Assembly (NCBI GenBank): GCA_028622995.1
Contig: JAJQJQ010000004.1
Span: 7,688,001 to 7,752,000, forward strand
DNA: 64,000 bases
Direction: 5' to 3'
Source: Panagrolaimus kolymaensis
Taxonomy: Eukaryota; Nematoda; Chromadorea; Rhabditida; Panagrolaimidae
Below, piece after piece: positions 1 to 64,000 of this stretch. Both the position numbers and the translations under genes were made by a program. Each line of letters starts with the position of its first letter. Within the stretch, counting starts at the first letter, position 1. The notes below the pieces were generated by a model. It was not told where the DNA came from. It did not search any database and worked only from the letters and a program-made list of their open reading frames with translations.

Positions 1-1459
1 TTTGGGTTAGAAAACAATTATTTTATCAAGATCTTAATATAAAAAAATTTATAATTTTTACCTAGATTATTTATCTATGCTTGAAATCTTTTTTTTTAAA
101 TTATTTTTTTAACTGTGTAAAACAAGAACGCGATAAGTTTTCTTATTAACTTCAAAAAGAATTGGAAAACTAAAAAAAATATATTTTACATTAGCATTTT
201 AAGCAAATATTCAATTATATTTTTTATTTAAAAAAACATTGAATTTTATTAGCTTTTTTTTGATTTAAACTGTGAAGATTGATGTTCCCTATTTTTTAAA
301 TTATAAGTTTTTTAAGTAATTTTAAAAAAAATTTTTTTAAAGTAAACAAAATAAAATAAAATGTATTTTTTAAAACTGTTAAATATCCTTCTTTACGGCT
401 CCAAAAATTAATATCATTTTGTTGCAAAAGATTTATTAAAGCGAAATAATTTTAAATTTTTTTTATAAAACTGGGAGTTCATGAATCAGTTGGGGGTATT
501 ATTATATTTTTGAAATATATTTTAACGGAATATATGAAAACTGTAGATGATTTTTTCTTAAATAAGGAAGACTAAGCTATGAGGCATAAATTTACAAGAA
601 CAGCACGAATACCCTCCATCTTTTTTTAATAAATAATAAACTGAATTGCCCAATGTATGGCGGGAAAAATATCCAAAAACGTTTTTCGTATTTATTAAGC
701 GGGTTAACTGTCGACATCATTAAAATAATTTTATAAACTGGGTCAAATTCCTCCTCGATGGCTCCAAACTTATCAATGCTCTTTTAAAATTTTTATTAAA
801 CAGAACATATTTTTGTGAATTAAAAAAAACTGTTAACTTGCAAAGCGATAGGAAATTTTTATTTTTATATATATTTTTGATAAAAAAAATTGCGTGGTAA
901 AAAGTAAGGTTGTATATTATAGGCTAACAAAATATTTATTTCTTTCTTTTTAATTTTATTTACTAAGCTTAAAACTGTGTTGGCAAGTTCTAGATTTTTT
1001 ACATAAATATTAATAAAACTGTATAAGATAATGGGCGCAGGAAAAATGCATCAAGATTCTTTTTTTGAATATATTTATTTTGCTTTTTAAATAAAAATGC
1101 ATAATATTTTTTATATTTATAAATTATAGTAACTCGTCGTTGCATGTTTTTAAAACGAATATAAAAAATTAAATAATTTTAAAACTGGCTTCATGTTTTG
1201 TTGTCGGTGGTTAGAATTAACTTAGTTTTTGATTATAAAAAATCTTTTTAAAATAAACTGAGGATCATTAATCCGTATTAATTTATTGTTTATTTTCTTT
1301 TTTTTTGAATGAGTATGTAAAAACTGGTACAAAATTTTCATATTCTGAAAGCCTTTTTCGGCATATATTTTTTTTCTAATTAAAACTGAGTACAAGTACC
1401 TCTTTTTTCGGAAATTATAAACTGTATTCCCACGATAAACATAGAAAAAAATAACTAAC
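1..1459. other. Non-coding, motif-rich sequence 3' of last visible bark beetle exon
   Basis: No coding exon is recognisable here. The exon ending at 1460 stops at a GT donor in phase 2, so this is intron and the gene continues off the left edge. The stretch carries about 16 copies of the AAACTG motif on the plus strand (for example near 111, 268, 376, 468, 640, 973, 1016, 1182), each followed by a short non-AT-rich segment and then A/T tracts. Confidence 0.7.
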
Positions 1460-2109
1460 CTTCGCTTCTTTCGAATATATTCAATATGTTTATATTCATC
1501 GCTTATAATTCTATGTCGTGCCCTTTTGAGGATGCTTCGTTTATATCGAGTTCCAATCTTTCCTTTTTCTTGCAAAACTTCCGTTGCATTTATTGGTAAG
1601 AATCTAATGGGTTGCCATAAAGTTCCATCAACAACTAAATTTCCTAGCACCAAAATTCTAACATTCGGCCAAATATGAACTTCAACATTTTTTTCGATAT
1701 AAAGTGTTGCTCCAGGCATAATTGTTAAATCTCGAGTAATTCGATAAGGGCGAAAAGGTTTATAATATCGAGGAAAACCGGGCCATTTTTCTATTTCAAG
1801 CGTCAAATTTTTTGTTTCATACATTCGTCCATGAAGGTCGGGAGCTGGAGGTTCTTGATATGAAACATAATTTAATTGTCCCTAAATTTTCAAATTTTAA
1901 ACTGTTTACAAAAATTATAAATTTACATATGATTGAGCCCACCAAAAATCATTAAATCTTTCTTTTGAATTAAAATAAGGCGAATATTGTCCTATCGTGA
2001 ATGAATTCCAATCATCCATATCAAATATTCGTTGAGGAATCATTCCTTCACTATTTCCACCCCACCAATTATGAGTGATGTTCATGAAATCAGATCCTGG
2101 GATTTGGGG
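1460..2109 (-). CDS. Bark beetle-like exons 11-12: unit closure and third unit opener
   Basis: Exon 11 (1927-2109) has ITHNWWGGNSEGMIPQRIFD, the closing motif of a unit. Exon 12 (1460-1881) has a third opener (RDLTIMPGATLYIEKNVEVH) and leaves a phase-2 donor (GTTAG). By analogy with the first two units, a third SRCR domain would be expected next, outside the window. Confidence 0.82.
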
Positions 2110-5100
2110 CTAAAAAATATTTGAAATTTAATTTTAACTGACTTTTGGCATGTTTATATTTTTAAAAAGATATTAAAGAAAATTTATTTAAAAGAAAAAT
2201 TTAAACTGTATAAATGGTCTACAGGCGGCTATTTTTTTATTTTAAAAAGATTAAAAGAAAGAATTTTAAACTGCTTTTTCAACCCAGCTGGTTAAAGAAA
2301 AAAATTATTCGAAATCAAAAAAGTAACAATGGTTTCGAGAAAAAAAAGCATTTATTTTTAACTGAGTTACCTAAAGATAACAGGAATTAATAACTGATTT
2401 TTATGAATTTGATATTTACATAACTGAATAATTAAAGTTTAATTTTAACTTTTTCTTTTAAATAAAACTGCGCTTGAGGAGGGACGCGTAACGATAAGGT
2501 TAATTTAAAAAATTTATCATTTTACTGTTTGCATGTTAGAATTCTTTTTAATTTTTAATTTTAAAACTGCTTTTGGAACTGTCTTTTGAAATTGCTTGTA
2601 CGTAGCAAATAAAAGTCATTTTTTAAAGGTTTTTCTTTCAACAAAACTGTTCCAAAAATAATCTCGCAGTTTTTTACTTTGATTATTTAAAAAAACTATT
2701 TCCGAAGATTGCGTATTTTTTTCTAAAGTTTTTTGGAATAAATCAATTTAAAAATTTGAAATTAAGTTTTTCAGAAAATAAAAAATAAATTTATAATAAT
2801 AAAAAACTGTGATATTACGCGACCGGTTTTTTAATACAATTACAAGAATAATTTACCTTGCATCCAGCAACGACTTCAAAATCCAATAATTTATTATTTA
2901 AACGATTAAAATGAATATCAGCCTTTTGAGAACCAAATACTCCCACAGCAAAACTCCTCGGCCATGAATCCACATATTCCTCGGGTTTCGACATAAAAAC
3001 ATTTCTTTCAAAATAATTAAATTGAATATAAGCCGGAACTTCAATGGAATCAAATTGGACAGTTTGGGAATTGATATCCATTTTAACCATCCAATGTCCC
3101 CAATTATCATAAAATCTATTTCTTTCCATAATCAATCGCTTTTCCATTCCATTTAAACTAAATATTCCTTTTCGAGGGTTTGCAAAATTATCGGTGAAAT
3201 TATTGGATGAAATATTTGCAAAACAATAAAATCCATTTAATTCCACTTCAAAATTTAAATTATTTTGAAATCTATTTTCTGTCATCCAAAATGTGTGTTG
3301 CTTTTTAGTTGCAATATTATACGAATCCGGCAAATGCACGTAAACTCCTGAATTGGAATTATTTGCAAAAGTATTCGACCAAAAATTCCAATGGAAAACA
3401 TTGGCACTGCTAAATAAATCTCGATGGGTGTCGATTATGGGGCCATGATTGTCATGAATTGAACAATTATCAATAAACCATGAAATCTATAAAAAAAAAG
3501 TAAAATATTAAACGGCAGCTTGATTTGTAATAATTCAAAAAAAATTTCTTTAAAAAAAACTTTATATTGCTTTTGAAAGTTTTATTTATTTATATTTTTT
3601 ATTTATGAAGAAAACTGTTATAAATCTTTGAATTTCTTTTTTCAATAATTAAACTGGACATGTTCTGTTTTGCTCTTAACGAAACAGATATAAAAGAATT
3701 CTTATCGAACTTTTTTTTTGTTCCTGAAAGATTTTTTTTTGGTGGAAAAAAACTTAGTGGTGTTGTGTTTGTTTGCTTCACAAAAATCAGCTTATTTTTT
3801 TGCTAATAAAACTGAGGTCTTGTATTTTTTTAGTAAGGAAAAACTGAATAATTTTTTGGTTATAGTTTAACAAAAATCAAATTTTTTTTATATTTGTAAA
3901 ACTGATTTACCAAACGAGCAAATGGGAATAAATTTTAGAATATCAATCATTTTTTATGGTTCTTTTAACTGGAGAAGGCATTGTACGAAGAAGAGTAAAA
4001 TATTATTTCATCGGTACTATCAAATTTTTAAATATTTGTTTTAGAAATAATAATATAAAATTTTCTTTTTTATGAAAAAAACTGAGTTAACGTTTTCATA
4101 AAAACCCTCACTTCTTTTTTATTTTAAAAACTGAAAACTTTTTTGTATTTCGGAAATTAAAATATACGTTAATCAAAAAATATTAATATTATATTTTTGT
4201 AGAAAAAACTGTCGTTTCATCTTATTAGATATTTTTGATTTAATTAAAATAAATTTGAAAATTATTTCCCTTACCTCTGTGATGGGTGTTCCATAAATGA
4301 CTTCATGTTGGGGTGAATGTATCCAAATCACGGCATCACTATTATCCGTGAAATTAACTTTCTGGAACCAAAGTTTTTCATTTGTGTGTCGATTAAGAAC
4401 CGTTCCATCTTGGAAAGTCATGTTGCTGTAATGAACCGCGGAAACCCCATATTGATTATGGCGAATCACGGATTCATAAACATGCAAGAAACGATCGAGA
4501 TATTCTTGGGCTAAAAAATATTTTAAACTGTCATCAATGCTATTTTGGTAAAAAAAAACAAACCATCCAAAAATAGAATTAATAAAATAAGTTTAGGTTC
4601 GCCATGAGACCGAGTATATTTCATGGTTAATTTATTTCCAGCTGAGACTAAAGGAAAATGCACGGTGTGATCCCTGACGGACCAAGATTTGCCCGCTTGT
4701 CGATCATAAAATATTGCATTTTCATCGCTTTCATTATTAACTCGATTTACGATTTGTACAGCCAATTTTGCTGATAAACCATATTCATGTCCCACAGCAA
4801 AAATATCCAATGTGTATGTGCATGGCTCAAAAGGAACTAAAAAAAAAGTATTATATTATTTATTTTTATTTAAACTGTTCAAACTTATTTAATTCGGGAT
4901 TTTTAGGAAATAGATATTTAAAAAAATACAATTTGAGTTTAACTGTGGTGTGATATGATTTTGTGAAATTCAAACAGAGTACGAAAAGACATCTTTTTTT
5001 AAAGGCCCTTATAATTGATCTTTTTAAATTAAACTGCACAAAATATTGTTTGAATTTCTTTAGAAATATGCTTTTCTCTTTTGTAATTATAACTGTTGAT

Positions 5101-8100
5101 GCGACTTTAAATAAAACAAATAAAAACTGAGCAAAAAAGGAAGTTTTTGTATTTTGAAAAAAAGTTTTTTATTATTTTTTAATGATAAAAAAAAACTGGA
5201 AAAAGATTTGTTATTTTGAGTGATGTTTAACTGTGGCTTATTCTTTGTTTTGTTATGAAATTTAAATAAAACAAAATTATTATAAAACTGTTAAGAATTT
5301 TGTTCGGGTGTAATTCGATAAAATCAAAATAATTTAAATACAAAAAATAATTATTTTTTATATTAAAACTGTGGTAGGGTAGGTAATTGATCTAAGCGTG
5401 AGGGAGGATACAAAAAAAATTGAAATTTTTGGGTGCAAAACTGTTAAAGATATTTTCTTTGGCATTTTCAAAGAATAATATTTTTTTTTTGAAATTTAAC
5501 TGACTCCTTCCATCTTTTCATTTTTTATTTTTAGTTATTTTTTAAAACTGTCCTTTCAACTTTTTAATTTGCTTACCTCTTTGACAATCTTGAGTTGGTT
5601 TAGCAACCAAAAATTTTCTTTGATTTAATTGACTTTCATAAACTTCAATTTTATCAATGGAATTATTTGGAAAAACTAAAACATTATTGGCTTCAAGATC
5701 CGGTTGCTCTCTTCGATCCAACCATGAAACTATGTCGCGTTGTTGAGCTTCGCTGATTCTTGGATTAAATCGAACTCCAGCATTTAAATTATTTTCAACC
5801 AAAACATTTTCCACCGTAATTCCAACTGAACGAAGTTTGAGGCCGTTTCTTCGATTTTCGGTGACATAAATATTTCGAAGTGCTGGCTTTTTTGTGAGAT
5901 CATTATAAATAATATCGATTCCATCATAATAATTATTTCTAACTGTTATATTGGTGAATGAATGATAATTCCAATCAATCTATAAAAAAAAATTTAACTG
6001 TCAACTTCAAAAACATTAAGGAAAATTAAATTTTATTAATTTTATATTAAAAAAAATTGTCTTTTTCTGATTTAATTAGTTCAAATTTTTTGTTTTTAGC
6101 ACCAATAAAATTTGTTAAATAAATTTAAAACGAGTTTGAATGTTTTAACTGGGGCGACCTTAGTTTGCGGTAATCATTCAAAAAAGGCTAAAAACTGTAT
6201 TCATTCAACGTCTAATTTATTTTTTAACTGTCAACTTGTTGTCGAGAAGAAGAAACTGTGATGAGTCGTTTTTAATGGAAAATAAGTAGGCTATTACAAT
6301 TTAATTAATGATTTTTAATAATAAAAAAAACTGTTGTTGCTCGATGGTTCGGGAAAAAAATAACAAAGCGTTTTCTCCCTTGTTTTTTTAATTTGGCTAA
6401 AAACTGCATATGTCTATTGGTTCCATAAAAGGAAAAGAATTTATTTTTTGATGTTTTTTTTATTAAAAATAATGTTCGCCAATTTTAGAACAACTTTAGA
6501 AATTTAACTGTTGCAAAGAAAAAGCGACGAATAAATTACAAAATATCTCTAATACATAATAAATTGAAGTTATTTAAAAATAAACATTTTATGGAAAAAA
6601 AGAAACAGCATTTTGAATTATATTTTTTTAAAGTAAAAAACTGTATCATGCGAAGTTCGAAAAAAACTTCAAGCGATAAATTTAAATTTAATCTTTTTTT
6701 ATTAATAAATTTTTTTAAAAAGATTCTCGCTTAAATTTTAAAATTAAGCAGAAACTATCAAGAATTTGTAAGTAAAATTGCTTTAAACTGGAGAAGAAAA
6801 AAAAGACGGATCGATCGTGAGCTTTCGAAATGGAGGTTAAAAACATGTTATTGACAACTTATAATTTTCTTTAATTAAAGTAAAAGAAAAGCAATATCAA
6901 TTATTGTCATGGATTTAAAAAAATGTAAAATTTAAACTGCGATCCAATTGGATTTCATTCCACATCTTTAACTTAAAAATTAAGCTAATAATTAATTAAG
7001 TGTGGAAAATTAAAACTGTTATTCTTTGACGCTTCTGTTCGAATATGATCATAGGAAAAAAAGAGAAAATAAAAAACAAAACTGTCGCGTTTAATATTTA
7101 AAGGTAAAATCATATTTAGATTTTTTATATTTAAAAAAATTGTTTATAGTTTTAATTATTTTCTTACAATTTATGAAGAAAAATAAATAAAAAAAAACTG
7201 AGTGGTGGTTAATTTATTTTAGAAAAATTTATAAAAGTTGAAAACTGTCATCCTTGTCGATTTTCAATAAAAAAAACTATTTTCTAACAATTTTATTAAT
7301 TTTAAAACTGTATTGAAAACAAATTACCTGTAAAGCGGGTGAAAAGGTGCTTGTCCTGAAATCATATAATCCTGCTTTTTCAATTAACCAATTATACATG
7401 GTCGTTTGCCCGGTAACCATTGGAGGATTAGCTAATAAAGAATATCGAACTCCAGCCCAATATGGTTTAGCACATCTCAATCCCACCACTTCTGTATCCC
7501 TGCAACCTGCGCCAACATTATGAAATAATCCATCATGTCGACACATGGTTATATCGAATTCATTTTCTTCACATCTTATATTATCCATAATCATTGGAAG
7601 TTCGCCTTTGTCAACAAAAATTCTCCAATTTTCAAAATATTGTGGATCCATGGTTAAACCCAACTGATTGCATGCAAGATGGGCGAGTTCAGCGGTCCAT
7701 GATCGATTGCAAATGGTTCCCCAATTTCCTTCCACTAAAACTTCGAGTCTGCCTTCAGTGATTTCTTCATTTCCATCTTCGTCAACCAAACGAATATTTT
7801 CGAGGCTTGGAAGTTTGGAAGTCGTGGAAGTAAAAACAACGGGAAGTTCAGATTCTTGAAAATCTGTCCTTAATAATTCTCCCTGAACAAGCATTCCAAT
7901 TCCATCCATGAATTCCAGTCTAGCTCCTGGAGCAATGGTTAATTTAGCTCCTGGAGCCACGTGTAAATCATCCACGACCGTGTATCTTCCAGGTGTGAGG
8001 TCCTGATTTTCAAAAATAGTTCCTCCAATTTCAAAGGGCTTTGATTCACTTTGAAATTTTCGATATGATTGAAGGGTCAAAGCCATTTTGGGAGTTCGTT

Positions 8101-11100
8101 GATTGCAAATCGCTGCATATGGATTTATATTTATTGAAGCAAGGGAATATCGATTAAACTGAAAATAAAAATATTTAAATTTAGAGAAAAAATAAAACTG
8201 AGCATATTTATATAAGCTTGTTTGTAATTAAAATTAATTTTAACTTTAAAAAAATTTAATAAATAGTTTAAAAACTGACGAAGATGTTCAGTTTTCAAAA
8301 ACATTTTACTCAAAAAAAATTTAAAATCTTAAAACATAACAGAAATATTCTTTTACACTATTTCCAAATTTTAAATAACTGAAGCAGAGCGTCGTTTTTG
8401 ATAAATAAAATTTAGAAAATAAACTGTTTTTTTTTTTAATTATAAAATCCATCTATTTGCAAATAATATTTTTACATAATTATTATTTTATTTGAAAAAA
8501 ATAGTAAACAAAATTAATAATAAAAAAACTGTGAATCCATCCAGCTATTAAATTTTCTATAAATTCTGAAGAAGCTTCAAAGAAATTCTAAATTAAAAAT
8601 TTAAACTGAGTATCAGTTTGCTTTTGGAACAAAAAAACATGGAGCAAAATTTTCTTAAATGTCATTAATTCAAAAAGCATTTAAAGCTTATTTTTATAAT
8701 TCTAAAACTGCACCATTGAAGCGGGCTAGGAATACTTTTTTCGTTGATATAATAAAAAAAAAGATAACTGACAATAAGTAAGTAAAGGTGATCAATGTTT
8801 CTGTTTTTCAAAACTGCTTTGCATTTATTTCTTGTTTTAAAGAATAAACTGCTTTCTAGGAAAATAAAATTTAAAAAAAATAGAGGCGACTTTTTAAACT
8901 GAATAACATTTTGTACGAAGAAATTTTAAAATTATTTTTAAACTGAATCAGGACTATTTTTTAAAGATTAACTGTTTGTTTTCCAAATATTAATTAACTT
9001 CATATGTGTGATTAAAATAATTAGTACTGTTTGCCTTTAAATCTCTAACTTTAACACGTGATATATTTTTTTTTAATTTAACTATCTTCCTTTGTCATTT
9101 AAAGAAAATGAAAATTAATTTTAATTATTTTAAAACTGTGAGTCGATTTGTTCTTCGGATTAACTATCATATTCCAATTAAAAAAAATTAAACTGCTATA
9201 AACCATTAAAATCTTGTTAGAATTATTTTTTTAAAAACTGTTTTTCTTAAGGTTTCTGGCATAAAATCATAAAACTGCTTGAAGAAACACATTAAATCGA
9301 GAAAAAAATAATAGAGGATTTTTTTAACTGACATCAACCAATTTTTTAAAAGAAAAAAAACAAATTTTAATATTTTTAAACTGAAAGCTGATATGTTGTA
9401 AGAAATGAATAACTAAAGACTGAAATTTATAAAAATAATTAAACTGATGTTTTTCTTTTAATAATGACAATTGGACATTTTTTTACAAACTGTCAAATTT
9501 TTTTTTTGTGATTTTAAGGGTAAAAGGCTTAATTAACTGCGTCGAAAAACTTTATATCGAAAAAAGAGAGAGAAGTTTTTAACTTACTCATCTAATATAA
9601 CACAAGAATTTTTTTAATAAAAAATTTTAAACTGAGTTGGAGTAATCTTCCATGAATAACTATTTTTTGTTATTTAATAAAAATAAAACTGTGGTGGAAT
9701 ATGCGAAAATTATTATCATATAAGTTTTTTTTAGTTGAAGCTAATTTTCTTACAATTTTTGATATTAGAGAGTAAACTGCGAAAGAACTTCAAAGACCCA
9801 TTGGGCAGAGAAATTATTTTTTGAAAACTGTCATCATCATTTAATTTACAAAAAACAAACAAAAAAATAATTATAATAATTTTAAACTGGAGCGTAATTT
9901 GCGGTACGGAATAATAATTATTTATTATTAAAAAATTTAATTGTCTGCATCAAACAAAAAGAATTAAAAGTGTCATTTTTTTAAACCGAAAAACTGATGT
10001 TTTTTTATTTTTTTAATGATGGAGGATAAACTGCATTCTATCAAGCAAAAAACAAAAGGGAAAAATATCGAGGAAGCTTTAACTGCTATTTTTTTTATAT
10101 AATAAAAAAGAGATTTAAAACTGAATCACCTTGTGGATAAGGAATTTTATTTAGATTTTTAACTGATCAGGGAAAGAAAATATGAATATCATTTAAGTCT
10201 TTTTTTGATAAAACTGAAATTTCATCTTTTCTAGAATTAAAGAATAAACTGAATCTAAATTCCTTTAAAGTAAAAACACAAAAAACTGTCTTCGCAAAGT
10301 ATTTTTAAGCTTTTAGGCGAAAGTTTAATAGCCTTTGCTTTTTATTATGGCTTAATATAAATTTTTTAGACTGCATTATGTTTTGTTCAGCGGAACAACT
10401 ATTATATGAAATTTAACTGTCATCAATAAAAAAACGGACTTACCTGATCAAAAATGCGATCTTTAAAATTATCATAATGTTCATGACCCCAATTATTTTC
10501 TCTTGCATCAATAATTTTAGCATGTTCCATTAATTCAGTGGCTATTTCATAATCCGCGTGAGGATTATTGAAACAATTTCTTCGAATCACCACATTGCTG
10601 CTCGAAACCACCATCGCCGCATATGGAGTACTTCGGGGCTTTAAAAATGGAAAAGGATTAAACACTTTATTTCCGCGTAATTCATTTTGTTGATTAAAAA
10701 CCATTTTTTGATTTGGTGCATCTTCATTTAATCCAATATTAACAATCCATGGACCAGAATTAAATTTAAAAATATTTTTAGCGATCGTTATATCAGATTT
10801 TAAATTTTTGAGATGAGGTTGATTGGAATTTTTAATTAGCAAACATGAATAATTATTATTTAGGAATTGATTGCTATTTATTATTCCGATAACATTGACT
10901 GCGGGTTGCATGCGAATTGTGACTTCTGAATTCGATTCAAATACATTTCCAGTTATATCCAAAGTTAATGGAGCAGGTTGAGGATCTCGACACGAAAATA
11001 CATCAATTGCAGGATGATTATGATTTTGAATAAATTGGACCCAATTTATAAGGACTTTGGGCTCATAAAAATGGAGTTGTTGATGATCATAAATTTCAGG

Positions 11101-14100
11101 AATACAATAATTTCCAATAACTAATCCACCCCAAATATTTCCTTTAAAAATTGTTGGTGGATAAAATATATTATTCACTGGTCTTCCCTTGATTATAATT
11201 TCTTGCCTCAATGGAAGGAAAGGAATGGACATATTTTGATGGAATGCAAATCCACGCCATCGATTTTCAATAAATTTAGTTCCATTTATATTTATCGAAC
11301 CTCCAGCATAGGAAACATTCATGCCATCAACCCAATTATAACTCAACGAAGTATCATTAACCCAAATATCCGCTGCTCCATCTTTCACATAAAATCCGAT
11401 TCCTTCATTGGATTCCACCGTGACATTCCAAAGGGCAGTTCGATCTCGAATCATTTGAGCTTCGATTCCATTTCCCGTGTTATTAATTACCACGGAATGA
11501 GTTACATTTAAACCATAAAAAGCTTGATGAGTTGCGGATGCATGAATTTTAAAATCCAATTCTATATCACCCAAAACTCTCCCAGTTGAAAGTGGACCAA
11601 GCTCATGATCAAGGGCAATATAAATCGGATTTCCTGAAGATCTCAATGAAACCGATTGAGGAAATTTTCCATCATATATTGGAATTTTATATCGACGATC
11701 CACGCAATCATTCACGTTTGTAATATTTCCATCACAAATAAGCAAATGGGTTTTGGAACCCAATCTTGGAGGATTGTGATTCGTGACAGTAAGAAACTGT
11801 AGTGTATAATCATATGGTAATCGACGAGGCAGGCTTACTATCTGAAAAATTTTATCCATTTTATGTAAATTCTATTTTAATAATTATTTTTAAAAACTGA
11901 TACATACTGGGTTAGGTTTTTAAATAAAATTATTTTTTATAAAACTGGGCGAAGTTCGTGATGTTTCAAAAACAAAACAAAAAATTTGTAAATATTTGTA
12001 ACTGAATTTGCAATTTTTTTAATAGCATTCTAGGCTAGTGAAAGTTTTTAAAAAGTGCCAAAATTTAAACTGTACAAGTTGAATAAAATACGTAATTTAT
12101 CCTTCTAGCCAAAAATTTATTTAATTTAATTTTTGAACATATTAATTTCGAAAAAAACAAACTAAATTTTTTTTATAAATTTTAATGATAAGAAACTGTG
12201 TTCTAGCTATATTAGTTGGTATTAATCAAAAGAAAAAAGAAAATTTTACTTCTATGGTCGAAAATTATATTTAAAGTTTAAACTGCATCTTCTTTTTCTA
12301 ACTTTCTTTTTTGATTGTATAAAATTAAAAACTGTAAGGAGTCGCACTTACCAAATTTATATCTCTTATTATTCAAAACTGTTGTCTTTTTAGTGAAAGC
12401 ATAACAAAATCTTTATTTTTAACTGTATACGAAGTTGTTCTCGAATGTGAACGAATTCTAATAAAACTCATGAAAGAAACTGTGGTTTCTTTTATAATGG
12501 GAGGAATTAATTAAAAAAACTGCCATTGGGTCTGGTGAGGTTAAAAAAAGTATTCTTATCTCTTTCTTTCTTTTTATTATTAATAACGGAATAAAAAGTT
12601 TATAATTTATTTTAGTATTTTTCATATTTAAAAATTCATTTTACAGTTAAAGAAAAGCTTTTTTTGGAATAATTTTAACTGTGATTTTATTCCATTTGAG
12701 GCGGATAACTTTTTAGAGCCAACAAAAGAAAATTATATTGAATAAAATAATCTTTAATTTAACTAAAAACCTTTCTACCTGTTTTTTGAGTGGAATTTTA
12801 TTTCCAAAAAATAAATTTTCGTGTGAGTTAACACAAAAGCAAAATCTCTTTAAACTGTAAACCTGCTTCTTTTATTTTTGGTAAGTGTTTATAAAACTGA
12901 AGGAAGAATTACCATTTTGAATTAAAAACAAACGTTTATTTTACTTTTAAAAAAAATCAAAACTGTCTTCTTGCTTTGAAAGGTGGAGTTTACTGATTTC
13001 ATTTTTTTAAATTAAAAGATTAAAACTGCCCCAAAGTAATATTTTATGCTATGGAACGCTATATTTTTTACAATAAGAAACTAAAAAACTGTCTAGAGCA
13101 ATACGAAAGGGGTTTTTTAAATATTTGTTTAAAACTGAGAGAAACAAGAATAAAATTTAATCAAAAAAGTCAAAGTTTTTTTGTTTCTTATTTTTATTTT
13201 TCACTTAATTTCAATGGAAAAATTAGGATTAAAACTGTGTTTACGCGTTACAATGTTAAAGCATTAAAACAAACTTTTGGTTTAAACGGTATTTGATTAT
13301 TTACAGTTTCTTTAGAAAAAAACTGTAATTTCAAAATAATTTTTCTTTCCAGATTTAGTAAATAAAAACTGTATCCGCTTGAATTTGAAGAAACTTAAAT
13401 ATTAATTTTTTTGTTTATTATTTTAAAGGATCAAATTTTTTTTAAACTGGGTAAAAATATCTTTATTGAATTAAAAAATCTTAAAATAAAGGACTTACCA
13501 TCCAACAAATGGGAGGCATGAGGGAATCAATCACGGTGCCAGATTTTAAAACTAATTTAATTAAATGTGGAAAAAATAAATTTCTAGGAAGTTCATGATC
13601 GTGACACATATCTATTCGAGGCTTCTCTTCTTCATAATAACTACTTTGCCTTTTATTTCTCAAATTTCCAAGGGATTTAACTAAATTTATTCCAGCTTGG
13701 CGTTGTTTATACCAAATTCCATTCCCATAATTTCCTTGAACCACAGTCATATTAATAAATACTCGGCCATCGGTGGTATTATCCACAGCAATTCCATGTC
13801 CACGATTAAATGAAACAGTGGAATTTGCAATTAATATAGGTCCATCAGGTTGATAAAAATATATTCCATCTCGAGCACTTCGATGTATTTTTAATCCATT
13901 CATTATTGGTGGCACTCCTTCCACATATAAAGCAGGAGTAACATTTCGAGTTTGACTAAAAAAAATTAAAAAATATTAAAATTAAACTGAGTACGGTTTT
14001 TTGAATAGAAACATTGATAAATTTAAGAAGCAATAAAAATTAAAAAACTGAATGAGTTCCTCCTCTTTCAATTATAATTTTTTTGGGGTTTAAAAATAAA

Positions 14101-17100
14101 AAGTTTACTGCATTGATGAGATGTTTTTTTATTTTTATTCTGTTAATAATGGATTTGGCCTAATCAAAGAAAAAAAACATTTAAACTGAATTCTTCGAAT
14201 TAGCGATATAAATTAAGAAAAAATTATTATTCAAAAACATTAAAAGTTCCAAAAAATAAAAAGCTTTTTTTGATTTAAAAAAATAATAAAAGAATGTTAA
14301 CTGTTTCCGGGAGAGATGAAATTTTCTCTTTCTCTTTAAATGGATTGAACTTTCATTATTTAAACTGCAAAAATTAATCGAACATCTAATGATTTTTAAA
14401 GGAAATTAAAATTTAAAAAAAACTGCAGAAACTTAGAATTTTTTGATCTTAAAATTTTAATGGAAGATTTGAAAATTAACTCAGTCGTAGAAGTCTTTTT
14501 TTATGCCAAATGACTTGATTACTCAATATAAAAAGAAGAATTTAAACTGTATTACACTTTTTTGCACTTGTTTACTTCAACTCGTCGTCATTGTTTGTAA
14601 GTTTCAAAATTTGAAAGATTTTATTCATTTTTTTAAAAAAGAAAAAAGAATTTGAAATTTTTAAAAAACAGTGACGATTTAAAGTAGGAGAGCTCCACTT
14701 TTTGTATGAAATTTGTTATGAAATAAAGTCGAGAAAAAAAAACTGAAACACTTTTTGGCGAATTTTTTAGAGCTTAAAAAAATATTTTTTTCACTAATAA
14801 CTGTTTTTTTTTTCAAAACGAAATTTTTCCTAGCATAAGTAATGCGAAAGATTAAAAAAAATGTAAAAAGAAACTGGCTACCGCCTCCCTCGAGATTTTT
14901 TTAAAGAATATTTTAATTAAATCTTTATATAAAAGTGTAAAATAGAATTGAAAAGGGGAGAATTTGTTTTAAAATAAAAAAATAAATAAATATTGTTATT
15001 ACATATAAGAAACTGCAGTTTGATATACGTGCGCGCCTTTTAATTAGGCCTTATATATTATTTAATTGAAATTTTTTCTTGATTATGCTTTTTTCAAGGG
15101 CCGTTTTTGTGAGATAACTAAATTCTAGTTGTTTAATCAAAAAATATTAATCAACTGAAGAAAATTCCTTCAAATTGAAGGCAAAAATTAAAAATTATAT
15201 TTAAAAAAAACTGGGATGCCAGCAAAAGCGTCGGGATATTTAAACGCATTTATTTTAAATATGACTTTATAGCCAATTATTTTGACAATAAAACAATTAA
15301 ACTGCCGTGAAAATGCCATATTTTTTCTGATGTTGAATTTTACATCGAAATAAAAAAGCATTTAAAATAAAAGAAAATTTTTTAAAACTGTATTTGCATC
15401 CCTTTAATTTAGAAACATTTTGTACAATTTAAAAAATAAAACTGCGGTTGATTTTTCAATGGTTTATAAAAATAGAATTTAATTCAATTTAAATTTTTCT
15501 AGAACTTACCCATCATAACCAGCAAACATAATATCAATAAATTCCAGCCTGCTACTACTTTCCCTCATCACTGACACTCCATCCGGATCTTGATAAACAA
15601 AATGATAAGGGGAATTATAAATTTGGAGGCCTTTCCAATGTTTCGCCCATCCTTGGAAAGTTGGTTGACCCCAACAATATAAACCCAAATCATCTTCACC
15701 TTGGCAGAGATTTTCACTTAATGGAATATTTTCGGGTTTTGCAAAACCTTTACATTCCCATAAATTTTTTGCGGATGGAATGCAACCTGGAACAGGCATA
15801 ACAAAAGGATAGGTGTCATTATTTCTGCGGAACCAAGTATAAAATGCTCCATCATTATAACCCATGGATTTGCAGGCCGTCGAAGTGTCTACAGCTGTCC
15901 AACTAAAAAATTTATTTATTCAAAAAATTTGCATAAAACTGGGATCCATGTTTGGTTTTGACATACTTAGTTAATGCAGAGCAAACCCCTCTCCATCGAT
16001 CACGGAATCGAACTTGTAATCTTCCTTGTCGAACAGTTGGACCATCAATAAGTTTAAAATCTGGGAAAGATTCATCGTAATTTGTTTGTTGTTGAAAAGG
16101 CAACATTTGAATATGGGCAAATTCATTTCCCTATAAAAAAAAATGAATGCATGGAAAATAATTAAATTAAAAACTGGAATGAGTTGAATTATTTGGATAG
16201 TTTAAAAAGTTATTAAAAAAAACTGTGATTTTGTGTTTTTTAAATTTAATATATCTTGAATGAGTTCATTATGAAATGAGAAAATATTTTTTTATATTAT
16301 TCTTAAAAAAAGTGTTCGTGAATTTTATTCGTTTTTAAAAACTGACAATCATATTTTTTTGCTTTGTTTAAATTTAGATTACTTTTATTTATAATCAAAA
16401 GAAAAATTTTCAAGAAATAAAGTAAAAACTGAAGAAATCGACATTGATTTTATCTTTTAAAGAAAAAATATATTTTTGAGAAGCATGGGAAGATAAAAAA
16501 AGATTATTAAAAAAGTCTCCCTTGCTTCTTTCTTTTAAAGGAAAGATGTACATGAAAATGGCAAAAATAAACTAAAAAGAATCGGGAATAAAAAGAAAAT
16601 AATTGGTTTATATAAAAACTGAATAAATTGGTTTTGCACCAAAGTTATGTCTTTTTTTCATAAAAAACTAAAATTTAAAAAGAAAAACTGTTGTATTTGA
16701 AAGAAAAAAGGTGTAAAAAAACTGTGTATTGGGATAATTTTGCATTTGGATGAAAAAGAGATTATACACCAAAACAAATTTCATACTCATTTACAAAATT
16801 GAATATATTTATTTTATATTAAAATAAATAAGATTTTTTAAATTTATTTATAAAAGGCAAAAGACAAGATTTAAAAGTTTATAAAAACTGCAACAAATAA
16901 ACACTCCTCGTTAAAATAAAGCTAAAATCATCGAGGAAAAAAACTGTTAATTTTGGGGTTATTTTTAAAGATAAAACTGAATTGACTTCCAGAAAAGGTA
17001 GACTATGTACACTTCAAAACTGATGAACATATTGTCTGTAATTAAATTTAGGGATCTTTTTTATTTAGAATTAATTTGAATTAAATTGAAAAGATAAATA

Positions 17101-18006
17101 AAAACTGACGATCATCGGTTATAAATAAATTTTAAATCAAAGAAACTAACAACATTTTTCAAGAAATAAACAGAGAGAAAAAAAACTGCCATGATATGTA
17201 CTTTGAGAATTTTAATTAAAAGAAAAAAACTGTATTTAGTGATATTATGGTGCAAGACGAAAATGAATGTAAGTTAACATTTTAAAAAGTAATTGAAAAC
17301 TGTAAACTAACTGAAAATCTGAATAATCTTAAATTAAAAAAACTTTTCGAGGAAATAAACTGGTTGAAAATTTTGGAATTGGATGTCACAAAAAGAAAAC
17401 TAATTCCAGAGAAAGGTGGTAAAAAACTGCATCATGTTGTTTGAATAAATGGAATAATTTTGCTTTTTTTTTATTTTGGAAATCATTTTTAAAATAAATT
17501 TAAACTGGATTGAGCATCACTTTTTGAAAAATTATATTTTTTTAACTGAGTTATTGTAATTAAGATCATAAATTAAAAAGAAAAATTTAACTGATTTCTT
17601 TGCTTTTATTAAAAAAAACAAATTTAAAGAAAAAATAACTTACAATAGCTCGAATAGTTCCCCAAACTTTAAGTCCAACACCAGTATCAAAATAAAGTTG
17701 AACACCAGTTTCGATGGTTAAAGTGGCTCCAGCTTCCACAACCAAATCAGAGACAACTCGATAAGGACTGTTTCGAAAAAATAGGGTTACATTTTCTGAA
17801 TATACTCCACCCAAACTGCTTTTAATTCTTTGATGAGGAATTTCCAGCCCTGGAGGAAGGGGCATTTGCCCGGGATTTCTTACGGGAACCATGGGTTCCA
17901 CCATTTGCGAAAAGCATGGTCGATAAAAAGCCAAAGCTAAAAAGCTAATTTCCACTGAAACTATCAACCAAAATCGTAAATTGGTTATAAATATTGAATG
18001 CTGCAT
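1460..18006 (-). CDS. Bark beetle/Anakonda-like giant SRCR and beta-helix protein (12 exons, 3' partial)
   Basis: Exons in transcript order: 17644-18006, 15967-16130, 15510-15902, 13499-13955, 10444-11841, 7328-8158, 5577-5979, 4564-4836, 4275-4510, 2857-3486, 1927-2109, 1460-1881. All junctions are GT-AG and keep frame, giving about 1917 residues. The start has a hydrophobic signal-like segment (LIVSVEISFLALAF). The architecture repeats: a beta-helix opener of the form DL.V.PGA.L.I..GV.L.F (residues about 90-120, again in exon 6 and exon 12), then an SRCR domain, then right-handed beta-helix segments rich in Asn and Gly with NNWG or NWWG motifs. This arrangement matches Drosophila bark beetle (Anakonda), a tricellular septate-junction protein of about 3100 residues, so roughly a third should lie beyond the window. 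Family assignment is from domain order. A role in epithelial junctions is inferred from the family. Introns are long (0.05-2.3 kb) and mostly packed with plus-strand AAACTG motifs. Confidence 0.85.
2857..3486 (-). CDS. Bark beetle-like exon 10: beta-helix segment
   Basis: Encodes 210 residues, phase 0 both ends, with rungs such as WFIDNCSIHDNHGPIIDTH, NRFQNNLNFEVELNGFYCF and RNRFYDNWGHWMVKM. Confidence 0.85.
4275..4836 (-). CDS. Bark beetle-like exons 8-9: CUB-like insert and return to beta-helix
   Basis: Exons 4564-4836 and 4275-4510. Exon 8 reads PFEPCTYTLDIFAVGHEYGL and a beta-rich stretch resembling a CUB-type sandwich. The donor is GTTTG, weaker than its neighbours, and the 53-base intron holds one AAACTG motif. 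Exon 9 continues with AQEYLDRFLHVYESVIRHN and further helix rungs. Phases agree. Confidence 0.75.
5577..5979 (-). CDS. Bark beetle-like exon 7: beta-helix segment
   Basis: Encodes IDWNYHSFTNITVRNNYYDG, then RNIYVTENRRNGLKL and ENVLVENNLNAGVRF, three stacked helix rungs. Donor in phase 1. Confidence 0.82.
7328..8158 (-). CDS. Bark beetle-like exon 6: second unit opener and second SRCR domain
   Basis: Encodes 277 residues in phase 0. The order is a beta-helix opener (DLHVAPGAKLTIAPGARLEF), then a full SRCR domain (EGRLEVLVEGNWGTICNRSW, LACNQLGL, IRCEENEFDITMCRH, CRDTEVVGLRC). The 3' splice acceptor CAG at 8159-8161, followed by exonic TTTAA, is itself an antisense copy of the AAACTG motif. Confidence 0.88.
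10444..11841 (-). CDS. Bark beetle-like exon 5: long beta-helix segment
   Basis: A single 466-codon exon, the largest in the gene, phase 0 at both ends. It is rich in Asn-Gly turns (NNTGNGIEAQMI, NEGIGFYVKDGAADIWVND, FIENRWRGFAFHQ) and ends with ENNWGHEHYDNFKDRIFDQ, the conserved closing motif of a beta-helix unit in this family. Confidence 0.88.
13499..13955 (-). CDS. Bark beetle-like exon 4: beta-helix segment
   Basis: Encodes 152 residues with PbH1-like repeats (GLKIHRSARDGIYFY, STVSFNRGHGIAVDN, MTVVQGNYGNGIWYKQ). The acceptor at 13956-13957 completes the phase-2 codon of exon 3, and the donor leaves phase 0. Confidence 0.85.
15510..16130 (-). CDS. Bark beetle-like exons 2-3: first SRCR domain
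   Basis: Exons 15967-16130 and 15510-15902 join in phase 2 across a 64-base intron. They read through a complete SRCR domain: GRLQVRFRDRWRGVCSALTN, WTAVDTSTACKSMGY, a Cys-Ile pair, LWECKGF and a terminal GEDDLGLYCW. After it the beta-helix resumes (RLEFIDIMFAGYDG). Confidence 0.88.
17644..18006 (-). CDS. Bark beetle-like exon 1: signal peptide and first beta-helix strand set
   Basis: Starts at ATG 18006 and encodes 121 residues, phase 0 at the donor. A hydrophobic N-terminal segment is followed by a Pro-rich linker and the opener DLVVEAGATLTIETGVQLYF, typical of parallel beta-helix starts in this family. No in-frame upstream coding sequence is apparent. Confidence 0.85.
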
Positions 18007-20449
18007 TATTATTGTTTATAAATAAATAAATATAAAAATAAAATAAATTAATGTTTAGTGGCGCAGCAAAATCATTTGAAATATTCTGAAAAACTGGAAA
18101 TGGAAGTTTCGTAATTTTATTTTTCACGCAAAAAAGTTCACGATACTAATAGAAATAAAAAAATATTGCAAAAATTATATAAAAGTTTCATTTTAAAACT
18201 GTCGCTTGGATAATTAAGGCTAGATAAAGGAAAATAATAAACTGAAGAGGAAAAAAATTGATTGATGAGATAATTTTTTCAAGCAAAAAAAAGAAGGGGG
18301 AGGAAATGAAATAAATTCAAAAAGACAACCAGGAAATCAAAAATTTGAAACATGATTTAACGATATTTAATAATAATTATAATTAACTAAAAACTGTAAT
18401 GTCTCTTTTTGATTTTTTTCTGTAAAAATAAAATAAAGAAATTTTAATTAATAGAAAAACTGAAGGAAGTCAACATTATTGGCTGACTTTATATTATTAC
18501 AATAAGTAAAAACTGCATTGACTGTTGGAAGATGAATAATTTTTGAGAAAATTTTATAAACTGTTTTCATACATAATTATCTCGGTAAAGTAAGAAGAAT
18601 TGATAATATTTTATTTTGCTAACTTTTTTTTAGAAAAAATCTTCCTTTTTTTAAACTGGTGAGCATCACGAAGAAGAATAAATCTTTGTTTTTTTATTAA
18701 AATTTGATTTACTCATTCCCAAAAAAACTGATAATTTATTTTTGCCATTAGTGTTAGCTAACAATATAAAGACTTGTTTTCTTCGTTTTTCCACTCTTAC
18801 AAATTTTTTCTTTCTTCCGCGCACGCAACAGAAAGACTTTTTGCCTTTGCGAAAAACCCAAAAACAAACAAATAAAAATTAAAAAATTTGCATAACAGCG
18901 GACTCGGCGCTGCGGCGGTTTCATAAAATTGATTTTTTTCTTTTTGAAAAGCAAACGAACAAAAAAAGCCGAACCTTAGAAACTGACGACGTCGACAAGG
19001 TACGTTTATAGCAAACAATAACAACGAAAAATAAAACTGAATTAAACGCAACACAAAAAGCGGGATGAGTCAAGTGGAAACAAAAAAAGAGAGATGTAAA
19101 AGTACTCAAATATTTTTGTAACGAGATTACTACCTTCTATTTTGATATTAAAGGAAAAGAAGGAGTAAGACAAGACGAGAAGGAAATAAAACTGGTTTAT
19201 TGGAAAAATAAAAATTTGCATAATTTTTATCTAAAATTTAGGAATAAACTGAATACATATAATTTTTTTTAATTTGAAAAATGGAAGGGTAGTAAGGTCG
19301 AAATAAAACTGTTCCTTAACATATACAAAAAAAAAAATAGATAAATTTTTGGCATTTAATTTAAGGAAAAAAACTGAGCGCGGTCTTGCTTATTTTTTAA
19401 TTACATAATTTTCAATTCATTGATTTGAAAGAACGAGGCAAGAATAAAATAAAACTGCAACATATTGCAACTCGTGGAAAAAAAATCAAAAAATATTCGG
19501 AGAAAATAAAACTGTCCACACATTCGACATATGGAATAAGAAGCAACAACATATAATTTGCATAAATTTAATTAAAAATTTACAAAATAAACTGTCATTA
19601 GCAAGAAAAGAGGAAATAAAACTGTTCCGGTTTTGAACATATGGGAAAGTAAAAATTTTTACATAAAATTAAACTTAAAATATAAAAAATAAACTGACAA
19701 CTGGAAATCAATCGGGCGGGATTTTTGTTTAGAGAAATTAATAATCACTTTTTTAATTAGAAATAATGCAATTATGAAATAAAACTGTCACTTAAAATAA
19801 AATCAAGTTGCATAATTCTTTTTTTAAATAATTTTAAGAATAAACTGAGAGAAAAATTGTCGGAATGGGAAAAAATCTTGGTTAAAGGAGATGCTACTCA
19901 TTCAAGGGATTTGTAATTTTTTATTTTTAAAGGCAAAAAATAAACTGGAGTTCTCTGAAATTGAGAGTTAGAAGCAAATTACTCATTATTAGTTAGATAA
20001 GAATTTAATAGCTTTAAAAAAACTGCGTTCTTGGTCATAATGTCGTAAATATATATATAAAAAACTGAATTATATTAAAGTTTAGTATGAAAACAAAAAT
20101 AAAAATACAAAGTTTTTTTCAATGGATACACAAAACAATGGTCAATAACGAACCATTAAAATAACAACAAAAAAAGTTTAAAAAAAGAAAGAAAAGAAAG
20201 TGCCGATGCGATAAACAAAAAAAGTTTTTTAGTGATTTTTTTTAAGGTTGGAAATTTCTTAAAACTGGAATAAATTGTAATTTCATTGCCGAAAACAAAA
20301 AAAACCTTTAATCCTTAGATGAAAAAAAACTGGAAGGCGTTTTGCATTGCCAATAGAAAGTTTTGTTTTAGAAAATTTGAAGATTTATTTCCTTGAGAAA
20401 ACAAAAAAGTTTTATTTGATCCATTTTAAAAAATAAATAAAAACTGCAA

Positions 20450-20785
20450 ATTCATGTGCTACATTTTTATTTAACTAAATTTTGAAAATTAACAAAAAAA
20501 TCAAAACGCAAAAAAGCCGCCACCAAAAAAAGTAAAAAAAAAATTGTGTTGAAAGAAGATCGATAAAACAAGCAAAAAAATAACAAGCAAGGAAGGAAAA
20601 AAGTGATTACATTTTTTCCGTCTTTTTTTCTTTCCTTAAAATAGCCATGAAAAAAAAATAAAGCAAGCAAACACTTTTGTGGACAGTCGTCGTCAAGTCA
20701 AGTCACGGTGGCGTCAAAAAAAAAAATATGAATGAATGATTTTTTAGATTTTATTGCGAGAAAAAAAACAAAGTTGAAAAAAAGT
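20450..20785. promoter_or_regulatory. Motif-free island, candidate regulatory element
   Basis: Lacks AAACTG although both sides carry it. Contains AAGCAAGCAAAC near 20660 and a GC-richer stretch near 20681-20714 with CGTCGTCAAGTCAAGTCACG. Regulatory role is inferred only from composition and position. Confidence 0.3.
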
Positions 20786-21624
20786 TTAACTGACATAGAG
20801 GAAGAAGCGCGGCAAGGTTTGCTTGATTTTATATAAAAAAATAAAGGTAAAAACTGGCAACATCTCCCAATTGCGGAGTAAAATTTTAAACATTTAACTT
20901 AGGACGATCACCCGGCAAGTTAGTATTTATAAAAGTGTAATCAGAATTTTTAAAAAATTATTTGCTTTATAAACTGAATTTGAAAAAGACTACGTTACTT
21001 TGAAATTTTCTTTTTATCATGATTGGTATAAAAATCGATAAGTAAATTTAAACTGTCATGTTAACTGTGATGTGCTCATATTTAATAAGTTAATTTTAAA
21101 CTGAGAATCTAGATGAGGAGGGGTAAATGAATGTCATGAGAAAATTAATAAATAAATAAAATATCAAAAGTTAAAACTGAACAAAATAAATAAAAACTGA
21201 GTTTCATAATATAAAATAACTGCATTCAAATAGACAGATAAAAAAAATAACCCGATGCAGTTTGTTAGTTAAAAAAAAAGAGAGATAAAACTGTATTCAA
21301 CTTTGTTAAACTTTTTGTGTTAAGAAATTTAAAAAAAACATAAAATTTTATATTTGATAGAAAAAACTGTCGGTGAAAAAGCTCGATATTGGAAAAATTC
21401 ACGCGGTAGAATTTATTTAAATGAGCATAAAAATTAAAAAACTGTCACCAGCCGAAGGACAGCGTTATGGTAAAAATTTAAGAGCTCAAAATAAATCCAA
21501 ATATAAATTAATAATAAATATAACTGGCCCTGAAATCAGATTATTAAATTTAAAAACTGCCATTATTTTAATCGCCATAAAATTAAAAATAACAAGAAAT
21601 TACAAAAAAAATTTAATATAAAAA

Positions 21625-22505
21625 AAAATTTTCCAATGCCCTATTACTTTTCCATTGATGAAATCAAACATGACACGAGAGATGGTCAGTTGCAGAAGCA
21701 ACAGCAGCAACAACAAGAAAAACAAGGTATTCATTCATTCATTCATTTTTGCAATGTTCAATGTTATTTTTGGAGGGAGTTTGTTCCTTTTTTTTCTTCT
21801 GCGCAACGCAACAAAAAGTAGTAAGCAAGCAAACAAGCAAGCGATAGGGCGAGGAGAAATAAAAAGGAGGAGGGAAAAACGCAATAAAAAAGAGGTTATA
21901 TTGCGTTGCGTCGTCGATGAATAAACCTTTTTTCATTTCGGTGTTCCAAAAAGAAAAAGAAAAAAAGCTATTCTAATGTTTGTCTTTTTTCATTTTTACG
22001 TTTTTCTTCCTTGTGTTGCAGAAATTTCGTTGTTGCGCGTTCTTCTTCGTTCGTTCGTTCAGTCAGTCTCGAATGAAGTTTTTATTTTTATTTTTGTGAG
22101 GGAAAAAAATAAGCGGGAAGAAAATAGAAAGGAAAGGAAAAGCTTTGTCAAAATAATTATTTTTTTCTACAATATTTCATTCGTCCACAATCGGTAAGAA
22201 AAAAACAAGCAAGCAAAGAGGAAAAAAGCAATAAGGATCGATGAACGATAAAAAGTGAAATTGGAAAAATGAGTCACCTTTTTTGGCGCTCTCACTATCT
22301 CTCGAAATAAAAAAAAAATAAATAAGAAGAAGCAGTGACACATACATAAAAAGATATAATCAGAAAAGTGAGGTCCAAGGAAAAAAAAGAGAACGAAAAA
22401 CGTGATAGTAGCGATTGGTGATTCCTCTTCTTTTTTTCGCCTCCTCATAGAATTTTCAAAATAAAAGATGCTTGTTTTTTTAGCAAATTTTTGCTAAATC
22501 AAAGA
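21625..22505. promoter_or_regulatory. Motif-free island with AAGCAAGC words
   Basis: About 880 bases with no AAACTG inside an otherwise dense array. Contains an (ATTC)n microsatellite near 21728, repeated AAGCAAGC near 21824 and 22206, GTTGCGTCGTCGATG near 21904 and GTTCGTTCGTTCAGTCAGTC near 22050. No coherent coding frame. Could be a cluster of binding sites or a non-coding exon. Confidence 0.35.
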
Positions 22506-24554
22506 TTTAAAAACTGAGTATATAAAATAATAGGGGAACTAGGGAAAATAATTAAAAGGGACCTTTACCTTCGTAAAATGTTAAATTATCAAAACTGGAT
22601 TACAATTAAAACAAATAATTTCTTGAATTTTTACATTAAAATTTTATCACCTTTTTTTGTTTCGATTATTTATTAACTGTTGAGAAATCTATTAAATGGA
22701 TTATTTTTTTCTTATTTGAAACTGTAAATTTTTGGGTTTACAAAAAACTAATATATTTCTTCGGAAAAAAACTGTGTCATATGGGTTTTAATTTCAATTA
22801 AAATTATGTATAAAACTGCATAACGTTTTTTTTTTTCCTACAAAAAGCTTTTACCAGCTTAAAGAAAATAACACTAAAAAACTGACCATGTGTGCCGTTG
22901 TTGGATTAAAAATATAAAATCTTATTTTTTCATTCATTCAAAAAAATAATATTAATTATTTTTGTTTTAATATTTTAAACTGTAGGTTAGTGCAAATGAA
23001 AATATCTAATAAAATAAAAGTCATTTTTTAAAAGAAAAACTGGGAAGGGAGTTAAAACGCTGCTTAAAAAAAATTAAAAAACTTTATTGAAATTTGCTTC
23101 GCTTGAATCAAATTTTTTGCAATTGTTGTTAAAATAAATTTTATTTTTTGTTTATTAACTGTAGACCATTAAAGTCATATGTTTTTTTGAGAATGCAAAA
23201 ACAAGGATAGAAAATTCATTAAACGGCAGTTATTTACCTTGGACGGCTTTAAAAAACCACAAAAAAATTTGGAATTTAAACTTGTGTGAAAAAGAAAAGT
23301 ATGTAATAGAATTTTCAAAACTGAGATTCACTAGGACGATGGAGCAAAAATTAATGGCTTTTAAAATTAAGTCTTGATTTTTTAAGAAAAATTAATTGGC
23401 TGTGAGAATGGAAAATTAATATAAAACTGTCTTTATCATTAGAAAGAGCTAAACTTTTGAGGAAAAAAATAAAATTAACAGGAAATTTTTCTTTGATTAA
23501 TTTAGTAGGTCAAAACTGTATTTCATTTAAAGCGTTGAGCTTTTTTTAATTCTTAAATTTGAAATTAACCCTCATCTTTGAATTTTATATTTTATTAACT
23601 GAGGCAGGATCTTTATTTTTTAAAGCCAAAACTTTTAATAATTTTGTTGATTTAAAAAACTGTAAAATTTCTTGAAAGTCTTAATACTTTTTGGAGATAA
23701 AACTGAATAAATAAATTATCCACGGATCATTAAAAAGAAATAAAATTCTATTGAATTCGAATTTAATAAAAGAAAATTAAACATTAACCTATTTGCTAGG
23801 TAAAGAGAAAACTGCGACCTTCTTTTTATTGGTTAAATATTTCCAAAAATAACTGTGTCAAAAATCGTATGGGGATTTAAGCATTATGTAAAGAAATAAA
23901 AAAGTTTTTTTTGCAGCAACAAAAAAATGCCGAATATTGGTTGAAAATTTCAAATCAAACTGTAAAATTTACTTTTGAATTGTGTAAAGTTTTTAAGAAT
24001 TTGAAAGTAAAAATTAAATTTTATATTTTTGATTATTAACTGAAGAACATAATTCTTTCATGAGGTGACAGAAAGAAAATAGAATGGATAAATTTTTTTA
24101 AACTGTATGGAAGTCTTTAACGTTGGCTTTAAAAAAATAACCAAAAAAAGGTTTTTAATTTTTGTAGGAAAAAACTGAGATTTGGCGCAGCATTTTAACC
24201 AAAATTTCGTTCATCAAAAAAATACTTGTAAAAAAGTTATTGAAAATTATTAAAAAAAAACTGTAATCATATTTTTTCCCGATAAAAAAAAACTGTCCAG
24301 AAAATTTAATCGCTGCACGGTCAAAAGAAGAAATAAACTGAAAAGTCGGTAGTGGATTTAATAATTTATAACTGTAGGCTTTGCCATATTAATAATTATT
24401 AAAAAGAAAACAAAGAAAACTGGACTTCCAAACTTGACTCAAGCAAAAAATGCCTTTTAAGAGCTAAATAACTACACGAACAAAAAACATAAACTTCAAA
24501 CAAGAAAAAACTGATCAAAATTGGAAGAAGGATCAAATAACAGAAACACTGAAG

Positions 24555-25060
24555 CTATTTGACCTCCTCTCCTCGCAGTTCTTCTTGAAATAAAAATAAA
24601 AAACACACAGCGAGAGAGAAACGAAAGAGATAATAATAATAATACGCCGTTCTTCTTCTTAAAAGATGCCAACAAAAAAAATTATTATTATTAAAAAGGT
24701 CAAAAAAGTGTGCAAACAAAGAAATAAAAAAAGAAAGAAATTTGCAAGCAAGAAAACCAAAATCGATGATGCTTGCCGTTGCCGTCGTTGACCATAGCCA
24801 AAAAAGGGCACAAACCAAACTAACCTCAGTCAAAAAATATAAAACTAATAACTCGCGAGCAAAAAGCAAGCGAACGGAAAACAAAACAAAAAAGGTGAAA
24901 GAGACAGTACTGCAGCGGCGGCGACTAATTTGCATAAAAGTGTTCCGTTCTCAGCTTCGCGCGAATGCATGAAAAAAGGTATAAAAACGAACGTTGCTAG
25001 GGATTTAGCACTGTCTCCATTGCGCCGTTTCGAAGGTTAAAATTTGAAAATAATAAAGCA
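24555..25060. promoter_or_regulatory. GC-richer island with octamer and TATA box, candidate promoter
   Basis: This is where the left motif array ends. It holds a GCGGCGGCG patch near 24915, an ATTTGCATAA octamer near 24929, a TATAAAA at 24980-24986 and a GC-richer stretch near 25000-25035, where a start about 30 bases downstream of TATA would fall. The nearest plus-strand coding start is 26148, so a non-coding leader or an unrecognised RNA are both possible. Confidence 0.35.
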
Positions 25061-26147
25061 AACCCATGAAAAAAGTAAAAAAAAGGTTATTGAGTTTGAA
25101 TGAAAGGATAAAATAATAATTTTGGGATAAAAGTCTCCGGAAATGAGAATAAAAGTGAGAAAATAAGAGTAGCAAAATGCAGGTTAAAAACGTTAGTAAA
25201 ACAAAATGTTGAAAAACTTGGAACTAAAGCGGCGAGTTTAAGGAATTCATCTGAAATTAGAAGTGAAAAATAATGGAACTTTATAAAGCCCGGTCACTGG
25301 CTTTTTTGATTTGTAATGTTCATGATACTTATTTTTAAAAAACTTTTCTTAATTTTAATGATAAATGTTTTGAAAAATTATTGATGAGGCAACTATTTTG
25401 GCTTTCTTCAAAACTTGTCTCTGCTTTTGTCACCGACATTAAAATATTGTTTAGCTTCAGAGAACCAACCAATATTTAAAAAAATCTTTTTTATTTATTA
25501 AAGGTGTAATTAAAAATGTAAAATGGCAACAAGATGACTGCAAAAATTTCATAATTTTTTAAAAAATAAATATAAATAAAATATTCAAAAACAAGTTTGA
25601 AATAATAAAAAAAATTTATGCATTCAATGTTCTTAAAAAAATCGATGCAACTATGTATCAATTTTCTAAATCTTACAACATTGACGGCTATTGATAATGT
25701 TATAAGCTCTTTGTCTGTTTTTGTTAATTTCACCAATGTTTTCTTTTTCGTCAAAAAAAATATAAGAAAAAAAGAAAATGGCAATTCCATCGATAGTTTT
25801 ATTTTGGTGTAAAAAGCTTTATTCTTCCAATTTTAAAGGATAGTCTTTTAGAAGAAAATAGAGGTATTTATCAAATTTAACAAATAGCAAAAGTTAAATT
25901 CAGATTTCAAGTTTTTTAAATTAGAAAGATTTTGTTTTCCAGGAAAAAAACATGTTTGAAACATAAAAAAATTGTATCCTAAATTAATTGGCTCTCACAA
26001 CGAGAACATTATCTCTCGCTAAATTTTGTTGCATCGAAAACTCCACCGTTTTTTTACCTATTTCGTGAACCATCATCAACGACAAAAATTTTAAACTCTT
26101 CAACCAAGAAGTAAATCATTCAAACAACAAACAATCAATTTTAAAAT
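25061..26147. other. Intergenic sequence without AAACTG motifs
   Basis: AT-rich, no supported gene. Unlike the DNA to its left it has no AAACTG motif, marking the transition to the compact gene block. Confidence 0.6.
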
Positions 26148-26662
26148 ATGGCTTCGTCATATATGTCAAGTTCAGAAGATGATGATGAAGATGAAGTACC
26201 AACATCAAAAGCAACAATGTTCATGGATGATGATGATGATAAAGAAAATTCACCAACGACAACATCAACAAAGCCATCAAAAGAAATTGTAACCGTGGAA
26301 CGACGAATTCGAGATTTGATTCAAATTCTTTCAAATTTTATTGGTGATATTTCCAAAGAAACAAAGGTAATTTTTTTAGCTCCCAAAAACATACATATGT
26401 AATTGTTTGCTATTTATAGGTATCTGAATACAAAATGGAAAATCATACCAATGCTTTGCGAAAATGTTTGGCAGATATTGAACATGGATTGACTGAACAA
26501 CTAAATATTATGGAAGAATCTCTTATGTCATCTGAATTCAATTGCGCTCCATCAATTTATGATTATCAAATTGAAACTATGGATGAAATGTATGAAATGA
26601 TTGTCAAAGTTTTTCATAATGCTTTACATAAAGCTGATAACCAACTTGTTGTTTATCAATAA
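26148..26662 (+). CDS. Small MED11-like protein
   Basis: Two exons, 26148-26366 and 26420-26662, joined in phase 0 across a 53-base intron; 153 residues. An acidic Ser/Asp-rich N-terminus (about residues 1-45) is followed by helical sequence: VERRIRDLIQILSNFIGDIS, KETK, then ADIEHGLTEQLNIMEESLM. The spacing of the helix, the SKE(T/K) motif and the later VE/IE..L..Q(L/I) helix resembles Mediator subunit 11, which sits in the Mediator head and contacts MED22. The match is by eye and divergent. It is closely related to the N-terminal third of the minus-strand gene at 31782-33456. The stop codon overlaps an AATAAA, so the protein ends right after the helical domain. Its neighbour PRP38 is convergent, 99 bases away. 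Confidence 0.6.
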
Positions 26663-26663
26663 A
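26658..26663 (+). terminator. Polyadenylation signal overlapping a stop codon
   Basis: AATAAA covers the TAA stop (26660-26662) of the small MED11-like gene, so its 3' UTR is very short. Confidence 0.5.
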
Positions 26664-26694
26664 TCTGTCTAATATTGCTTGTTTTAATGTCTTT

Positions 26695-26700
26695 TTTATT
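26695..26700 (-). terminator. Polyadenylation signal of PRP38
   Basis: TTTATT on the plus strand is AATAAA on the minus strand, about 62 bases after the PRP38 stop. Confidence 0.5.
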
Positions 26701-26761
26701 TTTTAAAAAATATGCATAAAGAAATAAATCACAAAAACAAAAAAACAACAAAAAATAATGT

Positions 26762-27654
26762 TTAGCGTTCCAAAGGTGCCAATCCAAGTTTTTCACGAAG
26801 TTCATTAGCTTCAGCAATTTCATCTTCTTCATTTTTCTTTCCTCCACGTCGTTTGGGTGAACGAGAGCGAGATCGACTTCGTTTACGCGATACAAGACGA
26901 GGTTTAGGCTTCTTTCGTTTTTCATCTTCTGAATCATCTGATACATCAATCTTTTCTATTTCATCATCCAATACAGATACATACATTTCAATTTGATCGA
27001 TTTCTTCCAAAGCTTGTCGACGCTAAAAATGGATACAATTAGTAAGTCCATAGTGAGATAAAGATATGCTTACTGGAATTTGAGGAAGTTTGATATCAAG
27101 ATAATGTTCCTTTGTGATCAAGTTATCAATAAATTCATCCATGTGTACGAGTTCAAATCGTCCTTCTTTGTTCATATATCTAATCTTTCGATAATCATTG
27201 TACAGAGGCTCCAAGTATTTGTAAATTTCAACAGGAGTAAATGTAAGTCGAATGTAATAAGCACCAAGAGCTCTGATGTATCTAAAAAAAAGCAAGGAGT
27301 AAACATCGGTCAATGATAAACTAAAAACATGTAAGCTAACAGAGAAAATGCAAGAAAAACTTACTTAAAATCATCTTGACGAATAAATTCAACAATAATT
27401 TCTTTTTCAGGTTGAAGTTGAAGCAATTTCAATGTCAAACAAAGAAAAGGTGTAGCTTTAAAATTTCCACCATATACACCGCCAATAAATCGAAGTTCAG
27501 CACCTTTATCAATGATATTTTCTGTTGCTAGACCAAAGCATTGTTCCTTCCAATAAAGAGATTCATAAATACGAGTTTTAATAATTTTTTCAATCAAATT
27601 TTGAGGATTTCTTCCACGAACCACTGCTCCTTCACGTTGTAATCGATTTGCCAT
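26762..27654 (-). CDS. prp-38: Pre-mRNA-splicing factor 38 (PRP38)
   Basis: Three exons, 27365-27654, 27074-27281 and 26762-27022, keep frame and give 252 residues. The N-terminus (ANRLQREGAVVRGRNPQNLI) and the core (LYWKEQCFGLATENIIDK, FIGGVYGGNFKATPFLCLTL, RALGAYYIRLTFTPVEIYKY) are diagnostic of PRP38, the tri-snRNP protein needed for spliceosome activation before catalysis. The C-terminus has an acidic stretch and an Arg/Ser-rich tract (RKRSRSRSRSPKRR), as in animal PRPF38A, and its last residues LREKLGLAPLER resemble those of animal orthologues. Acts in the nucleus. Introns of 83 and 51 bases, no AAACTG. It shares a 343-base divergent upstream region with the SepSecS gene. Confidence 0.95.
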
Positions 27655-27997
27655 AATTGATTGAGATGAATCTGAAATTTTTTTTGGAGATTATTGGGTT
27701 TGTAATGTTAGTAAATAGATAAATAACGAATTAGCACGATTCATAAATCAGAGAAGTTCGAAGAAGATAGAATTGAAAGAAATCCAGCAAGATTGATTGA
27801 TGAAAGTTTTTCAAAGTTGCGAAACATTTTTTTGAAAGATGCTATTGCTTCGTATTTTGCCAAAAGACACCATAATAAGGTGGACTTTCAAAAAAACTTC
27901 AATCATACAAACACTTTTTTTCTTCTAAAGTTTTTCTTCAACGTTTTTTTCATTTCTAACATTCCATTTTTTGATTACAAAACTCTATAAACAAAAT
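27655..27997. promoter_or_regulatory. Divergent promoter region between PRP38 and SepSecS
   Basis: 343 bases between two start codons facing away from each other. No TATA box or other recognisable element was found. Any regulatory role is inferred from position. Confidence 0.45.
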
Positions 27998-29695
27998 ATG
28001 CTATCATCTGAACAACAAAAAGCCGTGAGAAATGTGGTTAAACGAGCTTCAAATAAAATTGATGAACTTTTGATTTCGGTAAGAATTACTTCCATCCATT
28101 AACCTTCAAAGATTTTATTTTATCCATGTTTTACTTTTTTCAGCATAAACTTCCAGAAAATGGTTTCTCCGAAGGTTTATTAATACAATTAATGGAAAAC
28201 TTAGCTGATGCCGATTCGAATAATTTTGATGATGCTGTTGGAGCTGGAGAAAGAGAAGGCAGAATTGCATGTCCGCTGGTTGGAAGGCTTAGTTTTGGGT
28301 TTGGTTTTTTAAAAGCATTTTTGATAAAGCTTTATATTCACTTTTTAATTTTTAGGTTAACTCATGGAATTGGAAGAAGTGGTAATGTTGCTGAAGCTCA
28401 ACCAAAGGCACTTGGATCATCGACGTTGAACTCATTGGCAAATACGATAGCGTTAGAAGCTTTGAAAGTTCTTGGTTGGATACTTGAATGTTTAACTTTA
28501 TCATAGATGTGAAGATTTTTAGGCTTAGAAAGCTGCAAGAAAGCTCTCGTATTACCTGTTTGCACTGGAATGGCTTTAACGTTATCGTTATTAACGCTGA
28601 AACAACTTCGATCTTCTGGTACTCATGTAATTTTTTCAAGAATTGATCAAAAATCTTGTTTGAAATCCATTTTTGCTGCAGGTAAACATTTTATTTAACT
28701 TTATAGCTTATAATCATACTTATTTTAGGTTTAACTCCAATAGTTGTTGATCAAAAACCTATTACATCCTCTACAGACAACACTTTTTGTGAACTTGGAA
28801 TTGATGAGAGTGATCTTGAAGCTGCTATGGAAGGTGTTGACAAAGCAAATATACTATGTATTCTTTCAACAACTTCATGCTTTGCTCCACGAAAACCTGA
28901 TTCAATGATATTAAATGGGAAATTTTCACGACAACATGGCTTCTTTCATCTTGTCAACAATGCTTATGGTCTTCAATCAAAGCCAATCATTTCTCAACTT
29001 GAAGCAGCTTTGTCTTCTGATTTAATCGATTTGTTTGTTCAATCAACTGATAAGAATTTTCTTACTCCTGTTGGTGGATCAATAGTTGCCTCATCTAGAA
29101 AAGAATTTGTAACCAAAGTTGGGAAGCTTTATCCGGGTCGAGCAAGTTCAGTACCATCAAGAGATTTTTTGCTGACTGTTTTACATATGGGAAAAATTGG
29201 ATTAAGGAAAATGGTAGCTGATAGAGATGAAGTATATGTTTTGTTAAAGCAACGAATGAAAACACTGGCGAAGGAATTTATTGAAGTGATTATTGAACCT
29301 GAAGGAAATGGAATTTCGATAGGTATGCTTTTGTATCTATTTCTTAGCTTGTAAATTTATAATTTTCAGCAATGTCCTTAACATCAATCCCAAAAGAAGA
29401 ATGCAAAAAACTTGGTGGAATATTATTTTCGCGATATAAAGTAACGGGTTCAAGGTATTTGCTGTACTTTTTTGGATTCATCATTCTCTAACTTTTGATT
29501 ATTTTCAGGGTTATTGTTTCAAATGGATCTGCAACAAATGTAAATGGTTTAAATTTGATTGATTTTGGATCTCACTGTAATATACAACTTTCTCCTTATA
29601 TCACTGTTGCAGCTGGAGTGGGAATGACTGCTGAAGAAGTTGATGAAGTTGTTCAAAGATTGAGAAGTGTTATGTTAGAAATGAAAACATCATAA
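27998..29695 (+). CDS. secs-1: O-phosphoseryl-tRNA(Sec) selenium transferase (SepSecS)
   Basis: Seven exons: 27998-28078, 28144-28298, 28356-28474, 28523-28681, 28729-29322, 29370-29454, 29509-29695; 459 residues, all phases consistent. The enzyme converts phosphoseryl-tRNA(Sec) to selenocysteinyl-tRNA using selenophosphate and PLP. Diagnostic stretches are DSNNFDDAVGAGEREGRIA, THGIGRSGNVAEAQPKALGS, RIDQKSCLKS, ILSTTSCFAPR, VNNAYG and QSTDKNFLTPVGG, the last holding the PLP-binding Lys. The exon 2 donor GTTTGG was chosen because it keeps frame and restores the spacing before THGIGR seen in the family. Introns of 45-65 bases carry no AAACTG. The C-terminal tail of the vertebrate protein is mostly missing. 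An AATAAA lies 63 bases after the stop. Confidence 0.95.
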
Positions 29696-30033
29696 TGAAA
29701 ATGTTATTGTTGTTGATTTTTATGTAAATATATTGTATTTTAAATTTTGTTATTATTAATAAAGATTTTTTACTTTTGTTAAACATTTTCTTTTTTTCTT
29801 GCAAACTTTTTTTCAAACACAAGAAACAAGAGTGTTTGTTTCCTTCGTTTAACAAAACACACTTCTTTTTTTTTATTATCAATTATTTGATTAATTGGTT
29901 TATTTATTCTTTTTATAAACTTTCTTTTATGTTATTTACAAATTTTTATTCCTTTTTTTACCGCGGCCAATTTTTTTTTTGACGTTTGCATTTATTTGTT
30001 AATTTCTCCTTCTTTCTTTTTTTTTGGTTTACA
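29696..30033. other. SepSecS 3' flank and Hsp70 upstream region
   Basis: Contains the SepSecS polyadenylation signal AATAAA at 29758-29763 and a T-rich region before the Hsp70 start. No clear heat-shock element array (inverted GAA repeats) was seen. Confidence 0.5.
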
Positions 30034-31638
30034 ATGGCAACTTCAAAAGCGATTGGAATTGATTTGGGTACAACATATTCATGCGTTGGAGTATTCGAAA
30101 ATGGAAATGTTGAAATTATTGCTAATAATTTTGGTAATCGAACTACTCCATCCATAATTGCATTTGATGATGAAGAAAAATTAGTTGGGGAAGGTGCGAA
30201 AGATCGAATGCATCGAAATCCTAAAAATACTATTTTTGCTGTGAAACGATTAATGGGGCAACGTTTTGATGATGTTGAAGTTCAAAAAGATCTAAAAGAT
30301 TGGCCATTCACGATTGTTTCAAAAAATGGTAATGCTGCAATTGAAATCGAATTTGAGAATTTCAAAAAGGTTTTAACTCCCGAAGAAATTAGCGCTTTAA
30401 TTTTGACTAAAATGAAAAAAACTGCTGAAGATTATTTGGGCTATGTTGTAGGAGACGCGGTTATAACAGTTCCAGCATATTTTAATGATTCTCAAAAACA
30501 GGCTACTATTGATGCGGGAAAAATTGCTGGATTAAATGTTTTACGAATTATTAATGAACCAACAGCCGCTGCATTGGCATATGGCTTTCGAGTAATAACA
30601 AAAGAAAAAAAAACTTTGTTAGTTTATGATTTGGGTGGTGGCACTTTTGATGTTTCCATTATTAAAATTAAAGATGGTTGGGTTGAAGTTCTCGCTGTGT
30701 CGGGTGACACACATTTGGGTGGAGAAGATTTTGATAATATTCTTGTGAAATTTTGTGTAAATGAATTTAAACAAAAACATAATTTTGACTTGTCAACGGA
30801 TCCTCGAGCAATTTGCAGATTAAAAAATGCTTGTGAAAAAGCTAAACGATTGTTAAGCAAGAATCCGGTGGCTTCGATTGAAGTTGATTGCATTCATGGT
30901 GAAATAGATTTTCAATGTAAAATAACTCGAGCACGATTTGATGATCTTTGTGGAGAATTGGTTGAAAAAACTCTTGCACCCGTGAAAGATGCTTTAAAAG
31001 AAGCAAAACTTTCTAAATCTTATATTTCTGAAATTATTCTTGTTGGTGGATCAACTCGGATTCCATTTGTTCGACGAACATTATCAAATTTTTTTGATGG
31101 AAAAGAATTAAAAGCTAATATAAATGCTGATGAAGCTGTGGCATATGGAGCCACTTTACTTGCAGCATATTTAACTGAATGCACTGATACAAGTATAAAA
31201 AATATTCGTCTGCTCGATGTCGTTCCATATTCACTTGGAATTAGCGCAGGTACCTTCAAAAAAGGATTTAAAGATATATTTAAAATTCTTATCAATCGTA
31301 ACACTCGTTTCCCGGTTGAAAAGACTAAACTTTTTACAACGAGCTACCAAAATCAAACTTCGGTCAACATCCGTGTGTTTGAAGGAGAAAACCCGACTGC
31401 TAGGGAAAATCGACATTTGGGAACATTCATTCTAAATATCCCTCCTGTTGCTGCTGGTATTCCAGATATTATGGTTACTTTTAAAATCGATGAAAATGGA
31501 ATTTTAAAAGTTTCAGCTGTGGATAAAGCAAGTGGAAATTCAAATGCCATCGAGATAAAATCAGATCAAGCTCGATTAACTCAAACCGAAATAACTCAAA
31601 TTATTGAAGATATCAATCCCGAAAATATTTCATCTTAA
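30034..31638 (+). CDS. Intronless, lidless Hsp70-family chaperone
   Basis: 534 residues in one exon. The start at 30034 ([20 protein letters not shown]) is preferred over an upstream in-frame ATG at 29986, which would add a 16-residue non-conserved Phe-rich extension. All three Hsp70 signatures are present: [22 protein letters not shown] and [15 protein letters not shown], then the linker ([12 protein letters not shown]) and the substrate-binding beta-sandwich ([33 protein letters not shown]). The protein stops at [18 protein letters not shown], where the helical lid normally begins. About 100 residues are absent, including the cytosolic EEVD tail that docks TPR co-chaperones. No lid-like coding sequence follows the stop, so this is not a simple frameshift. 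The absence of introns may reflect origin by retrocopying, although many inducible hsp70 genes also lack introns. Cytosolic type by sequence (no signal peptide). Confidence 0.93.
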
Positions 31639-31674
31639 TTCCTCCCATTACTTTTGTTAACTTGTATGTGTATT

Positions 31675-31680
31675 AATAAA
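31675..31680 (+). terminator. Hsp70 polyadenylation signal
   Basis: AATAAA 37 bases after the stop codon. Confidence 0.55.
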
Positions 31681-31708
31681 ATCAAAAATTTGAATATTTT
31701 TTTAAACT

Positions 31709-31714
31709 TTTATT
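31709..31714 (-). terminator. Polyadenylation signal of the long MED11-like gene
   Basis: TTTATT on plus (AATAAA on minus), 68 bases past the stop at 31782. The Hsp70 and MED11-like 3' ends converge here. Confidence 0.5.
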
Positions 31715-31781
31715 ATTTGAGATCAAACAAAGTTTTTTAAAAAGTATAAAAATCAGTAAATTTTTAAAAAAATACAAAAGA

Positions 31782-33456
31782 TTAAGATTCTCCCATCTCA
31801 ACATCTTGTTCATCTTCTTCTTGATTGGATGATGGAAGTTGATGTAAAGAAGATTCATCTTCAAAATTATACCCTCCTCCAGATGCATAACTTTCATCTC
31901 CTTGTTGTTCTTGTTGATGTTGATCGCCTGCTTCTTCTTCTCCACCTCCTTCTTCTGAAGCTTCTTGGTTTTTATTTTTAGGAGTTTCTTCTTCGGGTGA
32001 AAGAGCGCTGGAATCAGAATTAAGAAAACTTGCATCTGATTGAACACTCCCAGGTCCATTAGATTCGGAGGATGAAGAAGAAGAACTCGAAGAACTCATA
32101 TATTCCAAAGATTTTTCTTCCGTTGCAACTGTTGATTTAGAAATTTTAGGTTTTTTATGAGCTTCAATAAGCTTTCGAGCAAGTTTATCCTTTTTTCGCT
32201 GCTTTAAATCTTCGTCATTCCAATTTCGAATTTCATTTCGATGTTCCAATGCATTTTTAAGAGTTATTTTAAGTTGCTTTGCTTCAACTTTAAGCAAATC
32301 CACATATTTTGGATCGGGTTTGGGTTCTTCATTTTTATCCAACATTTCTTTATATTCTTCATATTTTTTCTTAGCTTTTTGATAATCGAGTTTCATTTTT
32401 TCGATTAATGTTTCTAATTCTCGAACATCATCCGTCATGGGTGAAGAGGAAGGTGCGGGAGCTTCCAAATCATCGCTTGTTGTTACTCCTTCCATTATTT
32501 CGTCAACTTTGCGACTTTCAGAAATTTCTTTTTCTTCTTCATCTTCGTCGTCGGCATCAATAAATTTATCTGCTCCAGCTAAAAGTGCGAAACCTTCCGC
32601 ACGAAGAAGGCCTTCACTTTCCCAAAGTTCATCAACGACAAAATTAATATTTTTATCTTTTAAAGCTTTATGAAACGCCAATTTATCGGGGATTCGATAA
32701 AGGGCAGGATATTGATATTCTTCTTCCGGGGCTTGGAATAAGCGTTTATAAACATTTTTGCTTATTCTAAAGCGTTTAAGAATATTTTCATCGTCGTCGG
32801 CTGCTTTTTCTTTATCCTCAGAAATTTTAAGAATACTTCGACCAATAAATTCTGGATTCATTGGTAACACTGGTTTGGGAAAATTTGCTGGATCGATTTC
32901 TTCTATTTCATTTTTATAATTTCCTTCTTCTTCATCGTCGTCATCAAGAATTATATTTTTACGTTGAATGGCATCACCCAAAAATTTTCTCATTCCCTGA
33001 TACATGTCATCCATGGTTTCTATTAGATGATCATAAAGCGATCTGCAACAATTAAAATCGGTGGACATCAGAGAATCTTCCATGAGTTTTAATTGTTCCG
33101 TTAAACCCAATTCAATATCAGCCAAACATTTTTTTAAATTATTTGTGTGGTCTTCCATTTTTTTGATTGATAGCTGCAAAAAAAAGAAAAATTATGCAAA
33201 TTTATATATTCCTTAAATTATTTTTTGGGGTGTAAAACTAGCTTACTTGTTTTTCTTTTGAAACATCTCCAACACAATTAGATAAAATTAAAATCATTTC
33301 ACGAATTTTTCTTTCAACATTTATATTATCCATTTCTCCACCAGCGAGTTTGGTGTTGTTGTTGGTATTGCCGCTGCTTCCTCCTCCACTTCCATCATTT
33401 AATGCATGAACGCTTGGAGACATTGGAGATGAAATGCCATCTTGAGAATCGGACAT
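31782..33456 (-). CDS. Long MED11-like protein with acidic coiled-coil extension
   Basis: Two exons, 33247-33456 and 31782-33173, phase 0, 533 residues. Residues about 48-150 (VERKIREMILILSNCVGDVS, KEKQ, MEDHTNNLKKCLADIELGLT, then an SLYDHLIETMDDMY helix) are a paralogue of the small gene at 26148-26662 and resemble Mediator subunit 11. The remaining 380 residues have no family I recognise: a segment with LPMNPEFIGRSIL and ILKRFRISKNVYKRLFQAP, a charged coiled coil (ELETLIEKMKLDYQKAKKKY), a basic patch, a poly-Ser run of ten and a Glu/Gln-rich acidic tail ending DVEMGES. MED11 proper is about 115-150 residues, so this would be a large extension. Nuclear function is inferred from the MED11-like part and low-complexity acidic tail. 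The intron is 73 bases with no AAACTG. Confidence 0.7.
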
Positions 33457-34379
33457 TATTTTCTACAAAAAAAAATTTAATAATAATAAAATAATTATTT
33501 ATTTGTAGAATGGAATTTAGAAGAAAAAAAGCAGACGAGAAAATTTTTTGATTTTTCACATTTTACTTTTTCGTGCTAAAACCATTAAGTTTTTTGTTAT
33601 ATCAAAAATGGTCCCTTTTTATGTTTTGTATGTACATATAATTAAGTTACTCATTTTTAATCAAAAAGATATTTTTTGTTAATTAAAAATAATAATATTT
33701 ATTAAAGTGGAACAAATTTGTTTATAATTTTGGCTACACATAATTTATAAAAGGCGTAAACAAACATCAGGATTAATGATGCCGCCAATTGCGCATATTT
33801 ATTTATTTTTATCGAACTACCGTAATCAAATGAAAAGCGTGAAAACATAATTAAATAAATATTAAATTCATTCTTTATTATTTAAATTTTTAAATATTTG
33901 TCCATCATTTTTTTTAGACTTTTAAAAAATTTTAAATTCCATGAAACAATATTTTTCTTTCGATAAATTAATTAGAATTTGAACTAAAATAATTAATTAA
34001 TTAATTGCTATCAATCAAAGAAAGTAAAGATAACTAATTATCTAATAATTAATTTGTCATTAAAAGGATTTAGACATAGGTTTAAGAAAATTATTGCATA
34101 TTTCTTTTTTACATATATTTTTTAAATCCAATTGTCTAAGTTTTCATTTTCCATTATTATTTATGAGTCAGAAAGAAGGTAGAGGAAATAAAAAAAATAA
34201 TTAGCGGCAATTTTAAGATTTTTTTTACCCTACATAAAACTAAAGAAAAATAATTGTTGGAAATAGAAAAATATAAAAAAAAGAGTCTAGCTACATTATT
34301 GCTACAGTAAGCCTCCCTTTAAAAAAAACTACAAAGTTTTTTCTTAAAATTTTTTTTGTTATTTATTATTAAAAAAATT
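33457..34379. other. Intergenic sequence, motif-free
   Basis: About 920 AT-rich bases between divergent genes. No gene, and no AAACTG, which makes it a useful internal control against the idea that AT-richness alone produces the motif. Confidence 0.6.
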
Positions 34380-35723
34380 ATGGCACCATCATCGACTTCT
34401 GAAATTTATCCATATTTATTTTATTTAATTTTGGTTGAATCTATTTTTGTTCAAATTTCTCATTCCATTGTTATTATTTATAATTCTAAAACTTTATATT
34501 GGGTTTTTATGGATTTATATAAAAAACAAATATATATTTCACCGATACTTATTTTTCATTCAATTTTATGGATTATTATTGCAATTTCTACGCTGTTTCA
34601 TAATACTTATGTTTTAGCACTTTGGAGACCCAATTGTGAGTTAAATTTGTAAATGAATTTTAAAAAGTCTCTCTAAACACAAAATCAAAAAAAGCATAAA
34701 ATTTTATAACTTTTTTATTTTCTGTTTTGGTTTATTAAAATTTAGACAGATAAATTTTTTCTAAGATATTTTGTTATCTAACAACCAAATTACGCTCCAA
34801 GACCCCATTTTTTAAATAGCCAAAATCTATCACCCAAAAAAATCTAAAAAAAATTAATTTCTTTTTTAGCGATTATTTATGATCCCAAATATTTTTACCT
34901 CAGTGCAATGATATATTTTTGTTTTATGCCCGCTGCAGCAGTGTCTCTTTTATTTTCAACTCTTGAAAGATGTTTTATTTTTGCAATATTTAATAGAACA
35001 AAATTACAAAAAATTCAACGATTTATTTTTTGGTTAAATATTATTTTTGTTTTAGCTGTTATTGGATTTATGATTGAAGCTGTAATTACTTCAACACCTA
35101 ATCCATTTCCAGAAAAAACTCGTAAGTAAAAGAAACAAATAAATTAATAAACTAAAAAAAATCAAAAAGTTTGAATGCAAAAAAAATTTGGTTAATAAAA
35201 TTAAAAAAAAAAGTTTTTTATTGTTAATTATTTGATGAATTTTTTTCCCACTGTTTAATGTGTTTTATTTTTAGCAAATTTTTCACCCAGTGCAATGAGT
35301 AAAGAAAGCTCCATAGAAAGCCGCCGAAATATTTTGCGTTTAATTAATTCAGGATTTAATTTTATTGCTTTTGGAATTTTAAGTATTTTACTCAAAAAAA
35401 CAAAATTTCTATCAACATTAAAAAATCAAAGAGATATGGCTTTTTTGGTTCAAAAGATTTTACTCATTCACACTCTTTTGGATTTATTTATTCAAGGTGT
35501 GGCTTTCACCGTTTTACTTATGACTGGTCAATCAGCAAATAATATTTTGGGTTCATATTCTCGAACTTTATCCGCTTTGGATGGATTAATATGTTGTCTG
35601 ACTTTTGTGCATTCAATAAATAAAATTCGAAAAAGAAATGCCATTTCCATTCAAAGTAATAATTCTTCGACCACGAAAAAATCTGTTCCCACCAAAAAAG
35701 TTTTAACTCCCAATGTTACTTGA
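34380..35723 (+). CDS. Seven-transmembrane chemoreceptor-like protein (nematode serpentine family)
   Basis: Three exons, 34380-34635, 34870-35121 and 35275-35723, phase 1 at both junctions, 318 residues. Seven hydrophobic segments are visible: YLFYLILVESIFVQISHSIV, SPILIFHSILWIIIAISTLF, AMIYFCFMPAAAVSLLF, FIFWLNIIFVLAVIGFMIEA, INSGFNFIAFGILSILL, QKILLIHTLLDLFIQGVAF and a weaker LSALDGLICCLTFVHS. The Glu-Arg pair (STLERCFIFA) at the end of the third segment is the feature shared by the nematode SRA, SRE and SRB-type receptors. It is therefore probably a chemosensory GPCR, family not resolved. Introns of 234 and 153 bases lack AAACTG. Confidence 0.75.
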
Positions 35724-36169
35724 AGAAAAAACGTTTTTTGTTTGTATTTTTTATTTTGTTATTTAAATTTTTTAGAAATGAAAATAAATAAATAAAACCC
35801 AAAATAATTGTTTCAATTTTAAAATTCAAAGAAGTAAGGAAATTTTTTTTGGAAATCCATAAATTTTTCTCAAACCTGAGTGTGTAAATTTTAATTGTGT
35901 TTTAGTAAAGAAATTCTTAAAAAACAAATTCGTGTGTTTGATATTTTTCATTTTGGCAAGCTTTTTCGTCAATATAAAAAAAATGCCGACGACAGAGAAC
36001 TTTATTTTCTCTTTCAAAGTTCAATTTCCCATTTTTTTGGATTTATCTTAATTTATTTTTTTGGTTTCGACACAAAATAATTAAGCAATTTTGTAACATT
36101 CAGAAATATAAAGTTTAATAATGTTCAAAAATACACATAAATAAATAAAAAAAAGGTTTAAGTAATTTT
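35724..36169. other. Convergent 3' flanks of chemoreceptor and Tudor genes
   Basis: Contains overlapping AATAAA signals at 35783-35796 for the plus-strand gene and TTTATT at 36052-36057 for the minus-strand gene. No further gene. Confidence 0.5.
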
Positions 36170-38054
36170 TTAATTGTTTTCTTCATTTTCTTCTTTCGTT
36201 TCACCGCTGGGAGATTCTGATTCACCGCCATCTTCAGTTTCATTATTTGCTTCTTCCTCTTCTTCCAGAGGCTCATTTTCGCCCTCAATTTCATCATCCT
36301 TAATTTTATCATAATCAAAAAATGCTGCAGCAATATTTTTAATTTCTTGTTTTTGATTCATTTCTAAATTATTTGAAGAAATAATATTAAATGCTTGATA
36401 TTTTTCGGGATAACAATTTTTGAGATCATTGTGGCAGGGATATTCTTTATGAATATAAGTTGCAAAAGAATCATCAAGTTCATAATTCACGGTGGGATTA
36501 TCCAAATTTAAATGATATAAAATTGCAATGGATTCTCCAAGATTTTCCGCGGGTTTCATATCGCCTTTAAAATCTTTTAAATCAAATTTTTCTAATCCAT
36601 GCAACGAAGCAGGCGTGTGCAAGGAATCATCGTTAATTACAAATCGATCATGAATGGTTGGTAAAACATAAATATATGGATATTCTTGAAGAGTTTTTTT
36701 CAATGTGTTTACTTCTTCCAAAGTCCAATTTTTCTAAAACAAAAGATTTATTTTTTATTAAGGAATATATAAAAAAAATCATGGTTTTGAGAAAATTAAT
36801 TGGTTAGAACAAAGAAATACAAAATATTTCTAAAAATCGAGTTTTTGAGGAACCAAATTAGACTCAAAAATCAAGAAAAATTTTATAAATTAAAAATTGT
36901 ATCAAAAAATGAAATATATTTTAAAATTGTGTATTTAAATCTTTTTTTAGTTATTCTCTCTCTCCCTTAAGCCACCCAACAGAAATTTCGAAGATTGTTA
37001 AAAAAAATAATTGGCTTAAAAAAAAGTTAACTAAAATCTGGAGTTTTTTTTGAGTTTTTCCTAATTATTTTTGGGATGTAAAAAAAGGTTTTTTTTTCAA
37101 GCCTACAATTGAATCCATTCACCGAAGATCGATGGTCTTTTTTGATTTTTAAATCGATTTGGTGGATCTCAAAATTATTCTAACAAACTCCAAAATTTCG
37201 ATGTTTTTTAGAATATATAAAAATCTCAAATTTTGCTGCTATGAAAAAGTATCTTACATTATTTGATGGCTTAACACCTTGAAGCTTTATGGGAATGGTT
37301 TGCCATGGAAAGCATCGAAGTTCATCCCTTTTTGGATATAATTCATATATATCATTTTCATTTCTCCAAATTAAATTTACTTCTCCTTCATCGCTAAATG
37401 AAACAAAAGCTCCATTTTCTTTAGGCATAATTATTTGAGCTTTAACTAAATTGGAATTTGTTGAATCTCCTCCTTCATTTTCTGGATGAGTTATAATATA
37501 TTCTCCAATTTTATCTTGTAAATCTGTAACTATTTGTCGCTTGGATTTAGTTTCAAATAAACAATTTAAATCTCTCCAAGCTATATCTCCATGATCAATA
37601 AATTTAACTAAAGCTCGTTTTTCGTTTGATAAATATTCGATTATTCTCGCTCGAACTAAAGTTTCATTATCGATTGGAGTCATTACATATTCACCTTCTT
37701 TGAGATCTGTGGCTAACATAGTTGGGGATCTAGAAAATATTTGGGGGAATATAAGTAAGTTTTTATGGTAAAAAAAAAATTACTCTGTGGAAATAACAAG
37801 TTTATTTGCGATGTGATTGATTGGACGAACCCATATTTCACTTGGTGAAACTACATTCACAACTTGGGCATGATAATTTCGTCGACATCGAATTCGATGA
37901 ATCTGAAAACTTTCAATTAAACAATAAATTTTTTGGAATATAAAAAACTCACTTTTTCTCGAGAACAAATAACTTCAAAATCTTCAGGATTTTCAAAACC
38001 TGGTTTAGATGAACCTTTTTTACGAAGAAATGGAGATGGATGACGTTCACGCAT
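36170..38054 (-). CDS. Extended Tudor-domain protein
   Basis: Four exons, 37953-38054, 37784-37902, 37258-37729 and 36170-36733, all in frame, 418 residues. Residues about 38-60 (YHAQVVNVVSPSEIWVRP) match the SN-like strand pair that flanks extended Tudor domains, and about 85-125 form the Tudor core (LVRARIIEYLSNEKRALVKF, IDHGDIAWRDLNCLFE), with Asp-His-Gly in place of the usual Asp-Tyr-Gly. A second, weaker Tudor-like stretch follows (VKAQIIMPKENGAFVSFSDE). The C-terminus is acidic and disordered. Extended Tudor proteins commonly bind dimethylarginine tails of Argonaute/Piwi proteins or act in RNAi complexes (nematode EKL-1 and ERI-5 are examples). No direct evidence of such a role is visible here. 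The 524-base intron before exon 4 lacks AAACTG. Confidence 0.8.
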
Positions 38055-38330
38055 TTTTTAAAACTAATTATTTGAATGAATTTAGTAAAGATAAATAAAT
38101 ATTTGGTTTTCAAAAAAAAGAAAAATGCGAGCAAAAAGAAAAAAGGAATAGAAAAAATTGGCGCTTTTTTAGAAGAAAAAAGAAAAGAAAGCAAATATAT
38201 TTTTTGTACTTTGGCCTTCATCGCTTAATTAATTTTTTTTTGTTTTTGCGCTTCTATTTTATTTTACTAAAACTGGAAGGTCAAAATCTTGGGCAACTAG
38301 AAAATCGATAAAAATTTGTAAAAAAAAATG

Positions 38331-38336
38331 AAAAAA
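38331..38336 (-). terminator. RNA polymerase III terminator of tRNA-Glu
   Basis: A run of six A on plus (T6 on minus) seven bases beyond the tRNA 3' end. Confidence 0.7.
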
Positions 38337-38343
38337 GGATAAC

Positions 38344-38415
38344 TTCCCTAACGGGGAATCGAACCCCGGCCGCCTGGGTGAAAACCAGAAATCCTAACCA
38401 CTAGACCATTAGGGA
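38344..38415 (-). tRNA. tRNA-Glu (anticodon TTC)
   Basis: A 72-base cloverleaf on the minus strand. The acceptor stem TCCCTAA pairs with TTAGGGA, discriminator A. The A box TGGTCTAGTGG, anticodon loop TTTTCAC with anticodon TTC, and B box GGTTCGATTCC are all intact and nearly identical to eukaryotic tRNA-Glu. No intron; CCA not encoded. Confidence 0.97.
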
Positions 38416-39826
38416 GGCAAGGGAATTTGTTATTTTCTTATATTTTTGACAAGTGCACCTCTTTTAATAAAAAAAAAATTATTTTGGTTCCTGATTTTTT
38501 ATATATATCAAAAATGTTTCATCGACAGTGTTTGTTGATTTAAAAAAACGTAAAATTTGTCATTAAAAAAAAGATAAAATCACGTTGTAATAAAAAGGCT
38601 ATTAAATATAAACAAAAACTGTAAACATTAATGCGATGAGGATGGACAAAAAAAAAATTCATGAAAGAAAATAAAAAAAAAACGACATTAACTGCAACCT
38701 TATCGGGGAGATATATTAAAAAAATTTGATAACTGTATTTTTTAATGATAAAGTTTGATCACAAAAACTATTTAAAAAATTAGTATAAAACTGTTCAAAA
38801 ATATTTTATTTTGTTTGTTTTTATGTTTAAACTGTTCAATGTTTTTTATAATTTGCTTAACTCGTCATGGTTTAAAAATTTAGAAACAAATTATTTGCTT
38901 TTTTATTTTAAGCTTTTTATTGTTTTTTGATGAAAACTGTTGTTCAATATTTTTGAAATCTAAAAAACATTTGATTTGAAAATACTGTGTTTCGGTTGAA
39001 TTTTGAAATAAACTGATAAATATTGTATAAATCCGGGTTTGATTTCCAAATTGATGAAGGAATCGGCACATAGCCATTAAGATAAATTAAAACTGTGTAA
39101 TATTTTAAAGATTGAAATAATTATTATTATTACTTTTAAAACTGTGAACAGATGGTTAATTAAGTCAGTCATAAATATTTTAATTTATGTTTAAAAAAAG
39201 AAAAAAACTGTGATAGGATTCATTAATACATAAACTGGGAACAGAGAATGTCACATCAACAAAAAAAATATTAATGTTATAAACTGTGTCAGTGTAAGTT
39301 GTTAGGTATATTTAATTAAATAAAAACTGTATTTAAGAAAGTATTTATACAAGGTTTAAAAACTGCTTTTCCAAGTTAATTTTTTTGATTTTAAAATTGA
39401 TTCATTTTATTACGATTAATTTGTATACCACCATTAAAAAATAAAATTCAATTCAATAATAAAACTGCCATGATTGGTTATTCAGCTTTTATCAACATCG
39501 CGACGAAACGTTTTGTGTTTTTAAAAATTATATAAAACTGTTAAAAAAATATCAAAGAAAATTAAAATATAAACTGGGTACTTTATCAGTATTAGGAAAT
39601 GTAAAATTATAAAAGCATAAAAAAGGGGTTCAGATAAAAAAGATAAGTAAAACTGGAAAATTGAATTCAAACTTTTGGATTCTTGAAATTTTATTTTTAA
39701 TACAGCTTCGAAAAGTAAAAAATATTATTTTGTTGGCCAACAACAGCACTTACCAACGTGAAGGTTAAATAAAGCCTAATTCAAGCAAAATTAATACATC
39801 TGCCACATACATCTTCAAACACAACA
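38416..39826. other. Intergenic motif array
   Basis: No gene seen; AT-rich DNA with the AAACTG motif from 38616 on. Confidence 0.6.
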
Positions 39827-39958
39827 ATGAACATCTCAAGTGTAATTATTTTTAATACCAATCCAGTCAGTCTTGAATTTGATTTAATTCCAAAATGGAA
39901 ATATGAAAGTTTTGATGGAAACCCAAGAAAATGGTCTTATTTTTGGGATTGTTTTTAA
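39827..39958 (+). pseudogene. BEL/Pao-type retrotransposon gag relic
   Basis: A 43-codon open frame ends with LIPKWKYESFDGNPRKWSYF and WDCF. The pattern lP...FdG(D/N)P.kW..FWd.F is the start of the DUF1759 gag-like domain of BEL/Pao elements. It stops at once, and the following 150 bases contain two AAACTG motifs. A relic, not a functional element. Not matched to the LTR element at 61244. Confidence 0.6.
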
Positions 39959-42900
39959 TATGCTCATAATAGCGGCCACAGTGACGCTTAAAAAACTGGG
40001 AGCATTTGCTGATGATTCTTGCGATGAAAAAAAAAGAATAAACTGAATCGAAAGTTGGATTTATTAATTCATAAAATTGACTGCAGTGAATCTCGACAGA
40101 ACAACAAAAAACCTTATTGTCATAAACTTAATTTTTTAGAAAAAAGTGTTTTGTTATTTTTAATTTTAAAAAAAACTGTAAAAATAAAAAAATCGCCGGT
40201 AAAGCTAAGAAACTGGAAGTAAAGATTTTAGGAGGTGGTTTTTATCCTAAAAAATAGTTACATTATTTTATAATCAGCTTTTATTTTACAGTTTCTTTGA
40301 TTTTAAATAATAATTGAAATTATTAAAACTGCGTTGACTGATTTCTATCGAGATAAAGTTTCAAATGGGAATATTTAACTACAACTTTTATAACTTTTTT
40401 GATTAACTGAGGAGCTTTATTATTTTCCCGGTTAATAATAATAAAATAAATAATAACTTACCTTAAATTTTTTTTAACTGCACTTTAAAAAGCGGGCATT
40501 TTCATATTATTAAACTGAGCCGATTATTTTAATTAAAAAGATATATGTTTTTTTTTTAACTTTTCATATTTTCAACTTCCATTATTTTTGAAAAAATAAT
40601 AAAAAAGAATTTAATATAATTTAAAAACTGCGTAAGCATGAAAATATGATATCGTAATTTTTTTTACAGTACAGAGGAATAAATTCATAATATGAAAGTA
40701 TTTCAAAAATTTTATCGATGGGACAAAAATTAATAATAATAAGAAAAGATAAACTGCGTCCTGCTGCTATGCCAAAAGTTAAAGGCTTAAAACAAAATTA
40801 ATTTAAAAATTATTAAAACTGTATTGTCAGTGTATTTTGGAGGTTTAATAAGAAAAATATCACAAAAAATTAATTAATATTTAAATATTTAAAACTGCAA
40901 TTGTATTATTTTATTGGAAAACTTCAAAACTCGAAATCTTCAAGGCTTTTAAAATTAAATTATTTAAATACAAAAATAAACTGAATGAAGTGCATTAATT
41001 ATATTTTCGAGCACGTGTTTTAATTGGGTTTTTTTAACGTTATTAAATAAACTGGATTAACGTGACCTTTTATGATTGCCACATGCATCATTGAAAGCGT
41101 TAAAGAAATTATTTAAATTTAAAATAAACTGGTTCTTGAGTCACGTAGGAGTAAAAAAACTGGCTAATATGTTTTTAATTTTTATAGAAAAAATATGTAA
41201 TCAAACAAAATAAAACAAAATTTATGATTGTATATAAAGATTAACTTGAAAGAAATCGCTAATTTCAAGTTTTTTTTAAACTGGAGATGCAGCCTTATTT
41301 TTTTAAAAAATTTAATGCAAAACTGTATTCTAATTTTTTTATGTTCCGTCAAAGTTTTTGATTGACTTTTGTAACTGTAATAACCACTAGTCGATTGTCT
41401 GTTCAAAGTAAAATCAAAACAAACAAAAAATATTTAAATTTTAAAAAAACTGTAAAAAAGAATACGGTGTTTGTTTAATTATTTTTCATTTTAAGGATTT
41501 AACTGTTTGCTTTAAACGCTTCCTATTTTAAAAATATAAACTGTTTTTTAAAAAGACATTATTCAGATAAAAAAATTTTAATGACGATTTTTTTTCTGTA
41601 ACTTGCGATCAAAAATATTGTGTTTCACAAACGTCCTGAATGTTCACGAAAATAAAAAGTAAAAAACTGCAAAAAACGATAAAAAATTTCATTTTTTAAA
41701 TGCCAATAACATAAAGAAATATAAAAAAATAAAGTTAATTAAGGGATTAGCGAATCTTTGCTGAGAAGAGAATTAAAATTCTTTTCAAAAAAACTATATT
41801 TAATTCATTAGAAAAACTGTGAGTTATTTTATTTTCAAGTTTTCTGCAAGTGCATTCGGGCTACCTTAAATTATTTAAATTTTATATATTAAAAAAACTG
41901 AAACGGTTTATTAAAAAATAAAAAAGATAAAACTTTTCAATAACAAGATTAAAGGATTTTTTACTCATTAAACTGTGGAACGATGAAATTTTTGCCTCTC
42001 TTTTTTTGCCATCCTTTTTGGCACAAATCTTTAATAATTTTTATTTTTGACTGAAGAGAAAACTGAATCGGCCAATCAATGATGGAAAATAAAAAACAAT
42101 TTTTTTGCAAGCATCGATTCAATTTATGTATTTAAAAAAACTGGTGCGTGTTGTTACGGGAGGTTATAAAATTTTAGAAATTTAACTGGTAATAATACAT
42201 TCTTCATTAAGCATTTACTAAATAAAAAAAACTGGCAACAATCAAACACCAAAAAAAAACAAAAACTTTCACTTTTTTTCATAAAATAAATTTGTACTTA
42301 CTTAAAAAACTGGATCATCTTTTTATACCTTGGATCTCAAAGATCATAATATAAAACGGTTGCAGCGTTGTATGTATTTGCATAAATTTTTTTTAAAAAC
42401 TGTAGTGGGTTGGTTTGTTGCTTCATTCATTGCTTTTTCTCTAAGTTCTTAAAAATATTTATAAAAAAAAGGGGTTTGTTATTACGCAAGCTATTTTTAA
42501 TTAATTTAAATTTAGACAAAACTGATAACAAATTTCCTAAATTAACATTTCAGAAACAATAAAAGCTTAAATTTAAATAGTTTGTTCGAAATTAAATAAA
42601 TATTTTTAAAAAATGGAAAACTTTTTAAAATATTTTTTTAAGTATAGGATAATTATAAAAACTGACGACCAATAAACAGATTAGCTTTACAAAACTATCC
42701 TAATAAATTATTTTATTTTTTTATAAACTGAGGTATGAGTGTAATAGGCATCATTGACATAAAATATCTTTAGAAATAAAAACTGTAAAGTGCAATTAGT
42801 GCTAGGGTTAAAAACTTATGTGACTTATTTCTAATCAAATTTTTATTCAAAAATATCAACTGTCATTTAAATTAAAAAAAAGCAGTATTTTTTATATTAA

Positions 42901-43729
42901 CTGTCAACATTTAGATAGTTTCTGGGGCTGTAAAATTTTTCGGATATAAATATTTCAGGAAAAAATTGGGAATTTATGGAATATTTTTAGAGTTAAATTT
43001 TTTTTATAAACTGAAGTCCCAGGTGAATGCGATATTTTTTTTTCAAAAAAAAACTGTCCATAATTTTTTCAAATTCCCAACTTTCGATTTTTTTCTCGGG
43101 AATATATAAAGTTTGAAATTAGACGAAAGGATGCAATGTAAAAAAACTGCGAATTGTGTCATTTTCATAAAAAACATTTTTTTTTAATAATTTGATTTTT
43201 CTACACAAGCTTGAATGAACTTCTTTTTTAGGATTCAGAGTCATAAAAAAAATTTTTAACAAAATAAACTGATTGGAAACGGGCGCGCACATGAGTGCGT
43301 GAACTCGAAGACGAATTTTAATTATTTTATTATTTTTAAAAAAAATTTCTTGAAATTTTTTTTAAACTTTTGGTTTCATCCGAGTAATAATCTTGACCAA
43401 CTTTATTTTCTATTTACATTTTAACTGTGATTTTACCTTGCTGCTTGGCAAATTTATTTTTTAGTAATAAATTAAAAAAAATAAACTTCATAAAATTTAC
43501 ATAGTAGTTATTTAATTTAACAAATAAAATTATGGATGCTATAAACTGTGTATTATATAAATATACAATGGTGGCTTTATTTTAATTAATTAAAAAACTG
43601 AATAAGACGTATATTTCCTAGATAAATTGGTTTTTATTTTAATTTTATTTAAATTTAACGTGGGTTTTCAATGCGGTAAATATTTTTAATTACTAAACTT
43701 TAAAAAAAACTTTCATCTTTTTTCAGTTT
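39959..43729. other. Intergenic motif array
   Basis: No gene recognised. AT-rich with regular plus-strand AAACTG motifs. A few GC-richer patches (for example near 43280-43310) show no coding continuity. Confidence 0.6.
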
Positions 43730-44182
43730 TATTAAAATCTCTTCCAAAAATATCAGTCATTTTTAGAGATTCCGCTTCATTATTTTCTTGAATATAAGAT
43801 GAGAAAAACTGTCATCGACATGCTCATGATTTTTCGCGATACGAACGCTTACAAAAATAGTGTAATTCGTGGTAAAAGTTTCAGAAGTTTCTGAATGTTC
43901 CAAAACCGAATTGGTGGAAGTTTCAATAAATTTATAACCATATTTTAAATTTCTCCATGAAATTCCAGGAGCTAAAATAAAATAATTTTTAAACTGAACA
44001 ATATTTTATAAGAAGGTGGAAAAACTATACCTTGAAATGGAAGTGAAATTGGAGGAGTCCAAGTTGCTTTAGGTTCTTTTCTAGAAATTATCAAACTTTT
44101 TTTTTCTGGGGGTTTTAAAAAAACTGTAGCTGGTATAGCTAAGGATTGTCAAATCAATAAAGGACGGGGATATAAATATCTT
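43730..44182 (-). pseudogene. Degraded copy of receptor kinase exons 2-3
   Basis: Closely similar to the FN3-encoding exons and intron at 60319-60886, same strand, about 16 kb away and beyond the 3' end of the kinase gene. It retains long matching stretches (for example the segment before 43977 reading CTCCATGAAATTCCAGGAGC, and CCTTGAAATGGAAGTGAAAT near 44030) but has lost about 95 and 29 bases of the coding part. The intron boundaries are still visible. Between the two copies the bases just after each AAACTG differ strongly while flanks match. Confidence 0.85.
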
Positions 44183-44761
44183 TAAAAAAATTAACTGTCG
44201 TCGGATCTGTTTGTAATTTTTTTTTATAAAAAAAACTGAGTTGATTTTGTGGAAAAGACTATTCAAAATTAAAAGTATATAAAAATGAGCATAAAAGTAA
44301 AAGGGTATGATGGGTTTAATAACAGAGAAAATTAATTTAAAAACTGACAAAAAATGGATATTGCAAATACTAAATTTATAAACTGACATGCGAAGCAAAC
44401 GCGCGCTTGTTTATCTCAGTTTCTTTTGATATGCAAAAAATAATATTAACTGTTGAGTTGTTTTGGTTTTTGAGTAAATTGGGTTGTTCGAAAATCAAAA
44501 ACAAAAATTATGTGTTTAACAGCAATAATAAAGTTCTATAAATCCTTTGGATGTCTTCGCCGAAATTATCGACGTAAAATTTCAAGTAATAAAAAAAAGA
44601 ACATTTCCTTTAGAAAACCAAAAACTGTAGTAGACATCGTAATAGTGTATAACGGAAACTTTTTGAGTTTCCCCGCAAAGTTTATATATTGTTTAGAAAG
44701 AATAAAAAAACTGTAATTCTTATAATTATTATATGGAGAGAGGAGGTTTATGAAATAAAAA

Positions 44762-44864
44762 ACTGGCGTTCCATAGAGTTTAAGGAATCAATGTGGGATG
44801 GATAACCACATTCGATGAAAGCTGCCGAACGCCATCGCAGTAAACCACTTGCTAATGGAATGGC
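44762..44864 (-). pseudogene. Orphan exon-like fragment
   Basis: After a TTTTTAG acceptor at 44865 the minus strand reads AIPLASGLLRWRSAAFIECG YPSHIDSLNSME in an open frame of normal composition, much less AT-rich than its surroundings. There is no GT donor before an AAACTG motif and a stop. Probably a stray duplicated exon from another gene, as with the kinase-exon copy 600 bases away. Parent not recognised. Confidence 0.35.
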
Positions 44865-45382
44865 CTAAAAATCAAAAAAAGAAGAAGAAATAAACTGAAT
44901 TTTAATTTATTATATGGAAAAAAAACTGTTGTTCTGTTTGTAAATAGATCAACAAAAAAATCTTCTGAAGAATAAATAGTTTTTTAAAACTCAGCATGGC
45001 TTCTCTTTGACCTTAATATTTATTTTGAGGTAGAAATTTTACAGAATAAAGTACTGCATATTTATTTTTATAATTAAAAAAAACTGATACCTGAACCTTT
45101 ATCTTCATGAAAAAATAATTTTGTGATTTCTAAAACTAAATAAAAAACTGAAGTTGGCGATAATTTTCAAATCAAAATAAGAAAAATGAAAAGAAATTAT
45201 TTTGTTTCATCGACTATGATAATAAACCCAATAAATTAAAAGAAATGGAAATTTTATTGTTTTAACCATTGAAAATAAAAATATTCGTAAAAAACAAAAC
45301 TGCAACTGATGCTTGTTAATCCTCAACAAATAATTTTTTAAACTGTATTAGTTTTATTTTGCAGTTTTTAATTATATAAATC

Positions 45383-45388
45383 TTTATT
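45383..45388 (-). terminator. Receptor kinase polyadenylation signal
   Basis: AATAAA on the minus strand, 94 bases beyond the stop codon at 45482-45484. Confidence 0.5.
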
Positions 45389-45481
45389 TAAATGAAAACG
45401 ATATAAGAAAGACAAACAATAATATTCTTTAAATTAAATCTAACATAAAAAATATTTAAAAATAATCTTTTTTCTTCTTTT

Positions 45482-46042
45482 TTATACCCGACTAACTTTA
45501 GCTGCGTTGCGTTTAGAATTTTTTGGACTTTCTTCGTCATTATTAAAATTTTGTAAATTATTTCCTGAATTTGAATTCACAGAAATAATGGATGAAAGAT
45601 TGGTGGCTGATGATTGAATATTTCGAGGTATTTCATAATCATCTCCTCCACCTTCCATATCTTCGCCACAAATTGTGGTTGTTTCAGTTTGGGCCGAAAT
45701 GGAACTTTCAGGTCGATCAAACGAAAACATCGATGTTGATGGAGCTCGTTGCCGAAGATGGGAAGGCAAACCAGTCGAATGATTTTTTACATTATCTAAA
45801 AAACTGTAATGTTGATTTAATTTATGGAAAATTTGTGGGATACCTGATTTATCAAATCTTCCAGAATTATTATTTCCAATTAATTCTGAACTTTGATGCC
45901 TTCGATCTTGATGATGGCTATTTTGTTGTTGTTGACGGGGATAATGTTGCTGTTGTTGTGGATTGCTAATATTTGAATCTTGTGAAGCATCAAATCCATT
46001 ATTTATATATCCACTTTGAATTGAAGGAAATGGGGAATTGCT
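45482..46042 (-). CDS. rol-3: Receptor kinase exon 20: cytoplasmic tail
   Basis: The tail is Gln/Asn/Ser-rich (SNPQQQQHYPRQQQQNSHHQ) with a DDYEIPRN tyrosine that could be a phosphosite. A 48-base segment at 45796-45843 starts GTATCC and ends TTTTTTAG on the minus strand, is a multiple of three and carries an AAACTG. It may be a tiny intron instead of coding sequence. Confidence 0.85.
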   Translation of the reverse strand, partial: SNSPFPSIQSGYINNGFDASQDSNISNPQQQQHYPRQQQQNSHHQDRRHQSSELIGNNNSGRFDKSGIPQIFHKLNQHYSFLDNVKNHSTGLPSHLRQRAPSTSMFSFDRPESSISAQTETTTICGEDMEGGGDDYEIPRNIQSSATNLSSIISVNSNSGNNLQNFNNDEESPKNSKRNAAKVSRV

Positions 46043-49000
46043 CTGCAAAATTTTTTTATCGATTTTAAAACTGGAGGGAACCGTTAAGACATGTTTAGAC
46101 TTTTTTAGCTACGCTTTTTGTGTTTAAATATACGGGTCTAATTTTAGAGGTTTATTAAATTTATATTACTATGTATTTTTAAAACTGAATTTTATCTTTT
46201 ATAAAATTTATTGTCATTAAACTGTTCATTTCAAGGCCATAAATCAAAACACTGAAAATTTGTAATCTGTAGCAATAAGTGTCTTTTGATAGCCTTCAGT
46301 TAACAAAAAATTGTTATGCTACAACAAAGTTCAGAAATTTTTAGTGGGAAATAACTGATACATACAAAAATAAGTTTGGGCTATTTTAAAACTTTTTTTA
46401 TTTAAAAAATACCATTAATAAAAAACTGTGTGTTCATCAAAAGTTTAGGGAAAAGTCTAATTCTTAAATATTTATTTTATTAAGGAATTTCTTTATCGCT
46501 TCGTAAAACTGAATGTCATTTTGGTAAGTGGCGGAAAATAATGATATAATAATTTAAAAACTGTGTTACTTACTCTCATATCCGGGTGATTGTGTAATCC
46601 TTCAACCAATCCTAAAAGTTCGGCAAACGATGGACGATTTTGTGGGTTTTCTTCCCAACAATTTGAAACTATTTCAAATCTAAAAACAAAAAAAACTGTC
46701 AGCATCAAAAGATTTTTTCTTTAAATTCCTAAATCTTACAATTCATCTGGGCAATCGATGGGTTTTTCAAGCCTCTTTCCCGAACGTAAACATGGCAAAA
46801 CTTCGCTGTTTAATTTATCTTTGTATGGTGTTTCGCCCAATGTCAAAGTTTCCCAACATAAAATTCCATAAGCCCAAACATCTCTTAAATTATTTATTTA
46901 ATTTTAAAACTGTTATTTTCCGTGTAAAAAATCATACGATTTATTAGTGAATATTCCATCCAACGCCGACTCGACAGCCAACCATCGAAGAGGTAAAAAA
47001 TCTTCCCCTTTAACTCGATAATATTCATTTATATACATTTGTCTTGCTAAACCAAAGTCAGCTATTTTTGTGACTCTCATTGATGAACCTCGAGAAGTTA
47101 TGAGGCAATTTCGAGCAGCTGAAAAAAAAAACTGTGATTTGTCACGATGTTTTGCTCAACTTTAAAAACAGTTTGGCTTGTTATTCTCTTTTTGTGGCGA
47201 AAATAAAAGTAAACTGGGCTTTATTAAAAAAAATGATAGTTATCGAGTAAATTCGAGTTAAATAATATTTACGATATATTTACAAAGGAAAAGGGCTCAT
47301 TTAAAGATAAAACTTAAAAAACTGAATAGCGGCAACACTTTTTTTTGGAAAGAACTCAAAACTGACGGTGAGTATGATCGATTGTTTTTTACAAAGTTTA
47401 CAGATAGTCATTCAAATAAATATATTCACACATTTGTAAAACAGGAATAATTTTTATTTGTTTTTTTAACAAGCATTTTTTTTGTAAGTTTCTTTTTCAA
47501 AACTGTCACCGAAATCGCCAACATAATTCAATAATTAACTCTTTCTCTTTCTGTAAATTATAAAAGAAATTAATTCACTTTTTTCAGAAAAAAACTCCAA
47601 CAAAAAAATAAAATAAATTTAAAACTGAAACGTTTTAATTTTAGAACGTTTAAAAGCACGATTCTAAAACAGCTTTTTAAAAATCTAGCTTTTATTCCAC
47701 TTTTTTAAAACAAAACTGATACTCCATATATAACCTACTTTTTATATAATTAAAACTGAATAAAGTAAAGTTGAACTTACCTAAATCTCGATGAACATGT
47801 TTATTCATTTCCAAATATGCGCATCCTCGACCAACATCAATAATAATTGAAAATATTTCATTCAAAGATAATTGGGATGGAGCAGGACCGGAAGGTCGAC
47901 AAGCTCGAAGAAAGGAAAGCAAATCTCCGCCTTCCATTAATTCCATTAATAAACATTGGGGTTCTGAATCAAAACAAACTCCAAGCAATTTTACAATATT
48001 TGGATGATCAAAATTACTATAAAAAAAATTTAAATTTAAACTGTCTTTATCAAGAATAGCGATTACTTCATTAAAATAGCTTCTTTAACAAATTTAATTC
48101 GATCTTCCGCGGAATGACCAATTTTCAAGGTTTTTATTGCGACTGGCACTCGCTTGGTTCCAACGGTGGGTAAATTCCATGCATTTCCTCGATGGACGTC
48201 CCCGAAAGAACCCTGCCCAATTTTTTCCATTGAAGTTATATTATCTCCAGAAACTTCGGGAAGGTCTGAAAAAAGAGTTTTTAATATAAATAAAAAAAAT
48301 TAACTGTCAACGGGTGTTAGAGGATAATTATTTAATAATGATAAGGAAATTAGAGAAAGTTTTAGAAAAAATTAATTTTTATGGTAAATTTAAAACTGCG
48401 TCTTTATAGAAAAAGAGCTTCAATTTAAAAGATATTCAAAAATAAATAATACATGGAAAAGTTGTTATAATTATATTTATAAACTTTTAGATTTATAATT
48501 TCTGATTTGGTGGATTTTGGAGAAAAAATAAACTGCGTTCCTTTGCGGTTATGATAATTTTTTTCAAAGAAGGAAATCTGGGGGCGTTGTACTTCATTGC
48601 AGATAAACAAAGAAGCAAAGTAAAATTGCATAAAATGAGTTAATACATAATTAAAACTGACTCCAGGAAGGCTTCTTTGAAGAAAGCTTTTAGGAAAATT
48701 AAAAGCAAGGTTTTGTTTAATTTTATCGCATTAAAATATATTTTCCAATGCTTTAGCTTTATAAAAACTGAGAAGTGACAATGTCTTTTTTAAAGTACTC
48801 TAGTTTTTTAAATGGATTCTCCACCAAAAATTTGGATTAAAAATATAATTTAATTATAATTAAACTGAAATATGCTAGATATTATAAGCAAAATAATAAC
48901 TGCAACCTGAATTTCTGCGCCAAAATGTGACACAACTTTTTTTGAATAAAGTGTTTTTGTTGATATTTTTAAACTGTGTAAGATTTTATTATTATTTTTA

Positions 49001-52000
49001 AAAAAATAACTTACTTCGAAGTTCATTTTGGAAAGGTTTTGTCAATTCTGAGAAATTGCCGCTATTTTCAAAATTTAAATCCTCCAATCGAATTTCTTTG
49101 GTCATTTTATAATTTCTCTTTTTTTCTTTATTCTTATTTTTTCGAACTAAAATTTATATTATTATTTATAAAACTGCCATCCAAATCCAAGGACTTACTC
49201 AAAAATAATCCAGCGATGCATAAAGTTAAAAGGGTTAAAACAAAAATGATTGAAATCCATAAAATAAAATAATACGCAGTGGAGGAAGTTTCTTTTTCAA
49301 TTTCTATTTCTTGGGTTAAACCATATGGACCAAAACCCTCTGAATTTGCTGCCCTCACGCGGAATTGGGATTGAGGAGAATATGCTGAAGGTTTATCTAT
49401 TCTCCACCAAAGTCGATCCGAAGATAATCCACGTTCAGCTATTTCCCATTCCGCTGTTTTATTTGGTCTAAAACTGATTTGTAAAATGTCTTTGTGGAAT
49501 CGTCACGAAAATTATTTACCGATATTCAACTGCGTACGAAACAATTGGAGCGCCTCCATCATTTTCCGGCTCTTGCCATTTTAAAATCCAAAACGCTCTC
49601 TCTTTTGTTATTTCCACCAAAATTGGAGATGATGGAGTTCCAGCTAAAAAACCATTTATGTTTTAATTTTTTAAACTGGATAAAAATAATCGAGACGGTA
49701 CCTTTAGTTCGACCTTGTTGAATGGGTTGAAAAAATTGTTCGGTGAAACTTTTTTCACTATCATTGTAAGAATATTTGCCCGAATATGTGGCAACAAATC
49801 GATAATCATAAGCTGTGGATGAACGAAGGGATGGAATAGTTATATTTAGGGATGACTCAATTTTAGGGTCAAAAGTGACATTGGGTGAACTCGTCCATGT
49901 TGCATCTGTTCCACTCTAAACAAGTTTTTTTAATTTAGATATTTTATAAAACTGTGTGGAATCGCTTGGTTTGGTTTACAAAAATAATAAATCAAAAAAA
50001 AAATTAAATTATATCAAATAAATTTTGAAAACTTTATAAATAAAAACTGTAAAAAGTGCTATCACACTTTGTATTTTATGTAAAATGGATTTAACTCAAA
50101 AAATTATAATTTAACTGCTTTTAACAAATTTACGGCGAAGTTTTTAATTTAAATTTTACGAAGAAAAATAACTACGAACTTTTGAATTTATTTTTCATGA
50201 CAAATGGTGAAATTTTTTTTTATAAACTAGATAAAATATCCAAACAACGGATTTAAATTATCAACAAAGACTATATTTTAATATTTTTTCAATAACCAAA
50301 AAAATATTGATGGTTCGTTCCGACGCGATGCTCAATATTTTTGGAGTACATATAATCACTTTCTTTAAAGAAAAAACTGTACCGGAGAATTTTAATTTAT
50401 TTTTATCTCATTTTTTATTAAATCATTGCTGTAACACATTTTCATAATTTTCTAAAGTAAAAACTGTTGAGGATTCATAATTTAAAAAAATTCAAAGCGT
50501 TTTCTCTTTGTTATTGATTTTTATTAGTTTCAAAACTGAGATGATAATATGCTCCAATATGTTTTATAAAGTCATAAAATATTAAATATCACTCTTTTAT
50601 TATTTCATATCTTATGCGACATGATGTCATTAGTTCTAAACATTTTATAAAATTAAACTAAGCACGCCGCAAGACGGTTAATACTTTGAATATTTAAAAT
50701 ATCTTAAACTTCTTAATTTTTTATAAACTGAGTTCCGCTAAATTAGCGCAAAAAATTCTTTTTATCCTTTTTTCAAATGAATTTATAAAAATTAAAAAAC
50801 TTTTTACAACATTAAGGAAATCATTTTTTAAATTTTGGAAAAAACTGCAACATCAGATATTAGGCGGCAGAAAAATTTTGCTTTTCTTAATTTTTTTATC
50901 ATTATAAACTGTGTACTTGAAAAACATGATCCATGAAATACTCATTGATTTAAAATCAAATGCAAAAAACCTTAATTAGCTTCTTTGGAAATAATAAAAT
51001 ACCTTAAACTGACGACTGTGTTGTTTATAAGTTTTATAAAATTTAAGGACTCATTTTTCATATATCTAATTTATGATTTGTAAAACTGCACTAAATTTCT
51101 TAAAGGTACAAAAACATTTTGTTGTTGTTGAAAATTTTTTTTTTTTAAATATATAAAACTTGTGCCGTCATTGTGCGTTTTTATTTTTCAAGCTTTTTAA
51201 AAATACTTATAAACTTACCAATCGATATTGAACATCCACGGTTTGAGGCAATATTTGTGGCTCCAATGAATTCCATCGAAGCAAAAGCGATTCACTCGTG
51301 AAATTATCCAATCTCAAAGTGCCCGGAATATCCATGGTTCGAGTTACAGCTTCCGGAGAAATCGCATCTTGATCCTCCGAAAAAGTTGCTTGCAACCGAG
51401 TAACATGAATGGCAGAAACCCAAAATTTATAATCCGCCGATGGACGAAGATTTGCTATTTTCGCTTGGCACGGGTCTTCGATGCATGAAACTATATCGGA
51501 AAGGGCAGTGGAAAAGGTTCCATTTTCAAATTGTTTAGCTCCTATTGAAACGGGTGAAGCTAAGGAAGAACTTTGTTGAGTGATTCGATATTTTATTTCA
51601 TTTCTTGGTGCATTTAATGATTGAGGCAATTTCCAATAAAGTAATACAGTATCCGGAGAAAGAGCAAAGGCAGCTGGATCTCGAGGTGATGTTGGATATC
51701 CATAACCTGTTTTAAGGGTTTTTATTTCAGAGATTTGATCTTTGTATGTGTAATATCGATTAAACCATGAAATATATACATCATAACTGAAAATAAATAA
51801 ATTAATATTTAAAAAGTTTTTTTTATTAAACTGAAGTTGTTAGAGGATTCCGGATTTTCTATAACTATAAAAAGGTTATAATGATGAGATTGTCGAAAAT
51901 CAAAATTTTATTCAAATTTTTTTTAAAACTGTCATAAAACTGTAACAATGTAAAAATACATTTATTGTATTTTAACTGTCCGGACCCTTGCAAACACAAT

Positions 52001-55000
52001 TACCCAAAAATTTGATATAAAAAATCAAAAAAAGATATATATAAACTGTGTCAACACAGGGATAAATAAAAATCATTAAATGTTCTTAAAATAAAAAAAT
52101 GAAACTTTTTTTCATAAAAGTATGAAAAAATAAAGTTGAATCTTTTGTTACGTAAAAATTTATTTAAAAACTGACACTTGGAATTCGATAGGGCTGAATT
52201 AAATTTTATTTTATTTTTGTTTAACTGTATTTCTCATCATAATTATGTTTACTATTAGTTTCAAATAAACTAATTATACTGAAAATTTTATTAATTCGAA
52301 AGGAAACTGCATCTTCATTTAAAAAAGTTCGTAAACAATGTATATTTTAAATAATTAATTAAAGAGTATTTTTAAACTGACCCTTATCAAAATTTGTTTA
52401 TTAATTTTTTAATGTTTTTTAAAAGATTTTAAAATTTTAACTGTAACAAAATAATCAACCATAATAAAAAAATTTTTAAAAACTATCTTAAAGAATACCA
52501 TTAAAACTATATTTGTTTTTTGGTAAATTAATTATATTTTAACTGTATAAAGCTTCTTTACAGAATTACCACATTCATACATGCAATAAAAAAAATCTAT
52601 ATAAAACTGCACCACCCCATTAATTTCTAAATGGCATTAAGAGCTATTTAAAAAAAAATTTCAATATAACTGAGAGCATCGGAAAAAGCGGATAAAAAAA
52701 CTTTGAATTTTTTTTTATCAAAAAATAAATTGTAAACTGCGAATTGTAAAAGTAGCAGAATAAATATTTTCATTATTAAACTGAGCTATTAATTAATAAG
52801 AGTATTCAAATCTTTTAGCAAGCATTTGATATTCAAAAAAAACATTTTTTATTAACTTTATAAAACTGAAGCCATGTTTGGTTGGAAAAAAAAAGAAAAT
52901 TCTTTGCATTCAATAATTGCATTTATTTAAAAAACTGGGCCAATTGCCAGGCGATCAAATTTTAGAAATATTAACTGTTTTAAGCCGCCTTGCGAAAGAG
53001 AAAAATTTAAGATAAAACTGTGTTACTCAAAGCTATTTTAATTTTTTAAGTTTTTGTTTAAAACGAAAAGTTTCAAAAAAATGAAGGGAAATAAGAAACA
53101 ATTAATGAAACTGTTTCCGACTTGCATGTTTTGTTAAAAATTTTTTACCAAATAATTAAACTGTTTTGAAATTTTCGATCCTTTTTTTTAACTGTATAAA
53201 TCAAATAAAAATGGGAACTTACTCAGTTTCTTTATCCAATATTCCATTTTCAATATGAATATTATTCGAGATACTTCGAAAATGTTTAACTTTATCCGTT
53301 TTAGATCTACGAAAATGAACATCGTATTGAGTTGGTGGAAACGAAATATTTGCGCATGAATTTGAAGTTGGAATGGGTTCTTTAACAATAATAAATGCTC
53401 CACTTCGGCCTTCATTACTTACATTAAATGAAATGGATTCTGGCGGGGGTAATTGAAAGCACGTTCGTTCAGGGTATGGCTCAGATGATTGACTCACAGC
53501 TAAAATGGATTTCAATGGAGTATTTTGAATGGGTAAAATCGATGGAGTTTCCGTTGTTCGATCATAAATAATTAAATTCGTGGCGGTTCCAAAAACAAAT
53601 AATTTATCTGCGATTGAAATAGTTAAAATTGATTTAAGTCCCGTGGTTTCTTCAAATTTATTCCATTGAATTTCAATATCGGAACATTTAAAATTATTTA
53701 AATTAGTTGAATCAATTGCAATTATTCCATTCCATGTGAGCGCATAAATTATCGGTGATGCAGCTCGATTCCATTTAAAATCAGTCATAATTGAAGTAAT
53801 TGTTTGAGATTTCAAACAATCAAGGGAAAGGGCGAGATTCTGCTCGGTTCCATGAGTTAAATCCAAACGAAATAATGAACCATTCGTGGTAAGTAAATAT
53901 GCTGAACTAAAAAAATATAAAGTGTAAGAAGTAAACTGTCTTTGTCTTAATCTTGTTGTGCGCTTTGTTTAAATCACAAATAAATTATTTTAAAATGTGA
54001 AAAAACATAAATTAAATTTTTTTTTAACTGAATAGTATTCCCCCACTCCAGATTTTTTATAAAACTGAACAATAAGTTTTTAAGAGGGAAACAATCCTAA
54101 ATTTAATACCAAAAGATAAACTGTGCTTTCGATAAATATATTTATCTCATTAAAAATTGGGAAAATATTAAAATATTTTTTTATTAACTGACGCGCGGTT
54201 TATTGAAAAACACAAATAAACGGTTGAATCCATTTTGTTGAGAAAAGCTTTTTCAATTCACTGGCAAAAGTAAAATTTAAAAAACAAAATTAAACTGGCA
54301 CCAGAAAATTTTTTTTTAAAATAGAAAAGCCAATTAACTGTGGAAGATTATGAAGGGATCGTCAAAAAATTATGGAAATAACTATTTTTGAAAAAAGATT
54401 TTTTAAATTTTTGGTCCAAAATAAATTTTTTAACATAAATATATTCCAAATTAAAAGCTATGAAAAAATTATATTTTTTAAACTGAATAAGGTTGAAGGC
54501 GTTTTCCGTCGAAAATGGAACAGCACATTTTTTAATACAAATTTTTTATTTAATCAAAAAATGAAAGTAAATTAAAATGTTTTTAAAACTGGATAATTAT
54601 AATTTTAATCAATATCTTGAATAAGTTTTGCTAAAATGGTAAAAAAACTGCATTGTTGTGTTGTGTTGTTACAGAAATTAAATTTAAAAAAAATCAAAAC
54701 TGTCAGGTTCAATCTTTTTTTTGGAATTAAGTTTACCATTATTTAAGTCAATAACAAAACTGAAGTTCATAAACTTATTTAAAAAATTTTTAATTTAAAT
54801 TTTTTTTAAAAAACTGTTTGAGTGGAAGTTCTTATTTTTTTTATAATACCCAAATGTTTTTAAACTATACAATAAAAAATGTTTTTGAGAATAATAAACT
54901 TACTTAGAAAATGGATCAAAAAGCAATTGTTTTGCATCTTGAGCTCCAGAGGAAAGGGAGAAAACTTTTTGTGGAGTTGCCACTGATAAACTCTAAAACA

Positions 55001-58000
55001 AATATTTTTTTCTATTATTAAAATTAACTGTATTGAGTTATTTTATGGGCGCAAAAACTTACATCAAAAGTGTCTAAAACAATTTGATAAATATCATGTC
55101 CTGCAACAAAAAGCAAGCGATTTGCCACCCAATCACTTGTCACAGCATCGATGTGACTGAATTCGGTGTTGAGTTGGACCTAAAATAAATTATTGAGGAA
55201 ATTTTTAAAACTGCCAAGACCATTTAGTGACGGTTATTAAATAAACTGGATTCTCATTTTCAAATTTTCCAAAAACTGTGACGTTCTTCTTTGATTCTCA
55301 ACTTCAAAAAATAAAAATAAAACAAACTTTATGTAAAACATTTTCAACATTATTTATATCCAATAAAACTGCAAAAGGCTGAACGGAATCCTCTTTTCGA
55401 ATGGCATACAAATTATTATCCACAAATGCCATTCCTTGATAAATTGGATTATTATTATTATTGTTATTGTTTTGGGTTGAACTTTGTTGCCTCTTTACTC
55501 TAACTCCATCCCAAATTGTGGACCAATTTGAAATTGCCACTAAATTATCCAATGAATCTATTGCAAATAATCGAACAAGAGGGCGAACATCTAAAAAAAT
55601 ATTTATAATTAACTGATACATAATAAATAAATCTGTAAGAATTTTAACATTTATTTTTTATTTTTGGAAAAACTGCATTCTTAATTTTTTGAGTGTTATT
55701 TTTATAAACAAAAATTTTTCTTTTGATAATTTTAAAAACTGATCACAGTTGCTCTTTCGTAATTATAAACTGAGATTTTTATTATTTTTCTGAGATATGT
55801 ATACAAATGTCAAAAATATTTAGATAAACTGTAAATTATTTTTTTAAATTTGCAAATAATAAAAAAAAATTCAATATTCTTTTTAACTTTATTGTGCCGT
55901 AATGGTTTTTATAAGCTTAAAAAACTGATAAGGTTAAAAAAAAGACGGTTAAAGCTTTCTTTATTTTAGATATGGGATATTATAAACTGCTGCATGCTGT
56001 TCAGTACTTTTGGTTTTAGGGTATTAAACATTTTTTTTTTATTAAAATTTACTTCATCCAATAAAAATTATTTTGAAGAGAAAAGAATGAAGATATTAAT
56101 TAGGTCCGTGATAATAAAAAAAACTGGATGTTTTTACTGCTTATGTTTTTTTTTTATCAAGTGCAGATATCTTAAGAAATAATTTAATCCTCATTTCTGA
56201 ATGATCTAGTTTTTGAATTTAAGATTTTTTCATAACTTTTTAAACTGTCATTTTGATGATAAAATTTTATATTAGTCAAAAATCGAAATTGCATTAGAAC
56301 TTCCATGCAGTATTTTTAGTTACTATTTTTCTACAAAGGAATGAAAAAACTGCGTAAATCAAAATGAAGGTGATTAAGACTTTTAAAACCTTAATTGGAT
56401 TTTCTTTAAACTGTATTCCTTTTGGGTTCTTTATCGAAAAATAAAACATTTTTTTGTTTTTCATTTTTACAAAAAATAAATTTTATTCTATAAACTGCGC
56501 CAGCAAAAGTTGTTTTGGTTTCGAATATTTATTTTTTAATATAAATTTTTCTTTATCCTTTTCGGTTTTAAATTTTGAAAACTGGGATCTTGATAAATAT
56601 TAGGAATTAAAAAAAACTCTTTTAAAGCAAAGTAATTTTTTTTTGCCTACTTAAAAATTTATTTTATATTTCTTTCTTTTTTTATTACAAAATAAAATCA
56701 AAATTTACTGAATTTTTTTAAAGGTATTAAACTGTGCTTTATGATATAAGCTTCAAACGATCTTTTTAATAAATAAAACTAAGTTCGACATAAGAAACAA
56801 AAATTTTATATTTTATCTTAAAACTTTTAGTTTTTTTATATACAAAAAAGAAGAAGAAATAAAACTGAACTTGAATATGTTTCTTGGCTTATTTAACAGC
56901 CAATTTAAATTAATTTTTTAATTAAAAAAAACTGTTTCTCTTTCAATTTTACAAGAACTCACCACTCGAATCAATGGAAACCAAATCAGAATATTTTCCA
57001 ATTAAATTTTGTTCATTTGAAGCAGCAACGGCGCAACTAACTTTCCCCGATTTTACTGAGAATGAATAAGTCGCGGATTCTTTCGCGGAAACATTTTGAA
57101 CAAATATCGTGGATTTAAGATTTCCGTCTATAATCGAACAATTTACAATATATTCCAACATTTCTCCATTCCATTCATTTGGAGAATCCCAAAATAAATC
57201 TATGATTGCTCGAGCGCCATCGATCGTTTTTTGTTGAGTAACAAATAGTTTTAAATTCTTTGGTGCTGTGGGAGGTTTTGTGGGAGCTATGAGTTCCGTG
57301 GAATTTATGGTTACTATATTCCATGGAGTTATAGCATCAATAATAATATCATATTTTTGTTGGGAAGGCCATTTCTCAAGAATATATGTTGGAATACTGT
57401 AAGAATTATTTAAACTAATATCCACAATTCTTTCCCCTCCAAATCGATCTTTAAATAATTGAATTTTATATATTATTTTTTCATTTTCATTATTGCTGCT
57501 GCTGCTTCCATTTTCTTCATTGATTTTCCATTCCAATAAATTTGAATTTTTTGTATTAATTTTATTATTTGTCTCACCGCGATCATTTTCATTTTCATTA
57601 TTTAAAAATAATGAAATTGATTTATTTTCTATTGGAATATATGGAAGTAAATGTTTAACATTTTTTATTCCATAATTTATTTTAATGTTTTCTAAATTAA
57701 TATCAAATATTCCAAATTCTCCATCCAACAGAGTTATAAAAGCAAATAAATCATTTTCAATATAAATAATTTGTTTTAATTTTGGAAATTTATTGGTGGA
57801 GGAAATTAAAACGGAAACAAAATTATCGATTTGAAATTCAAACAAAGAAATATTTCCATTTGGTGATTGCAATAAATAATATATTTTTGAATCATTATTC
57901 CAAGATGCTGTAACTCCGACTACTTCAGCACAATCTTGTTGTCCACATTGATATATCCTAAATATGAATAAAAAATAGTAATTAACTGCATAAAACTTTG

Positions 58001-61000
58001 ATATTTAGAAAAGATTAAACTGGATCACAATTAAAAGGTTTTAATCTTAAATGTGAAAAGGAAAATAGTTGGTTTTGGAATAATAAAGAAAAGTAATAAT
58101 TTCTTTTAAATATTTTATTGGAAATAGAGACTTTCATTTTAAGGGCTTTTAGAAACTGTGAAGGAACTCAGATTACTTTATTTTTTTAGATAAAACTGGG
58201 CCACCATTTGATGTGGTTAAACAAAATAAAAAAAACTGCCAAATGAGATGGGAAAAATATGGAAGAAAAATAGCTTTTTTCTTTAAACAATAATTATCGT
58301 TTTTTTAATATTATTTTAAAACTGGTTTGATGATTAATAGCATGAAGATTAATTAATTTTTAAAAATTATGTTAAGCGCGGAAATGAGTGATATTGCTTT
58401 TGGTGATATTAAAAAGTTTGGTATTCACTCATTTTCAAATAACATTTTATATTTTATTTTAAACTGGATCAATCTTTGTTTCTTTGTTAATAAAACAAAA
58501 AATTTAAAAATTAATAAAACTGTTGAAAAATCTTTAAAAAAAATTTTTATATCAAAATAAGTGAAAAATAAACTGTCTAAGGTTTGGCAACAAAAATAAA
58601 AGTAGCCATAATCAAAAGATGCTTTCATTGTAATTTTTTTGCTTTAAAAATGTAATTTTTTGGCTTTAAAAACTGCGAAGAAGCGAGTTGATGCGAAAAT
58701 ATTTTTTTTGAACTACGTTTAGGCGGAAATATAAACGATTGAAAAAACTGTTTCTTACAACAATTCCATTTTACAGAAAAAAGCTAACCATTTTTAACCT
58801 AATTAAATGCCGGGGAATATTTTTCGACATAAATCTATTGTTTTAATAAACTGTTTGAATGTGGGATAAATTTCTTTAGAGAAATATTAATTGATACCTT
58901 TGAAGGCAGAACTTACATTCGATCAAAAGTTCCAGTGAGGCGATATTGAACGATTTGATATGCGGATGCAAAAATAATTACAGCTTTACTTGGAATTATG
59001 GATAAATGAGTAATGGTGAGAAAATCGAGGAATCGATATCGAATGGTTTTGGGCGACATTGAACGAAACACAGAAATATCTGAGGCATCCGCAAAATAAA
59101 ATGCTTTCGTTGCATTATCAAATGTTATTACATCCATCGGTGGTGATGTGGATGGAATTAATGGAACTGAAAATAAAAATAAGAAATATTTTGGAAAAAA
59201 ATAATGTTCAAACTGTCGAATGTTTTATAATTTTTTTTAAAATACATAGAATAGTTAAACTGTTTACAATGGAGGGTTTCAGAAGCCATCGAAAATTAGA
59301 TAAAATCAAAGTAAAACTGTAGTTGGTCATTCACGTTTGCATAAAACCTTTAAAAAAATTGTGCAGACTTCTGCTTTTTTATTTATTGCTTATTTTTACA
59401 TTATTTAAAAAAATAATTAACTGATTTGAAGATAGCGTAGTTAATAACCATTTTAAAGAATTTAATTTTTGTTCGCTATTCAAAGAAATAATAAAAACTG
59501 GAAAACACCAACCAGGTTGATTTTAAAAACTGTTTTAAAAAATTAATTTTATTTTTTTGTTAACTGACGCAATATAGTTCAAGGTATTATGAACTTAAAA
59601 TATATTTCATAAAAAACTGCCATCCGTTGTCGCCTCTTTTATTGAAACTTTGTGATTTTTTCCTCTATCAAATTTTTACAATCAAAAAATATACTAAAAT
59701 TTAAAGAAAAAGAATAATAAAGGGGAAAAATAATGTTTAAACTGTCGAATGATTATAATTTTTTTTTAAAAAAAATAGTTAAACTGCGCCCAGCCGTAGG
59801 TGACGAAAGCAACCGAAAATTAGAAAAAACTAAAAGTAAAACTGCAGTTGTATTTGAATTTCCATAAAATCGAAAAAAAATAAACTGTAGCTGTTTCCTT
59901 TATCTTTAAACATTTTTTTTCAAGTTTATAAACTGGATAATATTTTATATTTTTTAAAAGAAGACGAAGGTAGGAAAACTGTCGACTTTAGACATTTTGA
60001 AATTAAAGGAATGTCATAAAAAATTTATATTTCTTTATAAAATAAAGGAAATGTCTGTCTCGGGTACAACGAACATTAAATATTTTTAAAAAAATTTAAA
60101 AAAAAAACTGAGAGACGCTGCTTGCATTTGTTTGCTACTTTACAATTTCTTTCTTTTCATTTTTGAATAACTCATAAAAACTCTGTTTAGAATTTTTTAT
60201 TATTTTTTTTTGAATTTAAACTAGATGAAGATGTCTTTTTTTCAATCTTAGAAGACTTTTTCTTAATCGTTAAACTGGCATTGATTTTCCTTTCAGAAAT
60301 TTTAAAATAAAAACTTACAACTTTCTTCGCATTTATTTAATTCTCTTCCAAGGATATCAATCATTTTTAACGATTCTGCTTCATTATTTTCTTGGACATA
60401 AGCGATTACACTTGGAAATATGGGAATTGTGGAAAATAAACCCGGAGTCATAAATGACGATGAAATAAATTTTGAACAATGAGAAAAACTGTCTTCTTCA
60501 AATTTTTTATTGGTGCATACTCTCACAAAAATTGAGTAATTCGTGGCTTTGGAAATTTTTGAATTTAAAAATACAAAAGTTTCTGAAGTTTCTGAATGTT
60601 CCAAAATGGAATTTGTGGAAGTTTCAATAAATTTATAATCATATCTTAAATTTCTCCATGAAATTCCAGGAGCTAAAGAAAAATTATTTTTAAACTGTAC
60701 CATCTTGAAATTCTTCGTTAAAAAATATACCTTGAAATGGAAGTGAAATGGGTGGAGTCCAAGTTGCTTTAGCTTCTTTTCCAGAAATAATTAAACTAAC
60801 TTTTTCTGGTGGCATTAAATAAACTGGTGCGGGATGATCTTGAAGGATAACCAAATCAATGACAGGTCCAGGATACAAATATCTAAAAAACACATTTAAC
60901 TGTAACAGGAAATATTTGGTGTAGAATGTAATTTAAAAAAATAAATCAAAAAACTGTTTCTGAATAACATAATCGGTTTACAGAAAAATAAAATCAACTC

Positions 61001-64000
61001 ATTTTATGGAAGCTAAGAGTTTTAAAAATATTTTCACAAATTTTAAATTTTGAAAACTGTTTGTTATTACTTTGACCTTCCAAAAAGAAATTTAAAACTG
61101 TGGAGACTCGGTTAAACTTGATTAATTCCAAGGAAAAAAAATAAACTGCGGTAAAAGAGTAGCATTATTTCATTAAAAGTAAAAAAAACTGTATAATTTT
61201 CTTTTGGAAATTCATAAATAAAAAACTGTATTCGCTGTAACTATGTCATATATTGGTGCTTCCCTCAACTTCCGTCCTCTTCTCATTCAAACTTCGCGCT
61301 CCTCTTGATTGTCCTGTAACGAAACAGCCAGCAAGATGGCAGCCTATTTGCATACTTGTGTTTGCTTTGCTTCTGTTTCACTTTCGTAGTTGTAGTTGTA
61401 TGTTACATTATTGTTGTGCTGGTTGTGTGTGTCTCCTGAATAAATATGTTTCTGTATATGTTCTTGTTTTATTAGGAATATCCCAGCTACAGCAGATGCA
61501 ACCAGCTCCCAAGGACTATCAACCGAAACCTCGACGACGCCAATATCTTATCTGTCACCGCGTGACATGGAGGGCCCTACCCATTTGTTCCTGTCTTGAA
61601 GAAATTGCTGCAGCGATGGAATCAAAGGAATGGCTGAACTATTTGAAGATGATGGTGATACTGGTGAACTCTTGGTAATGGTCTGATGGTCTCTTGCTCA
61701 TCTCAATCGTGGAATTATGGATTGAATCGAACTCAAACAACCTGTGAAATATGAACTGCTTATGGAGAAGCCAACAACGAATGTGCTGTGCTACTGGAAT
61801 GTAAGAAACTAAACTTGGTAAAGAACTTATAGAAAAACTTGTGATTGAATTATGGATATGAAACTTTGGTGTTTATGAAAGGAAAACTCTATGGATTGTT
61901 AATGCTCTTGTGTTATGAATGCTTTTTTGTTATGTTAATGAAATGTTATCTCGTCGAAAAGTTGCACTGGTTACAAGACCCAGACAGTAAGTCCACAGAT
62001 ACCCATAGATAGGAAACGAAGTGGCAAAAGTTAAAACTTGCACTGGGTTGCAACTCCAGAAATAACGAAGAAATGAAGATGTATCTCGTCGCAAAATTCT
62101 TCTTCATGGTATGGAGTATGGTTGAGAAAATGTTAACTTGCCAGAACTACTCGATTGAAGAAAGAAATATTCTTGTGATGAATGGATTTGCGCTTGCTTT
62201 ATGGTATGATCTTGCTGTTATGTTCTTAATGGTTATGGAATTTGTGAGGACGAAGTAATCCGATCAAATATGATACTCGTAAAGTTCTAAAATGGTGAAG
62301 ATCGATGGCTCTTATGAATGATCTTGATTTTTTTGATGTATGCTTAATGACAGCAGTGTTCTTGTTGGACCTGTAGCTATCGCTTAGCCTTTTGATGTCA
62401 GCTGGTCAATATGAAGATGGTGAAATTCGTATGGTACTCATGATGAAGGAACAAATCTTGGATGCAGACTTGATTCAACCTGACAGCATTTATGCTTAAT
62501 GTCTTGTACTGATGTCGATACCGATATGGAGAAAGATGCTTTGGTCCAAGAAATGTGTTATGAAAGAAAATTCTATGATCCAGAAATGTGAATGGTTTCA
62601 ACTTCGTGGTTTGGTCGTATGTATGCTCAACGAAAATGTGAGGACACATTTTGGAGGCGGTGGCGGTATGTCATATATTGGTGCTTCCCTCAACTTCCGT
62701 CCTCTTCTCATTCAAACTTCGCGCTCCTCTTGATTGTCCTGTAACGAAACAGCCAGCAAGATGGCAGCCTATTTGCATACTTGTGTTTGCTTTGCTTCTG
62801 TTTCACTTTCGTAGTTGTAGTTGTATGTTACATTATTGTTGTGCTGGTTGTGTGTGTCTCCTGAATAAATATGTTTCTGTATATGTTCTTGTTTTATTAG
62901 GAATATCCCAGCTACAGCAGATGCAACCAGCTCCCAAGGACTATCAACCGAAACCTCGACGACGCCAATATCTTATCTGTCACCGCGTGACAACTAGAAG
63001 GAAATCTTTTTCACTTTTCTCTTAAAACTTATTTTTAAAAAGAAAAAAAAATAAACTGGGTCCCTTTTTTATGGTAAAAGGAATAAAAAACTGCGTAAAA
63101 TAATTACGTTATGAGGATATTCCAATAAATTTAAAACTGAATTGTAAAATAAAATATTTTTTACTAACAAAAATATCCCGAATATTTTTTAATCTATTAT
63201 TTTTAATGAAAACTGTTAACTTCTGTCGTTAATTAATCGAATAATTTTAATTCTAAAAACTGCTTGTTTCTTTTAAAATCCTTTTCAAGGAAAAAAATAA
63301 GGAAATTTTAAAATTTTTAGAAATGTTTAAATAATTTTTACCTATTTAAATGAATTGCTCCACTTTCAGGATCTTTTTCCTCTCCATAAAGGCAACTCTT
63401 CCATTCATGATCATCCCCGCAAGCAGAGGAAATCCAAAATAATTTTTTATTAAAATATTTTTGTTTTTTAACTGATAAATATTTTTCGGATTCACTTAAA
63501 TTTGGTCGCAAATTTTTAACATTATTTTGATTAATTAAATTTATTCCAATTAAAGTTCCATTTTTTAAAATTGCTATTAATTTTTGTGTTTCATAATTAA
63601 TTTCCATGGAATATATTTGTGGGATTTGTGCCAGCCTTCTGTGAATATTAAAGGAATAAGTGGAAGGGGACTGCCATGGAAAAAGAGTCGCAATAAAAAC
63701 ATCTCCATTCGAAGTTGAATAATATAAAAATCCATTCCATGAATCCACTGCAATTCTTTCAATATAGGCTATGGATTTCGTGGTGAGAACGGTGGCATTT
63801 AAACAATTTTCATAGGAACATCGAATTAAACCCGATTGATTTCGAACTGCATAAATTCGTTCTTGAATTCCATCAACCACAAGTTGAACAATTTCTACTC
63901 CATCCGTTTCACGAATAAGCGATTGCTCAGTTTTATATTTAAATTTATTATTATTAAGCAAAATATTATTTGTGTCGTTGGTGGCCGTCGTCATAGTCTC
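45482..64000 (-). CDS. rol-3: ROS1/Sevenless/ROL-3-type receptor tyrosine kinase (20 exons, 5' partial)
   Basis: Exons in transcript order: 63342-64000 (open at the edge), 60731-60882, 60319-60672, 58917-59166, 56963-57957, 55328-55590, 55063-55179, 54904-54992, 53223-53906, 51219-51786, 49702-49915, 49520-49643, 49199-49467, 49015-49146, 48067-48265, 47781-48016, 46938-47118, 46740-46883, 46574-46679, 45482-46042. Every junction is GT-AG and in frame, giving about 2100 residues. Extracellular beta-propeller and fibronectin III domains alternate, then one transmembrane segment, a tyrosine kinase domain and a Gln/Asn-rich tail. The activation loop (YYRVKGEDFLPLRW, DGIFTNKSDVWAYGI) is that of the ROS1/Sevenless family, whose Caenorhabditis member is ROL-3. 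Type I membrane receptor, role in epithelial or cuticle morphogenesis inferred from ROL-3. Introns carry dense plus-strand AAACTG motifs; the first visible intron also holds a young LTR element. Confidence 0.93.
46574..48265 (-). CDS. rol-3: Receptor kinase exons 15-19: tyrosine kinase domain
   Basis: Exons 48067-48265, 47781-48016, 46938-47118, 46740-46883, 46574-46679. Visible landmarks: glycine loop GQGSFG, VAIK lysine, helix C KEAILM with Glu, hinge MELMEGGDL, catalytic HRDLAARN, DFG, activation-loop YY, and SDVWAYGILCWETLTLG. The usual Ala-Pro-Glu is Ala-Val-Glu (LRWLAVESALDG), a conservative-looking but uncommon change. All residues needed for catalysis are present. Confidence 0.95.
49015..51786 (-). 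CDS. rol-3: Receptor kinase exons 10-14: FN3 domains, transmembrane and juxtamembrane
   Basis: Exons 51219-51786, 49702-49915, 49520-49643, 49199-49467, 49015-49146 encode FN3 repeats (SPDTVLLYWKLPQSLNAPRN, FWILKWQEPENDGGAPIVSY, RVRAANSEGFGPYG), then the single membrane span (YYFILWISIIFVLTLLTLCI) and a basic juxtamembrane stretch (RKNKNKEKKRNYKM). Confidence 0.9.
53223..59166 (-). CDS. rol-3: Receptor kinase exons 4-9: propeller, FN3, propeller
   Basis: Exons 58917-59166, 56963-57957, 55328-55590, 55063-55179, 54904-54992, 53223-53906. Exon 4 and most of exon 5 are propeller-like (DNATKAFYFADASDISVFRS). The end of exon 5 is an FN3 domain (PTAPKNLKLFVTQQ, DLFWDSPNEWNGEMLEYIVN). Exons 6-9 form another propeller (VRLFAIDSLDNLVAISNWST, SDWVANRLLFVAGHDIYQIV, NRAASPIIYALTWNGIIAID) leading into an FN3 start. 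Donor GTTTGT of exon 6 is atypical but keeps frame. Confidence 0.87.
59193..59350 (+). repeat. Tandem-type duplication, copy 1
   Basis: Similar to 59723-59872 in the same intron. Three AAACTG sites are shared. Flanks such as AATAATGTT, ATAGTTAAACTG and CGAAAATTAGA match, while 59263-59289 (27 bases after the second motif) does not. Confidence 0.85.
59723..59872 (+). repeat. Tandem-type duplication, copy 2
   Basis: Counterpart of 59193-59350. The diverged 27-base segment is 59787-59813. It has the same length as in copy 1 but only about 12 of 27 matches, most of these in its last third. Confidence 0.85.
60319..60882 (-). CDS. rol-3: Receptor kinase exons 2-3: fibronectin III domain
   Basis: Exons 60731-60882 and 60319-60672 encode PPEKVSLIISGKEAKATWTP through LRYDYKFIETST and NYSIFVRVCT, an FN3 domain split by a 58-base intron. 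AAACTG occurs inside the coding part at 60486-60491 and 60821-60826, and in the intron at 60692-60697. A degraded copy lies at 43730-44182. Confidence 0.88.
61240..61243. other. Target-site duplication (left copy)
   Basis: ACTA, repeated at 62993-62996 just outside the right LTR. Confidence 0.8.
61244..61567 (+). repeat. Left LTR
   Basis: 324 bases, TG...CA ends. Contains AATAAA near 61439 (CTGAATAAATATG), a possible polyadenylation signal. Confidence 0.93.
62669..62992 (+). repeat. Right LTR
   Basis: 324 bases, no difference from the left LTR found by reading. Confidence 0.93.
62993..62996. other. Target-site duplication (right copy)
   Basis: ACTA, matching 61240-61243. Confidence 0.8.
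63342..64000 (-). CDS. rol-3: Receptor kinase exon: beta-propeller segment, open at window edge
   Basis: The frame is open to the edge; the Met at 63994 need not be the start. Propeller-like YWTD-type strands are visible (GIQERIYAVRNQSGLIRCSY, IAVDSWNGFLYYSTSNGDVF). Donor phase 2. Confidence 0.85.

Follow-up and report, generated by a model that had tools for sequence, protein, structure and literature searches.

A dense one-strand array of AAACTG units in Panagrolaimus kolymaensis, a candidate repertoire of piRNA-like guide RNA genes

The locus and its array

The stretch of DNA analyzed here, called the window, comprises 64 kb of contig C3 (7,688,001-7,752,000) of the Panagrolaimus kolymaensis assembly. 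Two host genes were recognized on its minus strand by domain search. The exons of the first (1471-17985) encode an SRCR domain and a sub-threshold match to a right-handed beta-helix, and those of the second (45524-60872) encode protein-kinase and fn3 domains. We take the first gene to be bark-beetle-like and the second to be sevenless/ROS1-like. One host-gene exon shared 82% identity with a protein of Panagrolaimus davidi. Genes on both strands lie in between (24508-38268), including a SepSecS-like one and an HSP70-like ORF (29983-31638), the latter recognized by eye from the ORF alone. This region also holds two similar genes in opposed directions, at 26435 on the plus and 33122 on the minus strand, and just beyond it there is a tRNA-Glu (38344-38415). 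Two plus-strand ORFs (61241-61678 and 62642-63025), ~1.4 kb apart, have a long identical stretch in common, representing a local duplication. On contig C42, the two flanking host genes are in swapped order relative to the window.

Units built on the word AAACTG fill two blocks, both on the plus strand. The first block (266-24507) lies in the introns of the SRCR/beta-helix gene and extends into its upstream DNA; per non-exon kb, there were 10.1 units in 1-18,015 and 7.1 in 18,016-26,000. The second block (38269-63256) occupies intergenic DNA and the introns of the receptor-kinase gene, with 9.2 (38,001-44,000), 10.4 (44,001-61,000) and 4.3 (61,001-64,000) units per non-exon kb. The 14-kb gap separating them (24508-38268) is free of units and gave a single match, at 30,418 within a coding ORF, which is a chance match. 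The gap may be a later insertion into the array.

The first-pass annotation of this DNA had described a many-fold recurrence of (A/T)AAACTG, and the counts bear it out. The window had 366 occurrences on the plus and 5 on the minus strand, against ~24 and ~13 expected from a first-order Markov model trained on the window, an expectation that the array itself inflates. Without the prefix letter, AAACTG occurred 382 times on the plus and 17 times on the minus strand of the window. The earlier hand counts, ~16 in the first 1.44 kb and ~36 in 8.16-10.38 kb, hold if TAACTG is included (16 and 35 (A/T)AACTG), but are too high for AAACTG alone (14 and 28). In the array regions, AAACTG was the hexamer with the highest strand bias (381:16). 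TAACTG behaved like it and adds further units (75 plus, 4 minus). The remaining one-letter variants tested showed little bias, the largest being that of AAACTA (39:17) and AAACAG (13:36).

As had been proposed, the units differ from one another in sequence. In the fetched array DNA, 1,333 distinct places gave 1,295 different 20-mers. All 38 repeated 20-mers were common to different contigs (36 to C3 and C18), and none recurred inside one contig. In the genome-wide match lists, a few units did recur exactly on a single contig, at distances of 8-14 kb. A search of the open PMC literature, by titles and abstract openings, showed no description of such arrays in Panagrolaimus.

Exons were avoided, with 9 of 355 units in predicted exons against 81.5 expected. 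Outside exons the density was ~7-10 units per kb, and introns were about equal to intergenic DNA. In the window, the motif lies on the plus strand and both host genes on the minus strand. Among 30 loci, including homeologs of one another or of the window, motif and coding strand were the same in 13, opposite in 11 and unclear in 6. The coding strand was predicted from codon use, several assignments came from weak scores, and one of the 11 opposite loci (L039) had a weaker signal also on the other strand. This mixed orientation indicates that the array is no feature of the host transcript.

Anatomy and genomic distribution of the units

The layout of a unit is AAACTG-N18-GG, in which position 0 is the first A and the motif spans 0-5. 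For example, the unit at 634-663 on the plus strand consists of TAATAAACTG, 18 unique bases and GG, with the motif at 638-643, the variable island at 644-661 and the GG at 662-663. The AT-rich lead-in and GC-richer unique part noticed at first sight are real: the G + C content was ~15% just upstream, ~30% over +6 to +25 and ~20-22% beyond, where the DNA is A-rich. The change between GC-rich and AT-rich DNA is present on both sides of the island, and the low-GC valley before the motif is deeper than the one that follows the island. With the contrast on both sides, the strand is left unfixed by the pausing signature.

The right edge of the unit is marked by GG at +24/25, found in 48 of the 366 window units. 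At other offsets, GG was found on average 10.8 times in the island and 6.2 times beyond it (background 6-11), and CGG at +23 was observed 15 times against 1.0 expected. Among 979 different units pooled from loci of which some are homeologous, GG was present at +24/25 in 160, of which up to 29 by choice, as 29 loci had been picked for one GG unit each. The GG is a feature of a minority of units. An A at -1 was found in 68% of the pooled units, making CAGTTTT on the other strand. In the same 979 units, no column from -60 to -19 exceeded KL 0.008, and past +50 just two weak columns did.

Units hardly ever overlap. Under a geometric law, 269 of 1,249 neighbors in non-overlapping loci should be closer than 28 nt, and 17 were; for the window alone, the numbers were 3 of 369 against 83 expected. 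The spacing sets in at 30 nt and is almost never shorter, pointing to a footprint of ~30 nt.

No YRNT-type start was recognized, as there was no base pattern at +4 to +10, T being depleted at +7. PATCs are defined by an A/T periodicity near 10 bp, and no periodicity of this type was found. We rejected a Pol III product on either strand because, of the 979 islands, 300 contain TTTT and 243 contain AAAA. A Ruby-type RNA ~40 nt off on the minus strand was rejected as well, there being no positional signal for it.

P. kolymaensis is described as triploid, with a 266 Mb assembly of 856 contigs, 49 of them identified as mitochondrial (PMC10374039). We searched a 265.8-Mb assembly of 807 contigs. The probe TTTAAAACTG-N18-GGAAAA gave 34 matches (control 1) and TTTTAAACTG-N18-GGAAA gave 73 (control 7). 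Of these 107 matches, 97 were on seven contigs (C3, C5, C18, C20, C23, C40 and C42) and the other 10 on C57, C81 (three), C98, C104, C187, C275, C334 and C652. Four of the 10 exactly repeated a unit of a main contig and the remainder were unplaced. The shorter probe TAATAAACTG-N18-GG gave 140 matches (control 34); of the 100 matches listed, the main contigs carried 94 and other contigs the remaining 6. Matches spanned 6.78-10.04 Mb on C3 and 0.23-2.61 Mb on C5, and the spans on the seven contigs sum to ~16.5 Mb, or 6% of the assembly.

The first-pass annotation had suggested comparing motif density genome-wide, and the array stood out in this comparison. All 30 block loci of 3 kb, taken from matches of the first probe, had one motif-rich strand, with 13-30 motifs, and an opposite strand with 0-2, and all eight 3-kb loci from contig C1 had 1-3 motifs; both sets were selected for holding a motif. 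At round-coordinate 2-kb points inside the blocks we counted 13, 14, 2, 11, 0 and 12 motifs (four of six dense). None of four points outside was dense, with 1 and 1 motifs in 2 kb and 4 and 1 in 10 kb.

Genome-wide, WAAACTG-N18-GG gave 7,934 matches (control 3,258). Scaling the excess over control by 366/48 gives ~36,000 units, and taking the C1 rate (76 matches in 12.9 Mb) as background gives ~49,000, that is 12,000-16,000 per haplotype, a rough estimate in which the window is taken as typical.

Change between homeologs

Segments of the window recur on contigs C42 and C18. The motif was intact in 122 of 157 units between C3 and C42 and in 91 of 107 between C3 and C18. It was kept more often than permuted words, both to C42 (74/90 vs 175/392) and to C18 (46/56 vs 214/300). 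The least conserved stretch was the island, sharply bounded at +6 and +23/24. Its mismatch was 0.290 (C3-C42) and 0.180 (C3-C18), against ~0.16 and 0.10 in the flanks. The islands of TAACTG units were equally fast (0.286 and 0.201), and ten control words, with 2-33 sites each, had mismatches of at most 0.18.

The speed of the island is not due to its composition. Between C3 and C42, each base was less conserved in the island (A 0.23, T 0.22, C 0.41, G 0.33) than in the flanks (A 0.10-0.11, T 0.13-0.14, C 0.28, G 0.29-0.30). Compared unit by unit, the island had fewer matches than the flanks in 58 of 83 cases and more in 21. In a gap-free core of 103 of the 378 units, the base-matched island/flank ratio was 1.76 (1.49-2.06), with 1.79 for C3-C42 and 1.67 for C3-C18. 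Because a unit enters this core only if its motif is intact and its right anchor conserved, these columns are no evidence within it; unselected sets of units gave a matching picture. A stricter filter, without gaps over 80 bp, was dropped in favor of this core. It left too few units to be informative, with ratios of 1.35 (0.85-1.68) from 8 units for C3-C42 and 0.68 (0.10-1.79) from 18 units for C3-C18.

Against four-fold sites (1,007 sites), the C3-C42 island ratio was 1.72 (1.46-2.06) and that of the flanks 0.96. For C3-C18 the ratios were 0.86 (0.68-1.08) and 0.51, on a baseline that is unmatched because the usable units, unlike the exons, lie largely in near-identical tracts. With respect to island swapping, the few per cent of units sampled gave, without a shuffled control, near matches of 15-17 of 20 bases at non-homeologous places, several of them of low complexity.

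One near-identical tract joins window positions 227-3617 to C18 (2632001-2642000, L049), with ~96% identity, where neighboring homeolog stretches differ by 15-25%. Recent gene conversion in this triploid parthenogen, or else loss of heterozygosity, is the probable cause. A second one (54335-59463) was 92% identical. Argonaute and U1 loci on C3 have counterparts on C5, collinear at an offset of ~3 Mb, which puts the array blocks of the two contigs far apart. On C18, homologs of the C3 end and of the C5 start lie side by side, a conflict that may reflect a rearrangement or a terminal duplication.

Interpretation and likeness to known small-RNA systems

A search with the Piwi domain family PF02171, common to all Argonautes, gave 143 exon matches over the three haplotypes. 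This is a large gene set, although no PIWI-clade member was found genome-wide in an exon-wise search, which could miss a very divergent protein. The best match of the PIWI-clade query was 73 bits, and all 70 matches had 23-42% identity. This consensus query scored 192-357 bits to PIWI proteins and 116-135 bits to Argonaute-1 to -4 in a check on solved structures, nematode PRG-1 not being among them. None of 20 short Argonaute regions inspected by eye looked PIWI-like. Loss of PIWI in clade IV nematodes has been reported in the literature.

Known nematode piRNAs are described as using a SNAPc route (PMC6436959). The U2 and U1 genes gave 15 and 26 matches in the genome, and neither AAACTG nor CAGTTT was found in the 80-bp upstream regions of the 26 fetched (12 U2 and 14 U1 matches, many of them homeologs). 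A SNAPc link is thus not indicated, and we rejected it.

Judged from the DNA, we consider it slightly better than an even chance that the array is part of a huge set of tiny autonomous transcription units, each yielding a piRNA-like guide RNA of ~21 nt. A unit would consist of a short AT-rich stretch, AAACTG as an initiator-type element, ~18 variable bases and often (T/G)G, ~30 nt in all. We infer that RNA polymerase II initiates on the plus strand, at AAACTG or inside it, and that it pauses or stops at the border between the GC-richer island and the A-rich DNA, so that each unit yields one short RNA. A GC-rich stretch followed by an AT-rich one has been described as the pausing signature of nematode piRNA loci (PMC6436959). 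The product could be a 21-22 nt RNA with a 5'-U, from +4 to +24/+25, matching the 21-22U class of Strongyloides ratti, or one with a 5'-G, from +5 to +25/+26, matching 22G RNAs. Such RNAs would load a non-PIWI Argonaute (AGO/WAGO-type) and form a diverse guide repertoire, probably against transposons, in which the guide part may be under selection to change. A repertoire of one-RNA genes best fits the preferred length, the non-overlap, the independence from gene strand, the uniqueness, the constrained motif and the fast 18-mer taken together. We prefer a plus-strand RNA because the simplest role for a strong motif beside a variable part is that of a start element. Against this explanation count the deeper upstream valley, the minority GG, the lack of a YRNT start, the C3-C18 ratio of 0.86 and the absence of the motif upstream of the U1/U2 genes.

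A further step is plausible, at somewhat less than even chance. In this reading, a lineage in which PIWI was not found would have ~12,000-16,000 dedicated, motif-driven, non-overlapping small-RNA genes per haplotype, with a promoter unrelated to Ruby/SNAPc and with guides that change faster than neutral DNA. This genome-encoded repertoire would have been rebuilt or have evolved independently, and would feed AGO/WAGO-type Argonautes directly.

The same units could instead be read from the minus strand, starting near the CC that faces the plus-strand GG and ending at CAGTTTT as a termination or 3'-end signal. The very AT-rich DNA directly after CAGTTT is the pausing signature of PMC6436959, the frequent A at -1 completes CAGTTTT, and the deeper valley upstream of the motif fits such an RNA at least as well. 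We nevertheless regard this as unlikely: the promoter would be nearly information-free (~0.43 bits at +24/25) and the strong motif merely a terminator, and the mixed direction of the host genes gives no tie to their transcripts.

An explanation of similarly low probability does without small RNAs and sees the motifs as binding sites of a region-marking protein, as in meiotic pairing centers or chromatin domains. Pairing-center motif clusters are known in C. elegans, and megabase blocks densely filled with a short conserved motif would suit this role. It leaves unpredicted the ~18 hypervariable bases, the GG at fixed distance, the 30-nt exclusion zone and the one-strand blocks, and the PATC-type periodicity was not found.

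Less probable again, the islands might be mutational hot spots, targeted or transcription-linked, beside a functional motif, their speed reflecting mutation and not selection. Between C3 and C42 the excess did extend to all four base types, and the transition/transversion ratio was 0.80 in the island and 0.69 in the flank. Mutation alone does not explain the conserved motif, the GG or the non-overlap, though it could coexist with guide RNA production.

A canonical PIWI piRNA locus shares the overall architecture, and is very improbable given the best PIWI-clade match of 73 bits, the different motif and geometry and the reported loss in clade IV. Least credible is an intronic RNA-processing signal or a decayed satellite: many units do lie inside introns, but intergenic DNA is about as dense, the strand relative to genes is mixed, the units have no common sequence and none of the five tandem repeats found is an AAACTG-unit array, so that we rejected both, in agreement with the first-pass view that this is no satellite.

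Clade IV nematodes have reportedly lost piRNAs. If the units make RNAs, a clade IV worm would have a system of piRNA scale, with one promoter per RNA and without PIWI, and this could hint at the motif that is missing for the 21-22U class of Strongyloides. The 18-mers, accelerated next to a conserved motif, offer a testable case of a guide repertoire outpacing neutral DNA, in a triploid parthenogen that lets the copies of each locus be compared. Beyond the reach of the first-pass annotation were the fixed right edge (GG at +24/25), the 30-nt exclusion zone, the TAACTG units and the exon avoidance.

Compared with known systems, the earlier piRNA-like reading stands for the locus architecture: unique short units with AT-rich flanks, in introns and intergenic DNA and in megabase blocks, with a conserved motif and a unique part that is not. 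In its strict sense it is not supported, as no PIWI-clade Argonaute was found, the geometry is not of the Ruby type, the motif is missing upstream of the 26 U1/U2 genes and PIWI loss is reported for clade IV. The type I 21U-RNA loci of C. elegans likewise form megabase clusters of a great many unique units with one RNA each, and have a GC-rich then AT-rich pausing signature as in the units here (PMC6436959). They differ in having the Ruby motif CTGTTTCA ~40 nt upstream, a YRNT start, a PIWI-bound 21-nt RNA from each locus, and the involvement of PRG-1 and SNAPc. Here AAACTG directly adjoins the variable part, as the first-pass annotation had observed in setting it apart from the known motif, and CTGTTTCA occurred three times on the plus and once on the minus strand of the window, with no such motif ~40 nt upstream of the units. 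In Pristionchus pacificus, piRNA loci are found inside gene introns, as here, but are dispersed and have a Ruby-type motif (PMC6436959), whereas the units form blocks and are about as dense between genes.

The 21-22U RNAs of S. ratti, a clade IV nematode without PIWI, come mainly from two clusters, of 1 and 2.7 Mb, that lie on a single X scaffold (PMC9203780). These RNAs, 21-22 nt long with a 5'-U monophosphate, have been sequenced, whereas those of the array are predicted from the DNA. They are described as also transposon-derived and mostly overlapping by 20-21 nt, and no motif is reported for them (PMC9203780); the units here do not overlap and carry AAACTG. Both systems form megabase clusters on both strands with AT-rich flanks, in worms in which PIWI is absent or was not found, and a 21-22 nt RNA with U at +4 would fit the unit as it does the S. 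ratti class. By this comparison, the motif-less 21-22U clusters of S. ratti are the closest known system.
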